From: Trichuris trichiura
Lineage: Eukaryota > Nematoda > Enoplea > Trichinellida > Trichuridae
DNA: 64,000 nt
Direction of reading: 5' to 3'
Assembly: GCA_037903355.1 (NCBI GenBank)
Contig: JBAJFE010000062.1
Span: 1,674,001-1,738,000, forward strand
Position numbers and translations under genes: made by a program. The notes under the pieces are model-generated. The model saw only the letters and a list, made by a program, of their open reading frames with translations, was not told the origin of the DNA and did no database searches. This document shows positions 1-64,000 of this stretch, piece by piece (positions within the stretch are counted from its first letter, which is position 1; every line of letters begins with the position of its first letter).

Positions 1-3000
1 GCGTGAGATTGATCTTTTGCCATTTTAAAAGAATGAGTTGGAAAACTGAACATGGCTTTCATGCACACTTCGATTCAGGTTCCGTGAAAGCGGAAAATGA
101 AAATAAACTTAACAACTACCTCTGTTTGTCAGTGGCAATTCGTTATGAATATTCAATAAGGAGGGGGCTAAAAGGTTGCAAAATATAAGTGCTTTTGCTG
201 CTCCATATTTTCCATTATTAAGTCAAAATATTATATAATCCTCAACTCAACTGAGGCACAGCAGGTTCGAAAGGCTATATTTTTGCTGCGTAAAAAGGGT
301 TTCTGATTTTGCTCCTCAGCAAAGCAGTAATTAATTAATGCTAGTTTTTCGCAAGAATGATGAAGCCGCCGGCCCTCACCTGCTAATTAAGAACTGATTG
401 GCAAGTTCATACTGTGCTCTGCTTGTGAGTTTTTTCAATCCGTTGCTACTCAGAGCCATAACTAGCATGATGTATTAATAGTAAGCTTTCATTGTCACCT
501 ATCAGCTAACCAATGGTTTACATACTCAGTTTTTCTTGCATTACTGTGGTAACAGCAAACTAAAGCTTCCTCGTTGCGTGATCTATGCAACCACGTGCAA
601 AAGGCTTCTACTCAAAATGCAAACAATGAGATATGTTTTAGATGGTTATTCTGTGATGTCTTATTGTTCGTGGAATATATATATATATATACACGGCAAG
701 CGGCTTTGCTAATCAACAATGAAGAGAACTTTTACTCAGCATTTTATTATGGATTCTAAAAATTCTAAAAATCATATAAGAGCTATAACATTCGGAGCTA
801 CGCTTAAAGTCATTCTAAACTTTCATGGAAAGAGGTTCATACTGCTGCATGAACGGCAGAAATAGAGTACCATTCCCCGGATATAATTAGGAGGTTGTCC
901 TTTTCCTTAACTTTTCTTAAGTCCAGCTAAGTTTAAAGTCTCATAATCTTCTCACATTTTAGTTTTCACAGAATAAGCACTTTAATAGACCGTTTTTATA
1001 AAGTGCTTTTAAGCAGACGTATCGTCTCATGGGCCAGTAAGTTTTCAGCACTGGTAAACAATACTAACAAACACAGAGGAGCTCCATTTTTTACTTATAT
1101 ATTTTAAACCTCTTTGTTAACATATCTGAAGGATTATAAATAGTTTGTAAATTATTTCGCTAACTTTGCTCTGATGCAGGACTCTGATTACTGATTCAGT
1201 AAGATTGGCATTCACAGAGGCTCAAGAGATTCTGATGACACTTGTACATAAAATTTAGGCACTTTGCATTTACGCATTTCCCTATTCTAACGTTGGCCCA
1301 AATGCGGCATAAAAATTGTCAATTGAATTCTTATCATTCTTCCTCAAAAAAACTAAACTTTGCTTGTCCTCGAATTGACCAGGTCACTGTTAAGCCTGGG
1401 CAACAAATATACTCTTGATGAAGGGCACTTCGTCGATAAGCGAAATCCAAATTAGGCTGGTGTTCAGTGAGAGTCTATCTAGAAATTTCGTTGACGAAAA
1501 ATCGCTGGCTAGGCCACTTGAATTCTTAATTTGTTGCTCAGGAAATCCATTGCCTGAATTGATTTTGCGGGCGCGAAAAAGTGAATCAAAAAACCAGACA
1601 GCTCAGCGATTAGACTGACAGAATTTGTGAACTAATACCGGAGATGGCAAGCAATCACGAAGGCCGCGTGTTGCTGACATTTTCCAGGCGCGCGTTCCTC
1701 TGTTACCGCCGCGTAGAACTGTAGACGATAGGCTGACTGCGAAATAAGCCATCTTGTTCAACCTCATTTTAATGAGCATCATGCTGAGAAATGCTGGCAG
1801 CAAAAGTTCACTTCAATGCACTATTGATCTGTGTAGATTTGTGCAATCAATCGTTCATTGTCTCTTTTGGGCACGGCTATCATTCGGCCATCACGACTCG
1901 ATCAGTTGCGACCAAGGAATTAGTGCTTGATTAAAATAATTGTTATCTCAATCCGGTGGCACAAAGTTCATAGGATAACAATTTAACCTTACTAAATTTG
2001 CATTCACCTTTTTTTCTTCCACCATATTGCACGTTAAGAGACTAAAAACGATTTTAAAAATGCAGCATGTAAAGGAGAGCACTGGAAAGCGGCTAAGTTA
2101 AAATGTTTGTGAAAGTAATTTACGATAAGCAGAATTCGGGTAGCTTGCTTTTCACACGAAAGCACGTGACTGCTTCGAACATTATTTCGCAATTAAAGAA
2201 ACACATGGCACTCCGTCGCCCTAATGATGCTTAGAATTGCGGATCCTTCGAAATGGAAAACACCAGTTTATCCGTTTGCTTCGAAACACCTATTGTAAAA
2301 GTTCTTTACATCAACTGCTGTTGCTCTAAATTTCAGACATGTTTTGATGCTGAAATGGCTGCTACTATATGCTTGCAGTTTTAGAACCAGAAGGGCAGTC
2401 CCATTAATTGAAAGTTAAAGCCCCTTTCCAAGTTCTCAAATAGAATAATCAAGTGTCATTGCTATCAATAATCTGAGTGATATGGCTCCCGGTAAGCGAA
2501 AAAGCGTGTTACATTGCTCAAAGAAAACAAGCTATTCGTCTTGGCTTAAAGCTGATATCTGAACAAAGAAAGAGCGACTGGGAGAGCGAGTGAGAGAGTG
2601 AATGTGCTCACTTTACTTTCCGTTCGAAAGCTCAGTTGGAAAGTTACAGATTAGCCAAGAGTAGTAGAAGTGATTATATAGCTCAGGAAAACCAACTAAC
2701 AAATGACTAAGATGACGCGTCTTTTCCAATTGCCGCCTTAAAATGGTTGCTCCGTTGAATGCACACTTATCAGAGTCAATAAATGGTGTTCATCAGAAAT
2801 TCATGAACCTCCAAGGACTAACGCCCGCGTGACACGTGCCACTGTAACTGTTTATCTAAGGAAGGGCGTTTTGCAAGCCAAACTGCATTGGATGTCTTGT
2901 AGGAACTGACTGAAAGCATTTTGGATTCAAAACTGACCACTTGCTCATCCTGTGACTAAGATCGTGCATCGCTCAAAGTTATCTATTAAGGAACTCATCG

Positions 3001-5870
3001 CTCCTTATCATCCGGAGCAGCCTTGCGAAGGTGACGCATCGCTTTTGACTTTTTCGGTTATCGAAGGAAGAATCTCTGCTTAGCTGAAATCAAAGAAGAA
3101 TGCTCATTCGGTTCGGCACGAGCAACCGAGGCGGACGCCTAACTCATGCGGTTTAGTTCCAGATCATGGAGAAAATCCGAGAGGTTGACACCCGGCCAGG
3201 CTCACACGCAATGAATTGGAAAACTTGAAATCACCGCAACGGTTAAGATTCACCCGCCGAGTCAAGTTGATCCGACTAAACAGGTAAGACATTTTCTAAT
3301 AAATTTCACTGTATGCGAAAGAATGGACATCGTAGTTTCGCTAAGATCGTGGAAATTTGCTGGGTAATTTTTCATTTCAAAAGTGGGTTCTATTCTTCAC
3401 ACTACTACCATGCGATTATGTAAGGTAATGAGATTGAATATGTTTTACGAAACTTCTGTCATATTGCCGTGTCAAATCAAATCTGCATACTTGTACCTTC
3501 TGTGTATAAACAAAAGTTGTTATTAATCTTTCCAGGGATTGAATCTGACCAGTTCTCTTGTATTGGGGGCCTTTCTTAGGCAATGAAAAACCACTGTATC
3601 GTGCCACGTTCTTAAACTAAGATATTTTGAAACCGAGACTGGCTCATTTAAAGGTTCACTTGGAAACCTTACTCACACTTCCGCGTTTTTTGTAGATGCA
3701 GCGGTCATTTGTTTGACTGGCTACTTACTGAAGCAGCTGGCGGGAAATGCATTCTCTTTCCCCAGAACGTTGTAAACAATGAATTATTAATGTGCTGGAA
3801 TGCTTCAAGGCGATCATGGCCTTCTCATTTCCTTCTCGAGTGACGAAAAGTAATCTAAGATACCTTCTTGCTGAACTTGTCTATCCTCATGCGATGTTTC
3901 GCATTTCTTAGGCAAGAGTTTTAACTAATGACTTATTTTTTCCCGTTAAAGGTAGAACAACTCTGCCATGTTTCTGCGCGTCCTGCAGAGTTGGACTGCC
4001 TTTCTGACTGTGACACATAAACATGGAAAAATAAGGGTTTATTTAGATGATGGTGCCTGCACGTCTCGGCTTGAGGAAAAGTGTTGTAGTTCTCCAACTA
4101 ACGTATAGGCATAAGGTAAGCCAATCCTGTTTCCGTATAACGTCATTTCAACATCAGTTTTGCTGCTGTTTGCACTTCCTCGTTTCTAACTGCTAATTTA
4201 CTGACTTGAGCGCATAGTGCTACGCAACCTGTAGGCTTAAAGCGTGCCAGTGATTCTGCTTGTAGCAAAGTTTGAGCAAGATGTCCATTGTTATTGTCAC
4301 TTCCGCTTTTCTTACATACATTTTTTCACTCCACTTACTAGCTTTACCATTGAAAGCATATCCCGCTTTTCACTAAGGTAGCGATTTTTAATGCATGACA
4401 ACGAAATAAGCAGATGCGAGCGTAAAAGACTGCAACCCAATTAAACAAGCGAAAAGGAAAACATTCATTTGAGAAGGCTCCCCATTACTGAAGTGTTATT
4501 TAATTGTATTTTAAAAAAGATTTTTATTGTGAATAAGCACCACCTTTAGCCTCCTAGTTTGGAATTTTTTCAAAAACTGCCAAGTTTATGTAATCAGTAG
4601 ACGGTATGCGCAAAACTTTCATTTAAAGCCGTGCTAGTACGTGCAGACGCAACAAAAGGCCGGGGCCTGTTGTCTACTTGAATATAGAATTTTTAGAACA
4701 GCTTTTCAACAGTCTGCACCGCAGCCAGAGTGATAAATAAGTTAAATATTCTTATCGAAAAGATAAATAGAAGTGTCAAAAGCGGCAGTAGTATTCAATA
4801 CGTCCGTCTTTGGCTCGCTGATAGGTTCTCGATGATAACATTGACCTAACTTCCTCTAAAGCTTTTGTAATCTTGTCAAATTGCCCGAGTGATCAGCAGG
4901 CCAAAAAAGGAATTTCGACATAGTTTGAAAAGCTTCAACATTTAAGTGCGAAGATTAAACAAATAGAGGGCGCTTCGAACATTTTCAATTTGCGCTTAGC
5001 TCAAAGTATTAGTGATAAAATTTCAGGCTGTTTTTATTCAATTGCCCAAATGTCAAGTTCGGTCCAAACTGATTGACTATCAAGTTACTTTACTTACTTG
5101 GTTGGATATGAATGAACTGGTAGGAGAGAGCAAAGTGCGCTATTATCAGATAAAGGTGCAATTTTTTGTAATGGAAATGTCAATATTTACATGATGAAAT
5201 GCAGGGAACTTTAGCGCTGGTCACATTTTTCAGCGAGACGCGGAACGAGTAGTCACAGCAGACATTCCTTTGCTTAATTCCCTAAGCAGTGCGCTCTTTT
5301 CGTGTTGAACATCATGTTCAGCTTTGTGAGCAAAATTTGATTGCCTTTTCTTGCTTTGTGCACGTTTGGCAGGTGAAGCTTGATCAACACGGGTTTTCGC
5401 TGGAATACAGCTCCTCATCCAAAAAGCAGAAGCGCGAAAAAAGAAACATTTTTATGAACGTATTCCTTTAAATAAATTTCGTTGGATGCGTTGCCTTGCA
5501 TTCTACCGTCACTGTCACCAAAGCAAAAAGTAAAATGGCAGGCAGTTAGGCACGCGGCAGCGATAGAATTGCCACAGCAATGTGACTGCAGCCAAAGACC
5601 GTTTTAACTAGCTTGAATTCTATCCTTGCTTAAATACAAGCGTAAACTCTTCTGCTTCATAAAACTTAATTTCGGTTGTAAAGCCATGGGCAATTAAAAG
5701 ACTTGCTTTGCTCACACGTGAAACTGGGAGTGGCAGAGTGAAAAATGCTAATAAAAAATAGGAATAATAGTATGAGGGTTAAACTGTCAGCTACTGGATA
5801 AGTGCTGACAACCTTACAAGCCAAAGTTGCCCAACTAGCAGGAACCAAATGTAAAATTTGAGATCACAAC
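1..5870. other. Intergenic or intronic DNA, no gene recognised
   Basis: Open frames here are short (about 60-67 codons) and none resembles a protein family I know. The base composition is AT-rich and unremarkable. A short (AT)n run lies at about 677-692. I see no tRNA, rRNA or transposon open frame. Part of it may be the 5' flank or a 5' intron of the receptor gene that begins at 5919. Confidence 0.5.
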
Positions 5871-5899
5871 ATGTTGACGAAGTGCCGTCTTAATGACTA

Positions 5900-5911
5900 T
5901 TTTCTCTGCAG
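5900..5911 (+). promoter_or_regulatory. 3' splice acceptor just upstream of the GPCR start
   Basis: A pyrimidine-rich tract ending in TGCAG lies eight bases before ATG 5919. It either ends a 5'-UTR intron or accepts a spliced leader. It decides the start codon: the upstream in-frame ATG at 5871 would lie in the removed sequence. Confidence 0.5.
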
Positions 5912-5918
5912 GGTTTTC

Positions 5919-6962
5919 ATGGATCAGCTTGAAGGAAATCCGGACGCCGGCATACTGATTAGCGAGACAAGCACTAAAACACCTTTCAACCAAAACGATA
6001 CTCTGGGTGATGGTCTAGTCGTTGCTGTATGGACTATAGCCAGCTTCTATGGCTTACTAACCAATATTCTTGTACTATTAGCAATAGCTAGACATTCAAC
6101 CATTCGCTACAGTGTATCCTATTGGATGATGGCTAGTCTGTCCGTGTGTGATATTGTCATGCTTCTCCTGTGCTTATGGTATGTTATCCCGTCGACCTTT
6201 TGGCATGAGCAATATATGTCACTCTATTGCAAACGCAACATTGTTGGAATGTTTTTCTACAATGTTTTTTGGTACACTGGCGTCGTCCAGCTGGCTGCTG
6301 TAGCGGTTAACCGGTTGGTTAGCATAATGTACCCGATCAGTTATAAACGGCTTTTCTCCAAGTTCAACACTGCGGTCATTTTGACGGGTTGCTACGTGCT
6401 TGGCCTTTCTGTGTCAATTCCGGCTCTATTCCCATGCTGCTACACAATATATAATCACTATATTTACGTCACCATGTACGTTTCTGAAGATACGATGTAT
6501 TTTATTGTTGACGCTGTGGTCAATAGCTTAAGCTTGGTTACGATGGCCATTTGCTATGGTGCCATATTGATGAGGGTTCGTCGAAGCCATCAAAGCACAA
6601 AAAAGCATATTACGGGAGCGGCAACTCGCCAGTTGAGCAACCGTGAAATGAGGCTGTTTATTCAATTTTCAGTTGTGTCGCTTGTATTTGCTGTCACCTT
6701 CGTCACGTGGCAATGGCTTCCCAGAATATCCGTTTCCAAGTGGATCTACTTTGTGACAACGAGTTTGTTTTTCGTTAACAATTGCATCAATCCAACAGTT
6801 TATCTAATATTCAATAGTCTGCTGCGCCAGGAAATATTCCGATTGATCTGCTGCTGGCAAAAGGTAGTTTTCGTGAATAAGCGCAACGTTCAAACGGCCA
6901 ACACCAGCTCAGACGAGGCTGAAGCAGTCATGGTAAGCATGAATGGCGGAACAGAATGCTAA
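5919..6962 (+). CDS. SRX-like seven-transmembrane receptor (nematode chemoreceptor type)
   Basis: Single uninterrupted frame for a rhodopsin-type GPCR. Hydrophobic helices follow one another, starting with the segment containing NILVLLAIARH. After helix 3 the usual DRY is replaced by NRL (AVNRLVSIMYP), followed by FSKFNT, a pattern I associate with nematode SRX receptors. Helix 7 carries NPTVY, the NPxxY motif, followed by a basic cytoplasmic tail with CC (possible palmitoylation). It probably senses a chemical or peptide at the surface of a neuron; the ligand cannot be told. The frame is open from an ATG at 5871, but TTTTCTCTGCAG, ending at 5911, is a strong splice acceptor just before the ATG at 5919. 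I therefore prefer 5919, reached by cis- or trans-splicing. Other rhodopsin-family classes remain possible. Confidence 0.8.
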   Translation: MDQLEGNPDAGILISETSTKTPFNQNDTLGDGLVVAVWTIASFYGLLTNILVLLAIARHSTIRYSVSYWMMASLSVCDIVMLLLCLWYVIPSTFWHEQYMSLYCKRNIVGMFFYNVFWYTGVVQLAAVAVNRLVSIMYPISYKRLFSKFNTAVILTGCYVLGLSVSIPALFPCCYTIYNHYIYVTMYVSEDTMYFIVDAVVNSLSLVTMAICYGAILMRVRRSHQSTKKHITGAATRQLSNREMRLFIQFSVVSLVFAVTFVTWQWLPRISVSKWIYFVTTSLFFVNNCINPTVYLIFNSLLRQEIFRLICCWQKVVFVNKRNVQTANTSSDEAEAVMVSMNGGTEC

Positions 6963-9400
6963 TTCCCAACGTTCGTGAATGAAGGAAATTTAACGAATCA
7001 CTCCCACGGGCGGAATCGAATGTCTGGGACACTTTTCTGCACGCGCTTGCATTGATAAAGAAATGGTAACTGCCTCCCGCTGACAGCGAGAACGAAGAAT
7101 AAGCAAGCTTCCATGGAACATTAACGTAGGTATACGCAGTAAAATTAAGCCAAGGTTACATATATGCATTGATCATAGCTGATGCGCCTTGGAGAGGCAT
7201 CAGAAACGTCCAGGAAAGCGAGTATGCTATGCAGATTTGACGCCTTTTTGTTTACTGCTTAACCTTGAAACAAGTACAAAGTATCTTGGCGGCATTCAGG
7301 ACACCATAATAGCAGAACGGAATTATCGATGGAAAAATAAATTGCATTTTTCAATCCAGGGCACTGATCGACCTAATGCGTTCGTTTAGCATCTGTCAGC
7401 CAGAGAAGTCCATTAAGAAAATCATTGAGGGAGCTAAGGTGAAAGTATAAAACTTTGGCTAATTTCATTTTTTGACTAAAACTACTTGGTAATTGTTAGT
7501 CAATTAAGTATTAAGTATTAAATCAGACGCATCATTTCAGCAAGGGCGTTATTCCACTGTGGGATCTGTTATTAATAATATTCCTAATTACTACAAGCTA
7601 TACTCTCGGAGTAGTAAATGATCTGTTCCGGATCATCCCGACTTTACTACTAGGAATCCAGCCAAGCTTAAGACTTCAAAAATTTGGCTAAGCTAAGATC
7701 TGCGATTTCTGAAAATATCAATTCCGGTTGAAAATTTGCTAGCCTAGCAATCCAAGCGATAGCTGCGTCGAATCTTTTGAGAAAGCAAAAATAAATGAAA
7801 CTTCATCGATTTGAATTTCTAGCACGCTTTTGATCTGCTGAGCATGCTTTCACGTGTTGGGATTTGTATGTCAACGGTTTGTCACAGGACGTCCTCGAGG
7901 GTTCAGCTCGGTGGAAGGCTAGCGACAGATTTGAATAGGGCATAAATCTCGAGGGTTCTTGCCATTTAAAAAAACCTTGATACTAAGGTGGCAACAATGA
8001 TGTGGTCATCTTGTGGGACAAAATACCACTGGACGGAGGCCAACTATGGGAATGGCAAAATGCTAAGCGAAAAGTAAGCTGGCTTTCCATCAATCAATTC
8101 AAAAAATGGCAACTGATTGTATCAGGCAGCACCTATAATTGATCAGTTGATAACTCCGCCTGATACTGCCTTTGTATGGCAAAGTTGGCGGCCTATTTTT
8201 CACGTCATAATTAACTTTGACTCGCGGAATTTATCTACATGGTCAATTGATTTATCCAAAATCTGATCAGCCGATACGCTGACGCGGCAGGAATTGTCCC
8301 CCTAAGTGTCCTAGAGGCGGGACGTCGTCACGCGTTTATTCGAAAATCATCATGTGCTACACGATTTAAAAAGATAGCTAATTCTTATGCCAATTCAAGA
8401 ACATTTGAAGCGAACTTCAGGACGAATACCGATTGATTAGAAACGTACTAACCAAGCAAAATATTTTTAACAGAACGAGCATACTGATGCCTAAAACTTT
8501 TTTTCATGCTTTTCAAGTACCGGAGAACTTCATAAAAAATATTTTACCATTCTGCCATGGAGGATTTGCCAGAACATCAGTAACCATTAATAATACTAAC
8601 AGATATCACCTCTTAATAAAGCATCTGCAAAGTCGAAAAAAATTTCAGTCTCAGAGACTGCATAATTCAATTTAAGTTTTACTTTGACAAACATCAATTG
8701 CTTAGATAGCCGATCGCTGTAGGTAGTTTATTCGATTTTCTTTTACAACTAGTGACCCATGATAGAATAAAACACTTTTAATTCCGTAACAGTCGGAACC
8801 TTTCGAGGTTACAGCGGACAACTTTGGAAGGTGATTACGCATATAGCATAAGTAGTGCACATTGACAATATATTTACGAGCTAATTTACTACGGCTTGAA
8901 AAAACTGAATTGGAACAGGCGGGCGATTATGCGTTCGGACTGTCGTTTGTCTAGTCAACTCGTTTTGCACTAACTGTTGACTACTACATGTGGAACTTAC
9001 AAGGGGAGTTAAAAGCGAAAATGATAAGAAGGTACAACATAATTGGGTAATCGATAAATGTGAAAGCGTAGTTTCGTAAAGGAAACCAAAAAAATCAAAG
9101 ATGAGTTAAAGAAGAGAATTAATAGAGAGGGTGTGAGCAGAGTGGATGAACAAACCAATAAACTAAGAGTTAAACCTCAGAAAAAGAGAGAAGATTTATA
9201 CCGAAATAGGAAAGGAGGGTTTGAATGCTAATAGAAATGAAAAGACGAAAGAAGGAAAGAAAAAATAATTTGCCGCTTATTACTAAGGGCACTGTCGTGC
9301 ACAAGCCACGGAATATATTGATAAAGTATAAACTGTTAGACTAAAGAAACGTATTTTTCTTAACCTGAGAATTTTGTTTGACAAACGGTAAAGGCGTATT
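6963..9400. other. Gene-free stretch between the GPCR and the BEL/Pao remnants
   Basis: I see no recognisable coding sequence. The longest frame, at 8433-8675, is low in complexity and matches nothing I know. At about 9000-9260 the DNA is purine-rich on the plus strand (many GA and AAG runs). Confidence 0.45.
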
Positions 9401-9415
9401 TTGGTGCAATGTTGG

Positions 9416-9482
9416 GTTGGTTGGTCGCTTTGAAGAAAAAGAGTTTGTATTCTTTCCCTGTCGCTAGGTTTGGTACCTGACA
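9416..9482 (+). repeat. Direct repeat, left copy (possible BEL LTR end/PBS)
   Basis: This segment shares GTTTGTATTCTTTCCCTGTC and surrounding sequence with 14811-14880. It includes GGTTTGGTACCTGACAG, where TGGTACC could be a tRNA primer-binding site just inside an LTR. The pair brackets the two BEL/Pao copies. Confidence 0.45.
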
Positions 9483-9858
9483 GTACTGGAGGCTCCAGCG
9501 AGAGCTTGCCTGTGCATCTTGCGGAATGATGTCTGCGTGCAGATGTAGTGGACGTGTGAAAGGTGGCCGAAAGGTTCCCACTTCAAGCGCGAAACGTCTT
9601 TCCAGTCGCCCGGATTCATGCGGTCGATGACGCGGTTAAGGCGTTGCGGAAAAAAGTAGAGGCAGTCTGCATAAAGCTGGCAAGAGTTCCTGATGTCACT
9701 CGCGTGAATGAATCATCTTGGCAAGTTGCCAATGAGTCATCAGCATCAACGCATCAGACCTCCCATGGAAACCCTAGACGGATAGTTTCTTCTGGAGCGT
9801 TGGACGCTTCCGCAGCTCACGAGGAGCAGAGGGCAGGCCAAAGCTTTAGTAGAGCCCG

Positions 9859-10104
9859 GTGCTTGATGAGTCAGTGGGAGCCATGGATGAAAACTGGATC
9901 TCCCAACCAAGGCAAGTAGACGCAACAAATAATGCGGGTCACTGTTTCCCATTGGTGGACCCTGTACAATGCATTGAGCCTTTCGATGGGGACCCCCTAA
10001 AATTGAATCTGTTTACTGGCAGTTTTCGTGCTCTTGTTCATGATGTGATGCCATCTGAAGCAATCAAGATGGCTTATTTGAGCGGTTACCTTCCCCTCAG
10101 GTGA
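9859..10104 (+). pseudogene. BEL/Pao gag-like fragment
   Basis: An 81-codon frame containing IEPFDGDPLKLNLFTGSF. This resembles the conserved BEL/Pao gag region (a structural protein that packages element RNA), where an E-x-FDG-x-P motif is followed by a hydrophobic F-x-x-SF helix. The frame stops at 10104 before the rest of gag. An upstream overlapping frame at 9563-9919 may be the gag N-terminal part in a shifted frame. No zinc knuckle was seen. Confidence 0.5.
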
Positions 10105-10337
10105 GGGACAGTATCGTCACGTATTTACACGTCCCCGAGTTAGGCGTTTACACATGGTTTGGAAAAGCGTAGGAGCTCCTAAAAGGAAAACTCGGTTGGA
10201 GGCCAACTATCAGAACGCCGATTGATGAGACAGCAATGATTGATGAAGGCATATACTGAAGCAATGGAAGAATCTCCGCAACTAGGTCACGCGGAAAAGG
10301 TCGACGAAGATTCTATGAACAGTGGTCGCAGACGAAG

Positions 10338-11294
10338 TTGGTTCTTACCGCACCATGCAGTTGTCTAATTGCAAAGGCCAGACAAGGTCCGCCTAGTGTT
10401 ACACGCGTCGGCGCGATCATATCATTAAACGATTGCGGCGGCGTGTTACAGGGCATATCATTAAACGATTGCCTGCTAAAAGGGCCTGGCCTTTTGGTAG
10501 ATCTGGTCAGGATGTTGTTAAAATTCCGAAGCCGAAAGGCACCATTCTCTGCCGACATAGAGAAAATGTACCACGAAGTTGAGGTGCCAGTTACAGACCG
10601 ACCGACGTTACAATTCTCTTCTGGAGAAAGGCGGGTTCGAGAAAATGCTCCTTTGTTTACCGAATGCGCGTGCATGTCTTTGGCTCAACGTCGTCTCCGA
10701 GTTGTTGCATACATACCTTACGCCAAGCAGCAGAAGCACACCGAAACACTTTTCCTGAAACAGCGGACCGAATTGGAGAAAACATGTACGAAGACAGTCA
10801 GTCTACTAGACTCTGTTGATACCTTGAAGAAAGCGCAGGGACTTCACCAGCAGATTGTGACAATCTTAGACAACTCTGGTTTTCGAATCAGGAAATGGGC
10901 ATCCTCTTCCCGAAGTCTGCTTGCCAAAATTCCGTCAAGTGAAAGAGCCGAACTACAAGTCGACCTAACACGAGATACACTCGGGAATGAGAAGACTTTA
11001 AGCCTTCTCTGGGATTGCGAAAACGATGTCTTTCGTTTTAACTGGACAAGGCCAGAAGGTTTTCCCCATACAAAGAGACAAATTCTAAGCATCGTAGCCC
11101 GCGTCTTTGATCCGTTAGGATTTCTAACCCCAGTCACTGTTGAGGCGCGGATAAGATTACAGGAGCTTTGGATCGCCAAGTACGGATGGGATGATACTCC
11201 TGACGAACAATTTCTTGTTCGTTGGAACGCCTGGTTGACCGGCATGAATAATCTTTCCTCGCTTGCTGTTCCCCAATGCGTATGTCCAACATGA
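10338..11294 (+). pseudogene. BEL/Pao pol fragment: reverse transcriptase and connection
   Basis: One open frame of 318 codons. Residues about 55-90 carry the RT motif SADIEKMYHEVEVP with the first catalytic aspartate. The later catalytic Y-x-DD block is absent: the frame jumps from finger/palm sequence to the connection region, so DNA has been lost near 10620-10700. An internal duplication repeats ISLNDC at about 10425 and 10460. Residues about 250-300 are the Pao-type linker (DPLGFLTP). It cannot make an active polymerase as it stands. Confidence 0.7.
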
Positions 11295-11333
11295 GAACCA
11301 ATAGGACTACATATTTTTTCGGACGCCAGTGAA

Positions 11334-11588
11334 GTGGCGTACGGAGCCGTTGCATATCTACGAGTCAGTTCTGATGGAAATAATCGTCACATTACGCTGG
11401 TCAAGGCAAGGGCCCGCTTAACGCCAATACGTCAGATGACCATTCCGCGGTTGGAACTGCAGGCAGCTGTGATTGCAGTGAAACTAGCTAGCTCTACCAA
11501 CGGGTTGAGTTTGTGCATTGGTGACGTTATTTTTTGGACTGCTTCATCCGTAGTGTTACACTGGTTAAACGGCAATGGACACCGATAA
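11334..11588 (+). pseudogene. BEL/Pao RNase H-like fragment
   Basis: The frame opens with YGAVAYLRVSSDG and continues to PRLELQAAVIAVKLA, the signature of the RNase H-like region of BEL/Pao pol. In this class the preceding text is normally FSDAS, and a frameshifted version of it is visible just upstream (about 11318-11333). The frame stops at 11588; coding resemblance continues in other frames to about 11800. Confidence 0.65.
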
Positions 11589-11885
11589 TCCCAGTTTGTC
11601 GAAAACCGTATTAACGAAATATTGAACGCCTCAACAACTGCTGATCAATGGCGTTTCGTACCGGGCAAGGAAAATCCAGCGGATGTTTTATCGAGAAGGC
11701 TCACTGTCAGGTCGTTGCACTGCGACCATCGGTGGTTCAAGGAGCCAGAATTTCTTTACCGTCACCGATGACTGGCCAACCTTTGAACTGTCCTTTAAAG
11801 GAATTAAGAAACAATATCTTGAAGAACTGGTGATAACTCGCGCCCTTCGAATACAGCGTCCAGAAGAACATGACGATGCAATAAT

Positions 11886-13272
11886 ATGTGCCATATCACG
11901 AGTGCCGAATTGCGTCGTCTGCTACGCATTGTTCGCTTGGTACAACGCTTTGTGAACCTGTGTCGTCGATCACAAGCCAACCGCGCGCATCCAGATGCAG
12001 AAACATTGTCTTTCGCTGAAGCATGGAAATTACGCATCCGAAAGGTTCAAGAAGAATGCTTTCCAATAGATATCAACTTGCTAAAAACCAAAGGGGGAGT
12101 CTCTCTACGGAGCAGACTTCTTCAGTTAAACCCCTTTCTGGACGAATTCGGTATTATCCGTGTCGGTGGACGGTTGAAGCATAGCCACTTGAGTGCAGAA
12201 GCAAAACATCCTCCGATCCTATCATTGAAAGATTTCACAACGATGTTAATCGAACAAGTCCATAAGGATCGTCCACATTCAGGTACTGAAGACATATTGG
12301 CTGAATTATGGGTTCAGGGATGGGTCATAGATGGGAGAGCTGCTGTGCGCCGCGCAATTTATAATTGTGTGACTTCCTGAAAAAAAATGAAGCAAAGTCT
12401 ATGATTCCTCTCTCAGCTCAACTCCCGCAATGTCGTGTACAAAGACCAGTTCATATGTTTGCGTCAACTGGAATAGATTACTTTGGTCTTATTTCCGTAT
12501 CCGAAAGGTTCTCAGTGAAACACTGGATATGCCTGTTTACGTGTATGGCAGTACATACCGTTCATTTAGAAGTTAGTAGGTCGATGGGTGCAGATGGCTT
12601 TTTGTGTGCGTCCAGGCGTTCGTTGCATGAAGTGGCATGCCGTCAGTGTGTATATCTGACAATGGGACCAATTTCTTGGCACGTCAGCGAGAACTTTCAA
12701 AAGGCGTTCAACACCTAAACTCGACGCGCATTAGAGAATACATGGTACAAAAAGGTGTGAAGTGGCTACTCAACCCTCCTGGCACATCACACTTTGGCGG
12801 AGCATGGGAACGCCTGATCCGTAGTGCGAAAAGAGCACTGACAGTGGCTGTAAACGGACAACATCTTACGGACGAAATTTTACAAAGCGTAATCGTGGAA
12901 GTTGAAGGCCTCCGGAATAGACATCCTTTAACTCACGTCAACCATCATCGGGATGACGCAAAGCCAATAACGCCCAACCATTTTCTGCTCGAACACCTCT
13001 ATGCAATGGTTCCAGCGGACTTTTTCCACCCCAAACAAATAACGTCCCATCGTCGCTGGAGGGTGGCACAAACGACAGTGGATCAATTCTGGCACCGTTG
13101 GATACGTGAATACGTTTCGATGGTAAATAGGGGTCGTGCAGAACGGCTAAAGCTCGAGAACATCGAGACTGGGGATGCAGTACTATTCATGGGCCCATCG
13201 AGCCACAGAGGTATTTGGAGAATGGATTGTGTAGGGAAGCTATACCCTGGTCAAGACGGCTGGCTATGTTAG
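11886..13272 (+). pseudogene. BEL/Pao integrase, in three frames
   Basis: Three overlapping open frames (11886-12380, 12365-12718, 12637-13272) together cover an integrase. The first holds GGRLKHSHL and a downstream H-x-G segment, typical of the zinc-binding H2C2 region. The second has FASTGIDYFG and VHLEVSRSM around the first catalytic Asp. The third has the DNGTNF Asp region, then WERLIRSAKRAL with the catalytic Glu, then PLTHV and TPNHFLLEHL. Frame changes near 12370 and 12640-12700 separate the parts. A C-terminal domain may continue to 13454. Confidence 0.75.
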
Positions 13273-14021
13273 CAGTTTCTTTCGAAGTCGTTTCGTATGA
13301 CGGAACCTATGTGCTGCAGGTGAGCGAAGCCTTTACAGTAAACATACCGAATCTGTCGCATAGAAGAATTGCCACTTCTGCAGCGAAGGCTAATTTGCCT
13401 CACGTAGTAGAGCTGCCACTGAATGACGTTAATTATTCTGAAGTACAGGTGTAGCTCAGTATTATTTTGAAGTTTATCGCCAGCTAGAGATAGGTCCGCC
13501 GGCTAGGCAAGGAGAATCCTAAGCTGTTCGCGGGCCACTTGGCTGGATGCTCGCTGGTCCGATACAGCGGACTGAAAATAGTAGCTTAAATGTGCGTCAA
13601 GTGAACAAGCTAGGCCTCTCAAAATTTGAAACGGCATGAGTCGAAGTCGAAGCTCTGTTCACCAATGGAAAATTGGAACCAGCTTATCGGTCAGCGATTG
13701 ACAACTTACTGCGGAATGGCATAGCGAAGAAATTAACTGTTTCCAAGATGTAGTGGCCGAATATAGTACTTGTCACATGGAATGCGTAACGCTATGAAGC
13801 CCGGTAAATTGCGTGTAGTGTTCGACGCTTCAGCGACTTATGGCAATGCATCATTGAACTCTTTGCTATCAAAGAGTCCACCACTGCTGAATGACCTGTG
13901 TGGGTTGTTGGTTCGGTTCCGAGGCTATGAAGTTCCGGTATCAGCGGATATTGATCGTATGTTTCACCAGGTTGGCGTACCAGGAAGTGATCAGTCGGTC
14001 TTACGGTTCTTATGGAGGAAT

Positions 14022-14240
14022 ACCGTATTTCACGGCCAATAAGAACACCCCTCTACCTAAGTAATGGGTGGTAATAATTGGCCCAGTTGGTACTTCCTAG
14101 GCTCGCATTCTACTTATTAGTCCTATGAGCTGAACAGCAATTCTTCTACCTCAATTAGACTCACTAAGTGATTAACTGGGCCAATCATTACTGCCCATTA
14201 CTTAGGTAGAGGTGTGTTCTTACAGGCCGTGAAATACGGT
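14022..14240. mobile_element. 219-bp hairpin MITE inserted in BEL/Pao RT
   Basis: Long terminal inverted repeats of about 75 bp. The left arm begins ACCGTATTTCACGGCC and runs through TAAGTAATGGG; the right arm is its reverse complement, ending in GGCCGTGAAATACGGT. The element is flanked by AAT on both sides (14019-14021 and 14241-14243), a candidate 3-bp target duplication. Taking out the element plus one AAT leaves the interrupted RT reading frame in phase, which fixes the boundaries. It has no coding capacity. The 3-bp duplication suggests a Harbinger-like DNA transposase acting in trans, though AAT is not the usual TWA. Confidence 0.8.
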
Positions 14241-14622
14241 AATTTGTGCGAACCGATTGGGACATACCAGACGACAAGACAAGTATTTGGTCTCACTTCA
14301 GCGCCAGCTTCTTGTATATACGCGATGAAGAAATTTACGTACGACTTCGGAAATGAGTTCATGCCAAAGAGAGCAGTTAGTCAGTTTTATGTGTAAGCAA
14401 TTATCTAGACTCATCTTTCGACGCAAGGGATGCAGTAGAACTTATCGGGTTGTTGAAGACGACGCGGTTGGAGGCAGGTTTTTCATTATCAAAATGGGCC
14501 TCAGCCTCACGTGAGCTACTCAGCACGTTTTCTACCAGTCAGTTGTCTGCGGCAGCAGTAAATTCGAATCTCGGAAATTCTTTTGAGGAAGGAATCCTGG
14601 ATGTGCTGCAGTGAATTTACTA

Positions 14623-14660
14623 CCGCTGAAGACGGGTCACGATTGACCTGAAAGCTCCGG
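14623..14660 (+). ncRNA. Hammerhead ribozyme-like motif in a PLE end fragment (copy a)
   Basis: CCG precedes CUGAAGA (14626-14632). Stem II is GGGUC/GACCU (one G-U pair) with a 6-nt loop. GAA is followed by AGCU and then C as the cleavage nucleotide, and CGG pairs with the first CCG. The downstream arm contains CAACGGGAC, as in the other PLE ends. Only one arm is present here. Confidence 0.6.
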
Positions 14661-14810
14661 AGAATTAAAGATTTTTCAACGGGACATGCATTCCGTTAAA
14701 GAAACAGCTTAACATCAGCCACAACGGGCTATCTACAACTGCACATATTCGCAGACGCATTTTCGCAAGCATTCGGAGCCGTAGGGTATCTCAGGGTCCT
14801 GAACAAGGAA

Positions 14811-14880
14811 GGTTAGTCGGTCTCTTTGAAGAAACAAAGTTTGTATTCTTTCCCTGTCGCAAGGTTTGGTACTCGACAGA
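14811..14880 (+). repeat. Direct repeat, right copy (possible BEL LTR end/PBS)
   Basis: Right-hand partner of 9416-9482, with about 85% identity by eye over 65 bp (GAAGAAACAAAGTTTGTATT, then CCCTGTCGCAAGGTTTGG). Since it also carries the TGGTAC region expected at the 5' inner edge of an element, it could be the start of another truncated copy instead of the 3' LTR of copy 1. Confidence 0.4.
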
Positions 14881-16104
14881 CACTATGTGTGCTTATTGCG
14901 ATGCAGATGTAATGAAGTCTCGTTTACATGGCGCCTCAAAATCACTGGTGACCATGTGATTATCTATTGTGGCGGTTTTCTGCTCATATTTTTTCTCAAA
15001 GACCTCAGCTACATTAAACGCTGTTTTTGAGTTTAGTTAGTTCCCGCAAAAAAATACACAGGGCTGTGCACGATGATCTACTTACTTCAACGGAGCTGCG
15101 TTAATGCCTCTTCGTCCACCAGAAACTCTACCGCCACCTGAGCCTAAGTCGAGAAAAACATAGCAATTTTTCTCCTAAGGAATTTAAAGGCTATCCGATT
15201 TTTATCTTTCTCTTATTAATAAAAAATACCTTCTTTGTATATCGGGCATAATGCACGGACTACATCATGGAAGTTAGCAATATTTGGATAATTCACTGAA
15301 AAGACAAAATAGAACAAAAATATTATACCAAGCATTGCCCATCATACAACAACTTTAACAGAAAAGTGACTACAAATAACTTCCTGTCATTTGTTTACTT
15401 TGTTAATTTATGTATTTTGCTTTATTGTCGCGTTATTCCGTCCATCGATCGATGTAATGTTGCTATTGCCGTTGATCGATTGTTTAATTCCTTTTTATCA
15501 TAATCCCTTTTATTTTAATGTTGTTTTACGCGTAACGTTATTTTAATCCCTAAAGCATTTTAACGTAATAATTTTCATTCTATTCCAGTTTTCATCGATC
15601 AAACAGAATTTTCTTTCGCTGAAAACAAATCAAAAAATTAGCGTTCGCAGTTAGAGATTTAATACTAAGGTCAGTTTTTCCCTTTTACAATGCTAAATTT
15701 GCATAGGACTTATACGGCTAAAGAATTGAAAAGCATGTAGGAAACTGAGCCTCAGAAGTAACTTTACAGAACATGTGCATTTATGCATATGCCAAAAATA
15801 TTCACAAACAAGCAAAGAGTTGCACTTGTGTGCAACAACAGAAAAAATAGTGATAACGAAGATATATGATTTAACCATCTTTTAAAAAGCGCGAAACCTT
15901 AATGCAGCGAGATGGCAGAGTACAAATTACTCAGAAGTTTGCAGCTGAAGTCTAAAAAAAATATTTTCATGCTCTACAGCCAATAAATTTTGGGAATGTA
16001 ACGACTTACTGTAGCTAAAATGAATTGAAGTTCGAACATTCATAGCCTCTCCACTGAACGTCTTCTACACGAACTGACCATAAGACATGAGTGATTCGCA
16101 GGTG
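14881..16104. other. Gene-free stretch 3' of WDR19
   Basis: AT-rich DNA with no recognisable coding sequence. The only frame over 60 codons (15693-15878, minus) has no family resemblance. The stretch separates the retroelement block from the end of WDR19 at 16105 and may include the 3' UTR of that gene. Confidence 0.45.
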
Positions 16105-19100
16105 CTAGAATGACGTTTCGAAGTATTTGTCTGTTTCTTTTATTTTCTCAAAAGAATTCACTGGAATCGTTTCGCTGCACATGGGACATCGATGGTCAGC
16201 AGCAATCAATCTAAAATTCTGCCATTGCATCAACAAAAGAAAACTTCAGCACTGCGGAGCTTACTTTTTAAACTCCGTATGAATTGCTGGAAACTGGCAC
16301 TTAGGGCAGACTGTCAGATCTGAGCGGTTCAGATGTTTGCCCTAAATTGACAACTACCATTATGCCACAGTGTTAATTGTTCATTTCTCACCGACGCAAT
16401 GCAAAATGGAATTGCGTTTTTGCACCTTCGACATTTGAGCTGCGTTTCCGGCAAAGGGGCATCACAGTAAGGACACGGTGTTTCGGCTTCAGCATCTTCT
16501 TTCTCCCCACGTTTCCTGCAAAAGTGAATTGAATCAAAAATGTACTTTTTCTGATTAGTCCGCTTGCCGAACAATGGTCAGTATAGTGTTGCGGTAGTTT
16601 TCTTCAATCTGACTGCGATAATCCGGTCGAAGAATTACCGTAGCCCACTTATACGCAGACAACTGCAGATCAGTGCGCCAACACTCAATTGCAGTAAGCG
16701 TGAATATTTTTACTGCGTCTGAAACGCACCTTCATTGTACAAACAGATCTTAGCAATAGGTACTTTACGTGTTGAGAAGTTATTTATGTTTTCTGAAATT
16801 CTTATTAGTAATCTCGCAGCCAAAGAATGTTCCTTTCGCTTGATCAAACTCTGAAACTTCATCAGCAGCTGTTGAATACAATCCAAACCTAAATTACCTT
16901 AACCAGCAGGTAGGTATGAAGTTGCATAAGTGTTTCATTCAACTCAAAGGGTATTGAAACACTTTTCTTCTTCAATGTTTGATGTAGATTAAATAGTAAA
17001 TCTCTTGCTAGTCGATATTGGCCTGGAAAAAGTAATACGCTCGCTTAAGTATGAGGCAACGGCAATAAGTTTCTCTGGTCTTTTTAATCGCCCATTCCCT
17101 TAATCCCGCTTAATCTGCTGTTGACATTTTGTGATGCTCATGTTCGATGATCACTCAGCGCTACTGTAAACGATTCCTTGCCGATCAAAAAAGCACATAC
17201 GGCATCACGTTCCGCTTTAAACTTCGCCTAAGCCTAAACATGCCGATCACGTTAAGACTTAGACCTACTTAAGGGCAAAACAGGACGGCTGAGAAGCCGG
17301 CAGCCATAAAGGCTACGTTTAAGTTGCGTCATAGGGGGCTGCTCGAACGTGAGCATCATGAAGTGTCAACGGTATAGTGCCGCGGAGGAGCATGCCTGGA
17401 GATCTGATTGATCAAATACCTTCGCGCTGCTTTTCCTGAGCAATTGAAATAGCCACCTTGGCAGCATCGCTGAATCTTTCAAGTAATATATAGAACTGAA
17501 ATAGATACTTCGAACTCTGAAATACTGAATATAGCCTCTTTTATCATACGATCTTATTTGGGTACCTTTGGGTTACCATCGCTTTTCCCGGAGAGATAGT
17601 CAAGCAGAACAGCAATCATATGCTCATCTTTGGATGAAGCAGCGCATTGCAGAGCTAACTTTAGCGAGGAAGGATCAGTTGCATTCTTCATCAGGTAATC
17701 AAAAGCCTGCAAAAATACAATTATTTAAGACATGCCAAGCTCTCTCCTCTTACCGTTGCATAGTTTCCTGCCTTCAGGTAAAATTTCCCTGCAAGTCCGT
17801 TTTTTCCCTCTTCACGAAAGTAGTCGGCTAAGTTGGTGTAAATTTCAGGGCTCCCTTCTTCTAGAAACCACAAAGCTATGCGTAACGTTTGAAGAACAGA
17901 AACGAGTGAAATGCAGTAGTATAAGCATGCGTTGCTTACCAATAGTATCTGCGAACAGTTCAACCTTATCCGTACTTTTGGCAAGTTCCATTGCGTCAGC
18001 TGTACAGCCGGCTAGCACGAGCAGACGAACAGCTGATGAATTGTCGTTTCGACCAATGAAGAAGCTGAAATATAGAACTAAAAAAGAAATATTCGGCTGC
18101 TTGTTGCATTAGCCTTACGCAAAACTCCTTGGAAATACAGTAGTAAATCAGGAAGAGGGGCAAAGTTAAACTAATAATATAACGTGCCATTCAAGCTAAA
18201 AGTTGATTTCAAGTAAATTGTCACACCGGATGACCAAACAATTCAGCAAGAAGTGGATTTTCGTTGTGGAAACGATAAACATCTTTTTTGCTTAGCAATA
18301 TAGCTGCATATCTATTATTTAAATATTGCATGTCGGAACAGTTCTGAACTTTCACTTATAAAAGAGGTTTACCATAAAGTCCAGCAGAATTCTGAAAAAC
18401 AAAAATCTTGAACCACCAACTTGACTGCTTTCTCCTGTACAGTTGATGCGTACATCGCTTAAGCCTAAACAACAATTAAGAACGGTGATTTGCACACAGT
18501 CCCTTGGCTTAGTCTCACGCAGCACCAACTCTATGGAACAATAGAAACCAGCCGAGTTTGTTGATTCAAGGTTTTTTGTCCTTCGCGGTCTTGGGACCTC
18601 ACCAGTTTTAAATATGTCCAGGGTCGTCCATTAAACTCGAAACGTTGTATAAAAGCGTGTAAATAGCAAAGTATACACTGAAGGGCTTTGAAAATGTTAA
18701 GGTCGGATAAATTTGTACTCCAGTATCTAGCACAAATGTTCCCTACCTCCATAGCCTACGTCTGTTCCAAAACTGAAAACAGTATCATCTATTTGGTAAA
18801 ACATTGAAATTTCTAAGCAGCTCATACAATGCAAACAATCAATTACCACTAAAGCTAAACATTAAAGGTGTCAGTAGTTATGCATCCCATAATATGAGAA
18901 ATGAAGGTTCCTTTCTGGCAAGCAGGGCATTGCTTAAGCCTAAACCAAAATATAAGCTTTAGATTTAGGCTTAAGCTTAAGTAACGCCAGGGAAGAATGG
19001 CCGGCATGTATGGTTGCGGGACGCGTGACTGACGAGAGCTTGGACAAATTTGGAAAGTACTGAATACCTAATGAGATAGAACCTTGAAAATGTAGTATTT

Positions 19101-22100
19101 TGTAACGGCAGCTAGGGACTTCGTAGTTTAGTTTACGTGAAAGCTGCTTATTTTATTTCCAAAATGAATGAAGCGCTTGGAACATGTTAATTCTGAAAGT
19201 CTCCGTCCACTTTAGACGTACGTTGAATAGTTTTTCTTTCAAGAAGGCATCCGGAAGGAGACGACATTGCCCTAACAGATCATTACCTTACGCAATTCAT
19301 ACATGATGAACCACTGCTGTCATTGCTTTTTAACTCTGCGGAACCCCTTTCAATAATTAAGCTTAACTGGTTTTGCATTAATACCCGTTCATGCAAGGTT
19401 ACCTGGCCAAAAGTTTTGCCGCTTCGGGACACTTGCTTTCTTGAACAGCGTAAACAGCCTCCTCGACCTTTCCCAAGGGTCCGATCAATATTCTTAAAAA
19501 GCAATACCTTTACCATAGCGTTATAAAGACAAACCAAGCAAGGTAAGCTTGCCTAACGTAACGGAAAATGTCATTGGCCTTCTGATAAGCTTGCGCCGCT
19601 GCTTCGAAGTCTTTGGAAGATTCCATTGCTTTGCCATAGAGCGTAAAAACTCGAGGGTTGCTCACATTTGGAAGTATCTGCTGCAGCTTAGACCTTGAAT
19701 ATAACATTGACTAGTTTTGCAACGGTAATCAATTGTTTCACATAATCATGAAATGGCAGCAAGATGCCACAAACTGTTCAAGAATGTAGCCCTCAAAAAA
19801 AGCAGGGATACTCGCTGTAGAGGGCGCTGTAACGCTGAGGGGAGGGCAGAAAGGCTGAGGATTGCGCTAGATGTTTGAATATTGCCGCTTCACAGTCAGT
19901 CGGCGCCAAAAAGACTAACCGATCTTGAAGTGAAAATTACTCGTATTTGGAACAGCGCTTTCGGCCTTCCAACTGACCCTGTGGAACCGACATTAAAACT
20001 CTGGCGACCTAACGGCGCTAGCTACATCCAAGGTTGAAGAAGAATTATACAGAATTACATCTTTTGATCGAGAAAGCTGTCGTTTAAAAAATTCTGATTC
20101 AACGTGGATTACTTGCCATTTTTTTGTTTTCAAAAATAGCAAGGCAGCATTGTCGTAATCTTTGCATAACAGGTACATGCCAGCTGCTTCTACGTAATGC
20201 TAAATGGAATGAGCAAAAGACTTAAAGAAAGCTTTGGCAACCGCGTAAAAATGTAACAACTTTCATTTGTTGAAGTATGGAAGCGCAGTCTTTCATGAGC
20301 ATCGTATTTCCACATTCTTCTGCTACTTTCACACCCCTTAAGATGTACTACATTGATCAACTATGCATTCAACTCACTTTCAGGGTTACCTTTCAGTTTG
20401 CCCTGTCCACAATGAAGTACGCGCTATACCTGCTTTGCAATGGTAAGCAAAATCCGCGCTGGAATCTTGATCTTCAGCCTGTATTCGAATGAAGGAGTCT
20501 TATTCTGCTATAACTTTACCTACCTTGCTTTGTGACATGGCCTGCTCATAAAAATGCATTGCTTTACCATATTCAGATCTTAAATTTCATAAAATTACCC
20601 ATCTTTTTACGTGTGAATTTCTTACGAATATTCCAGCTCTTGAGCGTACTCCAAAGAGATTTTAGCTAGCTCCGACGGCTTGAATTTGGCTGCTAAGAGC
20701 ATAGCTCTTTCCCAATCCATGATGTTTACGTACATCTATTAAAATCGTATCCTTAGCCGGGAAATTATTGGCAAGATTAGAAACCTCAAAACTGATTACA
20801 TTATTAACTTTTCGCTAACCGACTATGCTATCATATTTACAAATTTAGAAACACAAAAACCACCTAAAAATAAATGCTTCAGTTTCATGGCAAAAAATTA
20901 TTAACACATCAATAATTTTTTAATATTATGCTCTTTCTTTTCAAATCCCGCTTTTGCAATAAGGTAAATCAGCTAGGTTTAAAACACTGATTACTTGCGA
21001 GAACCTTGAAGTAACCGAATACACTTTCGGAAGTAAAGATTGAAGACTTTTTTTTCACTTTTACAGAATAAAAAGCTTTCAAGATTCATCTCAAACCGCC
21101 GTCAGCGAAATCCCGAAAGGCACTGCTCTGTAAAAAGGCACTCCGATTTCTGCTGGGAAATAAATCGATCAATTATGAGGAATTGGCCTGGTTAAATTTT
21201 TCCATTTAACTGGTCGACTTATCCGCCACGGAATGCCATTCTTTCTAAAAAGTTTTCGTGATAGCGCTGATGGAAAGGGGTCAAATGAACCCTGAAAACT
21301 TTGCATTTCATCAGTGTGAAATAAGCTTTCTCTAATCTATACTTCTGCAACTATGTTTTGTCAGTCTACATTTAAATAAACTTTATAAATACAAGGAAAA
21401 ACCTAAAGGCTGAAAAAATTAAGTGAGCAATAAAGTCAACGCGTTCTAATAAGAACTATCCCTGAGAAAAAAACTTAAGACATATGAGCAGAACATATGC
21501 AAAACCAAAATGATTATTCTCTATGGACGTGTAATTTTAGCAATATTTGCATAACATTGCTCTAACATTAATATATTCAGGCAGTTACTTCTAATGCTTC
21601 ATCTGGGTTGCATGAATCCAGAAATAACTTCTCAGCCAAATCGTACTGCTGCATCATCACTGCGATTCTGGCTCGTAGTAAGTCTTTGTTTTCTGTTTCT
21701 TTTATGTGATTTAAGTACCATACTTTGTCAGCTTTACCAATAAGTTGAAAACAGTGAATGGCTGAATAACAAGTTGGCTAACGTGATTTCGACCTAAACG
21801 AATTTCTATCTTACCTAGATCAATTTTAAGCTCATCCAATGCTGCCAATGCGACAAGTTCCCACATTTCTTCTTCGCTTTTGCATTCGGCCTTTTGGGCG
21901 CCCATAATTCTATGCAAATCAACCGGCTCCTCAACCGCTAAAGGTTAACGCAAAGCTTACCTGGGATTCCATTGTAAATTTTGTGAGGCGTATGCAAGCT
22001 GAAGCAAAACAGTTCAACCTTTACGAAAAATTCGATAACAAATTAGCACCTGAGATTGGCCTTGCAAGAATAAACCCTTGTGTTTGGCATATTCAGTCGC

Positions 22101-25100
22101 TAACCTTTCCTGGCCTTGACTTTCCTTTAAAAAGGTTTTGCCGTTTTTGTAAAATAGAACCATTGTAGCTCTTCGCGCAGATGCACAACTCTGAATCAGC
22201 TGCACTCGCGTATCTGAACAAGCAACGGATGAAAGTCTCAAAATAGTATTTCGAAATTTACTTTCAATTGTGTTCTTCGTGAATTTGAACGTTTTAATGG
22301 AGTGCTTGTCCGAAATGACGAACAAATCCTACATTGAACCGTTACAAAAGTTGTTTTCGATAAGCTTTCAATTTTAAAATGCACATGGTAAACTCAGAGT
22401 GTAAACTACCATTCTAGACACGCATGGTACTTACCTTCTCTGAGGGATATACGTTCCATAGTGCCAGAGGGTTATCTGTGAAATCTTCCTCTATTTCTAG
22501 GCAGTACTCAGAAACCTTAAATTATCAGGGAAGGTGCCGCATTAAGCTGATAGCTAAAATTACTGGATCAAATGCGTGCAAGGTTCTCTTGCTGTCTATG
22601 AAAATTCCTTTAACCCCAAAAGGCTGTACGAAAACTTGAACAATGGCGCACGTATGTTTTTGGACGATTAAGGTGTCCGTGTTCTCTATGAAAGCATATA
22701 CCACAGTTCCAGACTGAAAACAAAGATTCAGCAGCTAATCAGCGGAAAATGTATACCTCTGTAGAAAATGCTATGAACTTTGCATTCAGGGATATTGACG
22801 TAATCTTTTCACCCTGTTCTTCTGTAGATGGATAAACTTTGGACTGACTACCAGAAATATCAGTACTCCCTATCTAGACAAACGCAACTGTTAGTCATTT
22901 AAAGCTTACATTGTTTCGTCTCACAGGATGAACTACAAGTACCGCTCCGCACAGGACGAATGCTTGGTCCCTGTTTAATTTGATCGCTTTAACAGTGCCC
23001 ATATATTCAGATTCAGTGAGGAATTGAGATCCTTAAAATTGAGTAATCAGGTACATCTAAAATTGCAAACTAGCTAACCTTGTTGAGTAAGACGATAGAA
23101 ACGTACCAAATTGTTGATCCCAACAGCGAAATGGTTCTTCCCCAGTGCCACAACCGATGGTTCAAAAGGGATTTTAAATGTACCCAAAATAGCCTACAAT
23201 AAACTTGGAAAACGAGAGCCCCCTTTACGTGACGGCACAAAACGCACCGAGGAAGAACACTGCTGGATTTTGACTTCAGAAAGAGAGGATAAATACAAGA
23301 CTGCGGTTGAAAAAGTGTCCCATAGCATCGTCAAACGGGTTACGTAAACGAGCACAGCATTATCCACGCTAACTGCCAGCAACTGTCCTTCGTCACACAA
23401 TTCCAAACTTCCAATATAACACTCGCTGTACTCGAAGTTCATTACGTCCACTACCTCAGAGATATTGTTCAGCTCTCTAGTTTTCATGCTTGAAAAGCGG
23501 CATGAATCTCCTTGCTATTTTTTTAAATAAAAAGTAAACCTGTTATCTCCCGCGGTAGTTATTGTTCCAGCCTCCACGTTACATACCACTCCGGCAAGGT
23601 ATTTCTGGTACTCTTGGACAATGAATATAATCTGCAGAGATCAAATGGCTTGCAATTGCCTTCCTAGTAATGTATGGGTAATGTATACCTGACCTATTCT
23701 GTCAGGCGCCATAGATATTAGCAACAAATGGCCTTGCTGGAAGCCGCATACAATGGTCATGTCCGGAAGGCTGCAAAAATTGAGACTGTACATTGTTGAC
23801 ATTGCGTTCACGTTTAAATGCTCACTAATGAAATTCTACAATATCTCCATAGTCTCCGTTGAATTCAAACAAACGTGTACGCTCCAAGGACGGAAGTTCA
23901 AGCATATAGAACTTTTTCTTAGACAAAACCGCGAGCACCTGAAACAGTGATTCTTGCTAAAATAATATGCGAGATGTGCAGACTACCGTTCCCTCACCAA
24001 CCGCGGGAGCCTGTACCAAGCTTTCATTTACGTACTTCAATTTGCCAGGTATTTCTGGACAAACGCAAGAGTGCAACAAGTCTCCTTCAGGACTTAGCAC
24101 CGTCACTCCATGGTCTTCGCTAGACAAAATCAGCTGATCATTGTTGGTATAAACACCATCAGTAATTGGTTTCGAATGCACGCCAATTATTGGTATAATT
24201 CTGAAAAGTAACAGTTGACCGAGGGTTTTTAACGGCGGAGCAGCGTGCCTGGAAGTGCGATGGAAGTAGAGCAGTAGATTGCCTTTGATGCTTCCAACAG
24301 CTAACGTTTGACTTCTTTCCGACCATGTCATGAAGCAGATTGTATCTCTGAAGTTGAATCAATTATCTACGTTACGTGTAGGTTAACAGGGTAAATATCG
24401 ATCACATTCAGAATCCCGAAATCATTTTTCAAACAAAAATAAAGAAAAGTCCTGTTTCTAAGGTCTGTTATTTGCAACTTCAGATGGAGACTTGAGACTT
24501 TCAAGTCCCTGCTCCTTACTCTATTTAACCATCGCAATTCTGAGTTGAGCTAACGGTATTTTGACAACCTTGGTGAAGCTGCCCAAGAACGTGCTCTTAG
24601 ACCTAATATAAATCCCTCTTTATAACTGCACTCGTGTAAGACAGCAACCTTCTTACGGTTACTCAACGTGTACGGAAAACACGTCAACAGTTACTGTATG
24701 CTGCTTAAGCCTAAACGGAAACTTAGCACAATCGAGAGGTCAGTGATATTTTTTCTACGTTTGCCGAAAGCGAGTTCTTCACCAAGCAATTAAAAACGGC
24801 ATCTAGTATCTATGGCAAGTCGTACTTCTCCGTTTCCGTCTTGAACGAAAACCTAAAAATATGCAATAGGAAAACGCCTTGATAACCCGTTAACTACGAA
24901 AAATGTAAAAAAATTCGGGATGTTGACTTTCGGGATTTTGAATGTGACCGCGTAGATGTACCAAATCGAAAACACGGTCACATTAGGTGGCGTAATCTAT
25001 GAATTAAAATTATTATGCACTTAGAGAAAGCGAGTTAGTCAGAGCTTGATCGTTTGTATTTTTATACACACTATAGAAAAATCCCGCTTTATCGAAAGCG

Positions 25101-25572
25101 ACATCTCCGGAGCAGAAGCGTTGCATTTTCTTCCCAATGGTGTCCCAGCGAAAGTTGCTTTTGTTCATCTCTCTTAGAAACAGCGAAAACTGCTAGGCTA
25201 TTTCAAGCAGACGAGTTTTTTCATAAGCACAGACTGCCAGCATTACATCGGCGTATCCGGCTGCGGAAAGTGGAATAAATCACTTCTAACAACTTTGGTA
25301 CTTCGCTGTTGAAACAAAAGTACTTAACAGAATGATATATGCCCACCGTTAAATAATCGCACTATTTCTTTGCTTTCCGAAGAACTTGGTCGCAAAATGC
25401 AACGTTTGTAAGGCGAGGCAGCATTTCCTGTTACTTAGCAGAGCAAATGAGTTCCTGCCGATCAACTCTGGAAGAACATTATTCAGGAGGACAAAGGGGG
25501 GAAATGACACATAAAATCTACAATAGCCCATTGGTATACTGAAAACCGCAATAAAGTCAATCGCTTAAGAAA

Positions 25573-25608
<36 letters not shown>

Positions 25609-26600
25609 GGACTCAAAAATATATATAGTCTGATAAACCAACATTATTGTACGGAAAAGCTATCCGTTAAGAGAAACTATGTTTTCAAAGCAATAGCCTG
25701 ATGGACTCAAAAATAATGAAAAATAATATATATATATATATATATATATAGTTTTATAAGCGCGATAAGATGAGCAAACTGGACACAATGTCACTTATCT
25801 ACAACCAATCCTACCGCATCATAGTCGATAAGCTCTTAGAGAATTTCCCATGTGATAACGACTGACAGGTAAATGAAAAATAACGTCAGCGCAGTTATTG
25901 ACTGACGTAAGCCAAAAAAATCACAATATTGTCACCCAATAGTGACAAATTATTCGATGGACTCAAAAATAATGAAAAATAAGATACATACAAACAACAT
26001 TCCACAAACGTATAATTTTATTACTATTTGTAAGAATAGGAAGTGGAGCATAAGAAATGTGAAATAAATGACGCCTAAGCAGAATTTATGTAAACAACGA
26101 GTACCCCCTTAAATTCTATTTTTCTGTTCGGAATGAAAAGTCACAAGCTAAAACTGCAAGGATGTTTATCAATGTACTACGTAATGGCATTACTTTCCTA
26201 TTAATTCAAATTAAGCTCGCTTGAATTTTGCAGCACGAAAGGCAAGTAAATTAGTTTTTAAAAAACAAGCTCGGAACGACTCAACGCAAACGTTATTAAT
26301 AATCAGTGAAACTAAAACCTACGCGACTCCAAAGTTTATGTCTACCGCTTTCGCCGTCATTGTACTGCTGTTCCATATTATTACAGCGGGATTGCGAAAA
26401 TCGCATAGCGCCAAAGTGAGACCATTTGGATGCCATTGAACCGCGCACGGATGTCTAACAAATAAAAGGCTCCAAACATCCGCAAACACTCTTCTGTTAA
26501 GAATGTACCCAAAAGTTTTGATTTGGTCAAAAACCTCGCCTTGACGATTGTAGACAGTGACAAAGTTGGACGAGCTAAAATTCAACCATTTAGCGTCAAC
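16105..26600 (-). CDS. WDR19: WDR19/IFT144, intraflagellar transport complex A protein (many exons)
   Basis: IFT144 (dyf-2 in C. elegans) is a core IFT-A subunit for retrograde transport and membrane-protein entry in cilia; in a nematode it acts in ciliated sensory neurons. Exons match the family in order. The beta-propeller start has VQWHPNGLTLALCDF (about 26400). Next come SIKGNLLLYFHRTSR (24260), DEGQLLAVSVDNAVLVYVTRL (23370), then the TPR-like solenoid with QQYDLAEKLFL (21625), LLPNVSNPRVFTLYGKA (19640) and LADYFREEGKNGLAGKFYL (17800). The C-terminal zinc region has TPCPYC, CRRCKNAIPFCIA (16395-16490), CPKCQFPAIHTEF (about 16268-16310) and CPMCSETIP (about 16170), with stop at 16105. One splice I could phase joins 16368 to 16314: donor GTAGTT, acceptor GACAG. 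The first exon is unresolved, so the 5' limit is approximate. The length and all four zinc CxxC pairs fit an intact gene. Confidence 0.88.
17215..17310 (-). repeat. Dispersed ~190-bp repeat family, partial copy E
   Basis: Contains CGCCTAAGCCTAAACATG and a nearby AACAGGACGG block, matching the central AAGCxTAAAC core of the other copies. Shorter cores (GCTTAAGCCTAAAC) also occur at about 18468 and 24703. All three are within the WDR19 locus. Confidence 0.4.
18890..19010 (-). repeat. Dispersed ~190-bp repeat family, copy D
   Basis: This lies in a WDR19 intron. Read on the minus strand it has TTAAGCTTAAGCCTAAATC followed by CCAGAAAGGAACCTTCATTT, the same order as in the copies at 35.6, 62.4 and 63.1 kb. 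It has no coding capacity. Confidence 0.55.
24380..26310. repeat. Large WDR19 intron with (TA)n runs and a thrice-repeated motif
   Basis: I find no exon between the first propeller blade (about 26319) and the next recognised exon (about 24331), so this is intronic. (TA)n tracts lie at 25576-25605 and 25728-25751. TGGACTCAAAAATA occurs at 25608, 25702 and 25958. The last two copies are identical over about 26 bases, including AATGAAAAATAA, and are 256 bp apart. This looks like a decayed interspersed repeat broken up by microsatellite growth. Confidence 0.6.
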
Positions 26601-27920
26601 TAACGCTTGCAGTCAATTATCGAACTTGGAAACGGCAATAAGGTTTCTTAATTTCGGCTGAATTGAAAAGTGTATCTGCTGCACGTCGAGTGGGCGGCAA
26701 TCAATGGAAAACAACTGCTAGACAAGCAATAATGGAAAGATATAAGAGGCGAAGGGCAGTTCTCACCTTCATCGACAACTTTGTTGATTTAGTCGAACTG
26801 GGTTACCCTGGCAACAGCACGCATTTTAGGGCAATCTAGTCACCAGCTGCTTGAATGAACGGTCTACAACTCTCACACATGTTTCATTCTGTCTGCATGT
26901 AAACTGAATTAAAAAGCATCCCGCCACAGTAGTATTCATGCGCACTGTTAAAAAAAAACAAAAAGCGATTCTGGGCAATGATTGCTGCTTGAATCATTCA
27001 GAGTTTTGATGCCAGTTCACTGGAGTTCTCTCATAGAGAGTTAACTCGAGGAAACAGATTGATGACGTGACAAATTGCAGCGCTGAACAGATTTGACGAT
27101 TCCTTCGTAGATAGTTAAATTCCCACAGCCGTTCTGGGATATTCCCAGCGTTTATTTGAGGACATACGAGGATGACAACCAACATTACCACCGCTGCTAT
27201 TGAATCACTTTATACGTTGCACAACTAACGAATGAAGAAGTTCGGCCTATCATCCCAATCTTTACGCCATGCCTGCAAAAAAATAGTTTGAATACCAGAT
27301 AAAAGGACAGAGTTTACGCAGACTAAATTTTTCATTGCTTTTTTTTTTACCGTTTTGTCCCGCGCTGGAAAGCAACTTCGATTAATCACACAGTCCAGCC
27401 GCAAATTATGCCAACATTTCCCTTGGAGTAACCCTGAATAAACTTGGCACTTTTAACTTTTTTTCTAGAAACGTTTCAGGTCAATATGTTCAGGACGAAG
27501 TAGGCACACACGGTCACTTATATTCTGATTGCATAAATATTTCTACAGAGCTTTATATTGACAAACAAATATTTCACACTCACTTACAGAACGTTAACAA
27601 GTTCATCCATGCCTCCTCCATCTAAAACACAAAGACTATTACGGGTAATATTTCAATTATTCCCACTGCAGAATGCGTGCAGGGTTGAGAATTTCCAATC
27701 GATCTGGAAAAATGTAACATTGAGAGAGCGCCATAGGTGTAGGCCACTGCATACGTATAAACGCAAAGCGTGCGACCTGTCGATGCCAAACACGTGTAGT
27801 GAGCTGCCTACTTGAGGAGCAACACGGTTAACCCTTAAAAACAAACCAACGCATACCAACAAGTAAGTTACATTTGCAGCCTGAACCTGCCGAAAAGCTA
27901 AGTAAATTTAATAAGAAAAT
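26601..27920. other. Intergenic DNA between NUP160 and WDR19
   Basis: About 1.3 kb separates the NUP160 stop (27921) from the first recognised WDR19 sequence. I see no other protein. It must hold the WDR19 promoter and probably its first exon or exons; I could not identify either by eye. Confidence 0.4.
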
Positions 27921-30900
27921 TCATCTAACTACGTCAGAAACATTTACGTCATCAATGACGTCTCTACTGACGGTATCGTAATATGAGGTCACTGAGGAAC
28001 GCAGTTTTTCAGCCAGCAACAAGTTTTTCTCATTTTCAGAATCCTCCTCAAGCACTAGCAACAAGTTGTCCACCAACAAATTAGGCAAATGCATGCGACC
28101 ACCGGCCGCCGAAACATCATCGTTGGAACGCATTGACAATGCGTTGTCGCATATCCATACAACTAAGTCGACCGCCTCTTGAAGCCGACCAAATTCGAAT
28201 AAGAACAGAAGCAAATGGTACGCATCAACTTTTCGAAAATGATCAAAGATCCACATTGGCGGACTCCAGCCGTGCTCCAGCAAGCTTTTGATCACTTCTC
28301 TATAGATTGTGCCTATCTCAGGATCATCAGAATACCTATTCAAATAATGTCGTAAAAGAGGCCACTTTGAACCCCTTGGAAAGGTCGGGCCGCCTTCAGG
28401 GCCGTACTTTGATCGCCTTGCTTCGAAAAGTGCGACGCAACAAAGAAATTCAGCGGAAGGAATGGAGCATAAAATAGTTAGCTTTTCAGCCAGTTCATGC
28501 TTCCCTTGATCAACGAGGGCTCTAACAAGCTGGTCAGGTTCCTCAGGCTCCTCTAGACTACTGGATCGATCCGCCAACTGGCCTGCCGTAGCAACCACCA
28601 ATTCTCGTTGAATTTCCTTCACTGAGATCACTTTCAAGCTATTCTCATCTATCGTATTTTCGTTGGCCTTCAATTCGTAGACCTGCAATAAAACAAACGA
28701 TTACGTACTCATTTCTGCAACCGCAGTTTCGATCAAGTGAAGAAAAAACACTGAGGCTAAACACCTAAACGTCGTCCACTAACGCGACAGGATACTGGAC
28801 TAAAGTGAGCAGACTTAAACAAGTGGAAAGTTGGTCTATTATTCCCTTTATGGGGTAAACAAACTGCATCATGTACTAGGAATAAGAGCGAAGGAATAAT
28901 GTGCTAACAGGGCAGATCCTTGGTGAACACTGTTCATCAAAAGTCATTCTTCGTCAGAAGTAAAATAGTACATCAAAAAAGAGACAACTACAGACGATGA
29001 CAACACGTTCAAGTACCGCGTCGTCATCCAGTGCCGCTTTAACTAAAATTTTCCTTAGCATATGAGTAACGTTAGCTGTTGGGACTGTGTTTAGTTAATT
29101 TTGACATAAGCAACCGAACCAAAGCCCCTTCAACGCTTAACAATAAGGATCAGAACAAAAGACAATTGGGACAGTTACCTCCACCCACGAGTAGCTTTCT
29201 TTGACGGAGCTGAGCGCTGCTGTTGTGGCGGCTAATGCACTAACATATTCTTCCTGCAAATCTGATCTAAACAGCTCACGTTGGCTGCGAAGACGACGTG
29301 CCTTTTCGTACGCGTAGAAGGCAGCTCGCCTATAGTTCAGGCGCTTAACAAAATATGCATAAAGCATATCGTAATAGGCGTTCGATAAGGAGTTGGACAA
29401 GCGCGCCTTATCTTCCATGTAGGTAACGAAACGCGTCTCCAAATCACCGTACATGAAATCAACGACTTCGGCAAACATTTTCTGATCGATCATTGAAACC
29501 AAAAGGGAATCCAAACACTTTTCGCCCTGCCGGCGATTTGGATTCTCCAAGGCGGCTTCCAACGCGCCTTCGTAGTCAGCCATTTTAAGGTAATATGCAA
29601 ACATTTTTGACCACAGCAATGCGTGTCCATCCTTATGCTCGTCCGCCTGCAGAGCGTTCTTGCAACAGTTGATAGACATTTCCAAACAGCCTTCTTCGGC
29701 GAAAAGCTCCGCTATTTTTACGAAGTATGCTACTATGCGTAGATAATCTAAATTAAGTTGTAACTTTGCCAACAGCAGAGATTCTTCGGCGGCTACGTCA
29801 GCGTAAGCTCGATTGAAATAGTCCATGGCTGCTTCGAAACGCCCCATCCGTAGCAGAGAGCATCCGACATAAAAAATTCGCAGACCAAACGCTGGAGAAC
29901 ACCAAGATTCGAGTATATGGCCAAGCCGTTCAACGGAGCAACTCTGCCGCTGAGAGCTTAAGCACTCGAACACTGGCAAACAACCGCTTTCTGGCCACAA
30001 AATATTCACAACCGAAAGAACCAAACGAGGAAGCAGGTGTCCAAACTTTCCTTCAGCATCCACACGTTGTTCGTACAGCGAATCGAGCAACTGACAACGA
30101 AGTTCAGGGTTATTCCAAACAAAACGACAGCATAAGGTCATTATAGATACGCCTACGCCAGTCAAAGAAAACAGATCATTTTTGTTCAGCTCTTGCAGCG
30201 ACAGCTTAGATACCCAACTGAGAACAGCGTAGCAACGACAAAGCATGGTCATACTCTGCGTTATCTCACCGTCAATCTAAACGGGAACGAGTGAGTCAAA
30301 AAGGACGGCTCCAAATTGAGATACCTTCGACCACGCTTCGGTGGGAAGGTGGCTGATCGACCTGTGATTCTTCCAGAAGGCTACAAAGCATAGAACCGCC
30401 CTGTAAAAGCCCAGCTTCTCGTCAACAAACGCGCTGAGGCTAGCCGCCAGAATGTCAAATGCGAATCGGCTTAACATAGGCGCCGTTGTCGCGCTTTTGG
30501 ACGCGTAGTTATTCAGCGGTTTGCCCAAAGGGTCAACATGCATCATTCGAGACAAGCAGGAAAAGAAGAAATTTTCGCTGCTAAAAATCGCTTGACGCAA
30601 ATAGGTACCCGTCCTGCCGTATTCGGACGCCACGGCGGTGGCGTCGTTGCAGGCGAGGAGCCAAGGTTTCGTACAAACCAAGTCGATGTCATCTTCCTGC
30701 TCGGTGGAACGGATTATGGCGTCGATCATTTCCAAGCACTCCAAAAAGTCGCCGTTTAACTTCTCCTCGCCAGGCTCAATAACCGACGGAAGGGCCAGGT
30801 TGAAATAGCATGTTCTTAGGTCGACAATTGCCACTATTCGATCGTGAGTAACAATACCAGCAAAAGCAGAAGACTCGGGAAAGAGAAGACCAAGAGGCTG

Positions 30901-33900
30901 CATTGCTAAGTTATGATACTGAGTGCAATTTCTCCAAAGACTTAAAAAAAAGCGTGCTACGTCGAGACGATGATTTTCTGTGACCTAAAAGTTCGAACTG
31001 TCATTTTCTTCCAGTCTCTAAGCCATCGCCTATTAAAGATTAATACTACAATAATGTTACATTTTTAAAACTCACGTCAATATAACCTACAGGACATATG
31101 TTCTGCATTGAAAATAAAGGCATTTTGATTAAGAAGCATACGAATAAACTAAGTAAAAAGTTTTGCAAGCGTGAGTACGAGCATAGGATATTGACTACTA
31201 CGCGGTAATAATGAAAGCTCACATTCTTGAAAACGTTGTGTCTTGGTACGGGACCATATATTTTCATAATGAAAAAACTTTATTACGGATCGGTTCCCGT
31301 TTATGTATATAAAAGATACTCCGTAGCTTTCGGGTCATTCGAGACCCGTCATCAGCGGTCTAAAGTTGTAAATAATTAGTTGTAATAAATTGTTAATTAT
31401 TAATTAATAATATTTACAACTTTAGACCGCTGATGACGGGTCTCGAATGACCCGAAAGCTCCGGAGTATCTTTTATATACATAAACGGGAACCGATCCGT
31501 AATAAAGTTTTTTCATTATGAGCTCACATTCTTGACTTAAGCTTAGTCCTTTACAAATGGGAATGGTTCAGAAAAAGGAATTCACAAAGACGCCAAACCC
31601 CATTTTTTTAATTTCAAACTTTGATGCCTATTTTTGAATAAACCTTTATTTTTGAAACAGTTTTTCCTGACGGACTGTCGAAATTCCTTAAAATAACATT
31701 TACGAATATAAGCTCAACTACGGTTGAACAATGGCTGAGCTTTCAGTATTGGAGGGCTCCCGAAAGCTCTTTCCCGACGTATCCGTATTTAGATCAATAG
31801 GTAATAAATTTGTACAACTACGCTTTTAAAATTAACAGGAATAAACATTGAAAATAAAACCAATAGTACAAGTCGACCAAGCCAATTTCGCGCCTTAAAA
31901 AATGCGTATTACGTAAAGACGCTTAAGCAAAAGTCCAATTTATAATTTACTTACGATAACACTGCTTACTTTTTTATTCTTTTTTTCTCCTTTTCTTTGT
32001 AATAAAAATACTTTATAAATCTTCGGTACATTTTCAAGCAAAATTTCATTTAAAAACGGTAGCGGTCAAAATTCTGAAAGTGGAAACCCTGAATAGGTCG
32101 AAAATGCAAAATTTAGTCTTGCAGCAGTTCTGCAAGAATACATCCCTTACCTACAAGATGCTAATGCACAACTGCTGCAAGACTAAACTTTGCATTTTCG
32201 AACTATAGGATTTCGACTTTCGGAATCTTGGTTCTATCCCATTCAAGAATAGCCGCCAAAGCTTGAAATAACAAAAACTGTAGTTATAATATTTTTGTAA
32301 CAACCGAGTAGGTTTACTTACTACCAATAAAGTCACATTACGTTGTCCTGATTGTCCCATGTCTCAGTGACGCGAACCTCTTTTCATTGGCACTTCGTCT
32401 GGACGATAAGCGGCTTACTACGACTATATGCGTTTAAGCTTTACCTTAACAGTGTCATATGCAACGTTTATTTTAAAAGTTAAAGGAAAAAAGAAAATCT
32501 GAGTAACTAAGGTTTGAATACATTTCAAAATGCTTTGTTCGCTTCACCGCGTAATTGACTTGAGCTATTTCATGAATACGAGCTTCCTTGCTCGACTTTC
32601 AAATTTCAAACAGCGGGTTGACAGCCATGCAACTTTTAGCTTTTCTAACTTCGGCTGAACGTTTCAAATAAGACACTTATGACTAAACTGAATCAAAATT
32701 TAAGCTCGTCAGTTATTTGGCATCATAGCTTATGGCTTGGAAATTACGTTAAATTATATCTGCGAACTAAAGTTATTAACAGAAATCGCCAAAATGATCT
32801 AACGCCTTTAAAATAATACTAGGAAGCTTTTGGGCCCATACCTTGCTGCTACCATTTTCAGAGAACAAGTTGACCAGATCCGTTTCGTTCACATAGTTGC
32901 ACTCGACAAGATAACGAAAAGCTACTACGCGCAGAGCATCCCTGTCGCCTGGATTCACGTCAATGGGAACATTCAGACAGCAGAGACGCAAAGCCTTTTG
33001 CAGAGAGTCGAAAGAGAATTGAACAGGGCTGAAGATTTTGTCTACAAGCTGTTTGAGCTCCAAGTTGACATCCGATTGCATCAAAATGTTATCAAGGCCT
33101 CGAATATTTATCCAATCACTCTGACGGCATGTTGGATCAATGGAGAACTTTTTGTACTTGACGACAAAGCCTTTTCGACTTGCCCAAAGACCAAAAAATC
33201 TCGATTCAACAAGATGGAAGTCGATCAAGTCGTACTCGAACGCTTCAAAATTAGTTAAAAGATGTATTGTCCATCTTCGATTCATCTTTTCGCCGCGAAG
33301 AACGTAGAAGCGGCTGACATTGCCAACACAGATGTAAGCAACGAAGCATACGCTGCTTTCAAGGGGAAAACACTTTATGCGCCACTTTGAACCATCCATC
33401 CAAGAAGGAGGTACTGAATGGTTCCCGCAGAATACGCTTAGAGCCTCGTTGAAATCGAAATGGACAACTGCGCTGCGTTGGTTGCAACACCAAAGACGAA
33501 GCCTGCAATCAAAGGACAACGTGCACAGGGTCAGTTCGGAACGCGGGTTGACAAAGCAAAGACTGGTTGCCGATTCGAAGCAGAACGTTTCGCTTGGAGC
33601 CCAAGAAGTAAAGAGACCACTCCAAAGTTGCTTCAGACGTGAACCTTGCCAAAGGATTTCCTGAGTTGGAGAATCTGTTGAAGCGTAAGGACCAAACCTG
33701 ACCAATAAAATGCAACTATCCTCAACGGCAAGAGCAAATACCGCTTCCTCATTTTTGGTAAGGGCGCAAGCAGATGCGTAAGGAGGCTCGCTTGTTGGAC
33801 ACGAGTAGCTGAACGAGTTTTGAGCATTTTTTATGTTTGATTCTTTTAACGTGGAAAGCGCTGAAAAGCTTCGCAATTCGGCCACGTCCAACAGTGGATG

Positions 33901-34263
33901 CTTCAGGACTATCCTATAAGTAGCTGCGGTCGTTGCCACCAGAAGGTACAGTCTTTTGTCGGTCTCGAAAATGGTCGTTCCCCTCAGAACGACTTCATTT
34001 GTAAAACGAAGAGACAAAGAACCAAGGGGGATATCCTCGGTAAAACTTCGCTCTTCCAACAACAGGTCCTGACCAAGGGCGCGCCACATAATAAAACGGT
34101 TCTTAAACTTTTCGTCAACACCGGTTCTATCACTTCCATAGCTGAACCAACCGCTTGTAGGGTCACTCTTCAATTCGGCCAGAGTGCAAACCGCGCTACT
34201 TTCGCCTAGTATCAATTTGGGTCCGTCATGACGGAATGCTTCGCTGCAGCAGATTAGTTGCAT
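27921..34263 (-). CDS. NUP160: Nucleoporin NUP160 (Y-complex), five exons or so
   Basis: NUP160 is a scaffold subunit of the nuclear pore Y-complex (Nup107-160). The first long exon (32781-34263) is the beta-propeller, with KNRFIMWRALGQDLLLEE and VDEKFK matching the family's N-terminal blade. The next exons make the helical solenoid: LWPESGCLPVFECL (about 29980), NAYYDMLYAYFVKRLNYRRAA (about 29330) and HFRKVDAYHLLLFLFEFGRL (about 28210), with stop at 27921. Introns I could phase are 30906-32780 (1.9 kb), 30277-30324 (48 bp) and 28683-29178. I take ATG 34263, which follows the acceptor-like TTTTTAGCTTACAG, over the ATG at 34305; the latter would add a signal-peptide-like stretch that is out of place in a nucleoporin. 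The large intron holds a PLE hairpin and another palindrome. Confidence 0.85.
31321..31358 (-). ncRNA. Hammerhead ribozyme-like motif (copy b, antisense arm)
   Basis: Mirror of the sense-arm motif on the minus strand: CUGAUGA (plus-strand TCATCAG, 31349-31355), GAAA (plus TTTC, 31328-31331), AGCU, cleavage nucleotide A, CGG. The A at the cleavage site differs from the C in the other arm, so the arms have diverged but keep the rule that it is not G. Confidence 0.65.
31427..31464 (+). ncRNA. Hammerhead ribozyme-like motif (copy b, sense arm)
   Basis: CCG then CUGAUGA (31430-31436), an unpaired C, stem II GGGUC/GACCC with a 6-7 nt loop, GAA (31454-31456), AGCU as a minimal self-complementary stem III, C as cleavage nucleotide, and CGG as the 3' half of stem I. 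Confidence 0.7.
32071..32228. repeat. Imperfect palindrome in the NUP160 intron
   Basis: Left arm 32071-32135 and right arm 32155-32228, about 20 bp apart. The core match is TTTAGTCTTGCAGCAGTT against AACTGCTGCAAGACTAAA, extending outward through CGAAAATGC/GCATTTTCG to a weaker match at GAAAGT/ACTTTC. No target duplication was found. It is probably a MITE or folded-back repeat, distinct from the PLE hairpin 600 bp away. Confidence 0.6.
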
Positions 34264-34309
34264 GCTGTAAGCTAAAAACACGCTTATTTGAATAAGAATA
34301 TGCAAATAC

Positions 34310-35982
34310 TAATGTTTCATGGAAAAGCGGGAAACCGCAGCTGTCATATGGTGTTCAACTTTCCAATACTAAAATTATCTCTGGACCATGCGAACAAGCA
34401 AACCTTAAATTCGATAAGTTATTTACTTATCAAGGAGAGAGACCGGAAGAAGCAGGGCCTACTTAGCAGATTACAACCAGATCGAGCATTGTTCCGAATA
34501 AGGAAATCGCTAGACCGACATGTCCCATTAGTTTTAAAAAGCATATAAAAAAACCCGTATCGCTGAAGCTGTTTATACCGCATAATTAAAGCAACGAATG
34601 CTGCTGTTTTTCAATCGACTGGTCATTACGAAAATAAGACAGAAAATCCAAAACAAACACCAGATTACCTAAACTATATTCTGTCCGTGTATCGTAACAA
34701 TATTGAGCTGTAAACAAACCAGTTAATGCTCGAGAGACATATCAAAGAACAAACAAGACATTGAAAGTATCCGCATAACGGCGATCACAAACCGTACACT
34801 GCAAAACCCTGCGGGCAGTTAAATAAATAGTATTTCGCCAACGTATTCGTTCTGCGACTGCACTTGCTTAGTGGACGATCGCCAGCGTGATCCAATGATA
34901 CTTGCATTAAAATATACACGCCAAAAGTTTGTAGCAATAAATGCTAAGTGCTCGGTAGACAGTGTTTACGTGTCCACCGCTTGAATGGGATTGCAGCGAA
35001 AAAGTAAGCTGCAATTTGTGCCGCAAATAAGGCTTAGTATTCTAAACGTGGTTTAATATGTCACCAGCTAAATAAGTTAGCAACGGAAAACAATTTCTAA
35101 ATTCCACGATTCACAGTGGAGACGTAAATGAAACTAAACTGTTAGATTTCACAAAACCTTAAGCTAAACGCATAGTGTTTTTATTCATTTAATATTTGGC
35201 TTAGATGGAAAATTGTACCTACCGATCGCAATTCACAGAGCAATTTATATAGCGTTCAGGATAACGGTCCAACGTGAGACAGGAAAAATAGTTTGACGGG
35301 AAAATAAGAAATCCACGCCCGCTAAGAAAAGTTAGGCATCGTACTCTGTTTAAAAATGTTCTACACGACTGTACAACTCAGACAAAAAAGAACCATTACA
35401 GTACTTATGCGGTGTGCCAGAAAAGTGACTGGTTAACTTTCATTTGTTGGCGAATGCCTCACTGTTCCAGCTGTTCATAATGTTAAATTTGTTTTATTAA
35501 CAATTTCAAATTATAGGTCGTAGCCAACCTGAGAAAGTTAAATAAATTTGAGTTTTTTCATTTCTGCGTCCTCTGTCATACTGTAGCTTGGCAGGCCATC
35601 CTGTTCTACCATTTCCTAAATCTGTGCGTAAACGTAAGACCTATATCTTAACTTATGCTCACGTAAGAGCAGCACAGAATTGTCGCAAGCTCGCCAGTAA
35701 GGGCAGAACAAGATAGTCGCTTGTTTAACAGAAAGGAACCTGCATTTCTCATACGGTAGGGCGCACGACGTTTAACTAGTTGACGCTTAAGAGATAATTA
35801 AAATAGTTAAGGCTGCGAGTCATCATTATTTTTTTGAGCAGCAAATCATCTGAGATTATTACTTTTAAGCGTAAGTACAAAATCGTTTACTGCACCGATA
35901 TTGAAGAACATTTTGTATGAAACTAAAGATGCAATTTCTGGTAGGTACATAAATTCATTTCAATCGGGTGATGCTTCTTAAT
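34310..35982. other. Intergenic DNA between the NuMA-like gene and NUP160
   Basis: No coding sequence recognised. It should contain the NUP160 promoter and possibly a 5' exon. One copy of the dispersed ~190-bp repeat lies at 35575-35765. Confidence 0.45.
35575..35765 (+). repeat. Dispersed ~190-bp repeat family, copy A
   Basis: Begins CATACTGTAGCTTGGCAGGC, contains GCGTAAACGTAAGACCTATA and GCTCACGTAAGAGCAG, and ends GGAACCTGCATTTCTCATAC GGTAGGGCG. Copies at 62.4 kb (same strand) and 63.1 kb (opposite strand) share all of these blocks in order. It has no open frame, so it is probably a MITE or SINE-like repeat. Confidence 0.65.
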
Positions 35983-38900
35983 TCATTGCAAAACATTCAC
36001 CGTTTTGTTCTTCAACTTCTTTGCCTTTCGAGGAGTGTTACCAATAAAGAATGCTGTAGGCGGCCGTCTTGTTTTCTCTCCCACTGATACTGCGGGACTT
36101 TGCTGAAAAACAGAACTAAATAAAAAAAAAGCAAACAGTACGCTTATGATGAAACGGTTCTCACCTAATGAGCACATACAACTAAATCGACAATATATTG
36201 CTGTTACACTTAGAAATGTGGAATTGAAAGGATACTATTCTTCCTCGCATCAGGCGCTCACTGGCGTTCAGCGACTTGAAGTATTTACAGTTTGCTTTGA
36301 CTTGATTAGATAAAAGTGAAAAATAAGAAGGTGCATAAAGGCTGGAGGAGACGCCAAGCTCACCGTTTTCGACAAACGATTACTAATAGCCTTCTTGGCT
36401 GACAATAACGCCATACGCATAGCCGACTTGTCCGACTTCTTCTTCTGAACAATTTCGTCATTATGGTAATTTTTGCCAGGCGGGAAATGATCGCGTACTT
36501 CAGTGCCGCTTGTTTCCAAGCAGTCGACTACCCGAAGAACGGAATTCATCGGCAATCCATCCGACTGCTTCAACTGTTCCTCCAAACTGGTGTCAATGAT
36601 TCCTTGCGTTTCAATTGGATATGAGCTTTTTAAGTGAGGCGGATATCGACGATTCCTTTCGTTCAGAAGACTCAAACGACGATTCCATTTGCGCCAGCTC
36701 GGTGTTCCGCAGCTAAATGTTTTACCCAATCAAACAACGTTAGGACGAATGACAGGGCGTTATGGAGTAAAATTCAGATAAGCATAATCTCTAAGTCTAC
36801 CTTGAGCTTGTCGTTGAAATAGAAGCCGGTTCGATCGACGAAATTGTTTCGTCAGCTTTCACTTCTGAATTAAGCTTAGGCGGTGTTGCAGGACGCTTAA
36901 AAACGGTCTCTTCCGTAGCTAGGTTCTCGCTCTTATGTTCTTCATGGGATACGTCATTGTAGATAGGACCGAAGCTGATTTGTCTACATGAGAGAACCAG
37001 CATTGATGAACTAGAAAGAAGGTTGTCTTCCGCATGAGAGGTAGCATTGTTCAAGTTCAACTGTTTCTTGAAATATGTGTCGGCTTCTTCTGCCTTGTCG
37101 GTTTCCAACGCCGTCTTGTCATCACAGTTAACACTGGCAAACGTATCGCAGCTTAAGGAGCGCTCATATTTGCACGGAGTGTCTTCAATGAGAATTACTC
37201 GCTTCAGGATTGCTATAAAACGACAATGCTGCCTACTTGAAGAGTTTCTCAAAATTTCCTGCACTTTCGCACTGGTGTTTGACGGACTATCCTGATCGAG
37301 ATATAGTTCCACACCATTAACTTCTGGATTCTGCAAAAAAAGGGCCAATGGATAATACTTGTCAAACAAAGGTTATGACGCGTCATACATTTATATTCGA
37401 CAGGTCATTTTCAAGCGACCGTTTCAAGCCTGAATGGTGATCATGATTTTCGCGTACTTCTTCATCCGAGGATATTAACACGTTGCCTTGTTTGAAATGG
37501 CCGTCAACGGTTCGTCTAAAGCTTCATACGTAACCGCGCTAAAAGCATTCGCCAAAATGAATTACGGAGTGGATGTGAAACGACGATGGACATTTCCGGC
37601 ATCATTCATTCTGAAAAAAATTGCTTGAACCTTCCCAGCATTCTTTGGTAAACTGACCGGCAAACTTCTACCGACAGCCAATCGTTTCGCAGCTTCTGTT
37701 CCTTCAACATTTGCATACAGGATTCCAACCTGTTGGCCAACTGTGCACTCTGCTCCTTTGCAGTCATACACTCCGCTAAGCAACTCTCTTAAATGATCGT
37801 AGCAGTCACAATTTGGCAATGCCGCGTCAATGAGTAGAAGATACCGCAAGTCTTCAACTTGATGTTCAGTCTTTCGGTGCATTCTTTTAAAGTTCGAAAT
37901 TTGATCAGCAGATTTTTAATAAGCTTTTTTTGATCGGAACATTTGTTTTTTGAAATCTTGAATGGACATATTGCCAGCCGATGAAGATAGCTCTGGTAAA
38001 AGTTGCTTACTTCTCGAAGCGTTGCTTCTTCGTCGAGATTGTCGGACAGTTGCCTTTTCTCCATTTGAAGCAAATCAATTCGCTCAACTTGCTCTTTGAA
38101 AATCTGCTCCCACTCTCTGTTGCTTGCAAGCATGCTTTTCTCAAGGTCGGTATACTTATCCTGCCAACTTTTTGCTAACGAGCGCTGCGTTGACAACTGC
38201 GAACGAAGGGTCTCATTCTTAAGCAATAAGCAGTCATAACAACTCAACAATAAGCGGCAGGTAAAAAAGTTGCATTGAGGGCAAGCGGCTAACCTCAATG
38301 GTCAAAGAGTTCAGTTCACCCTGGCGGTTTTGTACAAGCATGTCGAATTTTCCAGAAACATTACAGTGCTGCGCAATCATGCTAAAATGTTTTCCAAATT
38401 AAGGAGGGAAAAAATGACAATTCAATCGTGCTCTTTATTTTTCGCGATAAGCTCTTCGTTTTCAATTCTCGCCAACTCCAAGCGCTCTTCGCACTCTTGA
38501 CGATTCCGCCTTTCGGCGGCTAGTAAGGAGCGTAGCTCATTTTCTCTTGTATTCTTGTCACCTACGGTGACGGCTATTAAAACCAAGAAGCAACGTATAC
38601 GCGTATGCAGGTACTTACGCAGTTGAGCTTTCAGTTGCTCAACCTCTACTGCCAGCAGGTCGATTTCAACGTCTTTTTCTGCTAGCTGTTTTTCCGCATT
38701 TCTCATCCGCTCCCACTTCCTGCGGATACTATTCCTGAACCGATGATAGCCACTGAGAGTCTTATTCAATCGTCGCGGGGGGCTAATAGGACTTTCGCCT
38801 TCATCGTGGGTCAACGCGGAAGTATTGGCATTACTGGTGTCACCAACTGACGAAGCACCCGTAACATTATGGACTTCCTTGCTTGGCGATTCCTCATGCG

Positions 38901-39370
38901 AATTTGCTAATGCGAGTTTGCTAGGCGCCGTTTCCAAAACTTGCCTCCATTTCATACGCGGCAGCTCAGCCAGGCTTTTGCATATCTCCATGACGCTGTA
39001 TTGGTCATAAAGATCCATTTGTTGCTGGACAAGCGCAACGTGCTTGCCGTTATCTTCCGTCATACTTAGCGCGCAGTTGAGCAGTAGCGCAAGCACTGTC
39101 CCGACATTGGCGCAGTCGCTTGACAGTGATCCATCTCCATCAAAGCAAAGGCACTCTACTACATGCTCACTGTAGAAGCAAGTCAAAAAGTCAACTACCG
39201 CTCTTTTCTTATCATTTAGATTGCCACAAGTGTCCAGGACTTTCGAAGCGCTCCTTTAAAAAATTCGTTGTCATTTAATGGACTGAGAACGAGTCGTTTC
39301 AGCTGTTGGAATGTTATTCCCGTAACCGCCTTAATCAGCTTGGTAATCGAGCGGATGTTCTCGGCGGGAC
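35983..39370 (-). CDS. NuMA-like spindle protein (Hook-type head, coiled coil, LGN-binding motif)
   Basis: NuMA (Mud in flies, LIN-5 in C. elegans) links LGN/Pins at the cortex to dynein to orient the spindle. The N-terminal exon (38422-39186, plus an exon at about 39260-39370 with TKLIKAVTGITFQQLKRLV) looks like a Hook/NuMA calponin-type head. It is followed by long charged coiled coils (KQLAEKDVEIDLLAVEVEQL; ERRNRQECEERLELARIE). Near the C-terminus, ERNRRYPPHLKSSYPIET (about 36620-36670) closely matches vertebrate NuMA's LGN-binding peptide, and GNTPRKAKKLK in the last exon (35983-36102) matches NuMA's NTPKK tail. Splices I could phase: 38565-38619 approximately (C|GT) and 36103-36363 (phase 0). 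The total is roughly 900 residues, far shorter than vertebrate NuMA and close to LIN-5. The start is unresolved. Confidence 0.75.
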
Positions 39371-39399
39371 AGAAGCAAAGTGAATGTAATATGTTCGGT

Positions 39400-42300
39400 A
39401 AAGTAAATAGAAAAGGGCAGCGTATTTGAGGTTTATTAAGTGGACACGTCGGTTAGTTATATAAGGTAAATACATAAATCTCTTGGCAAACGTTGCTACG
39501 CTGCTGTGGACACATGGTCCACTTTTTTCATTGCTTCAAGCAAACTATGATTACTCCTAAAAGACATCATCATGGTTCGCGCACGTCACAAAGCGTACTA
39601 ATAGCGCGAGGATAAGCATTTCAAAGGGTGGCGAGAAAACAAGCAAGAAGCATTGCTGTCACCGTGTTCGAAAGACAAAGTATGGAAAGGGATGTAAGTG
39701 AAGAAATCTGCCATTCAGGAATTAACAGTAAAAGATAATTATTTATAGTAAAGAGAAGAACTGATGAAAGCAATATAAACGGCGTCTAACGAAAAACAAG
39801 TGTACAAAAGCTATTCAATGCAAGCTATGCTATGCGCGATTATCATAGTACTGAAAACGTTGAATACAGCATCACTTGTAATGGGTACGTATAGCCTCAC
39901 TTTTATATGGCAAAAATCAGTTTTTTGATTAAAAAAACAATCAAAGGTTCCGCAACAATCAATCACGCTATTCAAGGAGACCAACTTTTTTCGAAGGAAC
40001 ATAAGAGAGGTTTCTCATGTCAGAGGTCATCTTAAATATACGTGGGCGGAAAGTATGGACTGATGAGCTGTTATATACGGTGGTCGTTGCTGAGTTATCC
40101 CCTTCCGTAAAATTGAGAGCACATCCATTTGTTAGACTTATTCTCCATCCGAAAAATGGGGACAGGTATTCTCTTAGTCACCGATCAACACTCCATGCAG
40201 CCCACCCTATGGCTACTTGCTTGCTACCTGCTCAGGAGGATAGGATATTGATTCTTCACATTATGATTTTAATATTATGAGATTGGTAACTAATCACGCG
40301 CCCTAAATACTCACACAAGGCCACACGGTCTTCGAATGAAGACTGACGATCAGGCGCCCAACAGATGTTTACACGAGGTCACTCAAATCCACGTGACCTG
40401 TCATTCATTCCGTAACAGCTATTTTTCCGTCAAACCTTTTTCATCGTTATGCTGATGACGACAGGACAAGCCAGGTTCCGAAGCTCGACACTTTTTCTTC
40501 CTCCTTTTCTTTCATTGTCAATAAAAGGATTTGCCTTGTGCAAAAAAGAGTACTGGAAACTGTGGAGTTCTTTTTAGCAGCAAAAAAGCTATAGCGACTT
40601 CAAAGTTAGCGCATGATACAGCAAGTATGCATCATGTTAATCATTTCTTTACTGAAACAAACTAACAGAAATTTCGAAGTTTGCGCTATTTAATGTAAGC
40701 CCTATCATGACAACACGGTGCACACTAAGCTCACTTCGCACAGATAGCCTTATAGGGCTGCTGAAAAGCGGCCAGGCCGAAAGTATCTTAAGCAGAGTCA
40801 CATATTAACCTATGCGCTTACACCAATGGCCTCAAATGCGGAAAAGGGAGATTCGTGCACACTTTCCAGGAATAGGGTGCAAAACTGTTTAGGTCTTTCG
40901 GAGTACTTCTTCTCAACCTAAGGCAAGCGTCAAAATACGCGGAACTGTTAGCATGCTCAATAAGCAAATGGCAGACTGGGCAACTGCGTGAAACTGGCGA
41001 CGCAGTCCAATGAAAAAAGGAAGCCATACGCCTAGTTAGCACCCGACTTCAATACGTTGAACACCAAATATAATTTATTCTACTTACAGGTGACTTGAAA
41101 GCCAGCAGATCTGCTCGAAATCGGCGAGCTGCTCCAAGCAGTGAACTGCTGGGAAAGCGGAAGCAGTTTCAAGGTTAAGCTGAAAAACAAGAGTTACGCA
41201 CGTATTGAAAATTATTCGTAAAAAGTGTACCCAATTGACTAAGCAGCGGACTTTTCTTTCGTCTAAAACAGCCATTAAGAAGAAACAGTGAAGTCAGTCG
41301 ATTCCCGCAAGTAACTCGTATGATACAGTAATCTGATGCGCAGGTACCTTAAGGCTAACAATCCAGCAGGAAAGTGCGCTTAAAGCTCAGCATTTTGCGC
41401 TCGCTAAAAACTTGATTACTGCCAAAGAAAGCTTAGAAATTATTTTAGCCATAATGTGTTTTGTTTTTTACAGTTGGGTGCACAAACCAAACTGACGACA
41501 AAATGGACTTTCGCGGTCTTTTCTTGCCTCCAAATATCTATTTTTATTAGTTTTATCTTGCGTTTGCAGCAACAGCAAAACTAACGTAGGGAACGAGGGG
41601 AAATGGTCACCTGAGAAGGATAATTCTAAGAAAATGTTCTCTGGCCGATTTGGCGAACACAGTTAAACTACCTACCGAAATGCTAAAATAACAGACTGCT
41701 GTTCTGTTCTACTTAGAGGCTGACGATGGAAGGATAAGTTTTCGAAAGATCCGCGGTGCGAGATTCGCTCAGATTGTATAAGTCATTTTTTCAGTGTGAA
41801 ATTCCATTAATATCAAGCCCTTCATATCTGCCCAGCTCGGGATCAGATGATCGCGCGGCCATGCGGGATTCCTGAATAGGAGAAGTTCTACTGTAAGGAC
41901 ATCGAAATGCAGGTACAACTGTTGTGAACTTTAAGTCGCTGCTGTTCACTGCCCCCTCTAGTCGCCGTGAGCTTAGGCAGCAAAAATTTAAGGTCGTATC
42001 CAAATTCTGGTTGACATCAACAGGATGCGAGCAATAGAAATTAATTTTCTCCGAAGTTGAAGATAGCGTACTCCGAGGTGACCAGAAGACAAGCTGTTCT
42101 ACTTGTTTCTATTGGAAGCAGATTGCTCTTAGTTTATCAAGGCTCGTTTTTGGTTTACGCTTCAGAAGCTTACATTTAGCGTGAACAGCAGGAACTCGTA
42201 TCCACTCATCCTCCTCGTACAGAGTAAGTGGACAATCGTACCTGGGTTACTCAAGAGTGGGTAAGTACCAGTCGTCTACAGAAAGAGTCCCTAGCTTTGG

Positions 42301-43245
42301 TTAGTCTCGTCATTGGGCCTTAGCTTAAAAAACTCAGCGTTCACCATAGCTGAAAGGAAAACGTCCAAGAATGAGAAAAAAAAGGTTTTAACAATAGGCG
42401 GCGGTAAGGTAGCCTGCGCATCTTTACTGGGAACGGTCAGTCCATGAACACCATCTGACAGGAGGGGTTCTGGACACGAAGGGTTGTATCGTATTCCATA
42501 TTGCAAAACCGATGTGCAATGTTTTATTAGTTATTGTTAATAGTAATTAATTATAAATAACCGCGTTCACATTGTTTCTTTTAAGCTGATGCCATGCTCG
42601 AGCGAGTAAGGTCGGTAAAATGAAGAGTACTGTATGATGAGATAATTCCGGAGAGCTTTTGGGCCAACTCAGTCCCGCGATTTAAATAAAGCGCCTAGTC
42701 AGTGCGACCAAAGGAACTGCATTTTTGTTGGCATGTTGTATTCGAAAGAGTTTTATTTTGTAACGCCGAATTGAACATGAAAGTGCAAGGCATTTACAAG
42801 CACCACTATTGCATGTACTTTCTTTCCTAGTCGTCACCTCGGCATTTTTAATCATTTAAACTATTTAATTAATAAAGGCGTAGGTCGTTAAAACGAGTTG
42901 CGAGATGTTCATTCCTTACTATCTTGAGGTTGCTTAATTAAAGCAAAATGTGATAGATGAAAAGCATGCTCCCATCGCGGCTTATGGGTACTTTTGTTTG
43001 CCTACTATAAAACTGAAGTTTTGTAGATTACCTTAAAATAGCGTAGTGGTGATTTTTTAAACTTTAAACTTTGGACTGTCTAGTCATGAGCATAGTTGAT
43101 TCGGTCGCGCAAGGAAAGCGGCGAGGTTCGGAGAACTCTCGGTGGGATCATCTTGCACTATATCGAGCAGCTTTGCGATAACTGAGGAATTTTTTCTAGC
43201 TCCGCAGTCTTTCCGGTCTCCGACAACCTCGGGTACGTCTCGAAT
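39400..43245. other. Intergenic DNA between the NuMA-like gene and DUSP19-like gene
   Basis: No protein family recognised; frames are below 90 codons. It contains a lone hammerhead-like motif at 40452 and a degenerate PLE-end-like sequence at about 42645-42690 (CCGGAGAGCTTTTGGGCC). It presumably includes promoters of the two divergent flanking genes. Confidence 0.45.
40452..40486 (+). ncRNA. Degenerate hammerhead-like sequence
   Basis: CUGAUGA, then CGACAGGACAAGCCAGGUUC, then CGAAGCUCG. It resembles the 50.6-kb family (GACAAG and CAGUUCC) but one A of GAAA is missing and stem II is weak. Likely a decayed relic. Confidence 0.3.
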
Positions 43246-43778
43246 ATGAACAGCTTTTTCGCGGCTCTTAATAATAACCTGGACTTGGAAGCTGCCGAAA
43301 TACTACCGAACTTGTTGCTAAGTGAGCTTTCCTGCTTGAATTGAATTGCGGTTTTGATCCTCTGTTTTGTTTTTTTACAGGCAGTCAGTACGTGGCGTTA
43401 GATATCAACGTCTTGCTGAAATATAGAATTACACACATCCTGAACGCTGCGTCGTATGTTGAAAATCGGTTTTCGCACAATTTTATTTATAAGAGAGTCA
43501 ATGTCATTGATCTACCGTCGGAAGACATAAAATCATACTTTGAAGAATGCTGCCGATTCATTCACGAAGCCCGTCGGTCGGGTGGCCGGGTTCTAGTTCA
43601 CTGCAATGCTGGTGTATCTCGTTCCGTTAGCTTTGTGTGCGCCTATTTGGTCAAGTATGAAAAGTTCTCGGTAATCAATGCTCTGGCGTACATCCGTGAG
43701 AAACGTCCTGTTGCTCGTCCGAACGCTGGTTTCATCAAGCAACTAATGGACTACGAGGTCGAGATTCGAAATGTTTGA
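43246..43778 (+). CDS. DUSP19-like dual-specificity phosphatase (two exons)
   Basis: Atypical dual-specificity phosphatases remove phosphate from Ser/Thr/Tyr; DUSP19 acts on the JNK pathway. Exon 1 (43246-43322) encodes MNSFFAALNNN through ILPNLLL. Donor GTGAGC at 43323 and acceptor TTTTTTACAG ending at 43380 define a 58-bp intron. Exon 2 continues SQYVALDINVLL, then LKYRITHILNAA and NVIDLPSEDI, with the general-acid Asp region. The catalytic loop is VHCNAGVSRS (Cys nucleophile, Arg), and RPVARPNAGFIKQL lies near the C-terminus. It is about 160 residues, a bare catalytic domain, with no kinase-interaction domain. The stop is at 43776-43778. All catalytic residues are present, so it is probably active. 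Confidence 0.88.
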
Positions 43779-45994
43779 TTTTTCCTGTGGCCTGTGAGTT
43801 TATTTCGCTAACTCTCAGCATGATTTTTTCTTCTTTAATGTAATCGGACTTCTATGGCAAATGCTTACAATGGCTTAATAAAAATAGGGTTTGTGGACAG
43901 AAGTGTTTTTTGTTTCAGTGAAGGTATGTGCCTAGACAAACTCCTTTTTAAACTTATTTGAATGTTGAAAAATCTACGCGTTACGTAACGTCCATGAGTT
44001 ATATATGTGATAAAACAACCGCAGGTTTTCATTACCGTCAGTTATTCCTCTGTAAGAGCGTATAATTTCCTGCGCTAATTTGAATAGTCCCTTCATGTAC
44101 AGCTGTTTAATGTTACTGAAAGAAAACTTGTATCAATCCAATAATTAGTGAAACGTCATTAATGAATAGACGGCATTATGACAAAAATTTTCGGGCAGAA
44201 GATGCTCTTAATGGCGTCACAAAGTTTCTCTTAAAGCAGGGTGACTTCTCGAATTTATACTGTCTATTTCTATGGCTTCTTTTGGTAGCTAGTTCAGTCG
44301 ATAACGACTTATACTAGCTCGACTTTCCTAGGCGTTGTGTTTTGTTACTGGTAACGCGATGCTCATTAGGCTTTAGCTTTTCCCGCCCGTGAAGTATTCG
44401 CGAATTGCCCCACTTCAGTGTCACTTTCGTCGAGCATTCGGTTTTTTGAAAAATTACCTTTTCCTGCAAAACTTCGAAAAACGGAAAGCAAAAGTTCAGT
44501 TAAAAATCCGTTGTACTTGAATACTAGTTGCGGATATTAATTAGGCTCGTACTGACTGACGCGTATTAATAAATTTACGCCGTTCCTAATGGTCATAGAA
44601 AAGCATGGCCATTCAGTGACAGCGGAAAGTTTAATTGGGTTGACAGCCTATTTTATTCCTCGCAGCGAAGCGTTCATTTAAGCTTATCCCAAAATGGTGA
44701 CTCGTTGATGTCAAAGAACGCTCATTGTTGTATCACGACGCATTGTGTTTTACAAATGAAGTCTGCGGAGGGAAATTCAATTAGTCTAAATTTCCTTTTA
44801 ATGAAAACGAATGTCCATTTATCTTCAGCACGTGTGAAACGTGTTTGCATATCACGATGAGCACTCGTTTGCCATTAGTTCGAAGCAGTGCTAATATAAG
44901 TCCCCATTGCGAAGCGTGAAACCAATTAAAACTTTTATTTCATCCGCTGTGCAGTATGCTGCTCCTTAATCATGTTAAAACCTATCGCCATCAATAACTC
45001 GTTGTCAGCTAACTAGAACGCGGTGGTTAAAAAAATGAGTTCAACAACTTTTCAGATGAACCAAACAGTAGTTTCATTATTACGCTTTCAGGATTTGAAA
45101 AGGCTTCTTTTGAATAGGATATTTCCTGTGTCACCTACTACGTTCATTCTAATGCTAAGTATTAGAGCAATGCTAATAAAACGTAACAATTTCTGTTCTG
45201 TTAATAGGCATTTCAGTCTCATTTTTTATCCCTGTAAGCAAAAACCATGGCACAGCATCAGCTTGGAAACGCTCTTCTCCCTCTAGCAAGCGCGTACTGT
45301 GCTTTAAACCGCAGGAAGTGAATGCAGGTTGTTATCAGTTAAAGAAAAGGCAAACTGTGCTTCCATTGCTTCCGCAGTCTGCATAAAAGCTTTGCAGCCA
45401 GTAAATCAATACTTCAATCAAATAATCCCATTGGAAACCTCGGATGTTCCTTAATGTTTTTCACAACACAGTTTTTGAACTGCTAGTTTTTCTGCGGGCT
45501 TAATTTTCCATGTTTTGCCGGTTGAACGTTCCGCAAAAGTTTATTGTCGCCGGCGGTTGGCATTGCTGATGAGTTCACGTCAAAAGATACTATCATTAAA
45601 GTACCTACGACCTCTAATGTTCTCCTTTTGTTTCAACACCTGAGCCTACTGGGTATATCCACATTCTTTAGTCATTGACGTTTTTGGCTACCCACGACAA
45701 CAATAACAATTCAGATTTAAAAAATTGCTCTTGTCGATTATGCGCGCGACCGTCATACTGTAATTTTGGTAAACGTCCTCTTCCACTTTTATCTAAAGCT
45801 AGGCCTGAATGAAAGGTTTGCATTTTGACGTGGACCTAGCTAAGCGCTGAACAGGGTAGCCGGCATACTTACCAGTAGGAGAGGGACAGAAAGGCCAAAG
45901 GATTCTCAGCAGACAACCTACATTCTATTTACGGTAGGAGGCATAACTGACAATATTCAAAAATTTAAATTCTTGTATTTACAATATTTACACT
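43779..45994. other. Gene-free stretch between the DUSP and the PLE
   Basis: AT-rich, with no recognisable protein. The DUSP 3' UTR must start here; AATAAA occurs at about 43877 (GGCTTAATAAAAATAG), a likely polyadenylation signal about 100 bp past the stop. The frame at 45023-45286 matches nothing I know. Confidence 0.45.
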
Positions 45995-46100
45995 ATCCAA
46001 TATGCGTCTTGAAAATGTGGTTTTTTCGTACGGGACCGTATGTTATCATAATGCGAAAGCTTTATTACGGAATAATTTCCGTTTAATGTGTTAAATAACT

Positions 46101-46138
46101 CCGGAGCTTTCGGGTCGACCGAGACCCGTCTTCAGCGG
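46101..46138 (-). ncRNA. Hammerhead ribozyme-like motif (PLE copy c, left arm)
   Basis: On the minus strand: CCG, CUGAAGA (plus TCTTCAG, 46129-46135), C, GGGUC/GACCC with loop, GAA, AGCU, C, CGG. Identical in core to the right-arm motif of this element. Confidence 0.68.
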
Positions 46139-46140
46139 CC

Positions 46141-48673
46141 AGATATTTGGAACATACACGTATTAAAGCGGGTCTTACTCAAGGCCAACTGACCTTCTTA
46201 CTGAAATGCAGAGACCATAGAATTCTACCGAAGTGCTTCCAACTAAAATGGGGTCAGAACGTGGATAGTCACTCAAAACGAATCCTATTTTCCGCTGGAT
46301 TATCTCTGCTCAAAAACGTTTAAAGACAACACAGATTTACACTAGCGAATTTGAGAGCAAACTACAACAACACACTCAGTTACCTCAGAAACCAACTACA
46401 GAGAGCAATTTACGATGCCTTGGTCAGACATGTGGATGTGGCCGCAGGAACAGTTTGCACAACACAAAAACAGGTATTAAAAAGGAAATTCGATAGACTT
46501 CAGGCGAGTTTCCCGGTGACTTCTCCAAATGTCTACAGCAATAGCTTACAAAGGACCACTGAGTCGGAACTAAATACAACAATAGTAGACCTCAGCTCCT
46601 CCTCTATAAGTGAAAGTGAAAAGGCCATACCAAAAAAGGGACTGAACTTCGTTCCGACCCCTAAACGACCACCCATTCTCGATATTATTACCTCAATTGA
46701 AGACAGCTTATCTTCGACAGACCCACAAAGAGCCAGACAGATTAAAAGCACTTTATCTACATTAATCTTAAATCACCGCTTCAACGCTACTCCTAACTTA
46801 AGTCGACATGAGATGAACTGCCTACATCAGCTTCGAAATCAGCCCAACAGAATTATCACTAAAGCCGATAAAGGGAAGAAAATAAGTTCTACTAGACAGA
46901 AACACCTACATGGAAAAAATGACAGCTATCTTAAGCACCAACAATTATGCCCCTTTACCCACTGACCCTACAGAGGCTTCCCGGAAAAATCTTCGATCTC
47001 TCCTCATCACATATGCCACAGAGACCAAAGAACCTAAAATCAACAAAATGATAACACATCTTAAGTTTGCATCGTACTTCAGACCCCCTGAGCTCTATAG
47101 TCTCCCAAAAGTACACAAACCAGGGATTCCAATGAGACCAATAGTCTCCACCATTAATAGTATCACAAGTGAAATCAGCCGATACTTAGGAACGATCATC
47201 AAACCACTTACTGGCAAAGAGCCGTTTTTTATCAAAAATAGCAAAACTTTTGTCAACGAAATCCGGAGTCACTACCTAGAACCAGATGAGATTCTGGTTG
47301 ATTATGATGTAAAAGAACTATTCCCGAGCATCCCCATATCAGATACACTTGAGATCCTATACAATCTTCTCAATGCAGACACAAGTCTACCCACCAGAAC
47401 TAAACTAAATCCCTTTCACATTGTCAAATTGGTTTCCTTTTGCATGGAAGAAGGCAACCATTTCACTTTTGATAACAAGTACTACAAACAATCTAGCGGA
47501 GTACCTATGGGCAGCCCCTTATCTCCAGTATTAGCAGAAATATTTATGGAAAGCTTTGAAAGACAGATGTTCGCAACGGTAGACAGACACATAGCTCCAC
47601 GCCTTTTCAAAAGGTACGTAGACGACATATTCGTAATTATTAAAGCTGGAAAGGAAGAACAATTTTTACAATTCCTCAAGAACGTCTGCCCAAGCCAAAT
47701 CGTTTTCACAATGGAAAAAGACGACAACGACACCCTACTCTTTCTAGACGCTTTGATTATTCGCACAAACGATGGGTTAAAAACCAGAGTATATAGAAAA
47801 CCCACGCACATGGATCAGTACCTCAACTTTTCATCACCTCACCCCAGATTAGTAATGCGTGGTATCCTCTCTGGAATGATAGACCGAGCAATCAAATTAT
47901 GCAGTCCTGAATATCTTCAACCAGAGTTCAACTACATTCGAAAAATTTTCTGCAAGAACGGATATCCCAGGTCCTTTATTAGCCAAGTGCTCAACTACAA
48001 GCTTCGCAAACGTGAATCTAGGGCAGAAAACGCTGCCCTAGATTAGCACCAGCCATGCTTAGTTATTCCCTATGTGGCAAGCTTAGGAGAAAAAATTACC
48101 CGGTTAGGAAGAACATTAGGTTTCAGAGTTTTCTTCAAAAGCTCCCCTAACCTCAGATCAATTCTTCGCTCGGACAAAACAAAAATCCCAACAAACAAGA
48201 AAACAGGATTAGTATACGCAGTCGAATGCTCTTGCTCAGGAATCTATATTGGCAAAATGGGGAACACCTTGGAACATAGATCTAATGAACACTTAAAAAA
48301 GCTTACAAGTTACAATAATGCAAAGGCAATGCTCAATAGCAGTGGCTATGGAACTACACAAAGAGGAAGACCAATTTTAAACCCAATAATCACCATGGAA
48401 AAAGCCAAACAAGCCTCTGCTGTGGCAGAACACGCCACACAATGTAACCAAACGCTCAACCCAAAAGTCTTATGTTATGAAAAGAACCTACGATTAAGAA
48501 GAATCAAAGAAGCCCTTTACATGAGACACAACCTCACATACAACCGCGTCCAAGGAGCAGATGTAAGTGAAATGTGGACAAATATCGTGACGCGTTACGA
48601 CTGCTGCTCAATAATTGGACGTGATACAAGAACACATGGAGCAAGTGAAAGAAGAAATAATCACCGCACATGA
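46141..48673 (+). pseudogene. PLE polyprotein: reverse transcriptase plus GIY-YIG endonuclease, lightly damaged
   Basis: The N-terminal region has LTFLLKCRDH at about 46182. The RT palm has VDYDVKELFPSIP (first catalytic Asp, about 47300), SGVPMGSPLSP (about 47500) and RYVDDIFVI (catalytic YVDD, about 47615). The endonuclease part (about 48195-48560) has KTGLVYAVEC then SGIYIGKMG, the GIY-YIG pair, then HRSNEHL and AVAEHATQCNQ, as in PLE nucleases. Lesions seen: stop TAA at 46321, one frame change between about 46875 and 46910, and stop TAG at 48044 between RT and nuclease. Long parts (46910-48043, 48074-48673) are still open. The last stop could be a natural boundary, but EN-positive PLEs normally encode one protein. 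Confidence 0.85.
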
Positions 48674-48811
48674 AAGAAATGCGAAAAATGGACAAATCAC
48701 ATACCATACAATCAGAAAACCACCAACAGAGAACTTTAAAACACCCGCTTTAAACCATGGAAACAACAGAAGACTCAAGTCACGCGCACAAGTTATATCC
48801 ATAGCTCACAA

Positions 48812-48849
48812 CCGCTGAAGACGGGTCTCGGTCGACCCGAAAGCTCCGG
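48812..48849 (+). ncRNA. Hammerhead ribozyme-like motif (PLE copy c, right arm, sense)
   Basis: CCG, CUGAAGA (48815-48821), C, stem II GGGUC/GACCC, GAA (48839-48841), AGCU, C, CGG. It is in the sense of the coding region and would be present at the 3' end of an element transcript, where self-cleavage could set an RNA end. Confidence 0.7.
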
Positions 48850-49097
48850 AGTTATTTAACACATTAAACAGGAATTATTCCGTAATAAAACTTTCACATT
48901 ATGAATCCAATATGCGGTAGGAAAAGCAAACTATCAGACATGGGAGTAATTATGAAATAAGTGCAGTTTACATTCCGGTACAAACCTCGAATATTTTCCC
49001 CTGAACCTAATGGAAGCATCAACATATTAATTGAGGTGCATCCTATATTAATTGATGTATACTGTGAGGAACATGACTGCACATAACAGCAATCTTT

Positions 49098-49630
49098 TTG
49101 TAAATGCAACTTCTTGGTACGGGACCGTATAGTTTCATTTCGAGTTTCTTTTACGGAAAGCTTGTCCCGTTGAAAAATTTTTAATATTCCGAAGCTTTCG
49201 GGTCAACCGAGTCCCGTCTTCAGCGGTGTAAAAATGATGTAATGAAATTTCGGGATGTTAAAATGACGTAACGAGTGTTGCGCGGGGATGACATGCGAAA
49301 GGATTTAACTGTTTAAAGGCGAGTGTTTTAAAGTAGTTTTCTTGGAGTCCTCTTCTGTCTGTCAGCTAGCCATTTCTCCTGTTGCGCATATATGTTGTTA
49401 TTCATGTATTTAATTCATTTCCCAGATTGTTCTGTGTTTGTAGCGCGTATATGTAGTCTTCTTTTAAGTAGAAAGTTCATTCCTCAGGTTCTACTCCATT
49501 TTATGTTGGTTTTCGCCAGTAGTTCTTGGTTTATTTAGTCAAGTGAGCAGCAGTTGGACCGGGTGAATGAACTATGGACAAGCAATTTTTCAACGGGACA
49601 AGCTTTCCGTAAAAGAAACTTGACATGAAA
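49098..49630 (+). mobile_element. Short PLE derivative with foreign interior (copy d)
   Basis: The flanking duplication AACAGCAATCTTT is at 49085-49097 and 49629-49641 (11-13 bp, edge uncertain). The tail has CTTGGTACGGGACC; the left arm runs from about 49130 to 49230. The right arm (about 49585-49630: TTTCAACGGGACAAGC, CTTTCCGTAAAAGAAAC) is shortened and lacks the hammerhead part. The roughly 350-bp interior (49235-49580) is not PLE coding sequence and I recognise nothing in it. It begins only about 180 bp downstream of the coding copy's duplication. Confidence 0.75.
49189..49226 (-). ncRNA. Hammerhead ribozyme-like motif (copy d)
   Basis: Minus strand: CCG, CUGAAGA (plus TCTTCAG, 49217-49223), C, stem II GGGAC/GACCC with one A-A mismatch, GAA, AGCU, U as cleavage nucleotide, CGG. 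Confidence 0.6.
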
Positions 49631-50609
49631 CAGCAATCTTTAGCTTTATTATAAATGGCTGCTTAATGCTAACGATAAAATGTGTGATAGTACAGCAGGC
49701 TAAATTTTGGATGTTCGTCTAAGTTGGAGCATTCTGACGACGCCTACTCACTCTCATAGAGTACCTAACCTGCTTTTAGTTAGTCGGTTGTATTACTGTG
49801 CCTCTTCACTGTTGTGTTGGCTGCTTATGAGTAAAGCTGTCCTATTCGCTCTCCAACTCCTACAGTCTAGTACAGAGGTAACCGTCTAATTTCTTATCGA
49901 ATCATCAGTCTCGACGCTTAGAGCTGTCTGGTCTTCATGCCAATAATAAACCAGAGTGACAGACCGCATTCAGAAGCTAATAGATTAATTCAGGTAATAA
50001 GCATGCAAATGATCAGCTGCAGAAGTGCTTTCTGGTTAAAACTTTCATTATTTTTTAAAATTTTAACTTGTTGGTGAAAAGCCTTTAAAACTGTTATTGC
50101 TCCATCTTTGACGTGCAGGCCTAGGCAGAGCAAGAATAACATCAAAAAGCTTTTGCCCAATCGTACTGACTCGCAAAGGTCTGGAGTACACCCGCCTCCG
50201 TTGTTATTGTTAGTAAACTTTTCCTAAAGGATAGCTAATTTTCGTTGCATTCAAATCTTCGCACTGAGAACGTAATATCGCCGCCACCAGGTGTACAAGA
50301 GCGTTGGAAATCCTGGGCCAAACAGATCAAAAGATGTTATCAAAAACATGCTGATCGTGTAGGACCGCATGTAAGCTCTCGTTGCTTCTTTAATCGTCGT
50401 CGAGTTGCAAAGTTATTGTTCCTATTCGACTAACTGGTATTTTACCAGAGTCAGAGGCTTCTCTAAGGCCAAGAGCCTTGTTGTACCGTGTGAATCCGTT
50501 CAGACAGACAATAAGCGTTAATTAAGATACCGTAAACGTCTGAAACCTGAACAACGTACTCACCAGTTTTCGCGTATTTCGTCCATAAGAAATCACAACT
50601 TATGTAATT

Positions 50610-50693
50610 CAGAACTGCTCTTGTTCCGTCGTCAGCGGACTGAATGATGAGCTCCCTTACACCGCTGACGACGAGACAAGAGCAGTTCCGAAA
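50610..50693. repeat. Inverted repeat with 29-bp arms carrying a second hammerhead-like family
   Basis: Left arm 50610-50638 and right arm 50662-50690 around a 23-bp loop. The arms share CCGCTGACGACG and CAAGAGCAGTTC with about three mismatches. The right arm continues into GAAACGTACGC. A related isolated sequence lies at 40452. No target duplication identified. Confidence 0.6.
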
Positions 50694-50700
50694 CGTACGC
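50662..50700 (+). ncRNA. Hammerhead-like motif, ACGU type
   Basis: CUGACGA (50665-50671), then a C, a weak stem II GAGAC/GUUCC, GAA, ACGU as minimal self-complementary stem III, A as cleavage nucleotide. In the other arm (minus strand) stem II is better paired (GGAAC/GUUCU), but its 3' core is lost. The GAA-ACGU form is the arrangement I associate with PLE hammerheads in other animals. Confidence 0.45.
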
Positions 50701-52515
50701 TATAGAATTGTTCTGTCTTTTCTCTAACAATTTACTCGTCCATTCGCTGGTATGGTACTTTGAGGTTTATTTACAGACACATCAAGCAGGCCAAATCCGT
50801 GAACCGAAGATCAACTATGAAACATACGAGCTTTCAAAATACCGTTACAATGTTTTTCACTTTCGATTACGTGATGCAATAGACTTATTGTATGTGTATC
50901 GTGGTAGGTCTTGAGTAATAAGCGGAAAGCGTCACGTTGTTCAAGACAAACTTTGCTGTCGTCTCTACGAAAAGTCGACGTCGTTAGTAATCGCAAGCAA
51001 GCAATAGGTGGCGCTAGTGTACCTGTCAGTAACATAGGTTTGCCGCTGAGTTATGCAAATTATCATTCTTATCTCCTCTCTCTTGCGCGTGCGCGCGCAC
51101 CTTCGTTTTGTTAGCTCGGCAGCCGTAGGAATCCTCGTTCTTTTTACTATCACCGTCGGTTGCTGCTTTTTCGAAACAAAATAATTTTACTCCTCTACAG
51201 GTACATTCAGTCTCATGACGGCTGGATTCTATAATTGCATTAAAATTTTGCTTTTCACCTCGAAGCAGCCCATAAACTGATACTGAAAACTTAGTTTTCA
51301 TGTCGCTTATAGCAAGCCCTTTTTTTCGCACTCACCCAACGCTATAAATGGCCTATTCGAAAAAAAGAAAGTTGGTGCGGAGTGTTCAACTATTTAAAAG
51401 GTAATGGAGGAACGATTATTTCGTTGTCGAGCTTAAAAGCAAGTCTGTTTGCTTGATTTGTGCAGATGCGGCTGCTGCGGTGAAAAGAACTTATCTGGAA
51501 CGGCATGCATTACAGCTCAAATCATGGATGGCTGAATGAATTACGAGGCCAACTGCTTTTGGAGGGAATCAATGTGTTTCAGCGAGTCGCTTTCTTTAGG
51601 CCTCATAGCAACTGGAGATAAGGGAAGCCGGCAAAACAGATCCGTACCTTCGGAACAAGGATTGGTTCTAAGGGCTGAACCGGTCGGGCTGATGTTTCGA
51701 AGCGTGTTTGGTGCGCTCGCCTGGCGTCGCTTGCTCGCCGGACCTTACTTACGCTTAGTCGAGTCACTTCTTCTCCAGCCGCAGTCAGTAACGAAGCCTG
51801 CGCGCGGACGACTTCAGCTGTGTGCGCTTGTCCTGCTTGCGACAAGCCACTTCATCCGGCATTGAACTGCCGACCTAGAACTCGCATGGACACGAGGAAT
51901 CGGACTGTATGGTTAAAACAAAGCATTGCGACGGACGGTGATCGGTGTTGACGCAATATGATTTCTGCCCAGTGCTTTGAATGTTGAAGAGAAGAAATTC
52001 AACCAAGCGCGGGTAAATCGCTGGAGTAACTATGACTCTCTTGTTCCTGAGGCTTCTTGCTGATGGTTCAGTTAAACCTGCTGACGCGCCAAGGAGTCGC
52101 GGGTGGGCTCAAGGATACCGGCTACGGGTCTTCTCCCAGGCTGGCGTTCTAGGGTTACTACTTTGTTTGCTCCAGGCTTCGGCGGGTTACCGTTTCTCAC
52201 CGGCATCGCCACTAAGGCGGTGCAGGAGGGGGCCTATCCGGCCAGGTGCCGTATAAGGGGGACGCTTCCGCTGGGACTCTTTCGGTCTCCAGTTGTCGTT
52301 CCCTGGTAGCCTGGGCAGTGACGGCCCCCGTTGGAGAGAGTTGTGATGACTCTTTCCTGCCTGCCTTTGCCGCCCTTATCCAACGCCACCTCCTCGTGGT
52401 CAGGAACGCAAGTACCTCAGCGGGTCGACCGCTGAGGGAAACAAACGGTGTTGGGTTGCGTGAGCGAACTCGGGTGTTGTTGCTTCTGCAGTAACACGAA
52501 GGTTGGCTCACGCTC

Positions 52516-52926
52516 TTGGTGGCCCAGAGCGGCGCCCGGACTAGTTTCGGGGGCCACCCACTTCTGTGCAACGGCCGCTCACCATACTTACTGATCAGGG
52601 GGTTGCACCCCAGATCAACCCCGTTGCACATGATGACAAGTACAACGCAAGGAAACCCGATGCACGATCCCGAGCGGACGGTCGGGGGCGACGGGGCCGA
52701 CTTTGTTGCTGCAACTTACCCAGGGCCTTTCCGGTGCCCCTTGTGTGCGACAATAAACGCGGTGGCGCACAGCTTCCTAGAGCACATGCGTACCTACGCA
52801 AAGGAAGTTCGCTTCCAGTGTGGGAAGTGCTCTAGGTTGTGGCCCACCATTCACTCGGTGGCATGCCACTACAGCAAGTGTGGGCGGCAGGTTAGAAGAT
52901 CAGAACGACAGCCCCCGTTGCTGTAG
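52516..52926 (+). pseudogene. R2-like zinc-finger segment (fingers 1 and 2)
   Basis: Contains the CCHH finger with GPFRCPLC and LEHMRTY, then the CCHC finger with FQCGKCSRLW and CHYSKCG. In R2 proteins these bind the DNA target. The frame ends at TAG 52924-52926, and the third finger continues one frame over, so a small indel lies at about 52890-52925. The likely initiator is an ATG at about 52629 or 52659; the upstream open sequence may be 5' UTR. Confidence 0.7.
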
Positions 52927-52928
52927 AA

Positions 52929-53273
52929 GACCGACCCCACACGGTCGCATGCACCGAATGTGGGGAACACTTTACAATTGCGATGAGGCTTCAACTTCGT
53001 GGCAGAAACGCTCATCCTGAAGCGTTCAACGCGGACCGCCCCCGCGAAAAGAAATCGAGGTGGAGCCAGTTCGAAGTGTTAGCAACATTAGAAGCAGAGT
53101 TGCCTACCACCATAAGTGAATGTGAACCAGGTTTTATCGAAAAAGTTATTCGACGGACATGGACTAACAAGGAATGTCGAAATGATCAAGGGCCAGAAGA
53201 GAAAGAGCCGGTACAAAGAAGACGTTTTATCCATGAAGTCTGCCAGCAGTCGTGCAGACACAGCTTTAATTGA
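52929..53273 (+). pseudogene. R2-like third zinc finger and Myb-like segment
   Basis: VACTECGEHFTIAMRLQL ending in a RNAH carries finger 3. The expected first zinc His of this CCHH finger is unclear (LRGRNAH). KKSRWSQFEVLATLEAEL follows, the Myb-like DNA-binding helix of R2-clade proteins. Family resemblance then moves to the frame of 53116-53523 at about 53150, marking another indel. Confidence 0.6.
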
Positions 53274-53523
53274 ATCGTTAGTATCTCACGCTTACGGGTC
53301 TGTTTTACCTGTTCAATCAGCCGTTTCTGCGTCCGCACCTGTTTTACCGAAGAGCGGACATATTTTATCCGACGAATCGACGCTTCCTACGTCTGAAGAA
53401 GTTTTACCAATCGGTCACACTGTTTTACCGAAAACATCTGCCTCAGTTTTATCGACCGAGCCAACTGTTTTACCAATGGTTTTGCCGAATCTGAATGATA
53501 ACGGTGTGGATGATAATGGGTAG
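53116..53523 (+). pseudogene. R2-like linker with VLP repeats
   Basis: Starts with VEMIKGQKRKSRYKE, the conserved IKG-x-RR end of the Myb region. After that comes a linker in which VLP or ILS/VLS recurs seven or so times at spacings that are multiples of three bases (21, 24 or 39). The codons keep the same DNA octamer GTTTTACC. Ends at TAG 53521-53523; the frame reopens immediately and shows a helical segment (LLLEHLIDVL) before a second stop at 53746. Confidence 0.6.
53302..53474 (+). repeat. Degenerate tandem repeat around GTTTTACC
   Basis: GTTTTACC occurs exactly at 53302, 53341, 53401, 53422 and 53467, with variants TTTTATCC at 53363 and GTTTTATC at 53446. The intervals are 39, 60 (with the variant dividing it into about 21 and 39), 21, 24 and 21 bp. 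It encodes the repeated Val-Leu-Pro of the R2-like linker. Confidence 0.6.
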
Positions 53524-53790
53524 CAGGCGTCTCATGCCCCTTCGGAAGTGCTGTTATTGGAACATTTGATCGATGTTTTAACAGCGAGTTCCTGCTGCGA
53601 GGCTACAGTTGGATCACTCCTCCAGGCCCTCAATGTTTTAGCTGGGCTAGCCTTACAGGGGCGCCACATCTTGGACGATACGGCTGAAGCTATTTTAAAA
53701 TTTATTTTACCGCTACCCAAGCGCGGACGCGACCCGGCGTGCAATTAGGCAAGTCTACCAGCGCCGACCACAAGCAGAAAGCAGAAACAA

Positions 53791-55695
53791 TTGCGATATC
53801 GGCAGCTCAAACGGTTTTACAACACAAACAGGACTCGACTTGCGGAAGTCGTCCTCGACGGTGTCCCGCCGATGGAGCACGAAGTGCCTTTCGCAGACCG
53901 TGTTGCGTCTTACTCAGAGGCCTTCGGAAAGTGTTCACCTGCTGGTAATGCTACATATCGGCTAAAGCGATTTCAACGAGCAACGTGGGTGCGAAAGAGT
54001 GAACTGAATTTACTGATTTCACCCGCTGAAGTAAGGGTTGTCCCGTTGAAAATCTCACGCAAGTCCGCATCCAGTCCGAGCAGAGTGACAGTGGACCACG
54101 TGCGTGGCCTGGAGGAAGCTGAGTTGGTTTTACTGGTTAATCTGTGGCTGTTTTACCAAAATGTGCCAGCGACTTTTAAAGTTTGCCGCACGGTTATACT
54201 TCCGAAAAAGAGCAAAGTGAGAGAACTGGGTGACTGTCGGCCAATCACAATTGCATCTGTATTTTATCCGCTTTTTACCAAGATTTTGGCAAATCGTTTG
54301 TCCAAGATGGTCGAACTGAATCGAAGGCAGAAAGATTTCATCAAAAAGACTGACGGGTGCGGTGAGAACATCTTTATGCTTAATGCTGCTCTTGCCCTCT
54401 CTCGTGGCGAACACAGAGAGTTAAGTCTGGCGACGCTAGATATCGCCAAAGCGTTTAACACGATGTCCCACGCTTCTGTCCGCCGTGCACTGTTGCGTCA
54501 AGGTGTGGGACATAGCGACGTGCAGCTCGTTGTAAACCTTCTGGCCAACTCGTTTACGCGAATCGAACACTCCTCTGGGGAGTCCAGCTTAATCCCCATG
54601 CGGAGAGGAGTAAAACAGGGCGACCCAATGTCGCCCTTGTTATTCTCATTGGTGATCGATGAGCTCCTCGATCAGTTGGACCAGAATGGTGGAGGCTTCA
54701 CTTTCACGAGTGATATTCAGGTGAACTGCCTTGCGTTCGCCGATGATCTACTCCTCCTGAGTGACAGCAAGGAAGGTCTGCAGAGCAACCTGCTACTTTG
54801 TAGCCAGTTTTTTACCGCTCGCAGCCTGTCCTTAAATGTACAAAAATGCTGTTCGCTCAGGCTGTATAAAGTTCCTAAGTGCCGATCGGTAGCTCTTGCA
54901 ACGGAGCCACAATTTTACCTAGATCCGGCACAGCCGCACACTGTTTTACCGGTTTTTACCGCGGCTCAATTTTTCAAATATTTGGGAGTAGAGTTCAATC
55001 CGTTTGGCCGGCGGCGCGATCAGATAGCTGGAGCGCGGGCGCTCCTGGATCGCGCATGCAAGGCAGAGTTGAAGCCGCAACAGAAGTTGGAGCTGATTCG
55101 AACGCACCCGCTGCCTAGGCTGCTCTACACTCTGACAGTGGGCAATCCATTTAGCCAGACAGCAGCAACCATCGACCAGATGGTTAGGCTAGCAGCTAAA
55201 AGAGTTCTCCGCCTATCCGTCAGTACTTCATCGAATGATTTTATCAGCTTGCCGAAAAGGAAAGGCGGACTTGGTTTTATACACGTGCAAGAAACGGCTG
55301 ACCGAAGTACGATTCGACTGCTTTTCAAAATGAGAACAAGCACGGACAAGGCTGCCCAGTGCGTTTCCGAGCTCTGGTTCAACCAGCGCCGCCGAAACCG
55401 TCTAATGAGGCGACAGGGCGTGCTAACGTTCACTGAAGCAAGCCTGCACGTCGCAAAGACAGCGCGGGCAGCAGCCCGCGAAGCGAATTTCCTGGCGTCA
55501 TATCAGGGAACAGGCTACAAGGAGTTCTGTGATTGGCGCATTAACTGGTGGATGTCCGGTGACGGGATGACGGGGCACAACTTCATCGCCGCACTAAAGG
55601 TGAGAACCTCTCTGGTCCCCACGCGCTTGCAGGCCCTTAGGGGCCGAGCTGAACCGGGAGACCAGAGAGTTTTCTCTGCCGGAAGTGCGGCGTAG
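53791..55695 (+). pseudogene. R2-like reverse transcriptase
   Basis: A 634-codon open frame. It begins after the stop at 53746 with RYRQLKRFYNTNRTRLAEVV, the standard lead-in of R2 RTs. RT blocks: ELVLLVNLWLFY (54120), ILPKKSKVRELGDCRPI (54200), LATLDIAKAFNTM (54430, first Asp), GVKQGDPMSPLLFSLVIDEL (54610), CLAFADDLLLLSD (54730, catalytic AxDD), and KYLGVEFNP thumb. The RT core is complete by eye. The frame leaves the family sequence at about 55670, just before the endonuclease knuckle. Confidence 0.8.
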
Positions 55696-56006
55696 TAAGT
55701 GGTGCCTCTGAATCCTTGATCCACATCTCCCAGAACTGCGCTTTCACAGGCGGACTTATAGTCCGGAGGCATAATGATATTATGAATAAGCTGATGCAGT
55801 CAGCTGAAGCCTCCGGATTCCATCTTGTACATGAGCCCGTGATCCGGCTAGAAGGTGAAACCTTCAAACCGGATCTGCTCCTCACAAGAGATGACTCCTG
55901 TTGGGTCATAGATGTAGCCGTTACTTCAGAGACTAATGACGCCCTAAATCGACGTCACGCCGAAAAATGCCGCGAATACAAGCGCATGAAGGAGGCTGCG
56001 TTGTAA
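55670..56006 (+). pseudogene. R2-like restriction-like endonuclease domain
   Basis: In the frame of 55716-56006, extended upstream: CRKCGVV, then HISQNC form the CCHC knuckle, followed by RRHNDI. KPDLLLTRDD and SCWVIDVAV hold the PD...D catalytic core of the restriction-like endonuclease that nicks the target in this clade. It ends at 56004-56006 (TAA), a normal C-terminus length. A one-base indel at about 55670 separates it from the RT frame. Confidence 0.75.
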
Positions 56007-58157
56007 GCCCACCGGCGCGAAGTACTTCGGCACCGGTGCTGTAGTTATCAGAGCTCGGGGCGGCTGGTGCAGCCAAAATGATGAGACGCTCAAGAAAGTG
56101 GGATGGAAGATGAGCGAAAAGTTTCAAGCTATATTTTGTGCACAATGGCCCTTGAAAGAACAGTGCAACTAATGAACTGGTTCACGAGGAGTACGACAGA
56201 ACTGGCATTTCTAGCGGATCAGCGGGGGCGGAACGCTCACAACCGGACTAGCCACGGAGTCGCCCACTCCATCTACGTGGCAATAGCAACAGGGGCACCG
56301 GAAAACATAAAGCAGCACGACTAGGCCACCATGTCCGGCCTGAGTCAAAATAACAAAAGCGAGGACGCCGCAAGCTGCTGCCAGTGGGCAGCCGTATCCT
56401 TCGCTTATGTTCGCAACCTTTTCGCTCTCGTCATCTTTTTGTTCTTCGCTTATTTATATTTATATTTTTTGTCGTTCGTAGCTGCGCGAACAGTTACTCA
56501 TTCAGTTTATGCCTTATTTCGTTAATCGCCTTGGTTGTTTAATAGTTAATGTTCATCCCTTCAGGGGCCAATTAAATGAAGATATGTACAAATAAAACAG
56601 GCTATGTTCTCTAGCTGAGTATATTCAACCGTATTGAGAAACGCAAAAAAAATATACGCTACGTGTTCATAAAGACACATATGGATGACCGCCAGCGACA
56701 GTCAGACGACCTCAGCTTGCTGAGCACACAGGAAAGAATATGAAAAGCACATTTCGCACAAGTAATGACCGCTGGCAGGATTTGACCGCTAGAACTTTCC
56801 GCTTGAGCATTGTGGCGATGTAGGTTGCTTATGGATGTTACCTGAACATAAGTAAGCTTTAAAAGCCAGAGCAAGGTTATCAAAGCGAGCCAAACCTTAA
56901 TGCAGCATTTCTGCCGCTCAAACTATCCAAGAAAATTTCTGAAAACGTTCCTTCACCAACTTTTTTGCAACTTGGTTAAAAAGCTGCTATTCACCGCTTC
57001 GCAAAGGTTGATACGATCTTCACCTTCCCGAGAATGCTTCTTTTCGGGAAAGGACCTTTTTCTTTGTCTGCCCGTAATTCCAATATCTTTTGCAGACGCA
57101 GCATTTTTTAGCGCTTTCCAACTTTTTCAAATAGTTTACATGCATGGAAACGGTTTGACGTCTATTCCATCGCTTACAGCTTGTGCACTTTTTCGCAGTC
57201 TATTTTTAATCGCTTTAGTTCGGCAGTGCGAATCGGACAGACATCAACTTGCCGAGGTGTCTGCAAAGAATTAGTGTGATAAACACATATGGGTGTGCGT
57301 GAAAGCAGTACAAGGAAGTGTTAACTTTCGGCGCAATGTTGCTATTCGAGTTTGCCTTTCGTGCCTATTGACGTTACGCATCGTTTAATGACATTACTAG
57401 CATGCAAGCTGCAACAGAACGTTGAACTACAGATCTACTCTTGGAAAAAGTTGTTTAACGCGCCATTCCTGTCGCGAAAAATTCCCAAAAAACGATTTGC
57501 TTAGCTTGGAAGAGCTACAAATACCCTTGCCATTGTTGTGTATTGAGTATGATTGCTTTGCACACAGCGTTTATGCCACACCCCTGCATATCTTCTTACT
57601 GTCGAATAATGGAGGGACATGTATGCCTTCCTTGGAAGTGTTCGCGCGAATAAACGTTCTAAGCTACGACAGGTCCGCATGTACTTCGCAAAGCTGATAC
57701 TGGTGACGAGGATGAGATTCTGACTTAAAGGCATTCAGTAATTAATTAGACGACGAGACATATGGCTATCAAATTCTATTGTTACACAATATCAGCCCTA
57801 ATATTGCGGACGGCCGTTAACCTTGTAGCGGACATAGCAATCTTGAGTTAACTGTTTAATAGGCTAACAACGACAACTGACCTAATTACCATATGGGACC
57901 AATAAAAGACGTTTTTGGGGACTGCGCTAAAAATGAGCAGGTGCAGGTCCGCTACAACCTGCTTACGCCAGTGGCCTCAGACAGGTTGACTTTTAAGCGT
58001 AACACATTGAAAGGAAACGAGTACAAACGCGCACACGCACACAAACATACACGTATGCATACATATACATACACATACGGAGTAGATACACATGCATTAA
58101 TAGAGTGCACATTCGTGCGGGTAAACGATGGCCAATTGGATCTAACTAGCGAGTGAT
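56007..58157. other. Probable 3' UTR of the R2-like element, then gene-free DNA
   Basis: Up to about 56600 the composition stays like that of the element and no other gene appears, so this may be its 3' UTR; a hydrophobic frame at 56331-56525 is probably chance. From 56600 on the DNA is AT-rich with no recognised protein. A CA/TA-rich low-complexity stretch (ACACGCACAC, CATACATATACATACA) lies at about 58028-58085. Confidence 0.4.
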
Positions 58158-58649
58158 TCAGCATTCTGTACTTAGGAAGTGGTCTGTTATTTTCCCAGTT
58201 AGCTTTGCCATGAGTTTGCCTATTGCCGCTCGTTGCCCGTCGGACAGTTTCATTTGGATGAGTTTCAGTAGCCTGTCGTTCTTAGGGTCCCAGCGTCCTC
58301 GCGCGCCCACGATGAAGGCGCATCCGGGATGTATTTTTCTCTGCTGAAGTAGGAGGGCCGCATTGATCTCAGTTGGCCCGGTAAAGTCGTCAGAACAATA
58401 GACACATCGGAAGGGACCTGGGACCGAAATGGGAGGTAGCGTTGTAGCAAGCTGCACGGGACTCATGGCCTCCTCGGTCATCCTCCGAGTTGGGGGAGCC
58501 GGGCGAACGCTCATAGCCAGTCGACCGTTTGTCTGCGTTGCCTTCAGAGGGTCATGTACAGGGTGCTTGATTAGCTTCTGTGCGCTTCTGCGGGACGCGA
58601 GTTGTTCTAAACGGCGCGTTTTCCATAGGTCCCTTTGAGCGTTCGACAC
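58158..58649 (-). pseudogene. Fragment of another R2-like element, N-terminal part
   Basis: A 163-codon frame with GPFRCVYCSDDF, then QQRKIHPGC: a zinc finger set in the same GPFRC context as finger 1 of the 52.5-kb element (GPFRCPLC). After it GARGRWDPKNDRLLKL resembles the Myb-like helix (RxRW). The frame ends at 58158 before any RT sequence, and nothing R2-like follows on the minus strand below it. It is an independent truncated copy in the opposite orientation. Confidence 0.6.
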
Positions 58650-60709
58650 TTCGCACTCGAGTCTTCATCTCCTGCTGCTTTTCAGCGAGACCCTTCTACT
58701 CACAAGCACGAATTTTTTCCAACGACCCGTATGCTAAAGGTAAAGTACAGTTATTTGTCGCTGTCTTACCTATTCTCGAGATTTAGAAATCTAAGAGTCA
58801 TATTTACTCTCCCTGTTTATCTGCACTTGGTTAAATTGCTACGGTTTGACATTCAGAGCTCTGGGCAGAAATCACATTGCATCATCGCCGATCGCCGGCC
58901 GGTTATACAATCCGATTCCTCGTATCCGTGCCCGTTCTAAGTCGGCTGTTGCTAGGTAGTTTCGGACCTAACCTGGATGAGACTGAGGGACTAGTTTGTG
59001 TGTGGTCTGAAGGATGAAGGCCTTCAGAATCGTCTTCCGGCTCACTCAGAGTTGGATCTCAACGACGCGTTACGCGAAACAATCATACTCAATACACAAC
59101 AGCCTTTTGAAGAAAACAAATCAATGGACTTACCAGACGAACTGTAGACGTACTCTGTCGCCCATGACCTGTTCTTTATGCAACCCATACGTAGGCTGCA
59201 CACACACGAACAGATCCCAGGCTAAAAGAGCGACAACCAAGCGATAATGTTGATGTGCAGGTTCTATCAGCTGACTGTAAGTGATTCTCTCCGGCGCAAA
59301 GAACGGGAAGCAGTAGAATTTTTCAAGCAGAGTCGGTGAATTCAAGTCAAAACGCACTCATTTTCTGCAAAAGCACAATCAAGTTATTTTCGCAGTAATG
59401 AAGAAACGTTAGCTTTTCGCTGGTAACTACTGAAATAATTGCTATGCCAATTAACTGGACCAAATGGCATTATAATAGATTGCGGGCGATTTTTTTTCTG
59501 GGACCAACCTATATCGATCAGCTTAATCGAATTACAGTATGCCAACAGGAACGCAGGTAAGGTTCAGAACAGAAGGTGCGCTAAAATAACTGGCCGCAGG
59601 TGGGCTGCTCGGCACCAAACGTATCAGAAGCAATCTGCTTTCAAAAAGAGCAAGGAAATCACGCGTGCTGACAAGAGGTACAAACGGTGCTTCTCGAATT
59701 ATTTCTGTCACATGAAAAGTTACGGAGAGGTATGAAAGACGATGTTCAATGTATGCGCAATTTTAATTTTTTTCCATAAAGTCATTTACACTTTCGCGTC
59801 GTAGTTTTAACGCGTCACATTACTAGGAGACTGTCAATTTTTTTTATCAGTAAATGGTAGGAACAAAAAAGTGAATCAAATTCAGCTCAACATTTTGCAC
59901 GCGTTGATAAACGCTCAGAACGAAGTACACTGCAGGCCGCGACTTTTTACTTACCTTTCTGAAGCGAGCTTTCTCAACTGACAAAGAAAATATGCTTGTG
60001 TGTACAGCCACTTAAAAAACCGCGTAGGATTTTTGATAAAAAGTCTGAACAATTTGTTCGCATAAGGGCCGCCAAACAATAGCTTGACTTAAATTCCTTA
60101 TTAAATCGAGAATTCTGCTAAACCTAAGGTAAGGACATGCAAGCCACTTCCGTGCAACGCATTTCCCGCTGTTTTAATGATAAGCGTTTTACTGTGAGAC
60201 TTTAAACAGTTTTCATTTTAAAGTCATGTTAACTTTAAAGTGTCTCACAAGTAAAGCAATTTCTCAGAACTTAAATTTCTTCAGTTTCAGACAACAACGA
60301 TTCCTTGTGAACATAAATTGGCTTAATAGGTTATCATTGCTCTTCAGTGAATTCCCATTTTGCCTAGCGTACATTACGCAACAGAAACATACATCACTTC
60401 GAAATTCAGGTATGGAACGTGGTTTTATTCCCTCTTCAAAGCTTAATCTCAGACCTTTTGAGAAAGAGTTCTAGTTTCGCGCCTCTGAAAAAATTTAATA
60501 ATCGGTGGGCTTTAAGTTCCTCCGTCTTGAAGTTGCATTCTATTTTAAAGGATAAAATTGTGCGCTAACGAACTGTTAAAAGATGTTCGCATAGTTCCGC
60601 ACCCACCGAAATTATGCAAACAAAAAAGGATAGCATATAGGCTAATCTTTAAGAAGTCTAAATTTCTTGACTGCATTCTGAACGGTTATTTATTATTATT
60701 ATTATTATT
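58650..60709. other. Gene-free stretch
   Basis: AT-rich DNA without recognisable coding sequence. The longest frames (59439-59735; 60226-60474) have no family resemblance. It ends in an (ATT)n tract at about 60685-60709, into which PLE copy e is inserted. Confidence 0.45.
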
Positions 60710-60910
60710 TTGAAGATATAATGTCTTCGTACGGGACCAAATAATTTCATTTTGGCTTCTTTTGTACGGATTTTCTGTGTCCCGTTGAATAGACTTTTAT
60801 TAATAAACTTTTCTTAATAAAATGTCCGTAGCTTTCGGGTCCGAACTTGACCCGTCATCAGCGGTCTAAGGATTGACGTACGTCAATCCGTACAAAAGAA
60901 GCCAAAATGA
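60710..60910 (+). mobile_element. Short PLE derivative inserted in an (ATT)n microsatellite (copy e)
   Basis: 201 bp. The tail begins TTGAAGATATAATG and contains TTCGTACGGGACC; the left arm has TCATTTTGGCTTCTTTTGTA and a hammerhead-like motif. The right arm is short (CGTACAAAAGAAGCCAAAATGA). A perfect 20-bp palindrome, GGATTGACGTACGTCAATCC, at 60870-60889 takes the place of the loop. ATT repeats lie directly on both sides, so the target duplication cannot be separated from the microsatellite. Confidence 0.75.
60826..60864 (-). ncRNA. Hammerhead ribozyme-like motif (copy e)
   Basis: Minus strand: CCG, CUGAUGA (plus TCATCAG, 60855-60861), C, stem II GGGUC/GACCC with 7-nt loop, GAA, AGCU, A as cleavage nucleotide, CGG. 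Confidence 0.68.
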
Positions 60911-61020
<110 letters not shown>

Positions 61021-61452
61021 GCGCTTGTGCACGCTTCTGCAAATGAAACTGACAGTGCGTTACACCTAATTACTTGAAAAACTGCAATTTATTTGAATTA
61101 TTTTTTTCGTCAATTTGCAAACTGATCTCACTATTTTAAACAGCTAAACATGCCCCTTTTACACGTACAAGCGAAATGCCGTGCATTTCGCGGCAAATGA
61201 TAATCAGGTTCCTTGGGTTGCTTTCATCGTTGCGTAAGTCTTCCATTCTGAAAGAAAAATATGGCAAACCGTTCAAACTTTGCGTTAGGCGAGTTCTGTT
61301 TTTTGGTACTCTAATTTTACACGCAACTCAGAACGACCAGCCTTGCGTAGGGTGAACAAGTTCATCTTATGTGCCATCATTAGTGATTTTCAAGTTAGAT
61401 GACAGAGAATATGCATTGCTGCTGCAGTGCCGATTTGTTTTAGAGCAAAACT

Positions 61453-61672
61453 ATGATGCGCGCAGAGCAGGACAATTTGGATGATAAAATGCTATCCACG
61501 GGAAACAACAAGAGAGTTCTTGACGTCATCTTCGAAGACGAAACGCTTTCCGATGAGAGCAGTCGTCCTGAAGAAAGAGAAGCTGCTCAGATAATTGGAA
61601 ATGCCTTTTCAGCTGGTCTGTACGTTCCCGGAGTTTTTAGTGATGGTGAAGATACGACGGAGAAAAGCGAGC
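61453..61672 (+). CDS. Acidic first exon of an unknown gene
   Basis: Opens with ATGATGCGC and encodes about 73 residues rich in Asp and Glu (VIFEDETLSDESSRPEEREA, then YVPGVFSDGEDTTEKSE). It ends at a strong splice donor, GTAAGTATAT, at 61673. The frame, start and donor together make a coding exon likely. I do not recognise the protein. The acidic, Ser-rich make-up suggests a disordered N-terminus. Further exons should lie downstream; I could not pick any out. PLE copy f (61839-62107) would sit in its first intron. Confidence 0.5.
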
Positions 61673-61900
61673 GTAAGTATATATCTCGACTGACGTTGTC
61701 ACTGTCTGTTATTTAAAATACGTAGTTTAAGTGTTTATTTTGTTTTACTTCAGTATGTTTACATGGCTTCAATCACTTCTTACATTTTTGTGATTAACCC
61801 AAGAGCTGTAAACAACTTATTGCCCAGAGCTTCGTATTGAAAATATCTTTATTACGGATTCTGCCCCGTTGAGATGTAAAATAGAAAGACTTTTTTCTCT

Positions 61901-61938
61901 CCGAAGCTTTCGGGTCTGCCGCGACCAGTCTTCAGCGG
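61901..61938 (-). ncRNA. Hammerhead ribozyme-like motif (copy f, sense arm)
   Basis: Minus strand, which is the sense of this reversed element: CCG, CUGAAGA (plus TCTTCAG, 61929-61935), C, stem II UGGUC/GACCC with one mismatch, GAA, AGCU, U, CGG. The core is intact. Confidence 0.62.
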
Positions 61939-61964
61939 TCCAACGAAATGTGTCCATCATTGGA

Positions 61965-62002
61965 CCGCTGAAGACGGGTCGCGGCAGACCCTAAAGCTTC
62001 GG
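61965..62002 (+). ncRNA. Hammerhead-like motif with broken core (copy f, antisense arm)
   Basis: Same layout as its partner (CUGAAGA at 61968-61974; AGCU, U, CGG), but GAAA has become UAAA at 61992-61995. That guanine is part of the invariant hammerhead core, so this arm should not cleave. Confidence 0.55.
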
Positions 62003-62394
62003 AGAGAGAAAAATCTTTTTGTTTTACATCTCAACGGGACAGAATCCGTAATAGAGATATCTTCAATATGAAAACACACAGTCCCGTACAAAAGCATCAC
62101 ATTTTCAAGAGCTTCGTATTATCAAAATCAAAATCATTTATGAATAGTAAGCCGTCAGAACTTTTATGCAATTAGCAATCCGTCATCAGCCTATCAAGGT
62201 TGACTGTAATTATGAAAGCATCCATACTGGTTTCAAAATGCCTGTTTTCGCTTGGTTTATAATGAAGCGCACAGCGATAAGTAGTAGCAACTTTAGCAAA
62301 GAAAATTTTTACTAACTTGCTTGAAAAAATTTCCCTTTGCAACGTAACTTCACGGTAAAATTTTTTTTTCTTATTCTGGATCTTGTCTCCTAGG

Positions 62395-62592
62395 CGCCCC
62401 TCCGTCATGCTGTGACTTTGCCAGCCATTTTGTCCTGGCCTTACGTAAGCTTAAGCATAAACATAAAGCTTATGTCTTGGCATAGATTTGAGTAAGGTCA
62501 AAAAAGGATGATTTGCATGCTTTCCAGTAATGGCACAACAAGGTAAAGGCATGCTTGCTAGAAAAAAACCTGCATTTCTCAGACGGTAGGGC
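62395..62592 (+). repeat. Dispersed ~190-bp repeat family, copy B
   Basis: Begins GTCATGCTGTGACTTTGCCA, has CTTACGTAAGCTTAAGCATA and ends AACCTGCATTTCTCAGAC then GGTAGGGCG, matching copy A at 35.6 kb from end to end. Confidence 0.65.
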
Positions 62593-63044
62593 GGCTAACA
62601 AACAAGATCCTTTCTCTTCTCGTACTCAAAACAATTTATAAAAGACCAAGAAGACACTTATGCAATACGTAATAGCTCCTGCGAGTTTTAAAGAATTCAA
62701 GCAATAATTTTCTTGTCTAATTTGCATTTTGATTTATCTAGAGTAGTGTTCAAAACAGCTTCTGCGCAGTTGAACATGAAGAGTTTATGCTTGATAGTTT
62801 CTGTTCTCGATGAGCAAAGAATGGATAGTCAACCCTTTAGCTTCATACAATTAAAAAGTCTTTGATGAAAGCCACTTTGCAAAACTAAGATTTGATAAGC
62901 AGTACAAGAGTAAGCCATAACGAAAGGCGTATCGTTTAGGCTCTGATATGCTCTGCCTGCCTTAAGGCGGCTGTTTTCAGATACTCTACGATGAATTAAA
63001 TTATCTTGTTTCAATGAGGACTGCGTTTGAGCATCTTGTCATTT

Positions 63045-63240
63045 AACCGCTCCGTCGCCTGAAGAATGCAGGTTCCTTCCTGCCAGGCATGCAGTCATGA
63101 TGACATGCGCTGACTGGCGAGCACACTGGCTATCTTTTTCTGCTCATACTCAAACCTAAGCCAAACCCATAGCCTAATATAGACCTTATGTTTACGCTTA
63201 AGCTTACGTAAGAGCAGGACAGGATGCACGAAAAATTACA
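63045..63240 (-). repeat. Dispersed ~190-bp repeat family, copy C
   Basis: Read on the minus strand: CATACTGTAATTTTTCGTGC, then TGTCCTGCTCTTACGTAAGC, TTAAGCGTAAACATAAGGTC, and at the end AGGAAGGAACCTGCATTCTT. The blocks are in the same order as in copies A and B. Confidence 0.65.
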
Positions 63241-64000
63241 GTATGCTGGTGAAGTGGTTAAGAAAAAAAAATCCCAGTTTGTCTTAACTTTCTCATTGAA
63301 TAATGATGAGAAGGTGCATTATTGGTGTACATTTTATTTTATTCATAATGACCTATACGTTTAAACAGGCTTTCTTTTCTGAACTTATGTAAAATGAGCT
63401 GTCCAGCAGTTCAACAAAGCAATGCTCTGCATTCATTTCTCTGTCGAAGAATTTTAGTTTTAAATCAGATAAGCTCCTTCATGACTGTAAATATCTCTTA
63501 AAGTCATACTGCTACTGAAGAATAATTATTTTTTCAAGAACACGTTTACGAACAGCGTTTTGCAAACATTTGGTAAGAAGTAGCGATATTGTTAAGGAGA
63601 GCTGTTGCCTTGAGCGAAATGCTGAGCGCCTACTGCTTTAAATTTAAGTTCTCTGAATTTGAAATACCTGCATCTATTGAAAGGAAAAGAATAATTTTGA
63701 AAAAGTTTGAGCTTTATTTTTCTCATAACAACTTTACGCCCTTCAAGTTGCTTTACTACCGCAAGAGACGATTACTGAAATTTGGTTCCTTTGTGTCTAT
63801 ACTTACGGAGTATATTCTCCCATCACTCCCGAAATAGTCCAATTCAGACTAAGAAGTTTGCAAAAATAAAATGACGAGCCACGTTGATTGCCTAAAACTT
63901 CTTTGCTGACTTTCGCTTGCTTCAACAGAGACGAACAGCACGCACACTCCGCTTTCGAAGCGTCAAACGGTGGTTGCCTATCCTCAGGAAACGGGACAGT

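Follow-up and report, generated by a model that had tools for sequence, protein, structure and literature searches.

Leader-only inverted hairpins in the whipworm Trichuris trichiura, probable insertion products of PLE retrotransposons

Background

Penelope-like elements (PLEs) form a third class of retrotransposon, and to our knowledge the pathway by which they integrate is little understood. The closest described systems are Pen2a of the rotifer Adineta vaga (PMC3846280) and the PAc elements of Anolis (PMC11167929), which, in the available parts of these papers, share with the whipworm elements described here a pLTR, an inverted pLTR, short target duplications and a tail on one side only, which continues the pLTR into the beginning of the ORF. 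According to the same parts, some canonical Penelope elements carry a palindrome at the pLTR 5' end (PMC3846280, PMC11167929) and the PAc locus carries a ribozyme (PMC11167929), as is also the case here. In A. vaga canonical Penelope copies are few, with some solo pLTRs (PMC3846280). For the Anolis PLE, the accessible portion of the study describes a protein that cuts and extends both strands, and reverse transcription that starts from two internal sites, the interval between them being the tail (PMC11167929).

Minimal type I hammerheads dispersed in animal genomes (Cervera and de la Pena 2014, as summarized in the available text of the review PMC7761336) have, like the whipworm motifs, almost no stem III and thousands of scattered copies, some of them in PLE pLTRs, and most lie in non-coding DNA. 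Metazoan retrozymes (PMC7229834, available part) are likewise small, non-coding and hammerhead-bearing, and PLEs have been suggested as their mobilizers (PMC7761336, available text).

Results

The window, a stretch of 64,000 nucleotides of T. trichiura DNA, contains one coding PLE and four short elements (E1 to E4), all five lying where the first-pass annotation had placed them, together with one extra single leader arm (Table 1). The separate target duplications proposed for four of the five are present (E1, the coding PLE, E2 and E4), with lengths of 12 to 15 bp; that of E3 cannot be told because E3 lies inside a (TTA)n microsatellite run. Each of the five has a single tail core. Inverted arms were found by self-BLAST with identities of 93% (E1), 96% over 93 bp (coding PLE), 88% (E4), 96% over 48 bp (E2) and 97% over 33 bp (E3). 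The hammerhead-like core proposed for the arms occurs in both arms of E1, the coding PLE and E4, whereas E2 and E3 have it in a single arm. The short elements encode no whole protein, in line with the claim that they are non-coding; the interior of E2, however, is PLE 3'-end sequence, and the tails read as the start of the ORF.

Table 1. Positions of PLE-derived features in the window
Feature	Position	Strand	Details
Single PLE leader arm, beyond the five elements	14616..14705	+	hammerhead-like core 14626-14653
E1 target duplication	31216-31230 / 31521-31535		15 bp, AGCTCACATTCTTGA
E1 tail	31231..31263	-	minus strand reads MKIYGPVPRHNVFK, resembling the PLE ORF start
E1 left arm (pLTR leader)	31264..31374	-	hammerhead-like core 31327-31355, minus strand
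E1 tip	31375..31409		AT-rich filler, private among the E1-type copies examined
E1 right arm	31410..31520	+	no tail; hammerhead-like core 31430-31458
Coding PLE target duplication	45995-46006 / 48905-48916		12 bp
Coding PLE tail	46007..46045	-	minus strand reads MITYGPVRKNHIFK
Coding PLE inverted pLTR arm	46046..46138	-	hammerhead-like core 46107-46135
Coding PLE ORF pieces	46324..48673	+	shifted frames; ORF start missing (5' truncated)
Coding PLE RT	46886-48046		Pfam RVT_1, E 5e-11
Coding PLE GIY-YIG-like endonuclease	about 48200-48300		by motif only
Coding PLE right pLTR arm	48812..48904	+	hammerhead-like core 48815-48843; no tail
E2 target duplication	49085-49097 / 49629-49641		13 bp
E2 tail and left arm	49098..49232	-	tail MKLYGPVPRSCIYK; core 49195-49223
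E2 interior	49233..49583	-	antisense PLE 3'-end sequence; 76.6% to L117, E 4e-33
E2 right arm	49584..49628	+	about 45 bp; lacks ribozyme and tail
E3	60710..60910		tail MKLFGPVRRHYIFK; core 60832-60861 in the left arm; short right arm
E3 tip			perfect palindrome GACGTACGTC
E4 target duplication	61826-61838 / 62108-62120		13 bp
E4 left arm	within 61839..62107		no tail; core 61908-61935 (minus)
E4 right arm	within 61839..62107		core 61968-61996 (plus); tail at right end, MKTHSPVQKHHIFK

Relatives of the protein of the coding PLE are RT proteins, the best one from Trichuris suis, and its RT is provisionally taken to be of the Penelope type on the anatomy of pLTR and tail. A Pfam search of the window's coding PLE fragment found no GIY-YIG domain; the motif VYAVEC..GIYIG is present in the reading frame, and two relatives of the protein carry PF01541, which we take to be GIY-YIG. 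The coding PLE of the window, read together with the genomic coding copy L101, has the PLE anatomy of pLTR, inverted pLTR, short target duplication and a tail on one side that forms a continuous sequence with the start of the ORF.

The tail corresponds to the first 14 or so codons of the PLE ORF. In L101 the layout is pLTR, ATG and ORF, with MKTYGPVPRNHVFK at the tail sequence, and the tails of all five window elements read as the ORF start. Among the 92 tails that were read (from 95 rows, some of them duplicates), 90 have an in-frame ATG; the readings are mostly MK(T/I)Y(G/A)PV(P/R)RNH(V/I)F or close variants, with a stop in 16 of the 90. An element has the PLE start codon at one end and approximately codon 14 of the ORF (the tail) at the other, and from these ends both arms extend back through the pLTR, mostly past the hammerhead-like motif, to meet at the tip. 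The proposal that the ends of the short elements are related to those of PLEs is borne out: the short elements carry PLE ends.

The motif has the features of a minimal type I hammerhead, namely the core CUGANGA...GAA-A, a U-H cleavage site (H not G) and stem I. In 159 distinct copies, the H17 base where GCT precedes was C in 122, T in 16, A in 11 and G in none of 149, and the ACCG/CGGA register of stem I pairs in 95, 89 and 93% (the copies being related). Conservation of the core itself is not evidence, because part of it was in the search pattern. At the Rfam gathering threshold no hammerhead model matched the window, and none matched 48780-49260 up to E 10; relative to the usual hammerhead motif, an extra C separates the core from stem II. 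Of the shorter arms, 13 of 29 end near the predicted cut site (-4 to +10 nt, an interval chosen afterwards), which is at most suggestive of self-cleavage and unusable as proof, because the interval is post hoc and CTCCGGAG is itself a palindrome.

The exact motif occurs in 832 + 809 = 1641 copies in the whole 72.7 Mb genome, against 0 for a reversed control motif, which excludes an origin by chance. To count element types we took a sample of 57 ribozyme-bearing loci on one contig (C1): 36 are short inverted elements and 12 are coding-linked, so that short copies do outnumber coding ones, a check that the first-pass annotation had suggested. Among the first 100 motif places, 16 pairs of ribozymes lie no more than 600 bp apart, of which 14 have the antisense copy on the left and the sense copy on the right and one is direct (++). 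One tail was detected in each of the 14 inverted pairs (up to one mismatch permitted in the tail core); a second tail in L033 was rejected as a chance match within the flank. L102, at first suspected of being a coding copy, is a hairpin whose tip contains other DNA, transposon-like by eye.

The short elements were inserted independently. Matching target duplications flank 77 of 85 rows, compared with 41 of 425 mismatched flank pairs (control), and 75 of 78 elements once five ambiguous and two duplicate rows are removed, in agreement with the proposal that each short element moved on its own.

We compared the two arms of each element with all other arms, using the 63 elements in which the paired arm measures at least 75 nt. 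The own partner is strictly closest for 95 of 126 arms, for which the chance expectation is 0.8%; outside the E1 subfamily this holds for 79 of 84 arms and within it for 16 of 42, the E1 subfamily being too young for the comparison to tell. In 21 hand-picked E1-type copies the tips differ, varying around one point, and no private tip is common to sites with different flanks. The same copies contain 17 pairwise sharings of left/right arm differences, 10 of them at indel positions. A difference of three bases is common to L011 and L014, which lie at different sites; it could reflect either a joint pair of source RNAs or the copying of a hairpin. Arms are often unequal (the stretch present in both fails to cover the entire ribozyme in 32 of 95 rows), and L014, L092, L097 and E3 have perfect palindrome tips without a loop. 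The inner sequence of longer hairpins (L064, L073, L087, L093, L095, L098, L100 and E2) matches coding-linked copies. By eye, L104, L066, L088 and L116 are single-arm leader copies, and changes of a hairpin subgroup (L010, L097) recur in the coding copy L103.

Arms of the 21 E1-type copies mostly end within about 3 nt of one base, often past an extra G, as if copying had run up to a cap. The base preceding the leader start is G in 20 of 40 sequenced E1-type junctions, and the following base is variable. In L073 and L121 to L123, E1-type inverted copies, the arms continue past the fixed base into PLE 3' sequence. The extra G is not clearly repeated in a second subfamily, in which the base preceding the presumed start is T in 50 (by difference), G in 9, C in 7 and A in 2, and 35 of the 50 T junctions continue as coding. 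The leader start is a putative transcription start, and the 5' end of the E1-subfamily RNA is predicted at AUAUUUACAAC.

Discussion

We consider it probable that each short element arose de novo, through insertion by the PLE machinery of DNA copied from the 5' leader (pLTR) of PLE RNA. They look newly made from this RNA because arms match within a copy (outside E1) and tips differ, and because the tail is the ORF start and several copies carry PLE 3'-end sequence. The PLE enzyme would nick both target strands and prime reverse transcription on each, internally, at two RNA sites (about codon 14 and the AUG); each cDNA would extend towards the RNA 5' end, back through the leader, and the 3' ends of the two cDNAs would be annealed or end-joined, often with filler. 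An RNA beginning in the leader would yield a protein-free hairpin, so hairpins would be the usual, dead-on-arrival product rather than a satellite; from a tandem or read-through RNA, one or both cDNAs would include the 3' end or the whole ORF, giving a coding copy with an inverted pLTR. Equal arm lengths are also compatible with the fold-back of one cDNA. The two-strand scheme resembles that of the Anolis PLE, but according to the available part of that study the start sites did not differ between strands, whereas whipworm hairpins have a tail at one end (PMC11167929).

A more specific reading, which we offer tentatively and at somewhat below even chances, is asymmetric two-ended insertion, in which every event primes both strands (one cDNA starting at about codon 14 and the other at the AUG, which leaves a single tail) and both cDNAs reach the capped 5' end of uncleaved mRNA. 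The protein-free leader hairpin would be the default product because initiation adjoins the 5' end of the message, and only tandem transcripts would regenerate a coding element.

The strongest alternative, which we regard as unlikely, is a snap-back in which a single cDNA is primed on one strand and its 3' end folds and copies itself, yielding equal arms, with second-strand synthesis halting before the tail so that the tail remains in one arm only. Near-equal arms with small loops in many copies, and the identity of arms within copies outside the E1 subfamily, are what such folding would leave; it cannot directly make the loopless palindrome tips, sits poorly with the frequency of unequal arms, gives no reason for copying to halt at the start codon, and departs from the published biochemistry, in which, in the available text, both strands are primed (PMC11167929).

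Less likely still is a satellite, in which PLE enzymes copy, as a unit, the transcript of a master hairpin or of a solo leader. The many young, similar copies with their own target duplications, the single-arm leader copies and the asymmetry common to L011 and L014 would suit it, but among the 21 E1-type copies differently flanked sites have no private tip in common, the hairpin-subgroup changes also occur in a coding copy, and several longer hairpins continue into PLE 3' sequence. We accordingly reject a hairpin lineage that propagates itself, and with it the first-pass comparison to MITEs as a non-autonomous family, on the differing tips of the 21 E1-type copies and the concerted arms outside E1, with the L011/L014 asymmetry as a caveat. 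Nor does the parallel drawn with retrozymes stand: these are direct tandem units giving circular RNAs in the available part of their description (PMC7229834), whereas here arms are inverted and direct ribozyme pairs are rare. Internal deletion of full PLE insertions after integration is very improbable: some copies (E3, by eye) seem to jump inside an arm, but repeated endpoints near the leader start would be needed with both ends kept, and the tips of the E1-type copies vary around one point.

Insertion from leader RNA, the reading we prefer, has a partial parallel in 5'-truncated and twin-primed LINE copies, which are abundant dead by-products of insertion, flanked by target duplications and sometimes inverted in part. 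Unlike in those LINE copies, both whipworm arms begin in one and the same region of the RNA, and a near-perfect palindrome results. Although tails and inverted pLTRs have been described in PLEs before, a genome rich in leader-only hairpins is new. Pen2a and PAc units, as far as the available parts of the papers describe them, enclose an ORF or cargo (PMC3846280, PMC11167929), in contrast to the leader hairpins that dominate our sample. No paper on leader-only inverted PLE hairpins was among the matches listed (titles and abstract starts, with incomplete coverage of subscription literature).

If this reading is correct, as we think probable, leader hairpins are a record of how the PLE enzyme inserts DNA. 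Each preserves the two points at which reverse transcription began and the two at which it ended, so that natural insertions, in their hundreds, can serve as experiments. The testable rules they yield are a single tail in each insertion, two-strand priming and a favoured 5' end bearing an extra G. Dispersed hammerhead motifs may likewise have their origin in such hairpins, an origin that applies in the whipworm genome because most of the sampled motifs belong to bounded insertions with a tail and arms. Asymmetric two-ended insertion, should it prove true, would explain the source of many dispersed minimal hammerheads in animal genomes, and would mean that the genome is seeded with near-perfect dsRNA-coding hairpins directed against the PLE's own translation start.

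The elements of the window

The positions that the first-pass annotation had proposed for one coding PLE and four short elements (E1 to E4, each with two inverted arms of the pLTR leader around a tip, and a one-sided tail) were all borne out. The window is part of contig C26 in a genome of 72,691,324 bases and 62 contigs. The best two relatives of the window PLE reverse transcriptase are Trichuris suis proteins (63 and 78% identity), and the best ten relatives of the window's second retroelement are all from T. muris or T. suis, so the source is likely to be a whipworm or a close relative of one. Frames near the lone leader arm resemble a BEL/Pao-type element. The 28S match fades directly past TAACTATGACTCTCTT, presumably the left-hand part of the R2 target, and the downstream reverse transcriptase frame looks R2-like.

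Features of the window, with one comparison locus
Feature	Position	Target duplication	Observation
E1	31231-31520	15 bp	
Coding PLE	46007-48904	12 bp	
E2	49098-49630	13 bp	
E3	60710-60910		within TTA run
E4	61839-62107	13 bp	
DUF5641 match	12631-13269		close to lone leader arm
Lone PLE leader arm	14616-14705		hammerhead-like core; no inverted partner noticed
28S rRNA piece	51904-52075		Rfam LSU, E 2e-23; contains TAACTATGACTCTCTT
Reverse transcriptase frame	53749-55695		648 aa; downstream of 28S piece; best relatives Trichuris proteins
L102, E1-type hairpin	G000:C1:1808400-1811400		tip split by >2 kb bounded by CAGTAGAACC...GGTTCTACTG; insert transposon-like by eye

Anatomy and abundance of the hairpins

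In 85 rows, themselves detected via the tail, a one-sided tail is followed by an arm that has an inverted counterpart. Removing five ambiguous rows and two duplicates of window elements leaves 78 elements, 75 of which reach a target-duplication score of at least 8 (77/85 over all rows), compared with 41 of 425 mismatched flank pairs (best control score 11). The insertions are independent, with the tip towards the 5' end of the RNA. A tail on each side was flagged in two rows, namely the ambiguous second row of locus L060 and L033, whose second tail was rejected as a chance match within the flank. L033 and L034 hold coding PLE copies between inverted arms (at least about 900 bp each; arms 97% and 95% identical, respectively), and both of their cDNAs would have been long.

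The exact hammerhead-like motif CTGANGACGGGT-N2..12-ACCCGAAAGC has 832 + 809 genomic occurrences (reversed control 0). As genome queries, E1 gave at least 94 matches (40 of 1563 candidates scored) and the PLE reverse transcriptase at least 107 (107 of 1793 scored). The first 100 motif places listed, all on contig C1, include 16 neighbouring pairs at most 600 bp apart: 14 antisense-then-sense, one direct and one opposite. These pairs were chosen independently of the tail, and each of the 14 antisense-then-sense pairs (14/14) has one, at a search tolerance of one core mismatch that a decayed second tail might escape.

Around those 100 places we sampled 57 loci, excluding L101-L103 (taken for another purpose) and omitting the remaining places, some of which were already among the E1 and reverse transcriptase matches. 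Short inverted elements occur at 36 of the 57, 32 by tail and arm detection and four by eye (L061, which runs off the end of its fetched stretch and is incomplete, L062, L075 and L113); PLE coding sequence is linked to 12 (by tblastn, covering the 25 loci that had no row with both tail and arm); and nine carry a single arm or have an unclear structure. At L066, L088, L104 and L116 the insertion is a single leader arm with target duplications by eye and a 5' end about 20-35 nt ahead of the ribozyme; L104 has a tail, and none was seen in the other three.

The tail is the start of the PLE reading frame

In coding copy L101 the pLTR ends ...CATTATG and the ORF follows as MKTYGPVPRNHVFK..., the sense-strand form of the tail; the Y-G-P-V codons, read as their reverse complement, give GTACGGGAC(C). 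Tails were readable in 92 of 95 rows (some rows duplicate), with an in-frame ATG in 90, a stop codon within 16 of those 90 readings, and a peptide that is alike across subfamilies; the reading holds for all five window elements (5/5). One element end therefore falls on the start codon, and the opposite end some 14 codons into the frame. These ends agree with the two adjacent internal sites from which an Anolis PLE protein is reported to initiate reverse transcription while cutting and extending both strands, the interval between the sites being the tail (PMC11167929), and with the inverted pLTR and 31-bp tail described for Adineta elements (PMC3846280).

The leader end is preferred rather than universal. 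In the E1 subfamily (young copies resembling E1) the leader starts with ATATTTACAAC, present at 75 exact places genome-wide and preceded by C at 45, as in coding copies (the 45 also include at least one hairpin tip, L018), and by G at 18. Of 56 such places in fetched sequence, 16 run on as coding PLE; some of these are arms of inverted copies (L073, L121, L122 and L123), so the E1 end is not universal. The other 40 are preceded by G (20), A (9), T (7) or C (4), with L084 and L098 looking like mutated coding continuations and some copies counted with both arms; the position ahead of the extra G is variable (A 10, T 7, G 2, C 1). Judging from LINEs, copying of a cap would account for an extra G at a constant start such as that of the E1 leader. 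A second subfamily has 68 presumed-start places, 35 of which run on into coding sequence; the base in front of them is G at 9, C at 7, A at 2 and T at 50 (T by difference, including the 35 coding); the extra-G point thus rests on one subfamily.

A satellite family is not supported

The first-pass annotation had read the short elements as a non-autonomous satellite family, and this was not supported, given differing tips, arms closest to their own partners, PLE 3' interiors and marker changes common to a coding copy. The arms of 21 hand-picked E1-type hairpins reach GTTGTAAATAT or stop within about 3 nt of it (exception: the right arm of L029), and the filler beyond is unlike between copies; L016 and L017 have the same flanks. 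Short filler units are repeated in the tips of L013, L007, L025 and L094, which would be like templated insertions at end joining.

An arm's own partner is strictly closest for 95 of 126 arms (63 elements, paired arms of at least 75 nt): 79 of 84 for elements that do not belong to the E1 subfamily versus 16 of 42 for those that do, whose copies are young and almost identical. Left and right arms of 21 E1 copies differ at 88 points, with 17 sharings between pairs of copies, 10 falling in indel columns. Although they occupy different sites, L011 and L014 share an arm asymmetry, three columns of a single A-run whose length is unequal on the left and the right, which independent origin from one RNA does not explain and which may reflect a copied hairpin.

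Among 62 short rows, 20 have at least 35 nt inside (3 of these from loci within the searched set), and several longer hairpins hold PLE 3'-end sequence. Interiors match as follows: L073 with L103; L087 with L068 and L109; L095 with L077 and L106; L100 with L118 and L071; L064 with L105; L098 with L101 and L103; window E2 with L117 and L070; and L093 with PLE 3' ends. The AT-rich filler of L025 and L094 had no match in this search. Hairpin-subgroup marker changes recur in a coding copy, in that CATCAACGG...CCGTTCC is present by eye in hairpin L097 and coding L103, and with one mismatch in L010.

The hammerhead-like ribozyme

In hammerhead numbering, the sequences agree with a type I hammerhead whose stem III is no more than AGCU: ACCG-CUGANGA-(C)-GGGUC..GACCC-GAA-AGCU-H-CGGA. 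The base at H is C in 122, T in 16, A in 11 and G in 0 of 149 copies; the extra C beside stem II has no explanation, and Rfam did not recognise the motif. According to a review (PMC7761336), numerous animal genomes hold thousands of minimal hammerheads without much of stem III; some of these sit within PLE pLTRs, and cleavage may take place in the dimeric form. Arms with the whole motif were copied from RNA uncut at the predicted site; the shared arm is too short to cover the entire motif in 32 of 95 rows. By eye, the direct 5' pLTR of L101 starts no more than about 3 nt from the predicted cleavage point.

Mechanism and novelty

The literature already describes inverted pLTRs, tails, ribozymes and trans-mobilised cargo; in a literature search of partial coverage we did not find leader-only hairpins described as the prevailing PLE product, or as what internal initiation close to the 5' end of the message should yield. 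Each hairpin has two unlike ends, set at fixed positions in the PLE message, and inverted arms of one leader. Fold-back of a single cDNA is the main rival account of this structure. The perfect-palindrome tips of L014, L092, L097 and E3 suit annealing of self-complementary cDNA ends. A PLE would generate such hairpins by priming on each of the two target strands, with cDNA run-off at the RNA 5' end and subsequent joining of the two cDNA ends.
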